Position numbers and translations under genes: made by a program. This document shows, piece after piece, positions 1-64,000 of a stretch of DNA of 64,000 nucleotides. This DNA comes from Dysidea avara (lineage: Eukaryota; Porifera; Demospongiae; Dictyoceratida; Dysideidae). Below the pieces are notes generated by a model that had not been told where the DNA came from, did not search any database, and was given only the letters and a program-made list of their open reading frames with translations. Location of the stretch: the NCBI RefSeq assembly GCF_963678975.1, contig NC_089274.1, positions 49,360,900-49,424,899 of the forward strand, written 5' to 3'. Position 1 is the first letter of the stretch. Each line of letters opens with the position of its first letter.

Positions 1-95
1 CTGCCCAGTTGTACAAAGTTGCCACCTGGCTACATTGTGAATGTAGCCCAGGCGGCTCCTTTGATCTGAGGTGTGAAAGTGATACGTGTTATGGT
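1..95. repeat. Short dispersed repeat, copy 1
   Basis: The sequence from CTGCCCAGTTGTA to GAGGTGTGAAAGTGATAC is clearly related to 10763-10870. Both contain repeats of ATGTAGCCCAGG and the phrase TTTGATCTGAGGT. This copy lies in the kinase intron after the APE exon and may continue past the left edge. Family unknown; non-coding. Confidence 0.65.
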
Positions 96-3000
96 AATGT
101 AGATACATGGAGGTAAAGTTGAACATGCTAGTATACCTGCTGAAAATCAATTTTAATTATATTACCTCAGGAGCTGTCCATTTTACTGGTATTTTCCTTC
201 CTGATGTCATGTAGTAGTCTACATCTATCAGGTCACGAGACATTCCAAAATCAGCAATCTGTTTAATTGAATCATACAGAGGTAGACTATGATACTGGTT
301 AAACTTACCTTGCAAATAAATTTGTCAGATATAAGAATATTTCTGGCTGCTAAGTCTCTGTGAACAAATCGTTTACCGTTGAGGTAGGCCATTCCTGCTG
401 CAATCTCTCGACAAAACTTCAGAAGCAATACTGGTAACTTTGAGTGAACCCTTGAACTTCTAAAAGTTTGTAATACATTGTAACAAATACATGTAAATAC
501 AACTCTTACGAAAGTTGAAATAGAATTAAAAAGTTTTGTAGATCACCACAGGGCATGTACTCAAGTAAAATCATCACAGGTTCCTCCAGTACTATTCCAT
601 AAAGTTTGATTACATTTTCATGATCAAACTGGCACATCATGAATGCTTCTTGGAGGAATCGTAGTTTGTCTTTTCCACTAGCATTAGTATTCAATGTCTT
701 TGCTGCCACTTCAGCATCACCAGACTGTGTATGCAACACTGCATGAGTAACAATTCCAAATTCACCAGACCCAAGATGTTCTAGTGTGCTGTTAGGAAGG
801 AAAGATATATTTAATACAGTGTGTATGTGTTCTCTCAGCTATAACATCTGTTAATTCACTTTACAAATATGTACTTTATATCAGTATGGTAAATCCTTTG
901 GAGTCCATTGTCTTCTAGTGACTTGTATATTTCGTTAACTTTAGATGGTGGAAAGTCGTAAATCACACCATGGAAATTATCTTCACAAGGTGTGTCATAT
1001 ATTGTCTGCTCTTCTTCCATTAGGTGTATGATACCACCAGCTGGAACATATGCTTCTTCAATACCATCCACAGCTCTTTCCAGTGTAGAATACTTGTGGG
1101 CATTCAAGTTTATGTAATGCTCACTAGACTACACATAATTATACACATTTATGTAAATTAAAAGTTTACAACTGCCTCATAACTTACTGTTTTGGTAGTT
1201 ATGTAGTCTGTATTATAAACTGTAAAATCTTGTGACATATCTGTTTCACAGTAATCTATGTTATTATTATCATGCAAAATGTAATACAAATATGTAGTAT
1301 AACTGACCACTAGTGATACCAGAAAGTGGTACATGGTTTGCGTACACGGAACCAATGTTGTATTTTCTTTTCTTTCGTGAACGTTTAACAAATTGTACCA
1401 CGATACACAACAGAACAATTAAAATTATCAATACGCCGACAGCTGCAGCTGTAGCAGCTACAAAAAAGACTTGAATTCCACCACCATCTTCTTTTTCAAT
1501 TGGATCATTTGTATCTATTAAATAAAATTTATTACATTATTAGTACCATACTACTGTTTTAGTAGGGATTGGGCCTAAAGTGACATGCGCCACTTAAATA
1601 CCATCATTCTAGAGACATCTTACATGACAAAAAGTACCATTACGGAATAATATTAGTCATTCTAACATCAAATACAGAATTAAAAACAAGAAAACACAGG
1701 CAGCTGGATATAGAATTTTAAAGAATCACCAAACTCCCAGTCTGCCTGACCACAATGGCAAGGATGGAGGCTAAACGAAGCAGCACATGGCCACCTTTTT
1801 ATGCCGCAATAACAAACTTTACCAGTGGTATGTGCCTTTTAGGATTCCAATGAGTGTGTGCCCTCTGCACCTTGTCTTTCCTTTTATCTTCAATCAGACT
1901 GGTCATCATCTTAATTTATTGAGGCATTGATTTTCCATATCAACAATTTCCTTGAGCAAATATTTAGATGCCACAAAATTAATTAAAGTGCTTATGCTAC
2001 TGTAAAAGGTACTGGACAAACACTTTTTGTAACTTCACAACAGGTTCGAGACCATGACCATTAATGATTGGCCTGACTAATAATGATCAAGTGTGTATAC
2101 CACACCTCTTAACAATCTATTTACTCAAACACCATGACCTCACCCCCTTTTAATCTAGCTGTATTTATAATAATAGCATGGTGGAAATAAGGAACAGCAA
2201 TCATGCCTTTTGATAGGTAAAAGGCCAACTTGAGTTACTCTAATACAGCAGTCACCCTAATAGAACAGTCACACATGTATAGCTGTATGCTATAACAAAA
2301 ACTAGTATAAAAATATAGGGATCCAAGCAATAAAAAATAGTGAAACAAATGAGTGATGGTATTGCAGTATAACTTGGTGGGAAAATCCCTACTTTGGCAT
2401 TGCACAAAATAATGCCAATGTATAGAGATTGGATCTTCTCACATAGTTATGTAATACCATCATTCACTATATTTTCATTTGGATTCCTACTTCATTTTAA
2501 ATTAACAATTTTAACAAAACTGATGTGCTCAATACTCTGTTCATCAAGACCGGCGCGCCACACCGTGAGTATATTAACAGGAAGAAAACGCAATTTTCAC
2601 ACCTATGTAGCTGTGTGATCCCTAATCCGATTGGAACCAAATTTGCTAGAGAAGTGTCGGCCAGTTAGGGGAGTCTACATACCAAATTTGAAGAAAATCG
2701 CTCCAGCCATTTCTGAGATACGAGCGAACAAAATTTCGTTTTAATTTCTTCGTTTTTTTCTTATTCTTCTACTTCATTTCGCACACTTCGCAAAATCCGC
2801 CATAAAACACAAAATCGTGCTCCAATCGGGCTGAAATTTGGCACACTTGAAGGGCTCATTAAGGCGGATCTCAGTACCAACGTTGGTAGGAATCCAATGA
2901 ACATTCACGGAGTTATGACCGATTATTTGCGTAAAATAAGGTCGAAGGTCTGTCACACCCACAGGGTAAACCCCTTGGAGGAATGAGTTGAAAATTGCTA

Positions 3001-6000
3001 TGTGGATGGAGTAACCATCGTAGGAGTGCCTTTTTGTGGTTTGAAAGGAATCGAGATAAAGACCATGGAGATATGACACAAAACCCAACCTGTGTCACAA
3101 TTACGCGATCGATTTTTATGAATAAAAAAACTATTAGTTTTCACGCCTACCAGGTAAACCGCTTAGAACAATGAGCTGAAAATCAGTATGTAGCTGGAAA
3201 AATCATTATAGAAAGTCCTTGCAGTAGTACAGATAAATCGGATTACAAACCACTGAGTTATGATTCGAAAGGCAACTACATGTAGCACTCTAATAGAACA
3301 GTCACCCTAATAGAACACTCAGCTACATTTATAACTTACTAGAATTATATTACATTGCAAGTTATTCTGTAGGGAATTCAGCTACAACCAGTTAAGAAGA
3401 AGTCACCTTGTAGAGAGTTCAGTTACAACAAAACTATGCACCGTGTAGAGAGTTCAGCTACAAACAAAATCACCCTGTAGAGAGATCAGCTAGAAGAAGT
3501 CACCTTGTAGAGAGTTCAACTACAAAGAAACCATCATGTAGAGAGTTCAGCTGAAAAAAATCACCCTGGAGAGAGTTCAGCTATGAAAAGATCACCCTGT
3601 AGAGAGTTCAGCTAGAAGGATTCACCCTATAGAGAGTTCAGCTGCAAATAAATCACCCTGTAGAGAATTCAGCTACAAACAAACCACCCTGTAGAAAGAT
3701 CAGCTAGAAGAAGTTACCTAGTAGAGAGTTCAGTTACAAAGAAACCATCATGTAGAGAGTTCAGCTGCAAACAAATCACCCTGTAGAGACTTTAAATCAC
3801 CCTGCAGAGAGTACAGCTGCAAACATTTCACCCTGTAGGGAGATCAGCTAGAAGAAGTCACCTTGTAGAGAGTTCAACTACAAAGAAACCATCATGTAGA
3901 GAGTTCAGCTGAAAAAAAATCACCCTGGAGAGAGTTCAGCTACGAAAAGATCACCCTGTAGAGAGTTCAGCTAGAAGGTTTCACCCTATAGAGAGTTCAG
4001 CTGCAAACAAACCACCCTGTAGGAAGATCAGCTAGAAGAAGTTACCTAGTAGAGAGTTCAGTTACAAAGAAGTTCCTGCTAGTGAGTACTCAGTGATTAG
4101 TTGGTTTTGACTGTTGCATAATCAGAGATTGTGGTAAACACGTGAAGTGTTGTGATGATTGTAGTAACAATTGAGCAAGGACTGGATGGAGATTTACGTT
4201 GGAGATGCTGGGGCTATAACAAATGTGTAAGAATGTTGGTGAATGAATGTAGTGGAAGTGCTATCAAGAACATTAGAAGAGGCATTGCTGAGCAGTGTAA
4301 TGAAGGTACATGCATGTCTAACAGATGTGGAATTAATGAGTTTAGCTTGGAGGACCAAGCTTCGTGAAGGAGGGAGTGATGTAACAGAGTTGGAGAACCT
4401 GTGTATATCACTATAGTGTATGTCATGTGTTGTGTACGTATGCGTGGAGATGTACATGTGTATTGAGACGCGTTAATAAGAATTGTAGAGAAAGGAACGC
4501 GTGGTCCAGTCCTTGCGCTGTAGCAGGGCCCCCAGCCCGTTACATAAACCATCATGTAGAGAGTTCAGCTGCAAACAAATCACCCTGTAGAGACTTTAAA
4601 TCACCCTGCAGAGAGTACAGCTGCAAACAATTCACCCTGTAGAGAGATCAGTTAGAAGAAGTTACCTTGTAGAGTGTTCAGCTACAAAGAAACCATCATG
4701 TAGAGAGTTCAGCTGCAAACAAATCACCCTGTAGAGAGATCATCTACAAAAAGAGCGCCCTGTAGAGAGTTCAGCTAGAAGAAGTCACCTTGTAGAGAGT
4801 TCAGCTACAAAGAAACCACCATGTAGAGAGTTCAGGTGCAAACAAATCATCCTGTAGAGAAATCAGCTACAAACAAATTGCTCTGTAGAAAGATCAGCTA
4901 GAAGAAGTTGCCTTGTAGAGAGTTCAGCTACAAAGAAACTATCATGTAGAGAGATCAGCTACAAACAATTCACCCTGTAGAGAAATCAGCCAGAAGAAGT
5001 TACCTTGTAGAGAGTTCAGCTGCAAACAAATCACCCTGTAGAGAGTTTCAGCTACGAAAAGATCACTCTGTAGAGTGTTCAGCTAGAAGAAGTCACCTTG
5101 TAGAGAGCTCAGCTACAAGAAATCACCATGTAGAGAGTTCAGCTGCAACCAAATTACCTTGTGGAGAATTCAGCTACAAACAAATCGCCCTGTAGAAAGA
5201 TCAGCTAGAAGAAGTTACCTTTTAGAGAGTTTAGCTACAAAGAAACCATCATGTAGAGAGTTCAACTACAAACAAGTCACTCTGTATAGAGATCAGCTAG
5301 AAGAAGTTACCTTCTAGAGAGTTCAGCTACAAACAAATCACCCTGTAGAGAGATCAGCTAGAAGAAGTCACCTTGTAGAGAGTTCAGCTACAAACAATTC
5401 ACCCTGTACAGAGATCAGCTAGAAGAAATTACCTTGTGGAGAGTTCAGCTACAAAGAAACCATCATGTAGAGAGTTCAGCTGCAAACAAATCACCTGTAA
5501 AGAGTTCAGCTACAAACAAATCACCCTATAGAGAGATCAGCTAGAAGAAGTCACCTTGTAGAGAGTTCAGCTACAAACAATTCACCCTGTACAGAGATCA
5601 GCTAGAAGAAATTACCTTGTGGATAGTTCAACTACAAACAAATGACCCTCTAGAGAGATCAGCTAGAAGAAGTCACCTTGTAAAGAGTTCAGCTACAAAG
5701 AAACCATCATGCAGAGAGTTCAACTACAAACAAATCACCCTGTAGAGATATCAGCTAAAGAAGTTACCTTGTAGAGAGTTCAGCTGCAAAGAAACCATCA
5801 TGTAGAGAGTTCAACTATAAACAAATCACCTTGTAGAAAGATCATCTAGAAGAAGTCACCTTGTAGAGAGTTCAGTTACAAAGAAACCACCATGTAGAGA
5901 GTTCAGCTACAAACTAGTGACCCTGTAGAGACATCAGCTAGAAGAAGTTACTTTGTAGAGAGTTCAGCTACAAAGAAACCATCATGTATAGAGTTCAACT

Positions 6001-9000
6001 ACAAACAAGTGACCCTGTAGAGACGTCAGATAGAAGAAGTTACCTTGTAGAGAGTTCAGCTACAAAGAAACCATCATGTAGAGAGTTCAGCTACAGTACA
6101 AACAAGTCCTGTAGAAATATCAGCTAGAAGAAGCCACCTTGTAGATAATTCAGTTACAAAGAAACCACCATGTAGAGAGTTCAGCTGACCCTGTAGAGAC
6201 ATCAACTAGAAGAAGTTACTTTGTAGAGAGTTCAGCTACAAAGAAACCATCATGTAGAGAGTTCAACTACAAACAAGTGACCCTGTAGAGACATCAGCTA
6301 GAAGAAGTTACCTTGTAGAGAGTTCAGCTGCGAAGAAATCATCATGGTGGATTGTAGAGAGTTCAGCTACAAACAAATCATCCTGTAGAAATATCAGCTA
6401 GAAGAAGTCACCTTGTAGAGTGTTCAGATATAAAGAAACCACCGTGTAGAGTGTTCTGTAATAAATATATATATAATTTGTACATTTACTGATAAAATCA
6501 GAAATATTTAAAGTATTTAACATCTGCTTCATCTTTTCTTCTTCCTGTGGTAAAGAAAAAAAAATCCCCAAAGGGTATACAAATACAAAAAGAAGTGAAA
6601 TCTAATCAAAAACAGCTATACTGTAAAAAAAGGTGCAGCCCCCAAAAAGGCCATAGTGAAAAAAGATGTGAAATCCAAGGTGGCAGCCAAGAAATGGCTG
6701 TGATGGTAGGTTAATGGTAAAAATTTTAATAACAACAATTCAGGTGAATTTTGTGCCAAGACCAATTAAAGCGGCACCTAATTCACCTGAATTGTCATTA
6801 TTAAAATTTTTTACCATTAAACTACCATCACAGCCATTTCTTGGCCGCCACCTTGGATTTCACATCTTTTTTCACCATGACCTTTTTGGGGGCCGCACCT
6901 TTTTTACAGCTTAGCTGTTTTTGATTAGATTACACTTACACATGCACAGGTGCAACACAATGCAGTTTTAGGAAATGTTGTACAAAGCTGCAAGCTGTAC
7001 AGCTGCATGCACTTACTTTTAACACAACCAAAACTTTCAGTAACACTTTTCCACTTCATCATCCCTTCATCATTCATATCACACACAAGCATACCACTAC
7101 CACTAGCAGTGTAACCACTTGAGCAATTCAGTAAACAACTTGAACCATAAGTCATACTACTACAATCACCAACTGATTGGCTGTTTGTTATCTCCACTTC
7201 TGGATCATTACATGTCAAAATGATACAAGTCACTGGCTCACTACTCCATGTCCCATCAGCACTACATCTTGTTTGTCTGTTACCCTCCAACTGATAACCA
7301 CGATTACAATAATAAGTACATGTGTCCTGGAAGACACTTGTGTTAGAGGGACAAGTCACATTACCATTCTCTGGATCACTTAGACTGACACATGGTACTG
7401 TAACAGAACAAGACCATTAAGTATGGTAGTACTTGCAATTAACAGTGTAAGGATCCCCTGACAACAAAATGGCACCTTAAAATGCCGCTATTAAAATCAT
7501 CATGTCTTTTAAGTGACAGTTTACAAGTGCTTACATGATGTTGTAAGGTTACCTTACAATCTCTTTGTATGTAGTACTGTATGGTAAGGATGATGCAGTA
7601 GCTAAGCTACTTCTAGGGCAATAAGTACTTTTAGTTCTGTATAGGCTGTAAGTTTTGTATAAGCAATAAGTATTTTTAGTTTAATTAATTATACCCTATC
7701 AATACTGCCAAGTTGTTGTGAAAAAAAAGGTTGCAGTAAATATTCTTTGGCAGGAATTTATGATTGTACTAACAATACATAGCTAATATGAAGTATTCAA
7801 AACAAAACTATATGCATATTTTCTGCCAATAAATATAAAAGTAGCAAGTGTTTTTGATAATCATCACAAGGGTTTACTGCTATATAAAAAGTAAGGTTAC
7901 TACAAAAATACTACTACAATGTTTTAAGGCAGTACATTTAAATTATCACAAAATTTTAATATTATTAAAAGCTCTTTAAAGATCAATGTACACTATAAAT
8001 ATACTTGTTCTTTGAATAAAAATCATAATACATGTATGTACGTAGCTACATAATTATTGCATGAATCAAACATGGTGGCAAAATATGTAACTGTGAGCTA
8101 TAGCAGTAGTAGTAGTATACTATGGTAATCTATACAGTAGCATACTATTATTACTAAAACTAAAACTTCGTTTTTTTTTCTATTTACAGCTATAAACCTA
8201 AAAGTCAAATGCATTACTAAAACAACACTACCAAAATGTTTCGACAAGTAATTAAATTTCTTTGTATAACTGGAAACTAGTATCATAAAGTACTGAAGAA
8301 GAGGTATTGGAAAGGATGCAGTGTAGATGATGGGTGTAATTTGTTGTGTGTTGATTGGTGGGTCTCCTACAAGTTTTTTCCCCAATGAACTCTACATACC
8401 ATTAGCAATTGATAACATGACAATTTAATTACATTTACTACCAATTAACTATCTGCATGGCTGATGTCTTTATTGCCATGGACTTGATTTCTTTACTATT
8501 TTACTGCGTGGGTCCCTAACATGTACATTTTTCATCTACTAGTGTATGCAAGTAGCATACTGCATTTCGTTTTACACTATATAGTTAATGTTTTGATTCA
8601 TTGCTAGTGCACATGGTTGGCTATAATGTATTGAAATGTCTGTGATTTTGTGTCATGCACATTGAAGAGATAGATTGATTGCAGAGGTGCTTCTTGTGTA
8701 TGCAATGGCATGTAACAAGAAGAATATAACCCAAAATGGCCACATTGCTTGCTAGTCTAACTTTTTGAGAGACTTAATTACTTTCTGCATGATACCTTTT
8801 TGTTTCACAGATATGATTTATGTTACATAACAAAGTATAGTTTGAGTAGAGATTATAAAAGGAAGGTTGCCAATACATGAAACCATAGTAGTACACATGT
8901 TGGTCTTTGTATCAGGAGTTTATAAACGCCTTTGGCGCTTATAAACTCCAGTTTTATTTGTAGTTATTTAACTATATTATGACAAGATACAGTACCACCC

Positions 9001-12000
9001 AAAGGTAACGTTACAATCCCTCACGAGTGCTCAAATCCAGGCCACGACTTGATAAGACACACAACTGGACACATCACGTACGAAGGCATGCGGTTACTGG
9101 AGCAGCCACCTGAGGGAGCTCGCATGTCGTGACTACACATGGTAAGTTAGCTAGTGCACACATGACAAAGAAACTAGCGGATCAACAATAGGCTACACAA
9201 GTGTCAACTGCTCACAAGTGTAACGTTACTTGTGGGCGGTACTGTATATGACAAAATGGGTTGTCCATTGTTTTACTTCTATGATCACTGTAGTGCACCA
9301 GGGCATAAAGTTTCAAATAAAAAGTTCAAGTTTTCCATAACGATTAACAATTCCTTACCACCTCAAACACTTTGTGTTGCTTTTCATGAACTATAAGGTC
9401 AGTTGGCTCAGATTATTACATACTGAAAATTACTACATGTAAGTAAAAATTGTGCAATAGATACCAAAGTGAATAAACTTTGCTAAAATGGCTCTACAAG
9501 TATTATTGTATTTATTCTGTTCAGTGAAAGAGTATGGGTCCCTGCAATTATATGATAGTTGATACTTCTAACTTTTTCAAGTACATAATTGCTTGTACAA
9601 GCAAAAAATGTTCTGTATTTTCTCACTGCATTCTATGTATGTATGTATGTATGTATGCATGTATGTATGTATGTATGTATGTATGTATGTATGTATGTAT
9701 GTATGCATGTATGTATGTATGTATGTATGTATGTATGTATGTATGCATGTATGTTATGTATGTATGTATGTGTGTATGTATGTATGTATGTATGTATGTA
9801 TGCATGTATGTATGTATGTATGTATGTATGTATGTATGTATGTATGTATGTATGTATGTATGTATGTATGTATGTATGCATGTATGTATGTATGTATGTA
9901 TGTATGTATGTATGTATGCATGTATGTATGTATGTATGTATGTGTGTATGTATGTATGTATGTATGTATGTATGTATGTATGTATGTATGTATGTATGTA
10001 TGTGAATTAACACATTAATTATAGTCGTGGCATCTTAAATTAATGTAAAAGGATGGTGTAGTAAACTGATATAATGGTAATCCTTAAACACACCGTGTCA
10101 ACTACTACACAATTGCTGATTTCATCATTGGGTTTCATAATTTTAAAAATTTGTGATTTGATTTGCAAGTTTATGCTCAGACTTAGAATAATCATGAAAA
10201 GCTGAAGTTTCACTGTGAAAGTCAACAAATAACAAATTATAAAACCATTCTATAAAATAGTGCAGATACCATTGACAAAAATTGACAAGCTGTTGCCAGT
10301 GCCTATGGTTGCACAGCAGTGCCAGCTGACTTTATTGATTTGTATTTCCAATGTGCGCAGATCTATAGTATATATCATGTACACAAAGATTATCCTGATG
10401 TGTATCACTTATTTATATGTATACCAGAAGTTATTGAATGATGAAGTTTTAATTGGCTTCAGGTAGATATGTAATGGCTGTAACACGAGCATGAGGGCAT
10501 ACATATCAGGCAAAGCCTGAATCCCGAATGCCTCGTGTTACAGCTAATATGTAACACATCAGGCTGATAACCTGTACAGGGCGACCAATTACCCAAGCCA
10601 ATACAAGTGCAGCCACTGGATATATTGTATATGATACCTAAAATTTTAGATTATGGGTCAGCAACTAGTATGTTCTGGTTAGATTCGGTAGTTGTGCATC
10701 TTAATCACGTGAGTATTAATCAATCCCCACAATCGATTTTGGCCTCAATGTCTATGTAATCACTGCCCAGTTGTAGCCCAGCTACATTTCGTATGTAGCC
10801 CAGCTGGCTGGACTACATACAAAATGTAGCCCAGGTGGCTCGTTTGATCTGAGGTATGAAAGTGTTACATAAGATATTGCTGTACATATATACATAAATC
10901 ACACAATTATCTTTGCAACGCTGATCAAATTTTATTAGTATTGCTGAAACAACTTGTTTTTTGGTACATAGACACTGATGCTGCAATGATTATGTCCACC
11001 TGCAACCATGCAATTATAACTAATAACTTTGTTATATATACACCTCTAAGAAAGGAAACGATACACATCAGGATGATCCTTGTATATTATACTACAGAAC
11101 TGTGTGCACCTCTTTTAAACAGATTTCACTTACTGGGCAAACAATTTGTTGTATAAGACTTTTAATGGGCCATTATGCTGCAGCTGCAGGCTTTGTACTA
11201 CTTTAACGCATGATCCAGCCATTAAACTAATAGGATATTGATTTTTTCTGTAACAAATAGTTTCAATTCAAAAATTATAAAAAGTTGTTAATTTAAAAAT
11301 GAAGTAGGGATCTATCCAATAAAAGTAGTGAAACAAGAGATGAATTATGGTATTACAGCATAGCTCAATGGGAAAGTCCCTATTTTGGCATTGAGCAAAA
11401 TAATTGTTATAGCTAATGTGCCAAAGTAGAGACTTTCCCACTGAGCTATGCTGTAATACCATCATTCATCTCTTGTTTCACTACTTTTATTGCATAGATC
11501 TCTACTTCATTTTTAAATTAACAATTTTTAAAATACTGGTCTGTTTAGTTTTTTTTGCTGCTAGCTACAATGTAACTTGTGACTGTTCTAATAGAATATG
11601 ATGCACGACTGTTCTATTAGAGTGACTGTTGTATTAGAGTATATCTTGAGTCAGCCAAGAGGTGTGCAGCTAGCTTTACCAATAAGGGGTGAAGTCATCT
11701 TGTTTACTGTTAAGTAAACAGCTAGATTGTTAAGAGGTGTGGTCCCTGTACTCTATCGCTATTAGTCCACCTAGATCTTTAATTGATGGGCATGGTCACA
11801 AACCTATCGCGAACGAGATTCCAATCGCGAACTTGCAGATATCTAGCTAGTATAGTGTCGGAACTGAAGCGCTTCTGAAATCCAGCTCTAGAATAATCAA
11901 ATTGCATGAACCTTAATCTGAAGCATAAAACTCTGGGAGGCAGGTTATCTAAGCGTTTGTGGCCTAGTAATAGAATTAATGGCTTGTGATCTGTCTCAAC

Positions 12001-15000
12001 TGAAATTCTCTTTCCTAGAATGTACAGAGAGAATTTTTCACATTCCCAAACTGTAGCTAGAGCCTCCTTTTCTATTTGAGCATAGTGCTGCTCTGCCTCT
12101 GTCTTAGCTCGTGAGGCATACACAACTGGGTGCCACTCACCATTTCTCTGTTGCAGAAGGACTGCTCCCAGCCCATAGGAAGATGCATCAGCTGAGATCT
12201 TTGTAGGAGCACTAGGATCATATGTCATGAGAACTGTGGGTTGCATAAGTTCCTCCTTTACCTTAGTAAATGCTTCTTCTTGGGGTGGACCCCATGACCA
12301 CACTTGTTTACTACTAAGCAGTTCTCGCAACAGCTTAGATATGGTGGCCAATTTAGGAGTGAACTTGCCCAATTGGTTAGCCATTCCCATAAATTGTCTT
12401 AACTCAGTTACACTAGTGGGAGATGGTATCTCTGCAATTGCTTTGAGTTTATCAGGATCAGGAGAGATGCCTTGCTTGCTTACTATGTGACCAAGAAAGG
12501 TAAGTTTGTCTTTCCAAAACTCACACTTCTCTGCATTGAGAATGACTCCAGCCTGTTGGATCTGATTCATGGCCATGTACAATCATTTGTCGTGCTCTGC
12601 ACGATCTTTGTCAAACACTAAAATGCCATCCATCAAACAGAGGACTCCCTCAAGGCCTGCTAGTATGGCACTTATCTGTTTCTGGAAAAACTCTGGTGCA
12701 CTGGTAATCCCAAACGGGAGTTTGTTAAAACAGTAGCGACCAAATGGTGTTATAAATGTTGTGAGAAGCTTGGGCTGTTCTGTGAGTGTAATTTGCCAAA
12801 AGCCACTGTTGGCATCTAATTTGCTGAAGATGGTAGCCCCATTCAGTTGTGCAAGGATTTCGTCAACATGAGGTAAAGGATGGTTCTCCCGCAGCACGCT
12901 TTCATTCAATGGTTTAAGATCTACACAAATGCGGACCTTACCAGCCTTCTTTGGGACAACTACCATGCCCGCACACCATGGTGTTGGTTGGTCTACTTTG
13001 GAAATTACATTTAGGCTTTGCATATAGTCTAACTCTGCTTGCACCTTGGTACGTAGTAAAATTGGCACATGTCTGGCAGTAGACAGAGCAAATGTTTGGC
13101 ACCATGGCTTCAATTGTATGTCATATTTGTTCTGAAGTATGCCTAAACCAGTGAAAAGTGAAGGGAACTTCTGTTGCAAAGTGGCTCTATCACTTTGAAT
13201 AGCATCCACTAGAACTATCAGGTGTAAATCTGTAATCACCGGCAAGCCTAGCAGATTGTGCGCTAGATTGCGAACAACGTAGATGTCTGTTGAGCAGGAT
13301 TTGTTCTTGTATGACACTGTTATGGTAAAAGTACCAATGACATTTAAAGGGTGCTTTTTGGGACCTCTTAGCTGTTTCTGAGGTTTTTGTAAACAAGGGC
13401 TGCCAATGGATTGGTATGACTGTTCAGTTATTGCTGTAACCTTGGCGCCTGTGTCCAACTTGAAGGAAACTTCTTTGTTGTCAACGAGTAATTGTACATT
13501 CCAAGACTTGGGAAAAACTGCTGAATCATCTCCAATAGTGCCCAGATAAAACGCCTTGGTATCTCCTTTACTCAGGACTTCCTGTGATCTCTCAAAAATA
13601 ACATTTTTTCTCATTTTGAAAAAGCTGTTGAACTTTTCGAGAACCTTGTTGTATTTCTTGGCGTCTTCTTCGGAAATGTTTGTCGAAGTTAAAACGTCTA
13701 CTGCATTGTCCCCCAGGCAGTACATCAGGGCACTTATTTGTCTGGCGTTTTCTTCCTCCAACAACCTGGATGCTATACGAAACTGTTCGAATCTTTGTTT
13801 CCACTTCAGCCATTTGCTGGGAGTGGTAAAGTTGAAGGTACTTGGAGGTTGTAACGATAGATTGCAAGTAGCCATGAGGTACGATCAGCACTTCTGACAC
13901 GATGTGGCGTTATCACGTGATTGTCATTAAAGCACACATGCAATATACAGTCATATCTACTTATGAAAGTGAACCTATTACATAGCATGCGTGGCCTATT
14001 ACAGATTGTGTATGCATAATAGTCTTATGTCACAAGACCCATACAATCTGTGGGTTCCAATGTCCTTTGTTTAGAATATAAATATCTGATCAAAAGCAGC
14101 CAAGCTGAGAAAAAAGGTGCGGCCCCAAAAAGACCATGGTGGAAAAAGATGTGAAATCCAAGATGGCGGCCAAGAAATGGCTACGATGGTAGGTTAATGG
14201 TAAAAATTTTAATAACAACAATTCGGGTGAATTTGTGTTGCCTCCTCCTAGGATTTGGTACAAAATTCACCTGAATTTTCATTATTAAAATTTTTACCAT
14301 TAACCTACCGTCACAGCCATTTCTTGGCCACCACCTTGGATTTCACATCTTTTTCCACCATGGCCTTTTTGGGGGCCGCACCTTTTTTCACAGCTTGGCT
14401 GTTTTTGATTATTATATTAATTCTTTTTGTAATTTCATACCAGCTTTAGGTATTTCTTTTAACTTGTCTTTTACAAATCTAGAGAGAAGATTATTATGAA
14501 GAAGATTTTAATGATTTGTTTAGCTACATGTACTTTAGGCAATAATTTTTAATTATTTGATTGATTATAAAAATAAGTCACACAGGTTAAACTGTTTGCA
14601 GCTGAATACTCTACAGTAAAATGTGTATGTAGTTCTATAGGGAATTTCATAACGTAACTGTACTCTTTGACTACATGGTGAATGGTTTGTAGTTGAACTC
14701 ACCACATAGTGGCTTATTTCTAGCTGAAACACTCTACGAAATGTAGCTGAATTCTCTCCTGTTTCCAGCTGATCTCTCTACAGGGTGATTTGTTTGTAGC
14801 TGAATTCTCTACAAAGTGACTTGTTTCTAGCTGATCACTCTACAGAATTATCAGTTTGTAGCTGAAATATCTACAAGGTGATTTGTTTGTAACCGAACTC
14901 TCTACAAGGAGACTTGTTTCTAGCTGATTTCTCTACAAGGTGACTTGTATCTAACTGAACACTCTACTGGGTGATCTGTTCATAGTACAGGGTGATTTGT

Positions 15001-18000
15001 TCATAGCTGAAGCCTCTACAGGATGACATGTCTCTCCCTGTAGTGCAACTTTATTATAGCTAAAACTTTCTACAGGATGGTTTCTTTGTAGCTGAACTCT
15101 CTACAAGGAGACTTGTTTCTAGCTGATCTCTCTACAGGGTGATTTATTTGTAGCTGAACTCTCTACAAAGTGACTTCTTGTAGCTGATTTCTCTATAGGG
15201 TGACCTGATCTCTCTACAGAGTGACTTTTGTCTAGCTGAACTCTCTAGAGGGTGATTTGTTTACAGCTGAACTCTCTGCAGGATGATTTGTTTGTGGTTG
15301 AACTCTCTACAGGATGGTTTCTTTGTAGCTGAACTCTCTACAAGGTGACTTGTTTCTAGCTGATCTCTCTACAAGGTGACTTCTTCTATCTGATCTCTCT
15401 ACAGGGTGAGTTGTGTCCAGCTGAACTCTATACAGGGTGATTTGTTTGTCACTGAATTCTCTACAAAGTGACTTGTTTCTAGCTAAACACTCTACAGGAT
15501 GATTTTTTTTGTAGCCAAACTCTCTGCAGGATGATTTGTTTGTAACTGAACTCTCTACAGGATGGTTTCTACAAGATGACTTCTTCTAGCTGACCTCTCT
15601 ACTGGGTGACTTGTGTCTAGCTGAACTGTCTACAGGGTGATTTGTTTGTAGCTGAACTCTCTACAGGATGGTTTCTACAAGATGACTTCTTCTAGCTGAT
15701 CTCTCTACTGGGTGACTTGTGTCCAGCTGAACTGTCTACAGGGTGATTTGTTTGTAACTGAACTCTCTACAGGATGGTTTTTTGTAGCTGAACTCTCTGC
15801 TAAGTAATGAGCTGATCTCTCTAGTTGGTGACTTGTTTGTAGTTTAAATCTCAACAGGATGGTTTTCTTGTAGCTGAACTCTCTATAAGGTGATTTCTTC
15901 CAGCTGATTGCTCTACAGGATGACTTTTTCTATCTGATCTCTCTACAGGGTGATTTGTGTCTAGCTGAACTCTTTACAGGGTGATTTGTTTGTTGCTGAA
16001 TTCTGTACAAAGTGACTTGTTTCTAGCTGAACACTCTACAGGGTGATTTTTTGTAGCCGAACTCTCTGCAGGGTGATTTGTTTCTAGCTGAACACTCTAT
16101 AGGGTGATTTGTTTGTAGCTGATCTCTCTAGTTGGTGACTTGTTTGTAGCTGAACTCTCTACAGGGTGATTTGTTTGTAGCTGAACTCTCTACAGGATGG
16201 TTTCTTTGTAGCTAAACTCTCTGCAAAGTAATTTCTTCTAGCTGATCTCTCTACAGGATGACTTGTTTCTAGTAGATCTCTCTAGTGGGTGACTTGTTTG
16301 TAGCTGAACTCTCTACAGGGTGATTTGTTTGTAGCACTGTAGAGTGATCAGCTGGAAGAAATCACCTTGCAGAGAGTTCAGCTACAAAGAAACCATCCTG
16401 TAGAGAGTTCACCTGCAAACAAATCACCCTGTGAGAGTTCAGCTAGACAGAAGTCACCCTGTAGAAAGTTCAGCTACCAACAGATCACCCTGTAGGGATT
16501 TCAGCTAGAAACAAGTCACCCTGTAGAGAGGTAAACTACAAACAAATCATCCTGTAGAGAGTTCAGCTATGAACAAATCACCCTAGAAGGAGTAACAAGT
16601 CACCCAGTATAGACATCAGCTAGAAAAAGTCATCCTGTAGAGTTTCTCTACAGGATGATTTGTTTGTAGTTTACCTCTCTACATGGTGACTTGTTTCTAG
16701 CTGATCTCTCTACAGGGTGACTTCTGTCTAGCTGAACTCTCACAGGGTGATTTGTTTGCAGGTGAACTCTATACAGAGTGATATGTTTATAGCTCAATTC
16801 TCTACAAAATGACTTGTTTCTAGATAATCTCTCTACAGGGTGATTTTTTGTAGCTGAACTCTCTGCAGGGTGATTTGTTTGTAGCTGTACCCTCTACAGG
16901 ATGATTTGTAGCTGTACCCTCTACAGGGTGATTTGTTTGTAGCTGAACTCTCTACAGGATGGTTTCTTTGTAGCTGAACTCGCTGCTAAGTAATTTCTTT
17001 TAGCTTATCTCTCTGCAGAGTGACTTGTCTCTATCTAGTTGGTGACTTGTTTCTAGCTAAACTCTCTACAGGGTGATTAGTCTGTAGCTGAACTGTACAG
17101 GGTGACTTTTTCTAGTTGATCTCTCTACTGGGTGACTTGTTTCAAGCTGAGCTCCTTCTAGAGTGATTTGGTCATAGTTGAACTCTCTACAAGGTGATTT
17201 CTTCTAGCTGATCTCCCTACAAGGTGACTTCTTCTAGCTGAACTCTCCACTAAGTAATCTGTTTGTAGCTGAACTCTCTACAGGGTGATTTGTTTGTAGC
17301 TAAATTCTCTACAAAGTGACTTGTTTCTAACTGATCTCTCTACAGTGTAATTTGTTTGTAGCTGAACTCTCTGCAGGGTGATTTGTTTGTAGCTGAACTC
17401 TCTGCAAGGTGACGTCTTCTAGCTGAGCTCTCTCTTGTTTCTAGCTGATCTCTCTACAGAGTAACTTGTTAGCAAAGCTGAACTCTTTACAGGGTGGTTT
17501 TTTTTTTGGTTGTTAAACTCTCTACACGATAACTTGTTTGTAGCAGAATTCTCTACAGAGTGAATTGTGTTTTTAGCTGAACTCTCTACAGAATGACTTA
17601 CTTGTAGCTGAACATTGTATAAAGTGACTTGTTTGTAGCTGAACTCTCTACAGGGTGCATAACTCGATAGCTAAACCCTCTTCAGTGTGACTTGTAATAT
17701 TCTGAATCTCTACAGCAATATATTTGTAGCTGAACTCTCTACAGGGTGACTTGCTTGTAGCTGAACTGTCAATAAGATCAACTGTTTGCAGCTGAACTCT
17801 CTACAGAATAACTTGCATTGTAATAGAATTCTATAATGGAGTAAGTCATAAACTAGCTGAATGCTCTATTAGAGTGACTGTTCTATTAGAATATCTTGAT
17901 CTTGCATTTGCTACACAGAGTTGGCTTTTGAATCATAACTCAGTGGTTTGTAATCCGATTGCTCTGTACTACTGCAAGGACTTTCTACGATGAGTATTCC

Positions 18001-21000
18001 AGCTACATACCAATTTTCAGCTCACTGCTCTAAGCGGTTTGCCTGGTAGGCGTGAAAAGTATTGGGAAAAAAATTGGTACTTCTGTTCACAAATTTCGAT
18101 TGCACAATTATTACACACCTTCAGTTTCATGTCATATCTCCGTGATCTTTATTTCGATGCTTTCAAACCACCAAAAGGCACTTTGATCTATCCACAAACC
18201 AATTTTCAACTCATTCCATGAAGCGGTTTACCCTGTAGGCATGACAACAAATTGATCTTGTTTTACATGAATAATTGGTAATAAATCCTTAACTGTTCAT
18301 TGGATTCGTACCAAATTTGATACTAGGATTCGCCTTTAAATTCCCTTTCTGTTTGCCAAATTTGAAGGTAATCTGAGTACGTGTTTGTGTTTTATAGCAA
18401 TTTTTGCAAGTGTGTGAAAAGACGAAGAAAAACAAGAAAAGATTGAAACTTTGGCTGCTCATATCTCGGAAATGGCTTGAGCGATTTTGGAATGTGGACT
18501 CCCCTAAGTGGTGGTCAACACTGTAGCAAATTTGGTTCCAATCAGGTAAGGTATCACCAAGATACAAAGGTGTGAAAATGACATTTTCTTTCTTCCTGTC
18601 AATATACCCACGGTGTGACGCGCCGGCTTCTTGGGCTGCACGACACACTATTATGTGTATTGATTCTAAACAAGGGACCTTTTAACTGCAGTTCACTACT
18701 ACCATCACAGAAGGCTATGTAGTTTGCGTAGGAAACTAAGCAGTAATGGATTGTTGTATGATTTTGCTTGATATTCATTAATAATAATATCATCTTACCT
18801 CTATGACATGTTGTACCTCCACCACTCCAAGTTCCTTCACTCTGACAAGTGCGTGATGTGCTACCACTGAGAAGATAACCTTCAACACAACTGAATCTGC
18901 AGGTGTCTTGGTATGAAGCCACCCCATCATCTCCAAACATGCATTCAATCATTCCATTATCAGGTTGACCGAGGTCAGGACAGGACACTATTAGTAAAAT
19001 TACACCACAGGTGAAATGACCTGTTTAACACATACCTCTATCACATGTTGTTGGCATACCACTCCAACCCCCATCACTCTGACAACTCCTCAAATTACTA
19101 CCACTAACTTCATAACCACTGTTACATGTAAATGTGCATGTGTCCTCAAAGGAAGCCACCCCATCATCACCAAGTGAGCAGCTGATTGCTCCATTAGTAG
19201 GTTCAGAGAGTGGAACACAACGAACTATTGAGGAGTTGTTATTTAACTACAGTGTACATTATATAATCACCGAACCTCTCCAACAAGTAGTTTCAGTACC
19301 ATTCCACCTTCCATCACTCAAACAAGTTCTACTATGACTACCACTGGTCAACTGGTATCCAGTATCACATGTAAAATTACATGTCACTTCATACACAACA
19401 TCCTGGTTACTTCCACTTGAACAAGAAATAGTTCCATTAGCAGGATGATTGAGAGTTGGACAGGACACTAATAACATAACGCAAACAAAGATAAACCATT
19501 TTACAACCAACAACTAACACACCTCTTGTACACATTGGTCCATCATTACTCCACATCCCGGTACTGAGACAAGTTCTTGAACTGCTGCCCATTATTTCAA
19601 AACCATCCACACAAGTGTATCGGCAGACATCTTGATATGATGTTGTTCCATCATCTCCATAGTCACACATCACTGATCCATGTTCAGGTTGTGGTAGTTC
19701 ATCACAAGGCACTACACATATAAGACATCTTGAGACTCATGCAATCATGACAACATTAAGTAATCTAGTTCACGACTATCGCCACACAAGGGTACGTGGT
19801 TTGTGTAGGAAAGTAAGCAGTAATAGGGTTGTGGATGATCAACTTGGCATATTCATTAAACGTACTGTGTTTGGTACTGTGTTATTGTTTGGGTCATCTT
19901 ACCTCTATCACATGTTTCAGTAGCACCACTCCAAGTTCCATCACTCTGACAATTGCGTGATGTGCTACCACTGAGGCGATAACCTTCAGCACAACTGAAT
20001 CTGCAAGTGTCTTGGTATGAAGCCACCCCATCATCTCCAAACATGCATTCAATCAATCCATTGTCAGGTTGATGGAGGTTAGGACAGGACACTATTAGTA
20101 AAATAACATGATAGGTGAAATGACTTGTTTAACACATACCTCTTGCACACGTTGTTTCCATATCACTCCAACTCCCATCACTATGACAAGCCCTCATACT
20201 ACTACCACTAACTTCATAACCACTGTTACATGTAAATGTGCACGTGTCCTCAAAGGAAGTCACCCCATCATCACCAAGTGAGCAGCTGATTGCTCCATTA
20301 GCAGGTTGAGGAAGTTGAACACAAGGAACTATTTAAGAGTTGTTAAGAACAGCATATATTATATAATCATCAAACCTCTTCCACAAGTAGCTTCAGTGCC
20401 ATTCCACCTTCCATCACTCAAACAGGTTCTACTATGACTACCACTGGTCAACTGATATCCAGTGTCACATGTAAAATTACACGTCACTTCATACACAGGA
20501 TCCTGGTTACTTCCACTTGAACAAGAAATAGTTCCATTAGCACGATGATTGAGGGTTGGACAGGACACTAATAATGTAAAAATAATATGCTGTTAAAACA
20601 AAAGGTGCTTGCCTACACGTACCTCTTGTACACCTTGGTTCATCATTACTCCACATCCCAGTACTGAGACAGGTCCTTGAACTGTTACCTATTAGTTCAA
20701 AACCATCCACACAAGTGTATCGGCAGACATCTTGATATGATGTTGTTCCATCATCACCATAGTCACAAGTGATCATACCATCTTCAGGTAGTGGTAGTTC
20801 ATTACAAGGCACTACATATATAAGACAACGTGTGACCCAATGGATTGTTGTATGATTTTGTGTGAAATTCATTACGATAATAAAGTCACCTTACCTCTAA
20901 GACATGCTGTACTTCCACCACTCCAAGTTCCATCACTCTGACAATTGCGTGATGTGCTACCACTGAGGCGATAACCATCAGCACAACTGAATCTGCAGGT

Positions 21001-24000
21001 GTCTTGGTATGAAGCCACCCCATCATCTCCAAACATGCATTCAATCATTCCATTATCAGGTTGACCAAAGTCAGAACAGAACACTATTAGTAAAATTACA
21101 TCACAGGTGAAATGACCTGTTTAACACATACCTCTTTCGCATGTTGTTGGCATACCACTCCAACTCCCATCACTCTGACAACTCGTCAAATTACTACCAC
21201 TAACTTCATAACCACTGTTACATGTAAATGTGCACGTGTCCTCAAAGGAAGTCACCTCATCATCACCAAGTGAGCAGCTGATTGCTCCATTAGCAAGTTG
21301 AGGAAGTCGAACACAAGGAACTGTTTAGGAGTTGTTAAGAGCAGAATACATTATATAATCATCAAACCTCTCCCACAAGTAGCTTCAGTACCATTCCACC
21401 TTCCATCACTCAAACAGGTTCTACTATGACTACCACTGGTCAACTGGTATCCAGTATCACATGTAAAATTACATGTCACTTCATACACAACATCCTGGTT
21501 ACTTCCACTTGAACAAGAAATAGTTCCATTAGCAGGATGATTGAGGGTTGGACAGGACACTAATAACATAACGCAAACAAAGATAAACCATTTTACAACC
21601 AACAACTAACACACCTCTTGTACACATTGGTCCATCATTACTCCACATCCCGGTACTGAGACAAGTTCTTGAACTGCTGCCCATTATTTCAAAACCATCC
21701 ACACAAGTGTATCGGCAGACATCTTGATATGATGTTGTTCCATCATCTCCATAGTCACACATCACTGATCCATGTTCAGGTTGTAGTAGTTCATCACAAG
21801 GCACTACACATATAAGACATCGTGAGACTCGTGCAATCATGAGAACATCGAGTTTTCTAGACCTAGGCCCTTGTAGTTTACTTCTATCACCACAGAAGGT
21901 ACATATTGTGGTAGGGTTGTGGATGATCAATTTGGCGTATTCATTAAACAAACTTAGTTTGGATAATAATGTCATCTTACCTCTATGACATGTTGCAATA
22001 CCACTGCTCCAAGTTCCATCGCTCTGACAATTGCGTGATGTGCTACCACGGAGACGATAACCATCAGCACAACTGAATCTGCATGTGTCTTGGTATGAAG
22101 CGACCCCATCATCTCCAAACGTACAATCAATCATTCCGTTATCAGGTTGACCGAGGTCAGGACAGGACACTATTAGTAAAATTACATCACAGGTGAAATG
22201 ACCTGTTTAACACATACCTCTTTCACATGTTGTTGGCATACCACTCCAACCCCCATCACTCTGACAACTCCTCAAATTACTACCACTAACTTCATAACCA
22301 CTGTTACATGTAAATGTGCACATGTCCTCAAAGGAAGTCACCCCATCATCACCAAGTGAGCAGCTGATTGCTCCATTAGACGGTTGAGGAAGCCGAACAC
22401 AAGGAACTATTTAGGAGTTGTTAAGAACAGCATACATTATATAATCAACAAACCTCTCCCACAAGTAGCTTCAGTACCATTCCACCTTCCATCACTCAAA
22501 CAGGTTCTACTTTGACTACCGCTGGTCAACTGGTATCCAGTATCACATGTAAAATTACATGTCACTTCATACACAACATCCTGGTTACTTCCACTTGAAC
22601 AAGAAATAGTTCCATTAGCAGGATGATTGAGGGTTGGACAGGACACTAATAACATAAAGATAAACCACTTTACAACCAACAACTTACACACCTCTTGTAC
22701 ACATTGGTTCATCATTACTCCACATCCCGGTACTGAGACAAGTTCTTGAACTGCTTCCCATTATTTCAAAACCATCCACACAAGTGTATCGGCAGACATC
22801 TTGATATGATGTTGTTCCATCATCTCCATAGTCACACATCACTGATCCATGTTCAGGTTGTGGTAGTTCATCACAAGGCACTACACATATAAGACATCGT
22901 GAGACTCATGCAATCAAGACAACATTAAGTAATCTAGTTCACGACTATCGCCACACAAGGGTACGTAGTTTGCATAGGAAAGTAAGCAGTAATAGGGTTG
23001 TGGATGATCAACTTGGCATATTCATTAAACGTACTGTGTTTGGTACTGTGTTATTGTTTGGGTCATCTTACCTCTATCACATGTTTCAGTAGCACCACTC
23101 CAAGTTCCATCACTCTGACAATTGCGTGATGTGCTACCACTGAGGAGATAACCTTCAGCACAACTGAATCTGCAAGTGTCTTGGTATGAAGCCACCCCAT
23201 CATCTCCAAACATGCATTCAATCATTCCATTATCAGGTTGACCGAGGTCAGGACAGAGCACTATTAGTAAAATTACATCACAGGTGAAATGACTTGTTTA
23301 ACACATACCTCTTTCACATGTTGTTGGCATACCACTCCAACCCCCATCACTCTGACAACTCCTCAAATTACTACCACTAACTTCATAACCACTGTTACAT
23401 GTAAATGTGCACGTGTCTTCAAAGGAAGCCACCCCATCATCACCAAGTGAGCAGCTGATTGCTCCATTAGCAGGTTGAGGAAGCCGAACACAAGGAACTA
23501 TTTAGGAGTAGTTAAGAACAGCATACATTATATAATCATCAAACCTCTCCCACAAGTAGCTTCAGTACCATTCCACCTTCCATCACCCAAACAAGTTCTA
23601 CTATGACTACCACTGGTCAAGTGGTACCCAGTATCACATGTAAAATTACATGTCACTTCATATACAACATCCTGGTTACTTCCACTTGTACAAGAAATAG
23701 TTCCATTAGCAGGATGATTGAGGGTTGGACAGGACACTAATAACATAAAGATAAACCACTTTACAACCAACAACTAACACACCTCTTGTACACATTGGTT
23801 CATCATTACTCCACATCCCTGTACTGAGACAAGTTCTTGAACTGCTGCCCATTATTTCAAAACCATCCGCACAAGTGTATTGGCAGATATCTTGATATGA
23901 TGTTGTTCCATCATCTCCATAGTCACACATCACTGATCCATGTTCAGGTTGTGGTAGTTCATCACAAGGCACTGTATGTATAAGACATCATGAGACTCAT

Positions 24001-27000
24001 GCAATCATGAGAACATTAAGTTTTCTAGACGTAGTTCACAACTATCACCACACAAGGGTACGTGGTTTGTGTAGGAAAGTAAGCAGTGGATGATCAACTT
24101 AGCATATTCATTAAATGTACTGTGTTTGGATAATAAGGTCACCTTACCTCTATGACATGTTGCAATACCACTGCTCCAAGTTCCATCGCTCTGACAATTG
24201 CGTGATGTGCTACCACGGAGACGATAACCATCAGCACAACTGAATCTGCATGTGTCTTGGTATGAAGCGACTCCATCATCTCCAAACGTACAATCAATCA
24301 TTCCGTTATCAGGTTGACCGAGGTCAGGACAGGACACTATTAGTAAAATTACATCACAGGTGAAATGATTTGTTTAACACCTACCTCTTGCACATATTGT
24401 TGTCATACCACTCCAACTCTCATCACTCTGACAAGTCCTCATACTGCTACCTCTAACTTCATAACCACTGTTACATGTAAATGTGCACGTGTCCTCAAAG
24501 GAAGCCACCCCATCATCACCAAGTGAGCAGCTGATTGTTCCATTAGTAGGTTCAGAGAGTGGAACACAACGAACTATTGAGGAGTTGTTATTTAACTACA
24601 GTGTACATTATATAATCATCAAACCTCTCCCACAAGTAGCTTCAGTACCATTCCACCTTCCATCACTCAAACAGGTTCTACTATGACTACCACTGGTCAA
24701 CTGGTATCCAGTATCACATGTAAAATTACATGTCACTTCATACACAACATCCTGGTTACTTCCACTTGAACAAGAAATAGTTCCATTAGCAGGATGATTG
24801 AGGGTTGGACAGGACACTAATAACATAACGCAAACAAAGATAAACCATTTTACAACCAACAACTAACACACCTCTTGTACACATTGGTCCATCATTACTC
24901 CACATCCCGGTACTGAGACAAGTTCTTGAACTGCTGCCCATTATTTCAAAACCATCCACACAAGTGTATCGGCAGACATCTTGATATGATGTTGTTCCAT
25001 CATCTCCATAGTCACACATCACTGATCCATGTTCAGGTTGTGATAGTTCATCACAAGGCACTACACATATAAGACATCGGGAGACTCGTGCAATCATGAG
25101 AACATCGAGTTTTCTAGACCTAGGCCCTTGTAGTTTACTTCTATCACCACAGAAGGTACATATTGTGGTAGGGTTGTGGATGATCAATTTGGCGTATTCA
25201 TTAAACAAACTTAGTTTGGATAATAATGTCATCTTACCTCTATGACATGTTGCAATACCACCGCTCCAAGTTTCATCGCTCTGACAATTGCGTGATGTGC
25301 TACCACGGAGACGATAACCTTCAGCACAATTGAATCTGCATGTGTCTTGGTATGAAGTGACCCCATCATCTCCAAACGTACAATCAATCATTCCGTTATC
25401 AGGTTGACCGAGGTCAGGACAGGACACTATTAGTAAAATTACATCACAGGTGAAATGATTTGTTTAACACCTACCTCTTGCACATGTTGTTGTCATACCA
25501 CTCCAACTCTCATCACTCTGACAAGTCCTCATACTGCTACCTCTAACTTCATAACCACTGTTACATGTAAATGTGCACGTGTCCTCAAAGGAAGCCACCC
25601 CATCATCACCAAGTGAGCAGCTGATTGCTCCATTAGTAGGTTGAGGAAGCCGAACACAAGGAACTATTTAGGAGTTGTTAAGAACAGCATACATTATATA
25701 ATCATCAAACCTCTCCCACAAGTAGCTTCAGTACCATTCCACCTTCCATCACTCAAACAAGTTCTACTATGACTACCACTGGTCAACTGGTATCCAGTAT
25801 CACATGTAAAATTACATGTCACTTCATACACAACATCCTGGTTACTTCCACTTGAACAAGAAATAGTTCCATTAGCAGGATGATTGAGGGTTGGACAGGG
25901 CACTAATAACATAAAGATAAACCACTTTACAACCAACAACTAGCACACCTCTTATACACACTGGTTCATCATTACTCCACATCCCTGTACTGAGACAAGT
26001 TCTTGAACTGCTGCCCATTATTTCAAAACCATCCGCACAAGTGTATCGGCAGATATCTTGATATGATGTTGTTCCATCATCTCCATTGTCACACATCACT
26101 GATCCATGTTCAGGTTGTGGTAGTTCATCACAAGGCACTACACATATAAGACATCGTGAGACTCATGCAATCATGACAACGTTAAGTAATCTAGTTTACG
26201 ACTATCGCCACACAAGGGTACGTGGTTTGCGTAGGAAAGAAAGCAGTAATAGGGTTGTGGATGATCAACTTGGCATATTCATTAGTGTTTGGTACTGTGT
26301 TATTGTTTGGGTCATCTTACCTCTATCACATGTTTCAGTAGCACCACTCCAAGTTCCATCACTCTGACAATTGCGTGATGTGCTACCACTGAGGCGATAA
26401 CCTTCAGCACAACTGAATCTGCAAGTGTCTTGGTATGAAGCTACCCCATCATCTCCAAACATGCATTCAATCATTCCATTATCAGGTTGACCGAGGTCAG
26501 GACAGGGCACTATTAGTAAAATTACATCACAGGTGAAATGACCTGTTTAACACATACCTCTTTCACATGTTGTTGACATACCACTCCAACCCCCATCACT
26601 TTGACAACTCCTCAAATTACTACCACTAACTTCATAACCACTGTTACATGTAAAGGTGCACATGTCCTCAAAGGAAGTCACCCCATCATCACCAAGTGAG
26701 CAGCTGATTGCTCCATTAGAAGGTTGAGGAAGCCGAACACAAGGAACTATTTAGGAGTTGTTAAGAACAGCATACATTATATAATCATCAAACCTCTCCC
26801 ACAAGTAGCTTCACTACCATTCCACCTTCCATCACTCAAACAGGTTCTACTATGACTACCACTGGTCAACTGGTATCCAGTATCACATGTAAAATTACAT
26901 GTCACTTCATACACAACATCCTGGTTACTTCCACTTGAACAAGAAATAGTTCCATTAGCAGGATGATTGAGGGTTGGACAGGACACTAATAACATAAAGA

Positions 27001-30000
27001 TAAACCACTTTACAACCAACAACTAGCACACCTCTTGTACACATTGGTTCATCATTACTCCACATCCCTGTACTGAGACAAGTTCTTGAACTGCTGCCCA
27101 TTATTTCAAAACCATCCGCACAAGTGTATCGGCAGATATCTTGATATGATGTTGTTCCATCATCTCCATAGTCACACATCACTGATCCATGTTCAGGTTG
27201 TGGTAGTTCATCACAAGGCACTACACATATAAGACATCATGAGACTCATGCAATCATGACAACATTAAGTTTTCTAGACGTAGTTCACTACTATCACCAC
27301 ACAAGGGTACGTGGTTTGTGTAGGAAAGTAAGCAGTGGATGATCAACTTAGCATATTCATTAAATGTACTGTGTTTGGATAATAAGGTCACCTTACCTCT
27401 ATGACATGTTGCAATACCACCGCTCCAAGTTCCATCGCTCTGACAATTGCGTGATGTGCTACCACGGAGACGATAACCATCAGCACAACTGAATCTGCAT
27501 GTGTCTTGGTATGAAGTGACCCCATCATCTCCAAACGTACAATCAATCATTCCGTTATCAGGTTGACCGAGGTCAGGACAGGACACTATTAGTAAAATTA
27601 CATCACAGGTGAAATGATTTGTTTAACACCTACCTCTTGCACATGTTGTTGTCATACCACTCCAACTCTCATCACTCTGACAAGTCCTCATACTGCTACC
27701 TCTAACTTCATAACCACTGTTACATGTAAATGTGCACGTGTCCTCAAAGAAAGCCACCCCATCATCACCAAGTGAGCAGCTGATTGCTCCATTAGTAGGT
27801 TGAGGAAGCCGAACACAAGGAACTATTTAGGAGTTGTTAAGAACAGCATACATTATATAATCATCAAACCTCTCCCACAAGTAGCTTCAGTACCATTCCA
27901 CCTTCCATCACTCAAACAAGTTCTACTATGACTACCACTGGTCAACTGGTATCCAGTATCACATGTAAAATTACATGTCACTTCATACACAACATCCTGG
28001 TTACTTCCACTTGAACAAGAAATAGTTCCATTAGCAGGATGATTGAGGGTTGGACAGGGCACTAATAACATAAAGATAAACCACTTTACAACCAACAACT
28101 AGCACACCTCTTATACACACTGGTTCATCATTACTCCACATCCCTGTACTGAGACAAGTTCTTGAACTGCTGCCCATTATTTCAAAACCATCCGCACAAG
28201 TGTATTGGCAGATATCTTGATATGATGTTGTTCCATCATCTCCATAGTCACACATCACTGATCCATGTTCAGGTTGTGGTAGTTCATCACAAGGCACTAC
28301 ACATATAAGACATCGTGAGACTCATGCAATCATGACAACATTAAGTAATCTAGTTCACGACTATCGCCACACAAGGGTATGTGGTTTGTGTAGGAAAGTA
28401 AGCAGTGGATGATCAACTTAGCATATTCATTAAATGTACTGTGTTTGGATAATAAGGTCACCTTACCTCTATGACATGTTGCAATACCACCGCTCCAAGT
28501 TCCATCGCTCTGACAATTGCGTGATGTGCTACCACGGAGACGATAACCATCAGCACAACTGAATCTGCATGTGTCTTGGTATGAAGCGACCCCATCATCT
28601 CCAAACGTACAATCAATCATTCCGTTATCAGGTTGACCGAGGTCAGGACAGGACACTATTAGTAAAATTACATCACAGGTGAAATGATTTGTTTAACACC
28701 TACCTCTTGCACATGTTGTTGTCATACCACTCCAACTCTCATCACTCTGACAAGTCCTCATACTGCTACCTCTAACTTCATAACCACTGTTACATGTAAA
28801 TGTGCACGTGTCCTCAAAGGAAGCCACCCCATCATCACCAAGTGAGCAGCTGATTGCTCCATTAGTAGGTTGAGGAAGCCGAACACAAGGAACTATTTAG
28901 GAGTTGTTAAGAACAGCATACATTATATAATCATCAAACCTCTCCCACAAGTAGCTTCAGTACCATTCCACCTTCCATCACTCAAACAAGTTCTACTATG
29001 ACTACCACTGGTCAACTGGTATCCAGTATCACATGTAAAATTACATGTCACTTCATACACAACATCCTGGTTACTTCCACTTGAACAAGAAATAGTTCCA
29101 TTAGCAGGATGATTGAGGGTTGGACAGGGCACTAATAACATAAAGATAAACCACTTTACAACCAACAACTAGCACACCTCTTATACACATTGGTTCATCA
29201 TTACTCCACATCCCTGTACTGAGACAAGTTCTTGAACTGCTGCCAATTATTTCAAAACCATCCGCACAAGTGTATCGGCAGATATCTTGATATGATGTTG
29301 TTCCATCATCTCCATAGTCACACATCACTGATCCATGTTCAGGTTGTGGTAGTTCATCACAAGGCACTACACATATAAGACATCGTGAGACTCATGCAAT
29401 CATGACAACATTAAGTAATCTAGTTCACGACTATCGCCACACAAGGGTACGTGGTTTGCGTAGGAAAGAAAGCAGTAATAGGGTTGTGGATGATCAACTT
29501 GGCATATTCATTAGTGTTTGGTACTGTGTTATTGTTTGGGTCATCTTACCTCTATCACATGTTTCAGTAGCACCACTCCAAGTTCCATCACTCTGACAAT
29601 TGCGTGATGTGCTACCACTGAGGCGATAACCTTCAGCACAACTGAATCTGCAAGTGTCTTGGTATGAAGCTACCCCATCATCTCCAAACATGCATTCAAT
29701 CATTCCATTATCAGGTTGACCGAGGTCAGGACAGGGCACTATTAGTAAAATTACATCACAGGTGAAATGACCTGTTTAACACATACCTCTTTCACATGTT
29801 GTTGACATACCACTCCAACCCCCATCACTTTGACAACTCCTCAAATTACTACCACTAACTTCATAACCACTGTTACATGTAAAGGTGCACATGTCCTCAA
29901 AGGAAGTCACCCCATCATCACCAAGTGAGCAGCTGATTGCTCCATTAGAAGGTTGAGGAAGCCGAACACAAGGAACTATTTAGGAGTTGTTAAGAACAGC

Positions 30001-33000
30001 ATACATTATATAATCATCAAACCTCTCCCACAAGTAGCTTCACTACCATTCCACCTTCCATCACTCAAACAGGTTCTACTATGACTACCACTGGTCAACT
30101 GGTATCCAGTATCACATGTAAAATTACATGTCACTTCATACACAACATCCTGGTTACTTCCACTTGAACAAGAAATAGTTCCATTAGCAGGATGATTGAG
30201 GGTTGGACAGGACACTAATAACATAAAGATAAACCACTTTACAACCAACAACTAGCACACCTCTTGTACACATTGGTTCATCATTACTCCACATCCCTGT
30301 ACTGAGACAAGTTCTTGAACTGCTGCCCATTATTTCAAAACCATCCGCACAAGTGTATCGGCAGATATCTTGATATGATGTTGTTCCATCATCTCCATAG
30401 TCACACATCACTGATCCATGTTCAGGTTGTGGTAGTTCATCACAAGGCACTACACATATAAGACATCATGAGACTCATGCAATCATGACAACATTAAGTT
30501 TTCTAGACGTAGTTCACTACTATCACCACACAAGGGTACGTGGTTTGTGTAGGAAAGTAAGCAGTGGATGATCAACTTAGCATATTCATTAAATGTACTG
30601 TGTTTGGATAATAAGGTCACCTTACCTCTATGACATGTTGCAATACCACCGCTCCAAGTTCCATCGCTCTGACAATTGCGTGATGTGCTACCACGGAGAC
30701 GATAACCATCAGCACAACTGAATCTGCATGTGTCTTGGTATGAAGTGACCCCATCATCTCCAAACGTACAATCAATCATTCCGTTATCAGGTTGACCGAG
30801 GTCAGGACAGGACACTATTAGTAAAATTACATCACAGGTGAAATGATTTGTTTAACACCTACCTCTTGCACATGTTGTTGTCATACCACTCCAACTCTCA
30901 TCACTCTGACAAGTCCTCATACTGCTACCTCTAACTTCATAACCACTGTTACATGTAAATGTGCACGTGTCCTCAAAGAAAGCCACCCCATCATCACCAA
31001 GTGAGCAGCTGATTGCTCCATTAGTAGGTTGAGGAAGCCGAACACAAGGAACTATTTAGGAGTTGTTAAGAACAGCATACATTATATAATCATCAAACCT
31101 CTCCCACAAGTAGCTTCAGTACCATTCCACCTTCCATCACTCAAACAAGTTCTACTATGACTACCACTGGTCAACTGGTATCCAGTATCACATGTAAAAT
31201 TACATGTCACTTCATACACAACATCCTGGTTACTTCCACTTGAACAAGAAATAGTTCCATTAGCAGGATGATTGAGGGTTGGACAGGGCACTAATAACAT
31301 AAAGATAAACCACTTTACAACCAACAACTAGCACACCTCTTATACACACTGGTTCATCATTACTCCACATCCCTGTACTGAGACAAGTTCTTGAACTGCT
31401 GCCCATTATTTCAAAACCATCCGCACAAGTGTATCGGCAGATATCTTGATATGATGTTGTTCCATCATCTCCATAGTCACACATCACTGATCCATGTTCA
31501 GGTTGTGGTAGTTCATCACAAGGCACTACACATATAAGACATCGTGAGACTCATGCAATCATGACAACATTAAGTAATCTAGTTCACGACTATCGCCACA
31601 CAAGGGTATGTGGTTTGTGTAGGAAAGTAAGCAGTGGATGATCAACTTAGCATATTCATTAAATGTACTGTGTTTGGATAATAAGGTCACCTTACCTCTA
31701 TGACATGTTGCAATACCACCGCTCCAAGTTCCATCGCTCTGACAATTGCGTGATGTGCTACCACGGAGACGATAACCATCAGCACAACTGAATCTGCATG
31801 TGTCTTGGTATGAAGCGACCCCATCATCTCCAAACGTACAATCAATCATTCCGTTATCAGGTTGACCGAGGTCAGGACAGGACACTATTAGTAAAATTAC
31901 ATCACAGGTGAAATGATTTGTTTAACACCTACCTCTTGCACATGTTGTTGTCATACCACTCCAACTCTCATCACTCTGACAAGTCCTCATACTGCTACCT
32001 CTAACTTCATAACCACTGTTACATGTAAATGTGCACGTGTCCTCAAAGGAAGCCACCCCATCATCACCAAGTGAGCAGCTGATTGCTCCATTAGTAGGTT
32101 GAGGAAGCCGAACACAAGGAACTATTTAGGAGTTGTTAAGAACAGCATACATTATATAATCATCAAACCTCTCCCACAAGTAGCTTCAGTACCATTCCAC
32201 CTTCCATCACTCAAACAAGTTCTACTATGACTACCACTGGTCAACTGGTATCCAGTATCACATGTAAAATTACATGTCACTTCATACACAACATCCTGGT
32301 TACTTCCACTTGAACAAGAAATAGTTCCATTAGCAGGATGATTGAGGGTTGGACAGGGCACTAATAACATAAAGATAAACCACTTTACAACCAACAACTA
32401 GCACACCTCTTATACACATTGGTTCATCATTACTCCACATCCCTGTACTGAGACAAGTTCTTGAACTGCTGCCAATTATTTCAAAACCATCCGCACAAGT
32501 GTATCGGCAGATATCTTGATATGATGTTGTTCCATCATCTCCATAGTCACACATCACTGATCCATGTTCAGGTTGTGGTAGTTCATCACAAGGCACTACA
32601 CATATAAGACATCGTGAGACTCATGCAATCATGACAACATTAAGTAATCTAGTTCACGACTATCGCCACACAAGGGTACGTGGTTTGCGTAGGAAAGAAA
32701 GCAGTAATAGGGTTGTGGATGATCAACTTGGCATATTCATTAGTGTTTGGTACTGTGTTATTGTTTGGGTCATCTTACCTCTATCACATGTTTCAGTAGC
32801 ACCACTCCAAGTTCCATCACTCTGACAATTGCGTGATGTGCTACCACTGAGGCGATAACCTTCAGCACAACTGAATCTGCAAGTGTCTTGGTATGAAGCT
32901 ACCCCATCATCTCCAAACATGCATTCAATCATTCCATTATCAGGTTGACCGAGGTCAGGACAGGGCACTATTAGTAAAATTACATCACAGGTGAAATGAC

Positions 33001-36000
33001 CTGTTTAACACATACCTCTTTCACATGTTGTTGACATACCACTCCAACCCCCATCACTTTGACAACTCCTCAAATTACTACCACTAACTTCATAACCACT
33101 GTTACATGTAAAGGTGCACGTGTCCTCAAAGGAAGTCACCCCATCATCACCAAGTGAGCAGCTGATTGCTCCATTAGAAGGTTGAGGAAGCCGAACACAA
33201 GGAACTATTTAGGAGTTGTTAAGAACAGCATACATTATATAATCATCAAACCTCTCCCACAAGTAGCTTCACTACCATTCCACCTTCCATCACTCAAACA
33301 GGTTCTACTATGACTACCACTGGTCAACTGGTATCCAGTATCACATGTAAAATTACATGTCACTTCATACACAACATCCTGGTTACTTCCACTTGAACAA
33401 GAAATAGTTCCATTAGCAGGATGATTGAGGGTTGGACAGGACACTAATAACATAAAGATAAACCACTTTACAACCAACAACTAGCACACCTCTTGTACAC
33501 ATTGGTTCATCATTACTCCACATCCCTGTACTGAGACAAGTTCTTGAACTGCTGCCCATTATTTCAAAACCATCCGCACAAGTGTATCGGCAGATATCTT
33601 GATATGATGTTGTTCCATCATCTCCATAGTCACACATCACTGATCCATGTTCAGGTTGTGGTAGTTCATCACAAGGCACTACATATATAAGACATCATGA
33701 GACTCATGCAATCATGAGCACCTGATCTCTCTCTAAAAGAGAGACAGGATAACAAGTTATTGCGTGAAGAATTGCTCAGACGCAAAAGAAATGGCGAAAG
33801 TGAACTGATAATACGTAGAGGACAGATTGTTAGTAAAACCCCAACTGTAAACAGTTCTATGGATACTACTCAAGCTGTAGCAGACCAGCAGCATGCGTAG
33901 CCTAGGCTATTCAGTCCCGGCTGCCTCTAACGGATTTTCTGACCCTGACCAATTCTTTTCTGACCCTCCACATGACAAATCTAATCCAGTAGTTTCAAGT
34001 TTTAAATCTTTAAAATGTTGGTATACAAATGCAGATTCTTTGTCCAATAAATTAGATGAGCTTAAAACCAGAATCTCAGTTGACAAACCTGATATTGTGG
34101 CTCTTGCAGAGATCAACCCGAAATTTGGTGAATCTAATGTAGAACTTAGTATTCAAGGATATAACACTTTTTGTAATAATTTTCAACCTCACAAACGAGG
34201 AGTTTGTATTTTTGTTAACTCAAGTCTTCGTGCTTACAAGGATGATGCTTTGTGCTCTGTGGTATATTCCGAGTCAATTTGGTGTCGTATCCCCTTATCC
34301 GGTAATGACTGCTTACTCTTGGGTGTAATTTATCATTCCCCTAACAGTGACTCACTAAACTTTGACCACTTGTGCTCCTTGTTAACACAAGCTGTTGATA
34401 CTGGTGTGTCTCATCTACTTGTTGTCGGTGATTTTAACATGCCCTACATAAACTGGACATCTCTAACTGTCACACCTGCTAATACTTACAATGAGGCCTT
34501 TCTAAGCCTATTGGATGACCTATATCTTATCCAACATGTCACATTTCCCACTAGATTTAGAAGCAACCAAGTTCCTTCCTTGCTGGACCTTATATTAACC
34601 AACGATGAAAATACAGTGTCTAGTATGACCTCTTTATCGCCACTTGGAAAAAGTGATCATATTGTTATAGAGTTTGTCTTTTTGTGTTATTGCACAGTGG
34701 AATGCCATAGTGTATCTAAATACCTATATAACCGTGGAGATTATGTATCAATGACTAGAGATTTATTGAACACCAACTGGGAAGTACTCTTTGAAGGACT
34801 CAATACTGAGAAAATGTGGCTACTTTTCCACTCTAAACTGTTATTTCTTATTGACAAATATGTTCCTACTCAAACATTTGAATCTAATTCTAAACCTAAG
34901 TGGCTAAATTCTTCTACTCTTAAAGCAATTAAACAGAAACATAAAGCATGGAACACCTATAAAGCCACTCACCATCATGTCGATTATCTTTCCTACACCA
35001 CAAAGAGAAACATTGCCACTGCTACTGTTAAAAGGGCTAAATCCAATTTTGAACTTAAGCTTGTTGATAGTGTCAAAGAAAATCCATCTGTGTTCTGGAA
35101 ATATGTTAAAGAGAATGCAAAAGTGCGCTGTGATATCATGTCCTTAAGGAAAGGGGATGGATCATTCACCTGTTCTGATCGTGAAACAGCTCGATGTTTA
35201 AATGATTTTTTCTCTGGTGTATTTACTATTGAGCCAGAAGCAGATCTGCCATCTTTACCAGATAAATCTATGGGCCACCACTTAGGCAATATTACCATCA
35301 CACACTGTGATATATTAACTGAACTCAACCAGCTTAAGCCAAATAAATCTTGTGGCCCAGACAACTGTCACCCACGTGTGTTGAAAGAAATCAAAGATGG
35401 ACTTATTTTACCCCTCTATCTCCTATTTAATAAATCAACATGGGTTTCGTAGCAGGAGATCTTGTGAGATGCAGCTATTGACTGTTATGGAACACTGGAC
35501 TAGGTGTATCGATGATGGAACTAGTGTTGATGTTGTGTACCTAGATTTCCAAAAAGCTTATGATAAGGTTCCCCACAGACGTTTGCTGACTAAGTTAGAA
35601 GCATATGGTGTTAATGGCTCGGTACTTCATTGGATTAAGGCTTTTTTATCAAACAGGAAGCAACGAGTAGTTGTTCGTGGAGCACTCTCTGAGTGGTCTA
35701 CTGTCACTAGTGGTGTCCCGCAGGGTAGTGTGCTCGGTCTCATCTTATTTATTATATATGTCAACGACCTACCTGACTGTATACAGAGCTATTTGGGTAT
35801 CTTTGCTGACGACACAAAACTTTATCGCCCCATCTGCTCATCTGAAGATTCCTCCATTCTGCAGGAAGACATTGATTCCGCTTTGCAATGGTGTGACACA
35901 TGGCTATCCTTCCTTAACCTTCCTAAATGTCACTACAGCACAATTGGACATTCTTCATCAAACACAGAGTATTATTACTCATCCGAAAATGAAGCAAATA

Positions 36001-39000
36001 TGATCTCCATGGTTGTGGAGGAAAAAGATCTGGGTGTAGTATTTGATAAAGATTTGAAGTTTACATTTCATGTTAATCAAATTGTAATGAAAGCTAACAG
36101 GGTATTGGGAATTATTAAACGTACCTTTGCCTCCAGGGATGCCAATGTACTGATCTTTAAGACTAAATTAGATGTATTTTTATATGACTGCCGGTTTGAT
36201 TTTATTTAGATGTACTTGAGATTGGTTTTTATAAGACTTTGTCTTCCTTATACTGATTAACAAATAATAATAATAATAATGAGAACATTAAGTTTTCTAG
36301 ACGTAGTTCACTACTATCACCACACAAGGGTACGTCGTTTGTGTAGGAAAGTAAGCAGTGGATGATCAACTTAGCATATTCATTAAATGTACTGTGTTTG
36401 GATAATAAGGTCACCTTACCTCTATGACATGTTGCAATACCACCGCTCCAAGTTCCATCGCTCTGACAATTGCGTGATGTGCTACCACGGAGACGATAAC
36501 CATCAGCACAACTGAATCTGCATGTGTCTTGGTATGAAGCGACCCCATCATCTCCAAACGTACAATCAATCATTCCGTTATCAGGTTGACCGAGGTCAGG
36601 ACAGGACACTATTAGTAAAATTACATCACAGGTGAAATGATTTGTTTAACACCTACCTCTTGCACATGTTGTTGTCATACCACTCCAACTCTCATCACTC
36701 TGACAAGTCCTCATACTGCTACCTCTAACTTCATAACCACTGTTACATGTAAATGTGCACGTGTCCTCAAAGGAAGCCACCCCATCATCACCAAGTGAGC
36801 AGCTGATTGCTCCATTAGTAGGTTGAGGAAGCCGAACACAAGGAACTATTTAGGAGTTGTTAAAAACAGCATACATTATATAATCATCAAACCTCTCCCA
36901 CAAGTAGCTTCAGTACCATTCCACCTTCCATCACTCAAACAAGTTCTACTATGACTACCACTGGTCAACTGGTATCCAGTATCACATGTAAAATTACATG
37001 TCACTTCATACACAACATCCTGGTTACTTCCACTTGAACAAGAAATAGTTCCATTAGCAGGATGATTGAGGGTTGGACAGGGCACTAATAACATAAAGAT
37101 AAACCACTTTACAACCAACAACTAGCACACCTCTTATACACACTGGTTCATCATTACTCCACATCCCTGTACTGAGACAAGTTCTTGAACTGCTGCCCAT
37201 TATTTCAAAACCATCCGCACAAGTGTATCGGCAGATATCTTGATATGATGTTGTTCCATCATCTCCATAGTCACACATCACTGATCCATGTTCAGGTTGT
37301 GGTAGTTCATCACAAGGCACTACACATATAAGACATCGTGAGACTCATGCAATCATGACAACATTAAGTAATCTAGTTCACGACTATCGCCACACAAGGG
37401 TACGTGGTTTGCGTAGGAAAGAAAGCAGTAATAGGGTTGTGGATGATCAACTTGGCATATTCATTAGTGTTTGGTACTGTGTTATTGTTTGGGTCATCTT
37501 ACCTCTATCACATGTTTCAGTAGCACCACTCCAAGTTCCATCACTCTGACAATTGCGTGATGTGCTACCACTGAGGCGATAACCTTCAGCACAACTGAAT
37601 CTGCAAGTGTCTTGGTATGAAGCTACCCCATCATCTCCAAACATGCATTCAATCATTCCATTATCAGGTTGACCGAGGTCAGGACAGGACACTATTAGTA
37701 AAATTGCATCACAGGTGAAATGACCTGTTTAACACATACCTCTTTCACATGTTGTTGTCATACCACTCCAACCCCCATCACTCTGACAACTCCTCAAATT
37801 ACTACCACTAACTTCATAACCACTGTTACATGTAAATGTGCACGTGTCCTCAAAGGAAGTCACCCCATCATCACCAAGTGAGCAGCTGATTGCTCCATTA
37901 GTAGGTTGAGGAAGCCGAACACAAGGAACTATTTAGGAATTGTTAACAACAGCATACATTATATAATCATCAAACCTCTCCCACAAGTAGCTTCAGTACC
38001 ATTCCACCTTCCATCACTCAAACAAGTTCTACTATGACTACCACTGGTCAACTGGTATCCAGTATCACATGTAAAATTACATGTCACTTCATACACAACA
38101 TCCTGGTTACTTCCACTTGAACAAGAAATAGTTCCATTAGCAGGATGATTGAGGGTTGGACAGGACACTAATAACATAAAGATAAACCACTTTACAACCA
38201 ACAACTAGCACACCTCTTGTACACATTGGTTCATCATTACTCCACATCCCTGTACTGAGACAAGTTCTTGAACTGCTGCCCATTATTTCAAAACCATCCG
38301 CACAAGTGTATCGGCAGATATCTTGATATGATGTTGTTCCATCATCTCCATAGTCACACATCACTGATCCATGTTCAGGTTGTGGTAGTTCATCACAAGG
38401 CACTGCATATATAAGACATCATGAGACTCATGCAATCATGAGAACATTAAGTTTTCTAGACGTAGTTCACAACTATCACCACACAAGGTTACATGGTTTG
38501 TGTAGGAAAGTAAGCAGTGGATGATCAACTTAGCATATTCATTAAATGTACTGTGTTTGGATAATAAGGTCACCTTACCTCTATGACATGTTGCAATACC
38601 ACCGCTCCAAGTTCCATCGCTCTGACAATTGCGTGATGTGCTACCACGGAGACGATAACCATCAACACAACTGAATCTGCATGTGTCTTGGTATGAAGCG
38701 ACCCCATCATCTCCAAACGTACAATCAATCATTCCGTTATCAGGTTGACCGAGGTCAGGACAGGACACTATTAGTAAAATTACATCACAGGTGAAATGAT
38801 TTGTTTAACACCTACCTCTTGCACATGTTGTTGTCATACCACTCCAACTCTCATCACTCTGACAAGTCCTCATACTGCTACCTCTAACTTCATAACCACT
38901 GTTACATGTAAATGTGCACGTGTCCTCAAAGGAAGTCTCCCCATCATCACCAAGTGAGCAGCTGATTGCTCCATTAGTAGGTTGAGGAAGCCGAACACAA

Positions 39001-42000
39001 GGAACTATTTAGGACCGGAGTTGTTAAGAACAGCATACATTATATAATCATCAAACCTCTCCCACAAGTAGCTTCAGTACCATTCCACCTTCCATCACTC
39101 AAACAGGTTCTGCTATGACTACCACTGGTCAACTGGTATCCAGTATCACATGTAAAATTACATGTCACTTCATACACAACATCCTGGTTACTTCCACTTG
39201 AACAAGAAATAGTTCCATTAGCAGGATGATTGAGGGTTGGACAGGACACTAATAACATAACGCAAACAAAGATAAACCATTTTACAACCAACAACTAACA
39301 CACCTCTTGTACACATTGGTTCATCATTACTCCACATCCCGGTACTGAGACAAGTTCTTGAACTGCTGCCCATTATTTCAAAACCATCCACACAAGTGTA
39401 TCGGCAGACATCTTGATATGATGCTGTTCCATCATCTCCATAGTCACACATCACTGATCCATGTTCAGGTTGTGGTAGTTCATCACAAGGCACTACACAT
39501 ATAAGACATCGTGAGACTCATGCAATCATGACAACATTAAGTAATCTAGTTCACGACTATCGCCACACAAGGGTACGTGGTTTGCGTAGGAAAGAAAGCA
39601 GTAATAGGGTTGTGGATGATCAACTTGGCATATTCATTAGTGTTTGGTACTGTGTTATTGTTTGGGTCATCTTACCTCTATCACATGTTTCAGTAGCACC
39701 ACTCCAAGTTCCATCACTCTGACAATTGCGTGATGTGCTACCACTGAGGCGATAACCTTCAGCACAACTGAATCTGCAAGTGTCTTGGTATGAAGCTACC
39801 CCATCATCTCCAAACATGCATTCAATCATTCCATTATCAGGTTGACCGAGGTCAGGACAGGGCACTATTAGTAAAATTACATCACAGGTGAAATGACCTG
39901 TTTAACACATACCTCTTTCACATGTTGTTGACATACCACTCCAACCCCCATCACTTTGACAACTCCTCAAATTACTACCATCAACTTCATAACCACTGTT
40001 ACATGTAAAGGTGCACGTGTCCTCAAAGGAAGTCACCCCATCATCACCAAGTGAACAGCTGATTGCTCCATTAGAAGGTTGAGGAAGCCGAACACAAGGA
40101 ACTATTTAGGAGTTGTTAAGAACAGCATACATTATATAATCATCAAACCTCTCCCACAAGTAGCTTCACTACCATTCCACCTTCCATCACTCAAACAGGT
40201 TCTACTATGACTACCACTGGTCAACTGGTATCCAGTATCACATGTAAAATTACATGTCACTTCATACACAACATCCTGGTTACTTCCACTTGAACAAGAA
40301 ATAGTTCCATTAGCAGGATGATTGAGGGTTGGACAGGACACTAATAACATAAAGATAAACCACTTTACAACCAACAACTAGCACACCTCTTGTACACATT
40401 GGTTCATCATTACTCCACATCCCTGTACTGAGACAAGTTCTTGAACTGCTGCCCATTATTTCAAAACCATCCGCACAAGTGTATCGGCAGATATCTTGAT
40501 ATGATGTTGTTCCATCATCTCCATAGTCACACATCACTGATCCATGTTCAGGTTGTGGTAGTTCATCACAAGGCACTACATATATAAGACATCATGAGAC
40601 TCATGCAATCATGAGCACCTGATCTCTCTCTAAAAGAGAGACAGGATAACAAGTTATTGCAAGAGCCACAAACCCGAAATTTGGTGAATCCAATGTAGAA
40701 CTTAGTATTCAAGGATATAACACTTTTTGTAATAATTTTCAACCTCACAAACGAGGAGTTTGTATTTTTGTTAACTCAAGTCTTCGTGCTTACAAGGATG
40801 ATGCTTTGTGCTCTGTGGTATATTCCGAGTCAATTTGGTGTCGTATCCCCTTATCCGGTAATGACTGCTTACTCTTGGGTGTAATTTATCATTCCCCTAA
40901 CAGTGACTCACTAAACTTTGACCACTTGTGCTCCTTGTTAACACAAGCTGTTGATACTGGTGTGTCTCATCTACTTGTTGTCGGTGATTTTAACATGCCC
41001 TACATAAACTGGACATCTCTAACTGTCACACCTGCTAATACTTACAATGAGGCCTTTCTAAGCCTATTGGATGACCTATATCTTATCCAACATGTCACAT
41101 TTCCCACTAGATTTAGAAGCAACCAAGTTCCTTCCTTGCTGGACCTTATATTAACCAACGATGAAAATACAGTGTCTAGTATGACCTCTTTATCGCCACT
41201 TGGAAAAAGTGATCATATTGTTATAGAGTTTGTCTTTTTGTGTTATTGCACAGTGGAATGCCATAGTGTATCTAAATACCTATATAACCGTGGAGATTAT
41301 GTATCAATGACTAGAGATTTATTGAACACCAACTGGGAAGTACTCTTTGAAGGACTCAATACTGAGAAAATGTGGCTACTTTTCCACTCTAAACTGTTAT
41401 TTCTTATTGACAAATATGTTCCTACTCAAACATTTGAGTCTAATTCTAAACCTAAGTGGCTAAATTCTTCTACTCTTAAAGCAATTAAACAGAAACATAA
41501 AGCATGGAACACCTATAAAGCCACTCACCATCATGTCGATTATCTTTCCTACACCACAAAGAGAAACATTGCCACTGCTACTGTTAAAAGGGCTAAATCC
41601 AATTTTGAACTTAAGCTTGTTGATAGTGTCAAAGAAAATCCATCTGTGTTCTGGAAATATGTTAGAGAGAATGCAAAAGTGCGTTGTGATATCATGTCCT
41701 TAAGGAAAGGGGATGGATCATTCACCTGTTCTGATCGTGAAACAGCTCGATGTTTAAATGATTTTTTCTCTGGTGTATTTACTATTGAGCCAGAAGCAGA
41801 TCTGCCATCTTTACCAGATAAATCTATGGGCCACCACTTAGGCAATATTACCATCACACACTGTGATATATTAACTGAACTCAACCAGCTTAAGCCAAAT
41901 AAATCTTGTGGCCCAGACAACTGTCACCCACGTGTGTTGAAAGAAATCAAAGATGGACTTATTTTACCCCTCTATCTCCTATTTAATAAATCGTTACAGG

Positions 42001-45000
42001 AGTCCTCTTTGCCTTCATGTTGGAAACTAGCAACAGTCACTGCCATTCATAAGAAAGGTGATACAAATCTTCCTAGCAATTATCGCCCAATCAGCCTTAC
42101 TTCAATAGTTTGCAGAATGCTTGAGTCAATTATTAAAAATAGGATAATGTCTTACTTCCAAGCAAATGACTTTTTTTGCAATGAGCAACACGGGTTTCGT
42201 AGCAGGAGATCTTGTGAGACGCAGCTATTGACTGTTATGGAACACTGGACTAGGTGTATCGATGATGGAACTAGTGTTGATGTTAGATTTCCAAAAAGAT
42301 TTGATAAGGTTCCCCACAGACGTTTGCTGACTAAGTTAGAAGCATATGGTGTTAATGGCTCGGTACTTCATTGGATTAAGGCTTTTTTATCAAACAGGAA
42401 GCAACGAGTAGTTGTTCGTGGAGCACTCTCTGAGTGGTCTACTGTCACTAGTGGTGTCCCGCAGGGTAGTGTGCTCGGTCTCATCTTATTTATTATATAT
42501 GTCAACGACCTACCTGACTGTATACAGAGCTATTTGGGTATCTTTGCTGATGACACAAAACTTTATCGCCCCATCTGCTCATCTAAAGATTCCTCCATTC
42601 TGCAGGAAGACATTGATTCCGCTTTGCAATGGTGTGACACATGGCTATCCTTCCTTAACCTTCCTAAATGTCACTACAGCACAATTGGACATTCTTCATC
42701 AAACACAGAGTATTATTACTCATCCGAAAATGAAGCAAATATGATCTCCATGGTTGTGGAGGAAAAAGATCTGGGTGTAGTATTTGATAAAGATTTGAAG
42801 TTTACATTTCATGTTAATCAAATTGTAATGAAAGCTAACAGGGTATTGGGAATTATTAAACGTACCTTTGCCTCCAGGGATGCCAACACAATAAGATTAT
42901 TATACGTTACTCTTGTTCGCCCAATTTTGGACTATGCGTCAACTGTCTGGAACCCTCATCTTATGAAAAACATCCATAAATTAGAAGCAGTTCAAAGAAG
43001 AGCCACAAAACTTATACCCTCCTTCTATAATTTGACATACTCTGAAAGACTCCAAGAACTTAATCTACCCAGCTTACTTTACCATCGAACCAGAATGGAT
43101 CTGATTATGACTTACAAAATCCTGAACAATTTAGTATCTGTGGACAAAGACTATTTTTTTACTGTTAATACCAACCCCACCCGATCTAATGGACTCAAAC
43201 TTTACAAAAATCGCTTCAATACTGCTATTAGAGGTCATAGTTATTCACAGAGAATCGTCAATGATTGGAACACCTTACCCCATGAAATTGTATCTGCACC
43301 TAATGTACTGATCTTTAAGACTAAATTAGATGTATTTTTATATGACTGCCGGTTTGATTTTATTTAGATGTACTTGAGATTGGTTTTTATAAGACTTTGT
43401 CTTCCTTATACCAATTAACAAATAATAATAATAATAATGAGAACATTAAGTTTTCTAGACGTAGTTCACTACTATCACCACACAAGGGTACGTCGTTTGT
43501 GTAGGAAAGTAAGCAGTGGATGATCAACTTAGCATATTCATTAAATGTGCTGTGTTTGGATAATAAGGTCACCTTACCTCTATGACATGTTGCAATACCA
43601 CCGCTCCAAGTTCCATCGCTCTGACAATTGCGTGATGTGCTACCACGTAGACGATAACCATCAGCACAACTGAATCTGCATGTGTCTTGGTATGAAGCGA
43701 CCCCATCATCTCCAAACGTACAATCAATCATTCCGTTATCAGGTTGACCGAGGTCAGGACAGGACACTATTAGTAAAATTACATCACAGGTGAAATGATT
43801 TGTTTAACACCTACCTCTTGCACATGTTGTTGTCATACCACTCCAACTCTCATCACTCTGACAAGTCCTCATACTGCTACCTCTAACTTCATAACCACTG
43901 TTACATGCAAATGTGCACATGTCCTCAAAGGAAGCCACCCCATCATCACCAAGTGAGCAGCTGATTGCTCCATTAGCAGGTTGAGGAAGTCGAACACAAG
44001 GAACTATATAGGAGTTGTTAAGAACAGCATACATTACATAATCATCAAACCTCTCTCACAAGTAGCTTCAGTACCATTCCACCTTCCATCACTCAAACAG
44101 GTTCTGCTATGACTACCACTGGTCAACTGGTATCCAGTATCACATGTAAAATTACATGTCACTTCATACACAGTATCCTGGTTACTTCCACTTGAACAAG
44201 AAATAGTTCCATTAGCAGGATGATTGAGGGTTGGACAGGACACTAATAACATAACGCAAACAAAGATAAACCATTTTACAACCAACAACTAACACACCTC
44301 TTGTACACATTGGTTCATCATTACTCCACATCCCGGTACTGAGACAAGTTCTTGAACTGCTTCCCATTATTTCAAAACCATCCACACAAGTGTATCGGCA
44401 GACATCTTGATATGATGTTGTTCCATCATCTCCATAGTCACACATCACTGATCCATGTTCAGGTTGTGGTAGTTCATCACAAGGCACTACACATATAAGA
44501 CATCGTGAGGCTCATGCAATCATGACAACATTAAGTAATCTAGTTCACGACTATCGCCACACAAGGGTACGTGGTTTGTGTAGGAAAGTAAGCAGTAATA
44601 GGGTTGTGGATGATCAACTTGGCATATTCATTAAACGTACTGTGTTTGGTACTGTGTTATTGTTTGGGTCATCTTACCTCTATCACATGTTTCAGTAGCA
44701 CCACTCCAAGTTCCATCACTCTGACAATTGCGTGATGTGCTACCACTGAGGCGATAACCTTCAGCACAACTGAATCTGCAAGTGTCTTGGTATGAAGCTA
44801 CCCCATCATCTCCAAACATGCATTCAATCATTCCATTATCAGGTTGACCGAGGTCAGGACAGGACACTATTAGTAAAATTGCATCACAGGTGAAATGACC
44901 TGTTTAACACATACCTCTTTCACATGTTGTTGTCATACCACTCCAACCCCCATCACTCTGACAACTCCTCAAATTACTACCACTAACTTCATAACCACTG

Positions 45001-48000
45001 TTACATGTAAATGTGCACGTGTCCTCAAAGGAAGTCACCCCATCATCACCAAGTGAGCAGCTGATTGCTCCATTAGTAGGTTGAGGAAGCCGAACACAAG
45101 GAACTATTTAGGAGTTGTTAACAACAGCATACATTATATAATCATCAAACCTCTCCCACAAGTAGCTTCAGTACCATTCCACCTTCCATCACTCAAACAA
45201 GTTCTACTATGACTACCACTGGTCAACTGGTATCCAGTATCACATGTAAAATTACATGTCACTTCATACACAACATCCTGGTTACTTCCACTTGAACAAG
45301 AAATAGTTCCATTAGCAGGATGATTGAGGGTTGGACAGGACACTAATAACATAAAGATAAACCACTTTACAACCAACAACTAGCACACCTCTTGTACACA
45401 TTGGTTCATCATTACTCCACATCCCTGTACTGAGACAAGTTCTTGAACTGCTGCCCATTATTTCAAAACCATCCGCACAAGTGTATCGGCAGATATCTTG
45501 ATATGATGTTGTTCCATCATCTCCATAGTCACACATCACTGATCCATGTTCAGGTTGTGGTAGTTCATCACAAGGCACTGCATATATAAGACATCATGAG
45601 ACTCATGCAATCATGAGAACATTAAGTTTTCTAGACGTAGTTCACAACTATCACCACACAAGGTTACATGGTTTGTGTAGGAAAGTAAGCAGTGGATGAT
45701 CAACTTAGCATATTCATTAAATGTACTGTGTTTGGATAATAAGGTCACCTTACCTCTACGACATGTTGCAATACCACCGCTCCAAGTTCCATCGCTCTGA
45801 CAATTGCGTGATGTGCTACCACGGAGACGATAACCATCAGCACAACTGAATCCGCATGTGTCTTGGTATGAAGCGACCCCATCATCTCCAAACGTACAAT
45901 CAATCATTCCGTTATCAGGTTGACCGAGGTCAGGACAGGACACTATTAGTATAATTACATCACAGGTGAAATGATTTGTTTAACACCTACCTCTTGCACA
46001 TGTTGTTGTCATACCACTCCAACTCTCATCACTCTGACAAGTCCTTATACTGCTACCTCTAACTTCATAACCACTGTTACATGTAAATGTGCACGTGTCC
46101 TCAAAGGAAGTCTCCCCATCATCACCAAGTGAGCAGCTGATTGCTCCATTAGTAGGTTGAGGAAGCCGAACACAAGGAACTATTTAGGACCGGAGTTGTT
46201 AAGAACAGCATACATTATATAATCATCAAACCTCTCCCACAAGTAGCTTCAGTACCATTCCACCTTCCATCACTCAAACAGGTTCTGCTATGACTACCAC
46301 TGGTCAACTGGTATCCAGTATCACATGTAAAATTACATGTCACTTCATACACAGCATCCTGGTTACTTCCACTTGAACAAGAAATAGTTCCATTAGCAGG
46401 ATGATTGAGGGTTGGACAGGACACTAATAACATAACGCAAACAAAGATAAACCATTTTACAACCAACAACTAACACACCTCTTGTACACATTGGTTCATC
46501 ATTACTCCACATCCCGGTACTGAGACAAGTTCTTGAACTGCTGCCCATTATTTCAAAACCATCCACACAAGTGTATCGGCAGACATCTTGATATGATGCT
46601 GTTCCATCATCTCCATAGTCACACATCACTGATCCATGTTCAGGTTGTGGTAGTTCATCACAAGGCACTACACATATAAGACATCGTGAGACTCATGCAA
46701 TCATGACAACATTAAGTAATCTAGTTCACGACTATCGCCACACAAGGGTACGTGGTTTGTGTAGGAAAGTAAGCAGTAATAGGGTTGTGGATGATCAACT
46801 TGGCATATTCATTAAACGTACTGTGTTTGGTACTGTGTTATTATTTGGGTCATCTTACCTCTATCACATGTTTCAGTAGCACCACTCCAAGTTCCATCAC
46901 TCTGACAATTGCGTGATGTGCTACCACTGAGGCGATAACCTTCAGCACAACTGAATCTGCAAGTGTCTTGGTATGAAGCTACCCCATCATCTCCAAACAT
47001 GCATTCAATCATTCCATTATCAGGTTGACCGAGGTCAGGACAGGGCACTATTAGTAAAATTGCATCACAGGTGAAATGACCTGTTTAACACATACCTCTT
47101 TCACATGTTGTTGTCATACCACTCCAACCCCCATCACTCTGACAACTCCTCAAATTACTACCATCAACTTCATAACCACTGTTACATGTAAATGTGCACG
47201 TGTCCTCAAAGGAAGTCACCCCATCATCACCAAGTGAGCAGCTGATTGCTCCATTAGTAGGTTGAGGAAGCCGAACACAAGGAACTATTTAGGAGTTGTT
47301 AACAACAGCATACATTATATAATCATCAAACCTCTCCCACAAGTAGCTTCAGTACCATTCCACCTTCCATCACTCAAACAAGTTCTACTATGACTACCAC
47401 TGGTCAACTGGTATCCAGTATCACATGTAAAATTACATGTCACTTCATACACAACATCCTGGTTACTTCCACTTGAACAAGAAATAGTTCCATTAGCAGG
47501 ATGATTGAGGGTTGGACAGGACACTAATAACATAAAGATAAACCACTTTACAACCAACAACTAGCACACCTCTTGTACACATTGGTTCATCATTACTCCA
47601 CATCCCTGTACTGAGACAAGTTCTTGAACTGCTGCCCATTATTTCAAAACCATCCGCACAAGTGTATCGGCAGATATCTTGATATGATGTTGTTCCATCA
47701 TCTCCATAGTCACACATCACTGATCCATGTTCAGGTTGTGGTAGTTCATCACAAGGCACTGCATATATAAGACATCATGAGACTCATGCAATCATGAGAA
47801 CATTAAGTTTTCTAGACGTAGTTCACTACTATCACCACACAAGGTTACATGGTTTGTGTAGGAAAGTAAGCAGTGGATGATCAACTTAGCATATTCATTA
47901 AATGTACTATGTTTGGATAATAAGGTCACCTTACCTCTATGACATGTTGCAATACCACCGCTCCAAGTTCCATCGCTCTGACAATTGCGTGATGTGCTAC

Positions 48001-51000
48001 CACGGAGACGATAACCATCAGCACAACTGAATCCGCATGTGTCTTGGTATGAAGTGACCCCATCATCTCCAAACGTACAATCAATCATTCCGTTATCAGG
48101 TTGACCAAGGTCAGGACAGGACACTATTAGTAAAATTACATCACAGATGAAATTATTTGTTTAACACCTACCTCTTTCACATGTTGTTGTCATACCACTC
48201 CAACTCTCATCACTCTGACAAGTCCTCATACTGCTACCTCTAACTTCATAACCACTGTTACATGTAAATGTGCACGTGTCCTCAAAGGAAGTCTCCCCAT
48301 CGTCACCAAGTGAGCAGCTGATTGCTCCATTAGTAGGTTGAGGAAGCCGAACACAAGGAACTATTTAGGAGTTGTTAACAACAGCATACATTATATAATC
48401 ATCAAACCTCTCCCACAAGTAGCTTCAGTACCATTCCACCTTCCATCACTCAAACAAGTTCTACTATTACTACCACTGGTCAACTGGTATCCAGTATCAC
48501 ATGTAAAATTACATGTCACTTCATACACAACATCCTGGTTACTTCCACTTGAACAAGAAATAGTTCCATTAGCAGGATGATTGAGGGTTGGACAGGACAC
48601 TAATAACATAAAGATAAACCACTTTACAACCAACAACTAGCACACCTCTTGTACACATTGGTTCATCATTACTCCACATCCCTGTACTGAGACAAGTTCT
48701 TGAACTGCTGCCCATTATTTCAAAACCATCCGCACAAGTGTATCGGCAGATATCTTGATATGATGTTGTTCCATCATCTCCATAGTCACACATCACTGAT
48801 CCATGTTCAGGTTGTGGTAGTTCATCACAAGGCACTGCATATATAAGACATCATGAGACTCATGCAATCATGAGAACATTAAGTTTTCTAGATGTAGTTC
48901 ACAACTATCACCACACAAGGTTACATGGTTTGTGTAGGAAAGTAAGCAGTGGATGATCAACTTAGCATATTCATTAAATGTACTATGTTTGGATAATAAG
49001 GTCACCTTACCTCTATGACATGTTGCAATACCACCGCTCCAAGTTCTATCGCTCTGACAATTGCGTGATGTGCTACCACGGAGACGATAACCATCAGCAC
49101 AACTGAATCTGCATGTGTCTTGGTATGAAGCGACCCCATCGTCTCCAAACGTACAATCAATCATTCCGTTATCAGGTTGACCGAGGTCAGGACAGGACAC
49201 TATTAGTAAAATTACATCACAGGTGAAATGATTTGTTTAACACCTACCTCTTGCACATGTTGTTGTCATACCACTCCAACTCTCATCACTCTGACAAGTC
49301 CTCATACTGCTACCTCTAACTTCATAACCACTGTTACATGCAAATGTGCACATGTCCTCAAAGGAAGCCACCCCATCATCACCAAGTGAGCAGCTGATTG
49401 CTCCATTAGCAGGTTGAGGAAGTCGAACACAAGGAACTATATAGGAGTTGTTAAGAACAGCATACATTACATAATCATCAAACCTCTCTCACAAGTAGCT
49501 TCAGTACCATTCCACCTTCCATCACTCAAACAGGTTCTGCTATGACTACCACTGGTCAACTGGTATCCAGTATCACATGTAAAATTACATGTCACTTCAT
49601 ACACAGTATCCTGGTTACTTCCACTTGAACAAGAAATAGTTCCATTAGCAGGATGATTGAGGGTTGGACAGGACACTAATAACATAACGCAAACAAAGAT
49701 AAACCATTTTACAACCAACAACTAACACACCTCTTGTACACATTGGTTCATCATTACTCCACATCCCGGTACTGAGACAAGTTCTTGAACTGCTTCCCAT
49801 TATTTCAAAACCATCCACACAAGTGTATCGGCAGACATCTTGATATGATGTTGTTCCATCATCTCCATAGTCACACATCACTGATCCATGTTCAGGTTGT
49901 GGTAGTTCATCACAAGGCACTACACATATAAGACATCGTGAGACTCATGCAATCATGACAACATTAAGTAATCTAGTTCACGACTATCGCCACACAAGGG
50001 TACGTGGTTTGTGTAGGAAAGTAAGCAGTAATAGGGTTGTGGATGATCAACTTGGCATATTCATTAAACGTACTGTGTTTGGTACTGTGTTATTGTTTGG
50101 GTCATCTTACCTCTATCACATGTTTCAGTAGCACCACTCCAAGTTCCATCACTCTGACAATTGCGTGATGTGCTACCACTGAGGCGATAACCTTCAGCAC
50201 AACTGAATCTGCAAGTGTCTTGGTATGAAGCTACCCCATCATCTCCAAACATGCATTCAATCATTCCATTATCAGGTTGACCGAGGTCAGGACAGGACAC
50301 TATTAGTAAAATTGCATCACAGGTGAAATGACCTGTTTAACACATACCTCTTTCACATGTTGTTGTCATACCACTCCAACCCCCATCACTCTGACAACTC
50401 CTCAAATTACTACCATCAACTTCATAACCACTGTTACATGTAAATGTGCACGTGTCCTCAAAGGAAGTCACCCCATCATCACCAAGTGAGCAGCTGATTG
50501 CTCCATTAGTAGGTTGAGGAAGCCGAACACAAGGAACTATTTAGGAGTTGTTAACAACAGCATACATTATATAATCATCAAACCTCTCCCACAAGTAGCT
50601 TCAGTACCATTCCACCTTCCATCACTCAAACAAGTTCTACTATGACTACCACTGGTCAACTGGTATCCAGTATCACATGTAAAATTGCATGTCACTTCAT
50701 ACACAACATCCTGGTTACTTCCACTTGAACAAGAAATAGTTCCATTAGCAGGATGATTGAGGGTTGGACAGGACACTAATAACATAAAGATAAACCACTT
50801 TACAACCAACAACTAGCACACCTCTTGTACACATTGGTTCATCATTACTCCACATCCCTGTACTGAGACAAGTTCTTGAACTGCTGCCCATTATTTCAAA
50901 ACCATCCGCACAAGTGTATCGGCAGATATCTTGATATGATGTTGTTCCATCATCTCCATAGTCACACATCACTGATCCATGTTCAGGTTGTGGTAGTTCA

Positions 51001-54000
51001 TCACAAGGCACTGCATATATAAGACATCATGAGACTCATGCAATCATGAGAACATTAAGTTTTCTAGACGTAGTTCACAACTATCACCACACAAGGTTAC
51101 ATGGTTTGTGTAGGAAAGTAAGCAGTGGATGATCAACTTAGCATATTCATTAAATGTACTGTGTTTGGATAATAAGGTCACCTTACCTCTATGACATGTT
51201 GCAATACCACCGCTCCAAGTTCCATCGCTCTGACAATTGCGTGATGTGCTACCACGGAGACGATAACCATCAGCACAACTGAATCTGCATGTGTCTTGGT
51301 ATGAAGCGACCCCATCATCTCCAAACGTACAATCAATCATTCCGTTATCAGGTTGACCGAGGTCAGGACAAGACACTATTAGTAAAATTACATCACAGGT
51401 GAAATGATTTGTTTAACACCTACCTCTTGCACATGTTGTTGTCATACCACTCCAACTCTCATCACTCTGACAAGTCCTCATACTGCTACCTCTAACTTCA
51501 TAACCACTGTTACATGTAAATGTGCACGTGTCCTCAAAGGAAGTCTCCCCATCATCACCAAGTGAGCAGCTGATTGCTCCATTAGTAGGTTGAGGAAGCC
51601 GAACACAAGGAACTATTTAGGACCGGAGTTGTTAAGAACAGCATACATTATATAATCATCAAACCTCTCCCACAAGTAGCTTCAGTACCATTCCACCTTC
51701 CATCACTCAAACAGGTTCTGCTATGACTACCACTGGTCAACTGGTATCCAGTATCACATGTAAAATTACATGTCACTTCATACACAGCATCCTGGTTACT
51801 TCCACTTGAACAAGAAATAGTTCCATTAGCAGGATGATTGAGGGTTGGACAGGACACTAATAACATAACGCAAACAAAGATAAACCATTTTACAACCAAC
51901 AACTAACACACCTCTTGTACACATTGGTTCATCATTACTCCACATCCCGGTACTGAGACAAGTTCTTGAACTGCTTCCCATTATTTCAAAACCATCCACA
52001 CAAGTGTATCGGCAGACATCTTGATATGATGCTGTTCCATCATCTCCATAGTCACACATCACTGATCCATGTTCAGGTTGTGGTAGTTCATCACAAGGCA
52101 CTACACATATAAGACATCGTGAGACTCATGCAATCATGACAACATTAAGTAATCTAGTTCACGACTATCGCCACACAAGGGTACGTGGTTTGTGTAGGAA
52201 AGTAAGCAGTAATAGGGTTGTGGATGATCAACTTGGCATATTCATTAAACGTACTGTGTTTGGTACTGTGTTATTGTTTGGGTCATCTTACCTCTATCAC
52301 ATGTTTCAGTAGCACCACTCCAAGTTCCATCACTCTGACAATTGCGTGATGTGCTACCACTGAGGCGATAACCTTCAGCACAACTGAATCTGCAAGTGTC
52401 TTGGTATGAAGCTACCCCATCATCTCCAAACATGCATTCAATCATTCCATTATCAGGTTGACCGAGGTCAGGACAGGGCACTATTAGTAAAATTGCATCA
52501 CAGGTGAAATGACCTGTTTAACACATACCTCTTTCACATGTTGTTGTCATACCACTCCAACCCCCATCACTCTGACAACTCCTCAAATTACTACCATCAA
52601 CTTCATAACCACTGTTACATGTAAATGTGCACGTGTCCTCAAAGGAAGTCACCCCATCATCACCAAGTGAGCAGCTGATTGCTCCATTAGTAGGTTGAGG
52701 AAGCCGAACACAAGGAACTATTTAGGAGTTGTTAACAACAGCATACATTATATAATCATCAAACCTCTCCCACAAGTAGCTTCAGTACCATTCCACCTTC
52801 CATCACTCAAACAAGTTCTACTATGACTACCACTGGTCAACTGGTATCCAGTATCACATGTAAAATTACATGTCACTTCATACACAACATCCTGGTTACT
52901 TCCACTTGAACAAGAAATAGTTCCATTAGCAGGATGATTGAGGGTTGGACAGGACACTAATAACATAAAGATAAACCACTTTACAACCAACAACTAGCAC
53001 ACCTCTTGTACACATTGGTTCATCATTACTCCACATCCCTGTACTGAGACAAGTTCTTGAACTGCTGCCCATTATTTCAAAACCATCCGCACAAGTGTAT
53101 CGGCAGATATCTTGATATGATGTTGTTCCATCATCTCCATAGTCACACATCACTGATCCATGTTCAGGTTGTGGTAGTTCATCACAAGGCACTGCATATA
53201 TAAGACATCATGAGACTCATGCAATCATGAGAACATTAAGTTTTCTAGACGTAGTTCACTACTATCACCACACAAGGTTACATGGTTTGTGTAGGAAAGT
53301 AAGCAGTGGATGATCAACTTAGCATATTCATTAAATGTATAATGTTTGGATAATAAGGTCACCTTACCTCTATGACATGTTGCAATACCACCGCTCCAAG
53401 TTCCATCGCTCTGACAATTGCGTGATGTGCTACCACGGAGACGATAACCATCAGCACAACTGAATCCGCATGTGTCTTGGTATGAAGTGACCCCATCATC
53501 TCCAAACGTACAATCAATCATTCCGTTATCAGGTTGACCAAGGTCAGGACAGGACACTATTAGTAAAATTACATCACAGATGAAATTATTTGTTTAACAC
53601 CTACCTCTTTCACATGTTGTTGTCATACCACTCCAACTCTCATCACTCTGACAAGTCCTCATACTGCTACCTCTAACTTCATAACCACTGTTACATGTAA
53701 ATGTGCACGTGTCCTCAAAGGAAGTCTCCCCATCGTCACCAAGTGAGCAGCTGATTGCTCCATTAGTAGGTTGAGGAAGCCGAACACAAGGAACTATTTA
53801 GGAGTTGTTAACAACAGCATACATTATATAATCATCAAACCTCTCCCACAAGTAGCTTCAGTACCATTCCACCTTCCATCACTCAAACAAGTTCTACTAT
53901 TACTACCACTGGTCAACTGGTATCCAGTATCACATGTAAAATTACATGTCACTTCATACACAACATCCTGGTTACTTCCACTTGAACAAGAAATAGTTCC

Positions 54001-57000
54001 ATTAGCAGGATGATTGAGGGTTGGACAGGACACTAATAACATAAAGATAAACCACTTTACAACCAACAACTAGCACACCTCTTGTACACATTGGTTCATC
54101 ATTACTCCACATCCCTGTACTGAGACAAGTTCTTGAACTGCTGCCCATTATTTCAAAACCATCCACACAAGTGTATCGGCAGATATCTTGATATGATGTT
54201 GTTCCATCATCTCCATAGTCACACATCACTGATCCATGTTCAGGTTGTGGTAGTTCATCACAAGGCACTGCATATATAAGACATCATGAGACTCATGCAA
54301 TCATGAGAACATTAAGTTTTCTAGATGTAGTTCACAACTATCACCACACAAGGTTACATGGTTTGTGTAGGAAAGTAAGCAGTGGATGATCAACTTAGCA
54401 TATTCATTAAATGTACTATGTTTGGATAATAAGGTCACCTTACCTCTATGACATGTTGCAATACCACCGCTCCAAGTTCTATCGCTCTGACAATTGCGTG
54501 ATGTGCTACCACGGAGACGATAACCATCAGCACAACTGAATCCGCATGTGTCTTGGTATGAAGCGACCCCATCATCTCCAAACGTACAATCAATCATTCC
54601 GTTATCAGGTTGACCGAGGTCAGGACAGGACACTATTAGTATAATTACATCACAGGTGAAATGATTTGTTTAACACCTACCTCTTGCACATGTTGTTGTC
54701 ATACCACTCCAACTCTCATCACTCTGACAAGTCCTCATACTGCTACCTCTAACTTCATAACCACTGTTACATGTAAATGTGCACGTGTCCTCAAAGGAAG
54801 CCACCCCATCATCACCAAGTGAGCAGCTAATTGCTCCATTAGCAGGTTGAGGAAGTCGAACACAAGGAACTATATAGGAGTTGTTAAGAACAGCATACAT
54901 TATATAATCATCAAACCTCTCCCACAAGTAGCTTCAGTACCATTCCACCTTCCATCACTCAAACAGGTTCTGCTATGACTACCACTGGTCAACTGGTATC
55001 CAGTATCGCATGTAAAATTACATGTCACTTCATACACAGCATCCTGGTTACTTCCACTTGAACAAGAAATAGTTCCATTAGCAGGATGATTGAGGGTTGG
55101 ACAGGACACTAATAACATAATGCAAACAAAGATAAACCACTTTACAACCAACAACTAACACACCTCTTGTACACAATGGTTCATCATTACTCCACATCCC
55201 TGTACTGAGACAAGTTCTTGAACTGCTGCCCATTATTTCAAAACCATCCACACAAGTGTATCGGCAGATATCTTGATATGATGTTGTCCCATCATCTCCA
55301 TAGTCACACATCACTGATCCATGTTCAGGTTGTGGTAGTTCATCACAAGGCACTACATATATAAGACATCATGAGACTCATGCAATCATGAGAACATCAA
55401 GTTTTCTAGACGTAGTTCACTACTATCACCACACAAGGGTACATGGTTTGTGTAGGAAGGTAAGCAGTAATAGATCGTGGTAGGGTTGTGAATGATCAAA
55501 TTAGTATATTTGTAACAGAGGTCATTATATTATTATTTTGTAATAGCTACAGATTATCATATTGTTGTAATTTTCACACTTTAGGTAGAGGATTAACACT
55601 TGGATTGTAAATAGGAATAAGGTCTTGGTATGTAACCCGGGATGAGGCTTTGGTTTGAAGGACAGATAAAAGTTGATGTCAATGTTGAGTAGCAACAGTT
55701 GTCACGATCTAACACTGGCGTGGTTGGCAGGATCGATCTCTCCGGCCAAGCAACTAATCCTGAACCTCATGCAAAGAAGCTGTGGTACCGTGGTAGGTTT
55801 GTGTGTGATAATGGTACCCAGAAAGGTTGGACAATAGTATACCACTGCTCGGTTGTTTCTTTGTTATCTTCTTTTAGAGCGGCCAGAGAAGTTGAGCTGG
55901 TCAGTGATTGTGAATGGCAATGGATCCGGGACCAGCTAAAGCTTGCCATCGATCAAGTAAACTGCTAATTCTGTCTGACACTTTTTGTGGAGAAGGAAGC
56001 TTTGTTCCTGGAATCAACATTTTGAAAGCGTGGCCATTATCAATGGATGGAACGATGTAGAGAAATTACAGTGGATGCACGTGCGCCTGACAGGAAAAGC
56101 CCACGTGGTGCTCACACGTGTCAGTCATAAGTCCTATCAAGAAGTAAAGGAAGTTCTGAAAGAACGTTTCGACTCGCCCGTGGTGACAGAACTGAATTAC
56201 AGTCTCGAGTGAAACGGAAGTCTGAGAGCTGTGGCGATTATGCAGACCAACTTAATGTACTCACGGACAAAGCCTACCCAGAACTGGAGGAGGAGGTAAG
56301 AAAGTATATTGCACTAAACCTGGATCAGCTACAGCAGCCGCAGATAGCCCTTGCAGTAAGACAGGAGCGACCAAGGACATTAACAGAAGCAGTCAAGGCA
56401 ACACTAGAGCTAGAAACCTTTTTACCAAGGCATAATGAATGCGGTGAAGATAATCAGGACGTGGCTGTATCAAGGCAGGTATCTTCGCAGGAAGCTGATG
56501 TTCCAGTTAAGATAGACACACTCAGTAGTATTACTACGTTGTTGGAAAACCTCAAGGCACAATTAACACAGCTAGAAGTTAAAGTTGAGAAAAAGCTAAG
56601 ATGTTGGCACCCTTGTAAAATAGATTCTCACCAAAGAGGAAGACATGCAAGGGTTCAAGCTTACAAGCAACAACACTTTGCTCACAAAAATACTAAGACA
56701 TCCCATGATCATCGCCAAGCATCAGAGGATATACTATCTCCCTCACAGGTACATCAATGTGATAGTGTGTCAAAAAATGGTGTAGGTATCATTGCTATAA
56801 ATAGTGTATCAAACTATTCAGTGCTTGCAAGTGTATTTGGAAACCCAAGTATCCTTCCTAGTGGGCACTGGGGCTTCAGTATCACTTATTTGTGGGGAGA
56901 TATGGGACCGTATAAAGTCACCTTACCATCCCAAATTAACTCCAGTGAGCACACGTTTGGTGGGTGCCGATGGCTCTCCATTACAAACTCAGGGGTCAAC

Positions 57001-60000
57001 AGTGGTGGAATTAACTATCTCAGAGCAGATGTTTAAGCAAGAACTAATTATAGTCAACTCATTAACATCTGAGGGAATCCTAGGATTGAACTTCCTAGAA
57101 GCCAATGGGTGCATTTTAGACTTGGTTCGTGGGGAGTTAATTACTCGGGGTTCAAGAGTAGCTCTATCTGCCAAAAATTCTGAACCAACTACTGCACAGG
57201 TAGAGATTTGTATCCAAGAATCCTTTACTGTTGCGGGCTTCAGTGAAATGGAGGTCATGGGTGAGATACCTCTAGCCTGTAAGGGAAACTGGTTGGTAGA
57301 GAACAAAGAATCTAAGAAACCTCAAGTATTAATAGCAAGGGCAATTGTTGCATGGTCTTGTGCCCCTACGTGTGTTAAATCTTGAGTCACAACCTATCAC
57401 AGTGTTTAAAGGGACCAGAGTTGCCAAAGCAGAAGCCATTGACCCTACTAGGGAAATATCAACTGTGGGTAGACAGTCCAACACCAGATGCACTGAGAAA
57501 GAATGGGAAGAAGTGTTAAGTAACATCATGCAACAGACGCCTGCTAGCCTTAATGATCACCAACTTCAACAATTAAGTGCATTGTTAACACATTATGCTT
57601 ACATATTTGCTGTGCATCCTAATGACCTGGGCAGTACTAATATACTAAGTCATAAGATTGAAACTTGTGGTAGCCCTATTCGACAACCTGTGAGGCGTAT
57701 ACCATTACCCCAGAGGGATGAGATCAAGAAGCTTTTGACAGAAATGCAGGAAAAAGATATCATCACACCATCAAAAAGTCCATGGGCTTCTCCTATTGTA
57801 TTAGTACCTAAAAAGGATGGCTCTGTGCGGTTTTGTATTGATTATCGAAAAATTAATGAATTAACCCACAAGGATGCTTACCTAATACCAAGGATAGATG
57901 ACACTCTAGATACACTCGCAGGGTCAAAGTGTTTTTCAACACTAGACTTAAAAAGTGGGTATTGGCAGGTGGAGGTAGACAAGGACCACAGAGAAAAAAC
58001 AGCTTTTTGTACCCATGAGGGTTTATTTCAATTTAATGTGATGCCGTTTGGGTTATGCAATACCCCGGCAACATTTCAGCACCTGATGGACATGGTGCTA
58101 ATGGGCTTACAATGGACCAGCTGTATAGTGTATATTGACGATATTATCATAGTAGGCAAAGATTTTAATAATCATCTAAACAATTTACGTCATGTTTTTG
58201 AGCGCTTAGATAAAGCAGGGTTGAAGCTGCAGCCACACAAATGTCAATTTCTGCAGCCAGAAGTCCAATTTTTGGGTCACCTTGTATCAGCAGATGGAAT
58301 TTTGCCAGACCCTACAAAGACTTCCCGGGTAAAGCAATGGCCAACATCAACATCTGTTAAAGAGACTCAGCAATTTCTAGGCCTTGCTAGCTATTACCAA
58401 AGATTTATTAAGAATTTTGCAATGATTGCCGCACCGTTACACAAGTTGTCAGAGAAGAAGACACAGTTTCGATGGACTAATGAATGCCAAGATGCATTTG
58501 ATTGTATGAAGGATCACCTGGTATCAGCACCTGTTTTAGCCTTGCTGGATTGGTCTAAACCATTTGTTCTAGATACTGATTCCAGTGATACAGGTATTGG
58601 AGCAGTCTTGTCACAGATCCATGACAACAAGGAACACGTGGTAGCTTATGCTAGCAGAACGTTAATAAAAACTGAACGCAATTATTGTGTCACAAGAAAG
58701 AGTTGTTAGCAGTGGTGGCTTTCCTTCAACACTTCCGCCTTTCCTCCTGAGTGCACCATTCACTATCTGCACTGATCATGGTGCACTGGTATCAGGCTTG
58801 CTGCAATTACCCACTGAAAGTAATCAGTACAATTACAATTACTTTTTGAAGCCAATCTAATGATTACAATTACAATTACTTCAGTTTGTAAAATAATGAT
58901 TAATAATTACAACTACTTTTCAATTACTACTGTACATCAGGGTACAACAATAACTTACAATTCTCCAGCATTACTCTTAAGGTATTTTAACTGTTCAAAC
59001 TTTTTTGGTAATAGTCTACATCTATATTTGGTCTGAGAACATTGCCACTATGGCTGAATACATACTCATATGGTACAAAATTAATGTTGCTGGAACTCCC
59101 AGCTATTCTTTGCTATTGTACTTAAAATGGGGTATTTATCTTCCAAAATTTTAAAGGGCTTTCATCCTTTGTAAACTTTGTGTCATCTAGATATTTTAAA
59201 TTCTTTCTCTGCTATTGAACATTATGTACCCCATGGGTATCCCATACTGTACATAAATTGGATTGGGTATTGGATTACACAATCCCATGTGTACATGGGA
59301 TTGTGTACATAGTCACTAGTCAAGTTATGGAGTAGTACTTTTATATAGCATAACTTTGATTCCTTACATTTAATTACATAATGATTATTGACTGAACAGC
59401 TAATTACAATTACAATTACAATTACTTGAAAATTGCTAATGATTAGTAATTAATTATGATTACAATTACAACAAGCCTGATTGGCATGGATTCAAAGATT
59501 TAAAGAACCAGAAGGGCAAGTTGCTCGTTGACTGCAGAAGCTACAGGAGTAGTATGGTGGAGCGGTTTAATAGAACACTGTTGAGTATGCTAGCTGCTCA
59601 CTGTAAAAAACACCCCTGGGATTGGGAGGAGCATTTCCGTAAAGTTTGTATGGCATACAGTACACGTGTTCATGCATCCACTGGCTTTTCACCATTTTAT
59701 TTAATGTATGGTCGCCAGGCTAGACTACCAGTAGATTCCATGTATGGTACTACCAGACCTGTTATCCACCAGTCACCCAATGAGTATGCTGCTACTTTGG
59801 ACAAACAATTGAAATCTGCCTTTGAACTAACCCATAAAACTGCTGGGGTACAACGCGAACGTCAGAAACATCACTATAACCAGAAAGTTCATAGCAATTC
59901 ATATAACCCAGGTGTTGTTAAATCCAAAAGTACCAAAGAACAGCAGTAAACAGCTTTTCCATCCTTGGACTGGACCATTCAAGGTACTGAAACAACTGTC

Positions 60001-62935
60001 TGAATGCACATACAGAGTGCAGAAACTTGAGGGGAAGAGACATAGACAAGTGGTCCATTTTAATCGTTTAAAGCCATGTCCAAAGATATTAGACTGAACA
60101 GTGATAGTCAACCTGCACAGACCAATGTCTCCTGAGAAGCGTGATACAGAGGTACAGGACCAGAGACCTCCTCAGTCATCACCAGTGGGGACCTACTTGG
60201 AGTTAATAGATATGATGACGTTGAGTTGGCTGTTGATCATCCTACCACCACCCCTCCTTCACACCAACCGATACAACAAAGACGTAATACTCCACGGCAA
60301 TGAAATCCTCCAGTAAGATTGCAAGACTACGTGAGATCATGAATATGGGACATATTCTTAAGAGGGGAAGTAGTGTAACAGAGGTCCTTATATATAATAG
60401 CTACAGATTATCATAGTTTTGTAATTGTCACACTTTAGGCAGAGGATTAACAGATGGATCGTAAATAGGAATAAGGTCTTGGTATGTAACCCGGTATGAG
60501 GCTTTGGTTTGAAGTAGAGCTGGGGAATAGTAAAAAAATATCAAGTATCAAGATATAAATTTTCAAATCGTATCGTGATATTTAGCCTCTACACTATCGT
60601 GATGCATGCAACACTTCTAAATGACTACTAAATAGTTCTATTCATGAACCATATTGTTGTATTTTCACAAGAAAGGAGCAATGATTAGGTGTAAACAATG
60701 TATAAATAGCAAGTTTGTTCACAGAATTCTCAATTGTACAAGCAGCTAACTACTGATCTGTCATTTAGACACTATCGTGATACATATCATTATTGTGACA
60801 TTTTCATTACTATCAATCGTCTTGTAAAAATTTTGCTATCGCCCACCTCTAGTTTGAAGGACAGATAAATGTTGCTGTCAATGTTAGGGTCACGATCTAA
60901 CATATTCATTAAATGCACTGTGTTTAGGTCACCTTACCTCTATGACATGTTGCAATACCACCACTCCAAGTTCCATCGCTCTGACAATTACGTGATGTGC
61001 TACCACGGAGACGATAACCATCAGCACAACTGAATCTGCATGTGTCTTGGTATGAAGCGACCCCATCATCTCCAAACGCACAATCAATCATTCCGTTATC
61101 AGGTTGACTGAGGCCAGGACAGGACACTATTAGTAAAATTACATCACAAGTGAAATGATTTGTTTAACGCCTACCTCTTGCACATGTTGTTGTCATACCG
61201 CTCCAACTCTCATCACTCTGACAAGTCCTCATACTGCTACCTCTAACTTCATAACCACTGTTACATGTAAATGTGCATGTATCCTCAAAGGAAGTCACCC
61301 CATCATCACCAAGTGAGCAGCTGATTGCTCCATTAGTAGGTTGAGGGAGTGGAACACAACGAACTATTGAGGAGTTGATATTTAACAACAGTGTACATTA
61401 TATAATCACCAAACCTCTCCCACAAGTAGCTTCAGTACCATTCCACCTTCCATCACTCAAACAGGTTCTACTATGACTACCACTGGTCAACTGGTATCCA
61501 GTATCACATGTAAAATTACATGTCACTTCATACACAGCATCCTGGTAACTTCCACTTGAACAAGAAATAGTTCCATTAGCAGGATGATTGAGGGTTGGAC
61601 AGGACACTAATAACATAAAGATAAACCACTTTACAACCAACAACTAGCACACCTCTTGTACACATTGGTTCATCATTACTCCACATCCCGGTACTGAGAC
61701 AAATTCTTGAACTGCTGCCCATTATTTCAAAACCATCCGCACAAGTGTATCGGCAAATATCTTGATATGATGTTGTTCCATCATCTCCATAGTCACACAT
61801 CACTGATCCATGTTCAGGTTGTGGTAGTTCATCACAAGGCACTGCATATATAAGACATCATGAGACTCATGCAATCATGAGAACATTAAGTTTTCTAGAT
61901 GTAGTTCACTACTATTGCCACACAAGGGTACGTGGTTTGTGTAGGAAAGTAAGCAGTGGATGATCAACTTAGCATATTCATTAAATGTACTGTGTTTGGA
62001 TAATAAGGTCACCTTACCTCTATGACATGTTGCAATACCACCGCTCCAAGTTCCATCACTCTGACAATTGCGTGATGTGCTACCACGGAGACGATAACCA
62101 TCAGCACAACTGAATCTGCATGTGTCTTGGTATGAAGCGATCCCATCATCTCCAAACGTACAATCAATCATTCCGTTATCAGGTTGACCGAGGTCAGGAC
62201 AGGACACTATTAGTAAAATTACATCACAGGTGAAATGATTTGTTTAACACCTACCTCTTGCACATGTTGTTGTCATACCACTCCAACCCCCATCACTCTG
62301 ACAACTCCTCATACTGCTACCTCTAACTTCATAGCCACTGTCACATGTAAATGTGCACGTGTCCTCAAAGGAAGTCACCCCATCATCACCAAGTGAGCAG
62401 CTGATTGCTCCATTAGTAGGTTGAGAGAGTGGAACACAATGAGCTATTCAAGAGTTGTTAAGAACAGCATACATTATATAATCACCAAACCTCTCCCACA
62501 AGTAGCTTCAGTACCATTCCACCTTCCATCACTCAAACAGGTTCTACTATGACTACCACTGGTCAACTGGTATCCAGTATCACATGTAAAATCACATGTC
62601 ACTTCATACACAACATCCTGGTTACTTCCACTTGAACAAGAAATAATTCCATTAGCAGGATGATTGAGAGTTGGACAAGACACTAATAACATATTACAAG
62701 AATAGTAAAACTGCTTACAGCTGATTTATTGTACCTCTGGTGCACATCACATCAACGTTGCTCCATGTACCATCAACTTGACATGTGCTGGTATTACTAC
62801 CCATTAATTCAAAGCCAGTTGCACAGGTGTAAGTACAGTTGTCTTGATAAGATGGCACTCCATCAAGGCCATAATTACAATTAACAAATCCATGCTCAGG
62901 TTGTCTTAATTCATCACAAATTATACCAAGTCTCA
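1..62935 (-). CDS. Giant CCP (sushi)-repeat receptor tyrosine kinase gene, both ends outside window
   Basis: A multi-exon gene read from right to left. Seen: 31 four-exon CCP cassettes (62935-18799), one exon with two further CCP modules, a transmembrane exon with a basic stop-transfer stretch, a tyrosine-rich juxtamembrane exon, and kinase exons ending at the APE motif at 166. Junctions follow GT-AG and keep frame: CCP exons are all phase 1-1, and the kinase exons join in the order 1320/1255, 1188/1128, 875/788, 510/459 and 309/258. About 8,300 codons are visible. Known: CCP modules are roughly 60-residue, two-disulfide adhesion or recognition folds, and the HRDLAARN loop marks a tyrosine kinase. 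Inferred: a plasma-membrane receptor with a very long stalk-like ectodomain. Neither the signal peptide nor the kinase C-lobe lies in the window. Whether all modules enter one transcript is unknown. Confidence 0.85.
166..258 (-). CDS. Kinase exon: DFG, activation loop, APE
   Basis: This 31-codon, phase-0 exon encodes IADFGMSRDLIDVDYYMTSG followed by RKIPVKWTAPE. DFG is the magnesium-binding motif. The adjacent tyrosines in DVDYYMTSG match the autophosphorylation position of receptor tyrosine kinase activation loops, and the PVKWTAPE ending is typical of tyrosine rather than serine/threonine kinases. The acceptor is AAACAG just above 258; the donor after GAG at 166 is GTAATA. The next exon (kinase subdomains IX-XI) lies beyond the left edge. 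Confidence 0.93.
309..459 (-). CDS. Kinase exon: catalytic loop HRDLAARN
   Basis: This 151-nt exon encodes the end of the alpha-D/alpha-E region (LLLKFCREIAAGMAYLNGKR) and the catalytic loop FVHRDLAARN, with the catalytic aspartate and the AAR signature of tyrosine kinases, ending ILISDKFICK. The acceptor is CTTTTAG above 459, and its first base completes a serine codon with the previous exon. The donor after 309 is GTAAGTTT. The segment SSSRVHSKLPVL before the alpha-E helix is a linker of the length expected in this region. Confidence 0.94.
510..788 (-). CDS. Kinase exon: glycine loop, VAAK lysine, alpha-C, hinge
   Basis: This 279-nt exon encodes TLEHLGSGEFGIVTHAVLHT (ATP-binding glycine loop), then EVAAKTL with the ATP-orienting lysine, FLQEAFMMCQFDHENVIKLY with the alpha-C glutamate, and the hinge MILLEYMPCGDLQNFL. 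Residues needed for catalysis in this part are all present. The acceptor is CTAACAG above 788; the donor after 510 is GTAAGA. Its first base joins the two bases left over from the juxtamembrane exon to give N-TLEHLG. Confidence 0.93.
875..1128 (-). CDS. Juxtamembrane exon rich in tyrosine motifs
   Basis: This 254-nt exon starts in phase 0 after GTGTAG and ends two bases into a codon before GTACAT. It encodes SSEHYINLNAHKYSTLERAV and onward to IYHTDI. Six tyrosines lie in short acidic or hydrophobic contexts (YINL, YSTL, YVPA, YDTP, YDFP, YKSL). The pattern YxxP or YxxL resembles SH2-docking or inhibitory sites in known receptors, so phosphorylation is an inference. The choice of acceptor is fixed by frame: the alternative AG five bases further in does not fit the phase-0 donor at 1188. 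Confidence 0.85.
1188..1255 (-). CDS. Small cytoplasmic exon between membrane segment and juxtamembrane exon
   Basis: This 68-nt exon (22 codons plus a split codon) encodes DYCETDMSQDFTVYNTDYIT followed by TKT. It is bounded by the acceptor AACATAG above 1255 and the donor GTAAGTT after 1188. It starts two bases into a codon, matching the single G left by the transmembrane exon, and ends in phase 0. It is acidic and has three tyrosines. Its size would allow skipping only with a frame change. Confidence 0.8.
1320..1514 (-). CDS. Transmembrane exon
   Basis: This 195-nt exon, phase 1 in and phase 1 out, encodes a short acidic juxtamembrane ectodomain (TNDPIEKEDGGG), a hydrophobic run starting VFFVAATAAAVGVLIILIVL and ending about FV, then the basic stop-transfer KRSRKKRKYN. 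This orients the CCP side outside and the kinase side inside. The acceptor is TTTAATAG above 1514; the donor is GTATCA after 1320. It joins in frame to the last CCP exon (7017), giving an asparagine at the junction. Confidence 0.9.
1515..2084. other. Intron sequence without recognisable features
   Basis: AT-rich sequence upstream of the transmembrane exon. I see no open frame with domain similarity, no clear inverted repeat and no tandem repeat. Confidence 0.6.
2085..2525. mobile_element. Foldback element family 2, copy 1
   Basis: Inverted arms run around GGGATCCAAGCAATAAAAAA / TTTCATTTGGATTCC and GATGGTATTGCAGTATAAC / GTTATGTAATACCATC, meeting near 2395. The flanking 2085-2275 block (ACCACACCTCTTAACAATCT and CTAATAGAACAGTCAC) recurs in reverse complement at 11580-11745, beside the second copy. 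No coding capacity. This is probably a non-autonomous DNA transposon; no target-site duplication could be assigned. Confidence 0.6.
2546..3385. repeat. GC-ended terminal block of composite element, copy 1
   Basis: It begins AAGACCGGCGCGCCACACCG and contains degenerate tandem segments sharing GGTAAACC..CTT..GAATGAG.TGAAAAT, offset by about 188 bp (2953 and 3141). Related phrases such as GAGTTATGAC recur near 2911, 3068 and 3256. It ends at CTAATAGAACAGTCACCC, after which the minisatellite starts. The mirror copy is at 17846-18631. Confidence 0.6.
3386..6460. repeat. 31-bp minisatellite array, forward orientation
   Basis: Monomers of 30-31 bp share the core TGTAGAGAGTTCAGCTACAAA. Three flavours alternate: one ending AAAGAAACCATCA, one AAACAAATCACCC and one AGAAGAAGTCACCT. 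Together they form an approximate 92-bp higher-order unit. The array is interrupted by an LTR-element remnant at 4075-4544. Not a CRISPR array: there are no unique spacers and monomers abut directly. Confidence 0.85.
4075..4544 (+). mobile_element. LTR-retrotransposon 3' end fossil within minisatellite
   Basis: A purine-rich tract (GAAGGAGGGAGTGA) directly precedes a 165-bp block at 4380-4544 that begins TGTAACAGAG and ends CCGTTACA, the usual TG...CA form of an LTR. The start resembles the LTR of the element at 55511-60902. Minisatellite lies on both sides. Only the 3' end is recognisable; the fossil is broken and lacks pol. Family probably Ty3/Gypsy. Confidence 0.5.
6603..6927. repeat. Palindromic (foldback) module, copy 1
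   Basis: The arms start TAATCAAAAACAGCT and end AGCTGTTTTTGATTA. They remain nearly complementary throughout, via AAATCCAAGGTGGC / GCCACCTTGGATTT and TTAATGGTAAAAATTTTAAT. The centre is near 6765. It is about 76% identical by eye to 14088-14412. Strong single-strand hairpin potential. Non-coding. Confidence 0.8.
7017..7397 (-). CDS. Last ectodomain exon: two CCP modules in one exon
   Basis: This 381-nt exon, phase 1-1, has acceptor GTTACAG above 7397 and donor GTAAGTG after 7017. The first module starts PCVSLSDPENGNVTCPSNTS, has the CCP framework C..GY.L.G....C..DGTWS and ends PVTC. The second (CNDPEVEI to SFGC) keeps CCP-like cysteines and a late tryptophan but is diverged. Unlike the array exons, two modules share one exon and the sequence is not part of the homogenised repeat. 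It splices directly to the transmembrane exon in frame. Confidence 0.85.
7398..8912. other. AT-rich intron, no recognisable feature
   Basis: Start of the 11.4 kb intron between the CCP array and the double-CCP exon. No CCP exon, tandem repeat or convincing inverted repeat was seen. Confidence 0.6.
8913..8951. repeat. Short strong hairpin
   Basis: CAGGAGTTTATAAACGCC is followed, after three bases, by GGCGCTTATAAACTCCAG. This gives a nearly perfect 18-bp stem. It lies just left of a TA-flanked MITE; function unknown. Confidence 0.7.
8990..9244. mobile_element. TA-flanked MITE with about 26-bp terminal inverted repeats
   Basis: The left end CAGTACCACCCAAAGGTAAC is matched by the reverse complement of the right end (CAGTACCGCCCACAAGTAAC); both continue GTTAC. 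The element is 255 bp and has TA directly outside each end, as expected for Tc1/mariner-type insertion. No coding capacity. Confidence 0.7.
9245..9634. other. Intron sequence without recognisable features
   Basis: AT-rich, between the TA-flanked MITE and the ATGT microsatellite. Nothing supported. Confidence 0.6.
9635..10003. repeat. (ATGT)n tetranucleotide microsatellite
   Basis: About 370 bp of ATGT repeats with scattered GCATG and GTGTG variants. The Met-Tyr-Val-Cys open frames across it on both strands are by-products of the repeat and are not genes. Confidence 0.97.
10004..10465. other. Intron sequence without recognisable features
   Basis: AT-rich, between the microsatellite and a short hairpin. 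No supported gene or repeat. Confidence 0.6.
10466..10555. repeat. Stem-loop repeat with 24-bp arms
   Basis: GATATGTAATGGCTGTAACACGAG pairs with CTCGTGTTACAGCTAATATG. The loop contains a small inner inverted repeat AGGCAAAGCCT. It could be a tiny foldback element; it does not fold as a tRNA by eye. Confidence 0.6.
10763..10870. repeat. Short dispersed repeat, copy 2
   Basis: It matches 1-95 from CTGCCCAGTTG to GAGGTATGAAAGTG. It contains imperfect inverted units of ATGTAGCCCAGCTGG / GTAGCCCAGCTACAT. Confidence 0.65.
10871..11269. other. Intron sequence without recognisable features
   Basis: AT-rich; no supported coding or repeat feature. Confidence 0.55.
11270..11745. mobile_element. Foldback element family 2, copy 2 (inverted relative to copy 1)
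   Basis: Arms of about 110 bp (TTGTTAATTTAAAAATGAAG / CTTCATTTTTAAATTAACAA, and CAAGAGATGAATTATGGTAT / ATACCATCATTCATCTCTTG) meet near 11400. The right flank (CTATTAGAGTGACTGTT, then AGATTGTTAAGAGGTGTGGT) matches the reverse complement of 2085-2275, so flank and palindrome belong to one longer element. Confidence 0.7.
11779..13900 (-). mobile_element. Ty3/Gypsy retrotransposon fossil (gag edge, protease, RT, RNase H)
   Basis: Two open stretches (13875-12583 and 12582-11779) read in the host gene's direction. In order they resemble a gag N-terminal region (about 13875-13580), an aspartic protease region (about 13480-13200), reverse transcriptase (about 13050-12480) and RNase H (about 12250-11950, with HKPLILLLG). 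Integrase and LTRs are not recognisable, so this is a truncated fossil, broken at least twice. The protein sequence differs strongly from the element at 55511-60902, so it is a different lineage of the same superfamily. Confidence 0.85.
14088..14412. repeat. Palindromic (foldback) module, copy 2
   Basis: Arms run from TGATCAAAAGCAGCCAAGCT to AGCTTGGCTGTTTTTGATTA and are complementary over about 150 bp each. The centre is near 14250. Homologous to 6603-6927. Confidence 0.8.
14640..17845. repeat. 31-bp minisatellite array, reverse orientation
   Basis: The same monomer family as 3386-6460 in reverse complement, with the core TTTGTAGCTGAACTCTCTAC and the variants TTTCTAGCTGATCTCTCTAC and GATGGTTTCTTTGTAGC. 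It is more degenerate than the other array and contains one block in the opposite orientation. Confidence 0.85.
16347..16650. repeat. Orientation-reversed block inside the minisatellite
   Basis: Monomers switch to TGTAGAGAGTTCAGCTACAA orientation at about 16347 and switch back near 16645. The right junction is a palindrome, CATCCTGTAGAG-TT-CTCTACAGGATG. This suggests an internal inversion or a foldback duplication of about 300 bp. Confidence 0.75.
17846..18631. repeat. GC-ended terminal block of composite element, copy 2
   Basis: Reverse complement of 2546-3385. It starts with CTCTATTAGAGTGACTGTTC, contains the GGTTTGCCTGGTAGGCGTGA and GGTTTACCCTGTAGGCATGA tandem segments about 190 bp apart, and ends in the CGCGCCGGC terminus. 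Open frames across it on either strand have no domain similarity. Confidence 0.6.
18799..19711 (-). CDS. CCP cassette 31 (last): exons D-C-B-A
   Basis: Exons: D 19711-19523, C 19467-19276, B 19224-19036, A 18987-18799; introns 55, 51 and 48 nt. Each exon is one CCP module with four cysteines, a late tryptophan and a terminal (R)G split by the intron. C ends TTCWRG, unlike the usual ATCGRG. A is a hybrid (IECMFG start, VEGYLLSG, SGGGTTCHRG). B is the SGSNLRS type. It is more diverged than central cassettes, as expected at an array edge, and is followed by the 11.4 kb intron. Confidence 0.9.
19903..20811 (-). CDS. CCP cassette 30
   Basis: Exons: D 20811-20623, C 20567-20376, B 20328-20140, A 20091-19903. 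Distinctive residues: D has PEDGMITCDYG and NSSRTC, which makes an N-S-S sequon; C has NHRANG and QDPVYEV; B is a hybrid of the two flavours (SGSSMRACHSD); A starts CPNLHQPDNGLIEC. One of the most diverged cassettes. Confidence 0.9.
20895..21803 (-). CDS. CCP cassette 29
   Basis: Exons: D 21803-21615, C 21559-21368, B 21320-21132, A 21083-20895. The D-C intron is the 55-nt form. A is a hybrid (CSDFGQPDNG, IECMFG, SGGSTACLRG). B has a glutamate in the acidic loop (GDDEVTSFED). Confidence 0.9.
21981..22880 (-). CDS. CCP cassette 28
   Basis: Exons: D 22880-22692, C 22645-22454, B 22406-22218, A 22169-21981. C reads SGSQSRTC, unique to this cassette. A is the IDCTFG/RLRG flavour with SSGIATC, paired unusually with the SGSNLRS flavour of B. 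B starts LPSNGAIS, one proline-glutamine step shorter in similarity than its relatives. Confidence 0.9.
23072..23971 (-). CDS. CCP cassette 27
   Basis: Exons: D 23971-23783, C 23736-23545, B 23497-23309, A 23260-23072; introns 46, 47 and 48 nt. C carries several private changes (CTSGSNQD, TGYHLTSG, CLGDGRW). A is the IECMFG/CDRG flavour with AEGYLLSG. Confidence 0.9.
24148..25060 (-). CDS. CCP cassette 26
   Basis: Exons: D 25060-24872, C 24816-24625, B 24573-24385, A 24336-24148. 55-nt D-C intron. B is the RGSSMRT flavour ending TTICARG and starting RCVPLSEPTNG, like cassettes 31 and 2. A is the IDCTFG flavour with SSGIATC. Confidence 0.9.
25238..26137 (-). CDS. CCP cassette 25
   Basis: Exons: D 26137-25949, C 25902-25711, B 25663-25475, A 25426-25238. 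C starts PCPTLNH, a variant shared with cassettes 17, 19, 20, 22 and 23. D has CDNGDDG where others have CDYGDDG. A has TCRFNCAEGYRLRG and SDETWSGG. Confidence 0.9.
26321..27220 (-). CDS. CCP cassette 24 (3229-bp repeat family)
   Basis: Exons: D 27220-27032, C 26985-26794, B 26746-26558, A 26509-26321. C ends NGSEATC, so its third glycosylation sequon is NGS. A is the IECMFG/CDRG flavour, B the SGSNLRS flavour. Exon proteins are identical to cassettes 21 and 18, which lie exactly 3229 and 6458 bp to the right. Confidence 0.92.
27397..28296 (-). CDS. CCP cassette 23 (3229-bp repeat, third position)
   Basis: Exons: D 28296-28108, C 28061-27870, B 27822-27634, A 27585-27397. C starts PCPTLNH. 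A is IDCTFG with VTSYQD. B has FFED where most have SFED, shared with cassette 20 only. D reads DICQYTC. Confidence 0.92.
28467..29366 (-). CDS. CCP cassette 22 (3229-bp repeat, second position)
   Basis: Exons: D 29366-29178, C 29131-28940, B 28892-28704, A 28655-28467. C starts PCPTLNH; A is IDCTFG with VASYQD; D has FEIIGSSS in place of FEIMGSSS. The same combination occurs in cassette 19. Confidence 0.92.
29550..30449 (-). CDS. CCP cassette 21 (3229-bp repeat, first position)
   Basis: Exons: D 30449-30261, C 30214-30023, B 29975-29787, A 29738-29550. C ends NGSEATC. A is the IECMFG/CDRG flavour. Identical in protein to cassettes 18 and 24. Confidence 0.92.
30626..31525 (-). CDS. CCP cassette 20 (3229-bp repeat, third position)
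   Basis: Exons: D 31525-31337, C 31290-31099, B 31051-30863, A 30814-30626. C starts PCPTLNH, A has VTSYQD, B has FFED. D reads DICRYTC, differing from cassette 23 at one residue. Confidence 0.92.
31696..32595 (-). CDS. CCP cassette 19 (3229-bp repeat, second position)
   Basis: Exons: D 32595-32407, C 32360-32169, B 32121-31933, A 31884-31696. C starts PCPTLNH; D has FEIIGSSS and PMCIRG; A has VASYQD. Same protein as cassette 22. Confidence 0.92.
32779..33678 (-). CDS. CCP cassette 18 (3229-bp repeat, first position; below LINE copy 1)
   Basis: Exons: D 33678-33490, C 33443-33252, B 33204-33016, A 32967-32779. C ends NGSEATC; A is IECMFG/CDRG. The A-to-D intron entering this cassette holds LINE copy 1, in antisense orientation to the gene. 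Confidence 0.92.
33716..36280 (+). mobile_element. CR1/Jockey-like LINE copy 1, two internal deletions
   Basis: Non-LTR retrotransposon in an A-to-D intron, antisense to the host gene. ORF 33893-35452 starts with an APE-type endonuclease (WYTNADSLSNK, ALAEINPK, VVGDFNMP, KSDHIVIEF) and enters the reverse transcriptase; ORF 35397-36209 carries RT motifs DVVYLDFQKAYDK, GVPQGSVLG and FADDTKL. Compared with copy 2 it lacks about 196 bp of early RT (breakpoint near 35436) and about 417 bp near the 3' end (near 36147), so it cannot encode a whole protein. It ends in (AAT)n; ATGAG flanks both sides, a short target-site duplication. No ORF1 is seen, so the 5' end is probably truncated. Confidence 0.93.
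36420..37319 (-). CDS. CCP cassette 17 (above LINE copy 1)
   Basis: Exons: D 37319-37131, C 37084-36893, B 36845-36657, A 36608-36420. C starts PCPTLNH; B is the RGSSMRT flavour; A is IDCTFG/RLRG. The intron after A begins normally and is interrupted at 36280 by the LINE tail. The intron variant GTACGTCG next to the LINE is shared only with cassette 13. Confidence 0.92.
37503..38402 (-). CDS. CCP cassette 16
   Basis: Exons: D 38402-38214, C 38167-37976, B 37928-37740, A 37691-37503. A is IECMFG/CDRG with an SCPDL start; B is SGSNLRS ending MTTTCERG. It closely resembles cassettes 12 and 7. Confidence 0.92.
38579..39492 (-). CDS. CCP cassette 15
   Basis: Exons: D 39492-39304, C 39248-39057, B 39004-38816, A 38767-38579. 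The D-C intron is the 55-nt form; the C-B intron carries an extra ACCGG-like insertion (near 39013) shared with cassettes 11 and 6. D has GTASYQD; B has GETSFED; A has SCVDGYRLRG. Confidence 0.92.
39676..40575 (-). CDS. CCP cassette 14 (below LINE copy 2)
   Basis: Exons: D 40575-40387, C 40340-40149, B 40101-39913, A 39864-39676. C ends NGSEATC as in cassettes 18, 21 and 24. B has the DGSNLRS variant. The A-to-D intron entering this cassette holds LINE copy 2. Confidence 0.92.
40613..43438 (+). mobile_element. CR1/Jockey-like LINE copy 2, 5' deletion
   Basis: Same element, same insertion point and same flanks as copy 1. ORF 40806-43367 (853 residues) covers the C-terminal two thirds of the endonuclease (VVGDFNMP, SDHIVIEF), a full-length RT region (NYRPISLTS, GVPQGSVLG, FADDTKL) and a C-terminal region. 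About 350 bp present in copy 1, including the early endonuclease with its catalytic glutamate segment, is missing near 40662. A net 9-bp loss replaces VVYLDFQKAYDK by VRFPKRFDK, removing the first catalytic RT aspartate. Dead despite its long frame. (AAT)n tail. Confidence 0.93.
43578..44486 (-). CDS. CCP cassette 13 (5433-bp repeat, position 5; above LINE copy 2)
   Basis: Exons: D 44486-44298, C 44242-44051, B 44003-43815, A 43766-43578. C has QDTVYEV and ends CERG; B has FEDMCTFACNSG. These private variants recur only in cassette 8, 5433 bp away. The A-to-D intron leads into LINE copy 2. Confidence 0.92.
44678..45577 (-). CDS. CCP cassette 12 (5433-bp repeat, position 4)
   Basis: Exons: D 45577-45389, C 45342-45151, B 45103-44915, A 44866-44678. 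A is IECMFG/CDRG with SCPDL; B is SGSNLRS. Counterpart of cassette 7, except that cassette 7's B has the DGSN variant. Confidence 0.92.
45754..46667 (-). CDS. CCP cassette 11 (5433-bp repeat, position 3)
   Basis: Exons: D 46667-46479, C 46423-46232, B 46179-45991, A 45942-45754. C has QDAVYEV; D has GTASYQD; A has TCGFSC and ends CRRG; B has SIRTC. Counterpart of cassette 6. Confidence 0.92.
46859..47758 (-). CDS. CCP cassette 10 (5433-bp repeat, position 2)
   Basis: Exons: D 47758-47570, C 47523-47332, B 47284-47096, A 47047-46859. A is IECMFG/CDRG with PCPDL; B has DGSNLRS. Counterpart of cassette 5. Confidence 0.92.
47935..48834 (-). CDS. CCP cassette 9 (5433-bp repeat, position 1)
   Basis: Exons: D 48834-48646, C 48599-48408, B 48360-48172, A 48123-47935. 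C has SGSNSRTC; B has GETSFED and ends CERG; A has VTSYQDTCGFSC. These three rare variants recur together in cassette 4. Confidence 0.92.
49011..49919 (-). CDS. CCP cassette 8 (5433-bp repeat, position 5)
   Basis: Exons: D 49919-49731, C 49675-49484, B 49436-49248, A 49199-49011. C has QDTVYEV and CERG; B has FEDMCTFACNSG; A has QSDRTWSGG, shared with cassette 3. Confidence 0.92.
50111..51010 (-). CDS. CCP cassette 7 (5433-bp repeat, position 4)
   Basis: Exons: D 51010-50822, C 50775-50584, B 50536-50348, A 50299-50111. A is IECMFG/CDRG with SCPDL; B has DGSNLRS; C is the consensus form. Confidence 0.92.
51187..52100 (-). CDS. CCP cassette 6 (5433-bp repeat, position 3)
   Basis: Exons: D 52100-51912, C 51856-51665, B 51612-51424, A 51375-51187. 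55-nt D-C intron, C-B intron with the extra ACCGG segment. C has QDAVYEV; D has GTASYQD; B has GETSFED. Confidence 0.92.
52292..53191 (-). CDS. CCP cassette 5 (5433-bp repeat, position 2)
   Basis: Exons: D 53191-53003, C 52956-52765, B 52717-52529, A 52480-52292. A is IECMFG/CDRG with PCPDL; B has DGSNLRS. Confidence 0.92.
53368..54267 (-). CDS. CCP cassette 4 (5433-bp repeat, position 1)
   Basis: Exons: D 54267-54079, C 54032-53841, B 53793-53605, A 53556-53368. C has SGSNSRTC; B has GETSFED and CERG; A has VTSYQDTCGFSC. D has CRYTCVDG where cassette 9 has CRYTCADG. Confidence 0.92.
54444..55352 (-). CDS. CCP cassette 3 (below Ty3/Gypsy insertion)
   Basis: Exons: D 55352-55164, C 55108-54917, B 54869-54681, A 54632-54444. 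C has QDAVYEV; A has TCGFSC with QSDRTW; D ends PLCTRG. The intron entering D is interrupted at 55511 by the Ty3/Gypsy fossil. Confidence 0.92.
55511..55714 (+). repeat. 5' LTR of the Ty3/Gypsy fossil
   Basis: Starts TGTAACAGAGGTC and ends CACGATCTAACA. It matches 60374-60902 once the nested insertion in the latter is set aside. A possible primer-binding region (CTGGCGTGGTTGG) follows directly. Confidence 0.85.
58793..59479. mobile_element. hAT-like non-autonomous element nested in the Ty3/Gypsy fossil
   Basis: 687 bp bounded by CAGGCTTG and CAAGCCTG. The inverted ends extend imperfectly to about 17 bp (CAGGCTTGCTGCAATTA / CAGGCTTGTTGTAATTG). The interior is rich in AATTACAATTAC. Eight bases outside each end, ACTGGTAT and ATTGGCAT, match at six positions, fitting an aged 8-bp target-site duplication. 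No transposase is encoded. Confidence 0.75.
60374..60902 (+). repeat. 3' LTR of the Ty3/Gypsy fossil, split by a MITE
   Basis: Preceded by the purine tract AAGAGGGGAAGTAG. Starts TGTAACAGAGGTCC and ends CACGATCTAACA. A 337-bp MITE interrupts it at 60515. Confidence 0.85.
60515..60851. mobile_element. hAT-like MITE inserted in the 3' LTR
   Basis: Ends TAGAGCTGGG and CCCACCTCTA are inverted with one mismatch, as in the TAGAGGTGGG-type hAT termini. A perfect 8-bp duplication GTTTGAAG lies at 60507-60514 and 60852-60859. The 5' LTR shows the unoccupied site (TTTGGTTTGAAGGACAG). Non-coding. Confidence 0.88.
60938..61841 (-). CDS. CCP cassette 2
   Basis: Exons: D 61841-61653, C 61606-61415, B 61363-61175, A 61126-60938. 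C has SGSYQDAVYEV, removing the usual SNQ; B starts RCVPLPQPTNG; A starts CPGLSQPDNG and has IDCAFG. D has SRICLST where others have SRTCLST. The A exon ends 36 bp from the Ty3/Gypsy fossil, within the shortened host intron. Confidence 0.9.
62018..62935 (-). CDS. CCP cassette 1 (most 5' in window)
   Basis: Exons: D 62935-62735 (201 nt), C 62682-62491, B 62443-62255, A 62206-62018. D is the most diverged D exon (VRLGIICDELRQPEHGFVNC, NYGLDGVPSYQD) and has its own sequons (NCT, NTS). Its acceptor GAATAG above 62935 gives phase 1, as in all others. C has lost two of its three usual sequons (NGIIS, CDFTC). B mixes both flavours (RGSSMRSCQSDGGW). This is the array edge; no earlier CCP exon is visible up to 64000. 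Confidence 0.87.
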
Positions 62936-63344
62936 CTATTCAAAGTACGTAAATTGATACTTACATTATTGGCCACTCAACAATAGTACATGGTCTTTTA
63001 ATTGTATAACTTTTAACTTGCCCAAATATATATAAATTTTGTAATCATAGTATTGATTTGAAATAATTGTTGGTTTTAGAATTACATTCATCATGTTTAA
63101 TGTAGTTTTTGTGAAAATTCTATTAGAACACATACAAAACCACCTTGGAAGGCATCCTCATCTCAAACAAGATTTATTACATGGCCCATAAAAATGAAAA
63201 CATCTTTTTGACAAACTGACATTCGCCATTTTGTCTATAATTATGTGACTCAATTTTCCTTTTCATGTATTGTACAGTATGTAGATATAGTAGTTTGAAG
63301 TATTCAATTAGCTTGCCAATAACTAAAATTGTTAGCCACCAAAT
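62936..63344. other. Intron or upstream sequence, no recognisable feature
   Basis: AT-rich sequence 5' of the first CCP exon in the window. Nothing supported. Confidence 0.55.
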
Positions 63345-63530
63345 TTTTACCACAACCAGAGCTGTGAGTACTTGTTACAGTCACAAAAGTGATCCCGCCT
63401 ACTGCTGCTGTCTGGCTGAGTCCACAAGATCATAGCCAGAGTGGTATCGGTATCAGGCATCAGATCGTCTACCGTGGATTCACAGGGGTAATCGAAATTC
63501 ACGGAAAACAGGATGGGTACAGAAAGTGGG
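63345..63530 (-). pseudogene. Decayed HYR-like exon
   Basis: Minus-strand frame reading CESTVDDLMPDTDTTLAMIL followed by WTQPDSSS fits the first half of a HYR (hyalin repeat) domain, with the VtWtxP signature. One base later, in the next frame, GGITFVTVTSTHSSG fits the continuing HYR pattern. The frame break and the lack of clear splice sites suggest a dead exon or a fragment. HYR domains commonly accompany CCP modules in animal proteins, so it may be a relic of this receptor's N-terminal region. A sequencing error or a real split exon cannot be excluded. Confidence 0.35.
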
Positions 63531-64000
63531 AATGAGAACGACCCACGGATAATGCCTAATATAGGTCATTATGCAATATACAGGTTGGATAGGTTGGATT
63601 TTTACAGCACAATATTTCTTAGCAGCATTGTTTGAATCCTTTTGCTAAAATGATCAAAACTTTCTAATAGAGCAATCAAAAATGTTTTTTATAAACTATC
63701 CCACCAGGGGCTTGTGAAATGATGGACTATAACTGTCATAGATTAGATATATAGAATAGCTAAGTCATCAATATTGAAAGTAAGCTACTCCTTTGAAACT
63801 ATTAAACTATCAGTTTGAGTGAAAACATGTGCCTGCTTAACCCATTCACGGCGGCAGCTGCCATATGGTGGATCGCTGTAATAAAACACTCGCTGAATAT
63901 AATTTTGACATCCTTACACTGGTATTGTGCATTTGTTAGCACGATGCGCCTATGCTGAAACGCACACACCCATAGAGGTCTTGTTTCTGGGATAACCGGA
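63531..64000. other. No recognisable feature
   Basis: Non-coding by eye on both strands to the window edge; no promoter, exon or repeat could be supported. Confidence 0.5.

Follow-up and report, generated by a model that had tools for sequence, protein, structure and literature searches.

The window, a stretch of 64,000 nucleotides on contig C3, raises the question of whether a long array of CCP modules and a tyrosine kinase encoded further along the same strand belong to a single receptor, and of what an array of this length would do. The reading that we favor, and to which we assign a probability of about two in three, is that of a single gene spanning ~81 kb, whose product of 8,541 residues would be a type I receptor tyrosine kinase with 127 modules that serve as a multivalent antenna. 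The genome searched for related loci comprises 550.8 Mb in 108 contigs. The array itself consists of the following features.

18799..62935, minus strand: CCP array of 124 single-CCP exons in 31 D-T-V-P cassettes, delimited with a CCP model built on the window and by splice ends.
62735..62935, minus strand: opening D module of the array, the most divergent of its type, with an acceptor shifted 12 nt upstream and the phase unchanged.

The window-built CCP model located exactly 124 modules between 18806 and 62921 on the minus strand, following one another strictly as D-T-V-P thirty-one times, i.e. as 31 cassettes of four. An earlier note on this DNA had claimed 124 CCP modules in 31 cassettes on one strand at 18799-62935, and our count, order and coordinates agree with it exactly; the array start that it placed at 62935 also holds, with the acceptor of the first D exon lying 12 nt further upstream than in the other copies. 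The assignment of 124 of 124 modules comes from a model built on window modules and is not independent of them. Searches with the Pfam Sushi family (PF00084) gave matches above the curated cut-off for all four array modules tested (E 9e-11 to 3e-9), and likewise in one further test (1/1). The classical CCP form has four conserved cysteines. A pattern demanding exactly four was rejected, as it failed in all 124 array modules because every one of them has six cysteines (124/124), with a spacing of 12-13-3-13 or 14-12; over the whole predicted ectodomain the cysteines number 762, or 6 x 127 modules.

Each module occupies one exon, and exon length is constant across the 31 copies (D 189, T 192, V 189 and P 189 nt), save that the first D exon has 12 nt more at its start. 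No stop was found in 7,843 array residues, and no indel among the 124 exons. A GT donor in phase 1 is present in 124 of 124 exons and an AG acceptor at the expected place in 123, the exception being the first D exon. The phase of all array exons is 1-1, so that the frame is kept whatever the number of cassettes. The introns within cassettes are 46-55 nt long. The acceptors of many array introns (18799-62935) sit in a TACTAATAG setting, and some rows of alignments A1 and A2 have ends that extend a few residues into the intron.

Exons on either side of the array, within the window and past both of its edges, were joined to it to give the gene model. From the predicted start to the stop codon, the exons outside the array are these.

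68659-68716 (window scale, stretch L013), minus strand: candidate signal-peptide exon, noticed by eye, whose frame fits.
65580-65786 (window scale, stretch L013), minus strand: additional CCP exon upstream of the array, past the right edge of the window.
7017..7397, minus strand: membrane-proximal exon with two modules of six cysteines each.
1308..1514, minus strand: transmembrane exon, VFFVAATAAAVGVLIILIVLLCIVVQF then KRSRKKRK, the span read by eye.
1188-1255 and 875-1128, minus strand: two juxtamembrane exons carrying tyrosine motifs, among them IYDTP and IYDFPP.
510-788, minus strand: kinase exon K1.
309-459, minus strand: kinase exon K2.
166-258, minus strand: kinase exon K3.
7221-7334 and 7082-7167 of stretch L012: kinase exons K4 and K5, past the left edge of the window.
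7839-8025 of stretch L011: last exon, located by motif scan and then read, which encodes HPDPRSRPQF and a tail that ends in NLYLNLQQIYL before the stop codon.

The predicted protein totals 8,541 residues from 136 exons, with 80,878 bp from start to stop (C3:49348738-49429615) and no internal stop. Its computed mass, taken through K3 and leaving glycosylation aside, is 900 kDa. Its frame is open over 133 exons and 8,413 residues, with no stops, from the signal exon through K3; the remainder is made up of 38 residues from K4, 28 from K5, one split codon and 61 from the last exon. Phase 1 is common to the 128 introns that lie between the signal exon and the first juxtamembrane exon. The 127 predicted modules are 125 single-exon CCP modules and the two in the membrane-proximal exon. 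The best match elsewhere to the CCP exon upstream of the array is 53% identical to it, and the window-built model found no further CCP modules in 140 kb upstream and part of 40 kb downstream. In the membrane-proximal exon, the first module matches Pfam Sushi with E 6.9e-17. The second, divergent module gave no match in the Pfam Sushi search; it scores 10.4 bits against the window-built CCP model and reaches a probability of 91.7% over 28 columns against a CCP profile, and by this profile comparison it appears as a distant CCP relative.

The exit from the array into exons starting at 7397 and 1514, which the earlier note had described as in phase, was found to be phase 1, and a membrane span and a tyrosine kinase follow it. 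The membrane exon has the donor GTCAGT and is in frame on either side, placing a single membrane span, read by eye, between ectodomain and kinase. Counterparts of the juxtamembrane tyrosine motifs are present in two relatives that are described below (IYETP and GPIYxxPP in L032; in L027 by eye from DNA), and the IYDTP and IYDFPP settings of these tyrosines suggest docking of signaling partners. Exons K1-K3 encode the motifs LGSGEFG, VAAK, HRDLAARN, DFG and APE and match Pfam PK_Tyr_Ser-Thr with E 4.7e-54. Past the left edge of the window, the kinase part contains DVWSYG, with K4 79% and K5 66% identical to C-lobe exons of L027. When K1-K5 are joined, the Pfam match improves to E 8.5e-80 over positions 5-241 of 258, and the best solved chains, with the first 171 residues compared, are those of EGFR and Eph receptors. 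As predicted from these exons, the kinase is a complete tyrosine kinase domain with its catalytic motifs.

The candidate signal exon was evaluated by two scans. The first, which set a higher hydrophobicity threshold and tolerated charged residues, did not pick up 68716 but proposed a candidate at 66869. Under the rules of the second, which were set after 68716 had been seen, it is the sole candidate on the minus strand in 62930-69000; the same rules return six starts at four loci in the next 31 kb and two candidates on the plus strand of that 6-kb stretch. The candidate therefore does not exceed background. A DNA-level search of the genome for a second copy of this exon found only the exon itself.

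Comparison of the array with itself revealed similarity at several scales. A shift of 5,433 bp (five cassettes) aligns 6.6 kb at 99.1% identity, a shift of 3,253 bp (three cassettes) aligns 9.6 kb at 97.5%, and a 12-kb block is repeated within the array at 93.7%. Mean exon identity is 0.955-0.969 at lags of 1-12 cassettes, and exons of cassettes two places apart are more alike (0.969) than those of direct neighbors (0.955). For much of its length, the array alternates between two classes of cassette. The 31 copies encode 16 distinct proteins for D, 12 for T, 20 for V and 17 for P. A retroelement insertion is present twice with the same flanks (100% identical over 160 bp and 99.1% over 346 bp), the two copies differing in their internal losses, and was therefore duplicated together with array sequence. 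The duplication pattern is one of apparent repeated unequal exchange, which would keep the modules alike.

The introns of the gene model carry a variety of repeats. Both copies of the non-LTR retroelement, which has endonuclease and reverse transcriptase, lie in array introns on the plus strand; the copy at 40650-43367 has a 905-residue open frame and that at 33881-36209 is broken into two frames. LTR-type elements, Ty3-like by reading, occupy two introns, at 11779-13884 (minus strand) and 56131-59949 (plus strand). Both have reverse transcriptase and RNase H matches, and the second includes an integrase-like frame at 59443-59949, recognized by eye. Arrays of a 31-bp satellite at 3397-6465 and 14760-17814, mostly in opposite orientation, lie in the introns that flank the two-CCP exon, with similar repeats upstream in L013, and a (TATG)n microsatellite of 92 units is found at 9634-10003.

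The genome contains several relatives of this gene. The nearest paralogue (C3:49054000-49136223) lies 300 kb off and has a kinase N-lobe exon that is 97% identical and a two-CCP exon that is 87% identical to those of the window gene. Upstream of these exons and on the same strand are at least seven cassettes, seen as seven D matches (75-88%) and seven T matches (97-98%); the two genes thus have cassettes and kinase in common, with fewer modules seen in the paralogue. Array and kinase follow one another in the paralogue as they do here, and three of its cassettes were read. Each of the 13 modules examined contains six cysteines, with its acceptor placed as in the window array, and the base preceding the donor GT is G in 10 of the 13 and A in the other three. 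The 5' end of the paralogue was not found in stretch L031, nor the kinase C-lobe in the stretch examined. The locus L027 (C3:45503000-45512999) is compact, with two single-CCP exons, six two-CCP exons, a membrane exon and the kinase all within 8 kb. Its membrane-proximal two-CCP exon is 87% identical to that of the window gene and it shares the kinase, whereas it has 14 modules in 10 kb and six two-CCP exons compared with one here. Two-CCP exons are followed by juxtamembrane and kinase frames in L032, and by a membrane exon, with a kinase match further along, in L033. Within the latter, a relative on C11, a same-strand open frame without a CCP match lies between two CCP exons (L033:4106-4666) and possibly represents an extra domain.

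Beyond these loci, kinase N-lobe matches at E<=1e-15 number at least 96 in the genome (best 150 of 334 candidates scored), and the predicted window gene belongs to this large kinase family. The related tyrosine kinases are clustered, mainly on C3 and also on C4, C6 and C14, one having an internal stop, among the matches listed. We also collected close two-CCP exons, defined by at least 56% identity over at least 114 of 128 residues. This gave 22 exons, one of them an 80% match covering residues 3-116, and excluded two matches of lesser length (56 and 60%). A kinase match lies within 20 kb downstream in 12 of the 22, among the kinase matches listed. No such match within 20 kb downstream is among those listed for the other 10 (on C3, C4 and C9), which may have other tails or kinases outside the matches listed. 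The presence of a two-CCP exon therefore does not prove that a kinase follows. On contig C9, an isolated remnant of a cassette (L036:4958-5629) contains D, P and a truncated T; V was not found, and no kinase match is listed there. A nuclear COX1 remnant has TGA at Trp sites and AGR at Arg sites, the sites being judged as conserved, which fits a non-bilaterian animal, probably a sponge.

Taken together, these comparisons indicate that the CCP array and the kinase most likely form one gene, because the phase is continuous, the frame stays open to the stop, the paralogue has the same order, and the CCP exons of L027 run straight into membrane and kinase exons. Alternatively, they could be two neighboring genes, one for a CCP protein that is secreted or anchored in another way, the other for a kinase with its own first exon in 7397-18799. 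The intron that would link array and kinase is 11.4 kb long and holds satellites and a retroelement, and its only matches to the paralogue stretch are at non-corresponding places, as repeats do. Together with the C9 remnant and the 10 of 22 two-CCP exons that have no kinase nearby among the matches listed, and with a signal exon upstream of the array that is only a candidate, the content of this gap speaks for a split. However, phase 1 continues on both sides of the gap, array and kinase occur in the same order at two loci, and L027 carries both parts without any gap. Neither scan found a candidate signal exon on the minus strand of the gap (7396-18800), a weak argument given that the density of candidates in the next 31 kb predicts ~1.5 for a gap of this size. 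We therefore consider two separate genes unlikely. Less probable still is that the length of the array is an assembly error. Long near-identical repeats are difficult to assemble, but 52 mismatches over 6.6 kb separate even the closest of the long pairs listed, and the retroelement copies, with flanks 99-100% alike, have lost different internal parts.

A further question is whether the array modules are under constraint. After dropping the most divergent (first) D exon, we counted 175 distinct exon variants, 60 of them synonymous and 115 nonsynonymous, with no stop among them. Between 5.8 and 7.9 stops would be expected, and the deficit has P values from 3e-4 (transition weight 1) to 3e-3 (weight 5). 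Over the range of transition weights, the ratio of nonsynonymous to synonymous variants is 0.55-0.77 of neutral. The synonymous excess drops to P 0.03 at transition weight 5; this and the preceding P values assume independent variants, an assumption that gene conversion may violate. A simpler count over all modules gave nonsynonymous/synonymous ratios of 0.34-0.61 by module type. Alignment gaps are likewise confined to introns, with 20, 5 and 0 gap columns in the three classes of cassette-internal intron and 132 between cassettes (counted in those 27 of the 30 introns that are under 400 nt), against none in exons. Mean divergence is 0.019-0.059 in exons versus 0.060-0.090 in introns, with V and P exons almost as diverged as the short introns. 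The contrast in gaps between exons and introns and the deficit of stops are more than chance.

We infer from the joined exons that the gene is transcribed as a whole and that its array works as a very long multivalent antenna. With 127 modules, mostly near-copies of four types, above one kinase, the receptor would offer many equal binding sites and thereby high avidity and clustering. Near-copy modules of few types would bind a repetitive ligand, such as a glycan, matrix or microbial surface, with high avidity, and this multivalent binding would cluster receptors so that their kinases phosphorylate each other. The number of cassettes would rise and fall through unequal exchange. Near-identity of the copies favors repeated binding of one type of ligand over 124 different specificities.

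Other uses of the same array have to be weighed against this antenna. A neutral origin, in which the array is a recent expansion whose extra in-frame cassettes are tolerated and whose number has no function, is possible though we would not expect it. Higher-order duplications such as the 6.6 kb at 99.1% identity, the retroelement insertion duplicated along with its flanks, and the far fewer cassette matches in the paralogue are all in its favor. Against it are 124 exons without stop or indel, the ratio at 0.55-0.77 of neutral and the six cysteines kept in every array module, although this selection is shown on modules and not on module number. Somewhat more doubtful is that the full array is rarely made, with phase 1-1 exons skipped or chosen to give many shorter isoforms from a store of interchangeable modules. 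The frame would survive the skipping of any set of array exons, and the short cassette-internal introns with their like splice sites could permit varied joining; yet the modules are homogenized rather than diversified, with 12 to 20 distinct proteins per 31, and choice among them would therefore add little diversity. A bolder extension of the antenna reading, which we put forward as speculative, is that unequal exchange makes cassette number differ between individuals, giving each its own receptor length and avidity for use in recognition of self and non-self or of symbionts. If such a length-variable antenna exists, it would, as far as we know, exceed all other CCP chains in length and rank with the largest receptor kinases.

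Returning to the multivalent antenna that we favor, transcription as predicted would give an ectodomain of about 8,050 residues. A CCP module measures ~3.5 nm, and the stretched ectodomain would thus extend roughly 0.4 micrometre. Such a receptor would lend itself to testing how avidity and kinase clustering depend on the number of repeats, and the relatives described above suggest that CCP receptor kinases form a large family in an early-branching animal.

Among known systems, human complement receptors 1 and 2 resemble the predicted protein in their long CCP chains, and a window module matches 2q7z (E 4e-36) and 2gsx (E 2e-37), values that apply to whole chains and are summed over modules. 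These receptors have about 30 and 15 modules, respectively, with four cysteines per module and no kinase, whereas the window gene has six cysteines per module and, if the gene model holds, a kinase. Six cysteines are found in selectin repeats, and a window module matches the E-selectin consensus repeats (4c16) with E 3e-13; E-selectin, in contrast, has few modules behind a lectin domain and no kinase. In the open literature that we searched, which leaves most subscription papers outside its reach, we found no receptor kinase described as bearing a long CCP array. The available text of PMC3584944 does describe RTKB2 of the choanoflagellate Monosiga brevicollis, a receptor tyrosine kinase that resembles the window gene in having an SCR/CCP module in its ectodomain. 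RTKB2 has one SCR beside hyalin-like and EGF modules, compared with 127 CCP modules here, and unlike this layout the joined exons upstream of our membrane exon encode only CCP modules and the signal exon. According to the same text, the receptor kinases of M. brevicollis lack direct homologues among multicellular organisms, and the Amphimedon genome has 150 receptor kinase genes (PMC3584944). Genes whose expression changes after LPS in Halichondria panicea reportedly include kinase genes that carry sushi domains, a combination of kinase and sushi domains in one gene of a sponge; the available part of that report gives no module numbers, layout or giant array (PMC8242945). Since sushi-kinase genes of a sponge are reported to respond to bacterial LPS, ligand recognition by the expanded kinases becomes testable (PMC8242945, as far as its available part describes them). 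The earlier note's proposal of one gene with CCP array, membrane span and kinase is borne out by phase, frame and paralogues, but its further proposal of an undescribed class is not supported, as worded, by comparison with the kinase family of this genome and with these reports (PMC3584944, PMC8242945). A wholly new class is too strong a claim because CCP-bearing kinases are known from a choanoflagellate and a sponge. CCP-bearing receptor kinases have already been reported, and the window gene is an extreme variant of them, in which what is new is the scale, a homogenized array of 127 modules.
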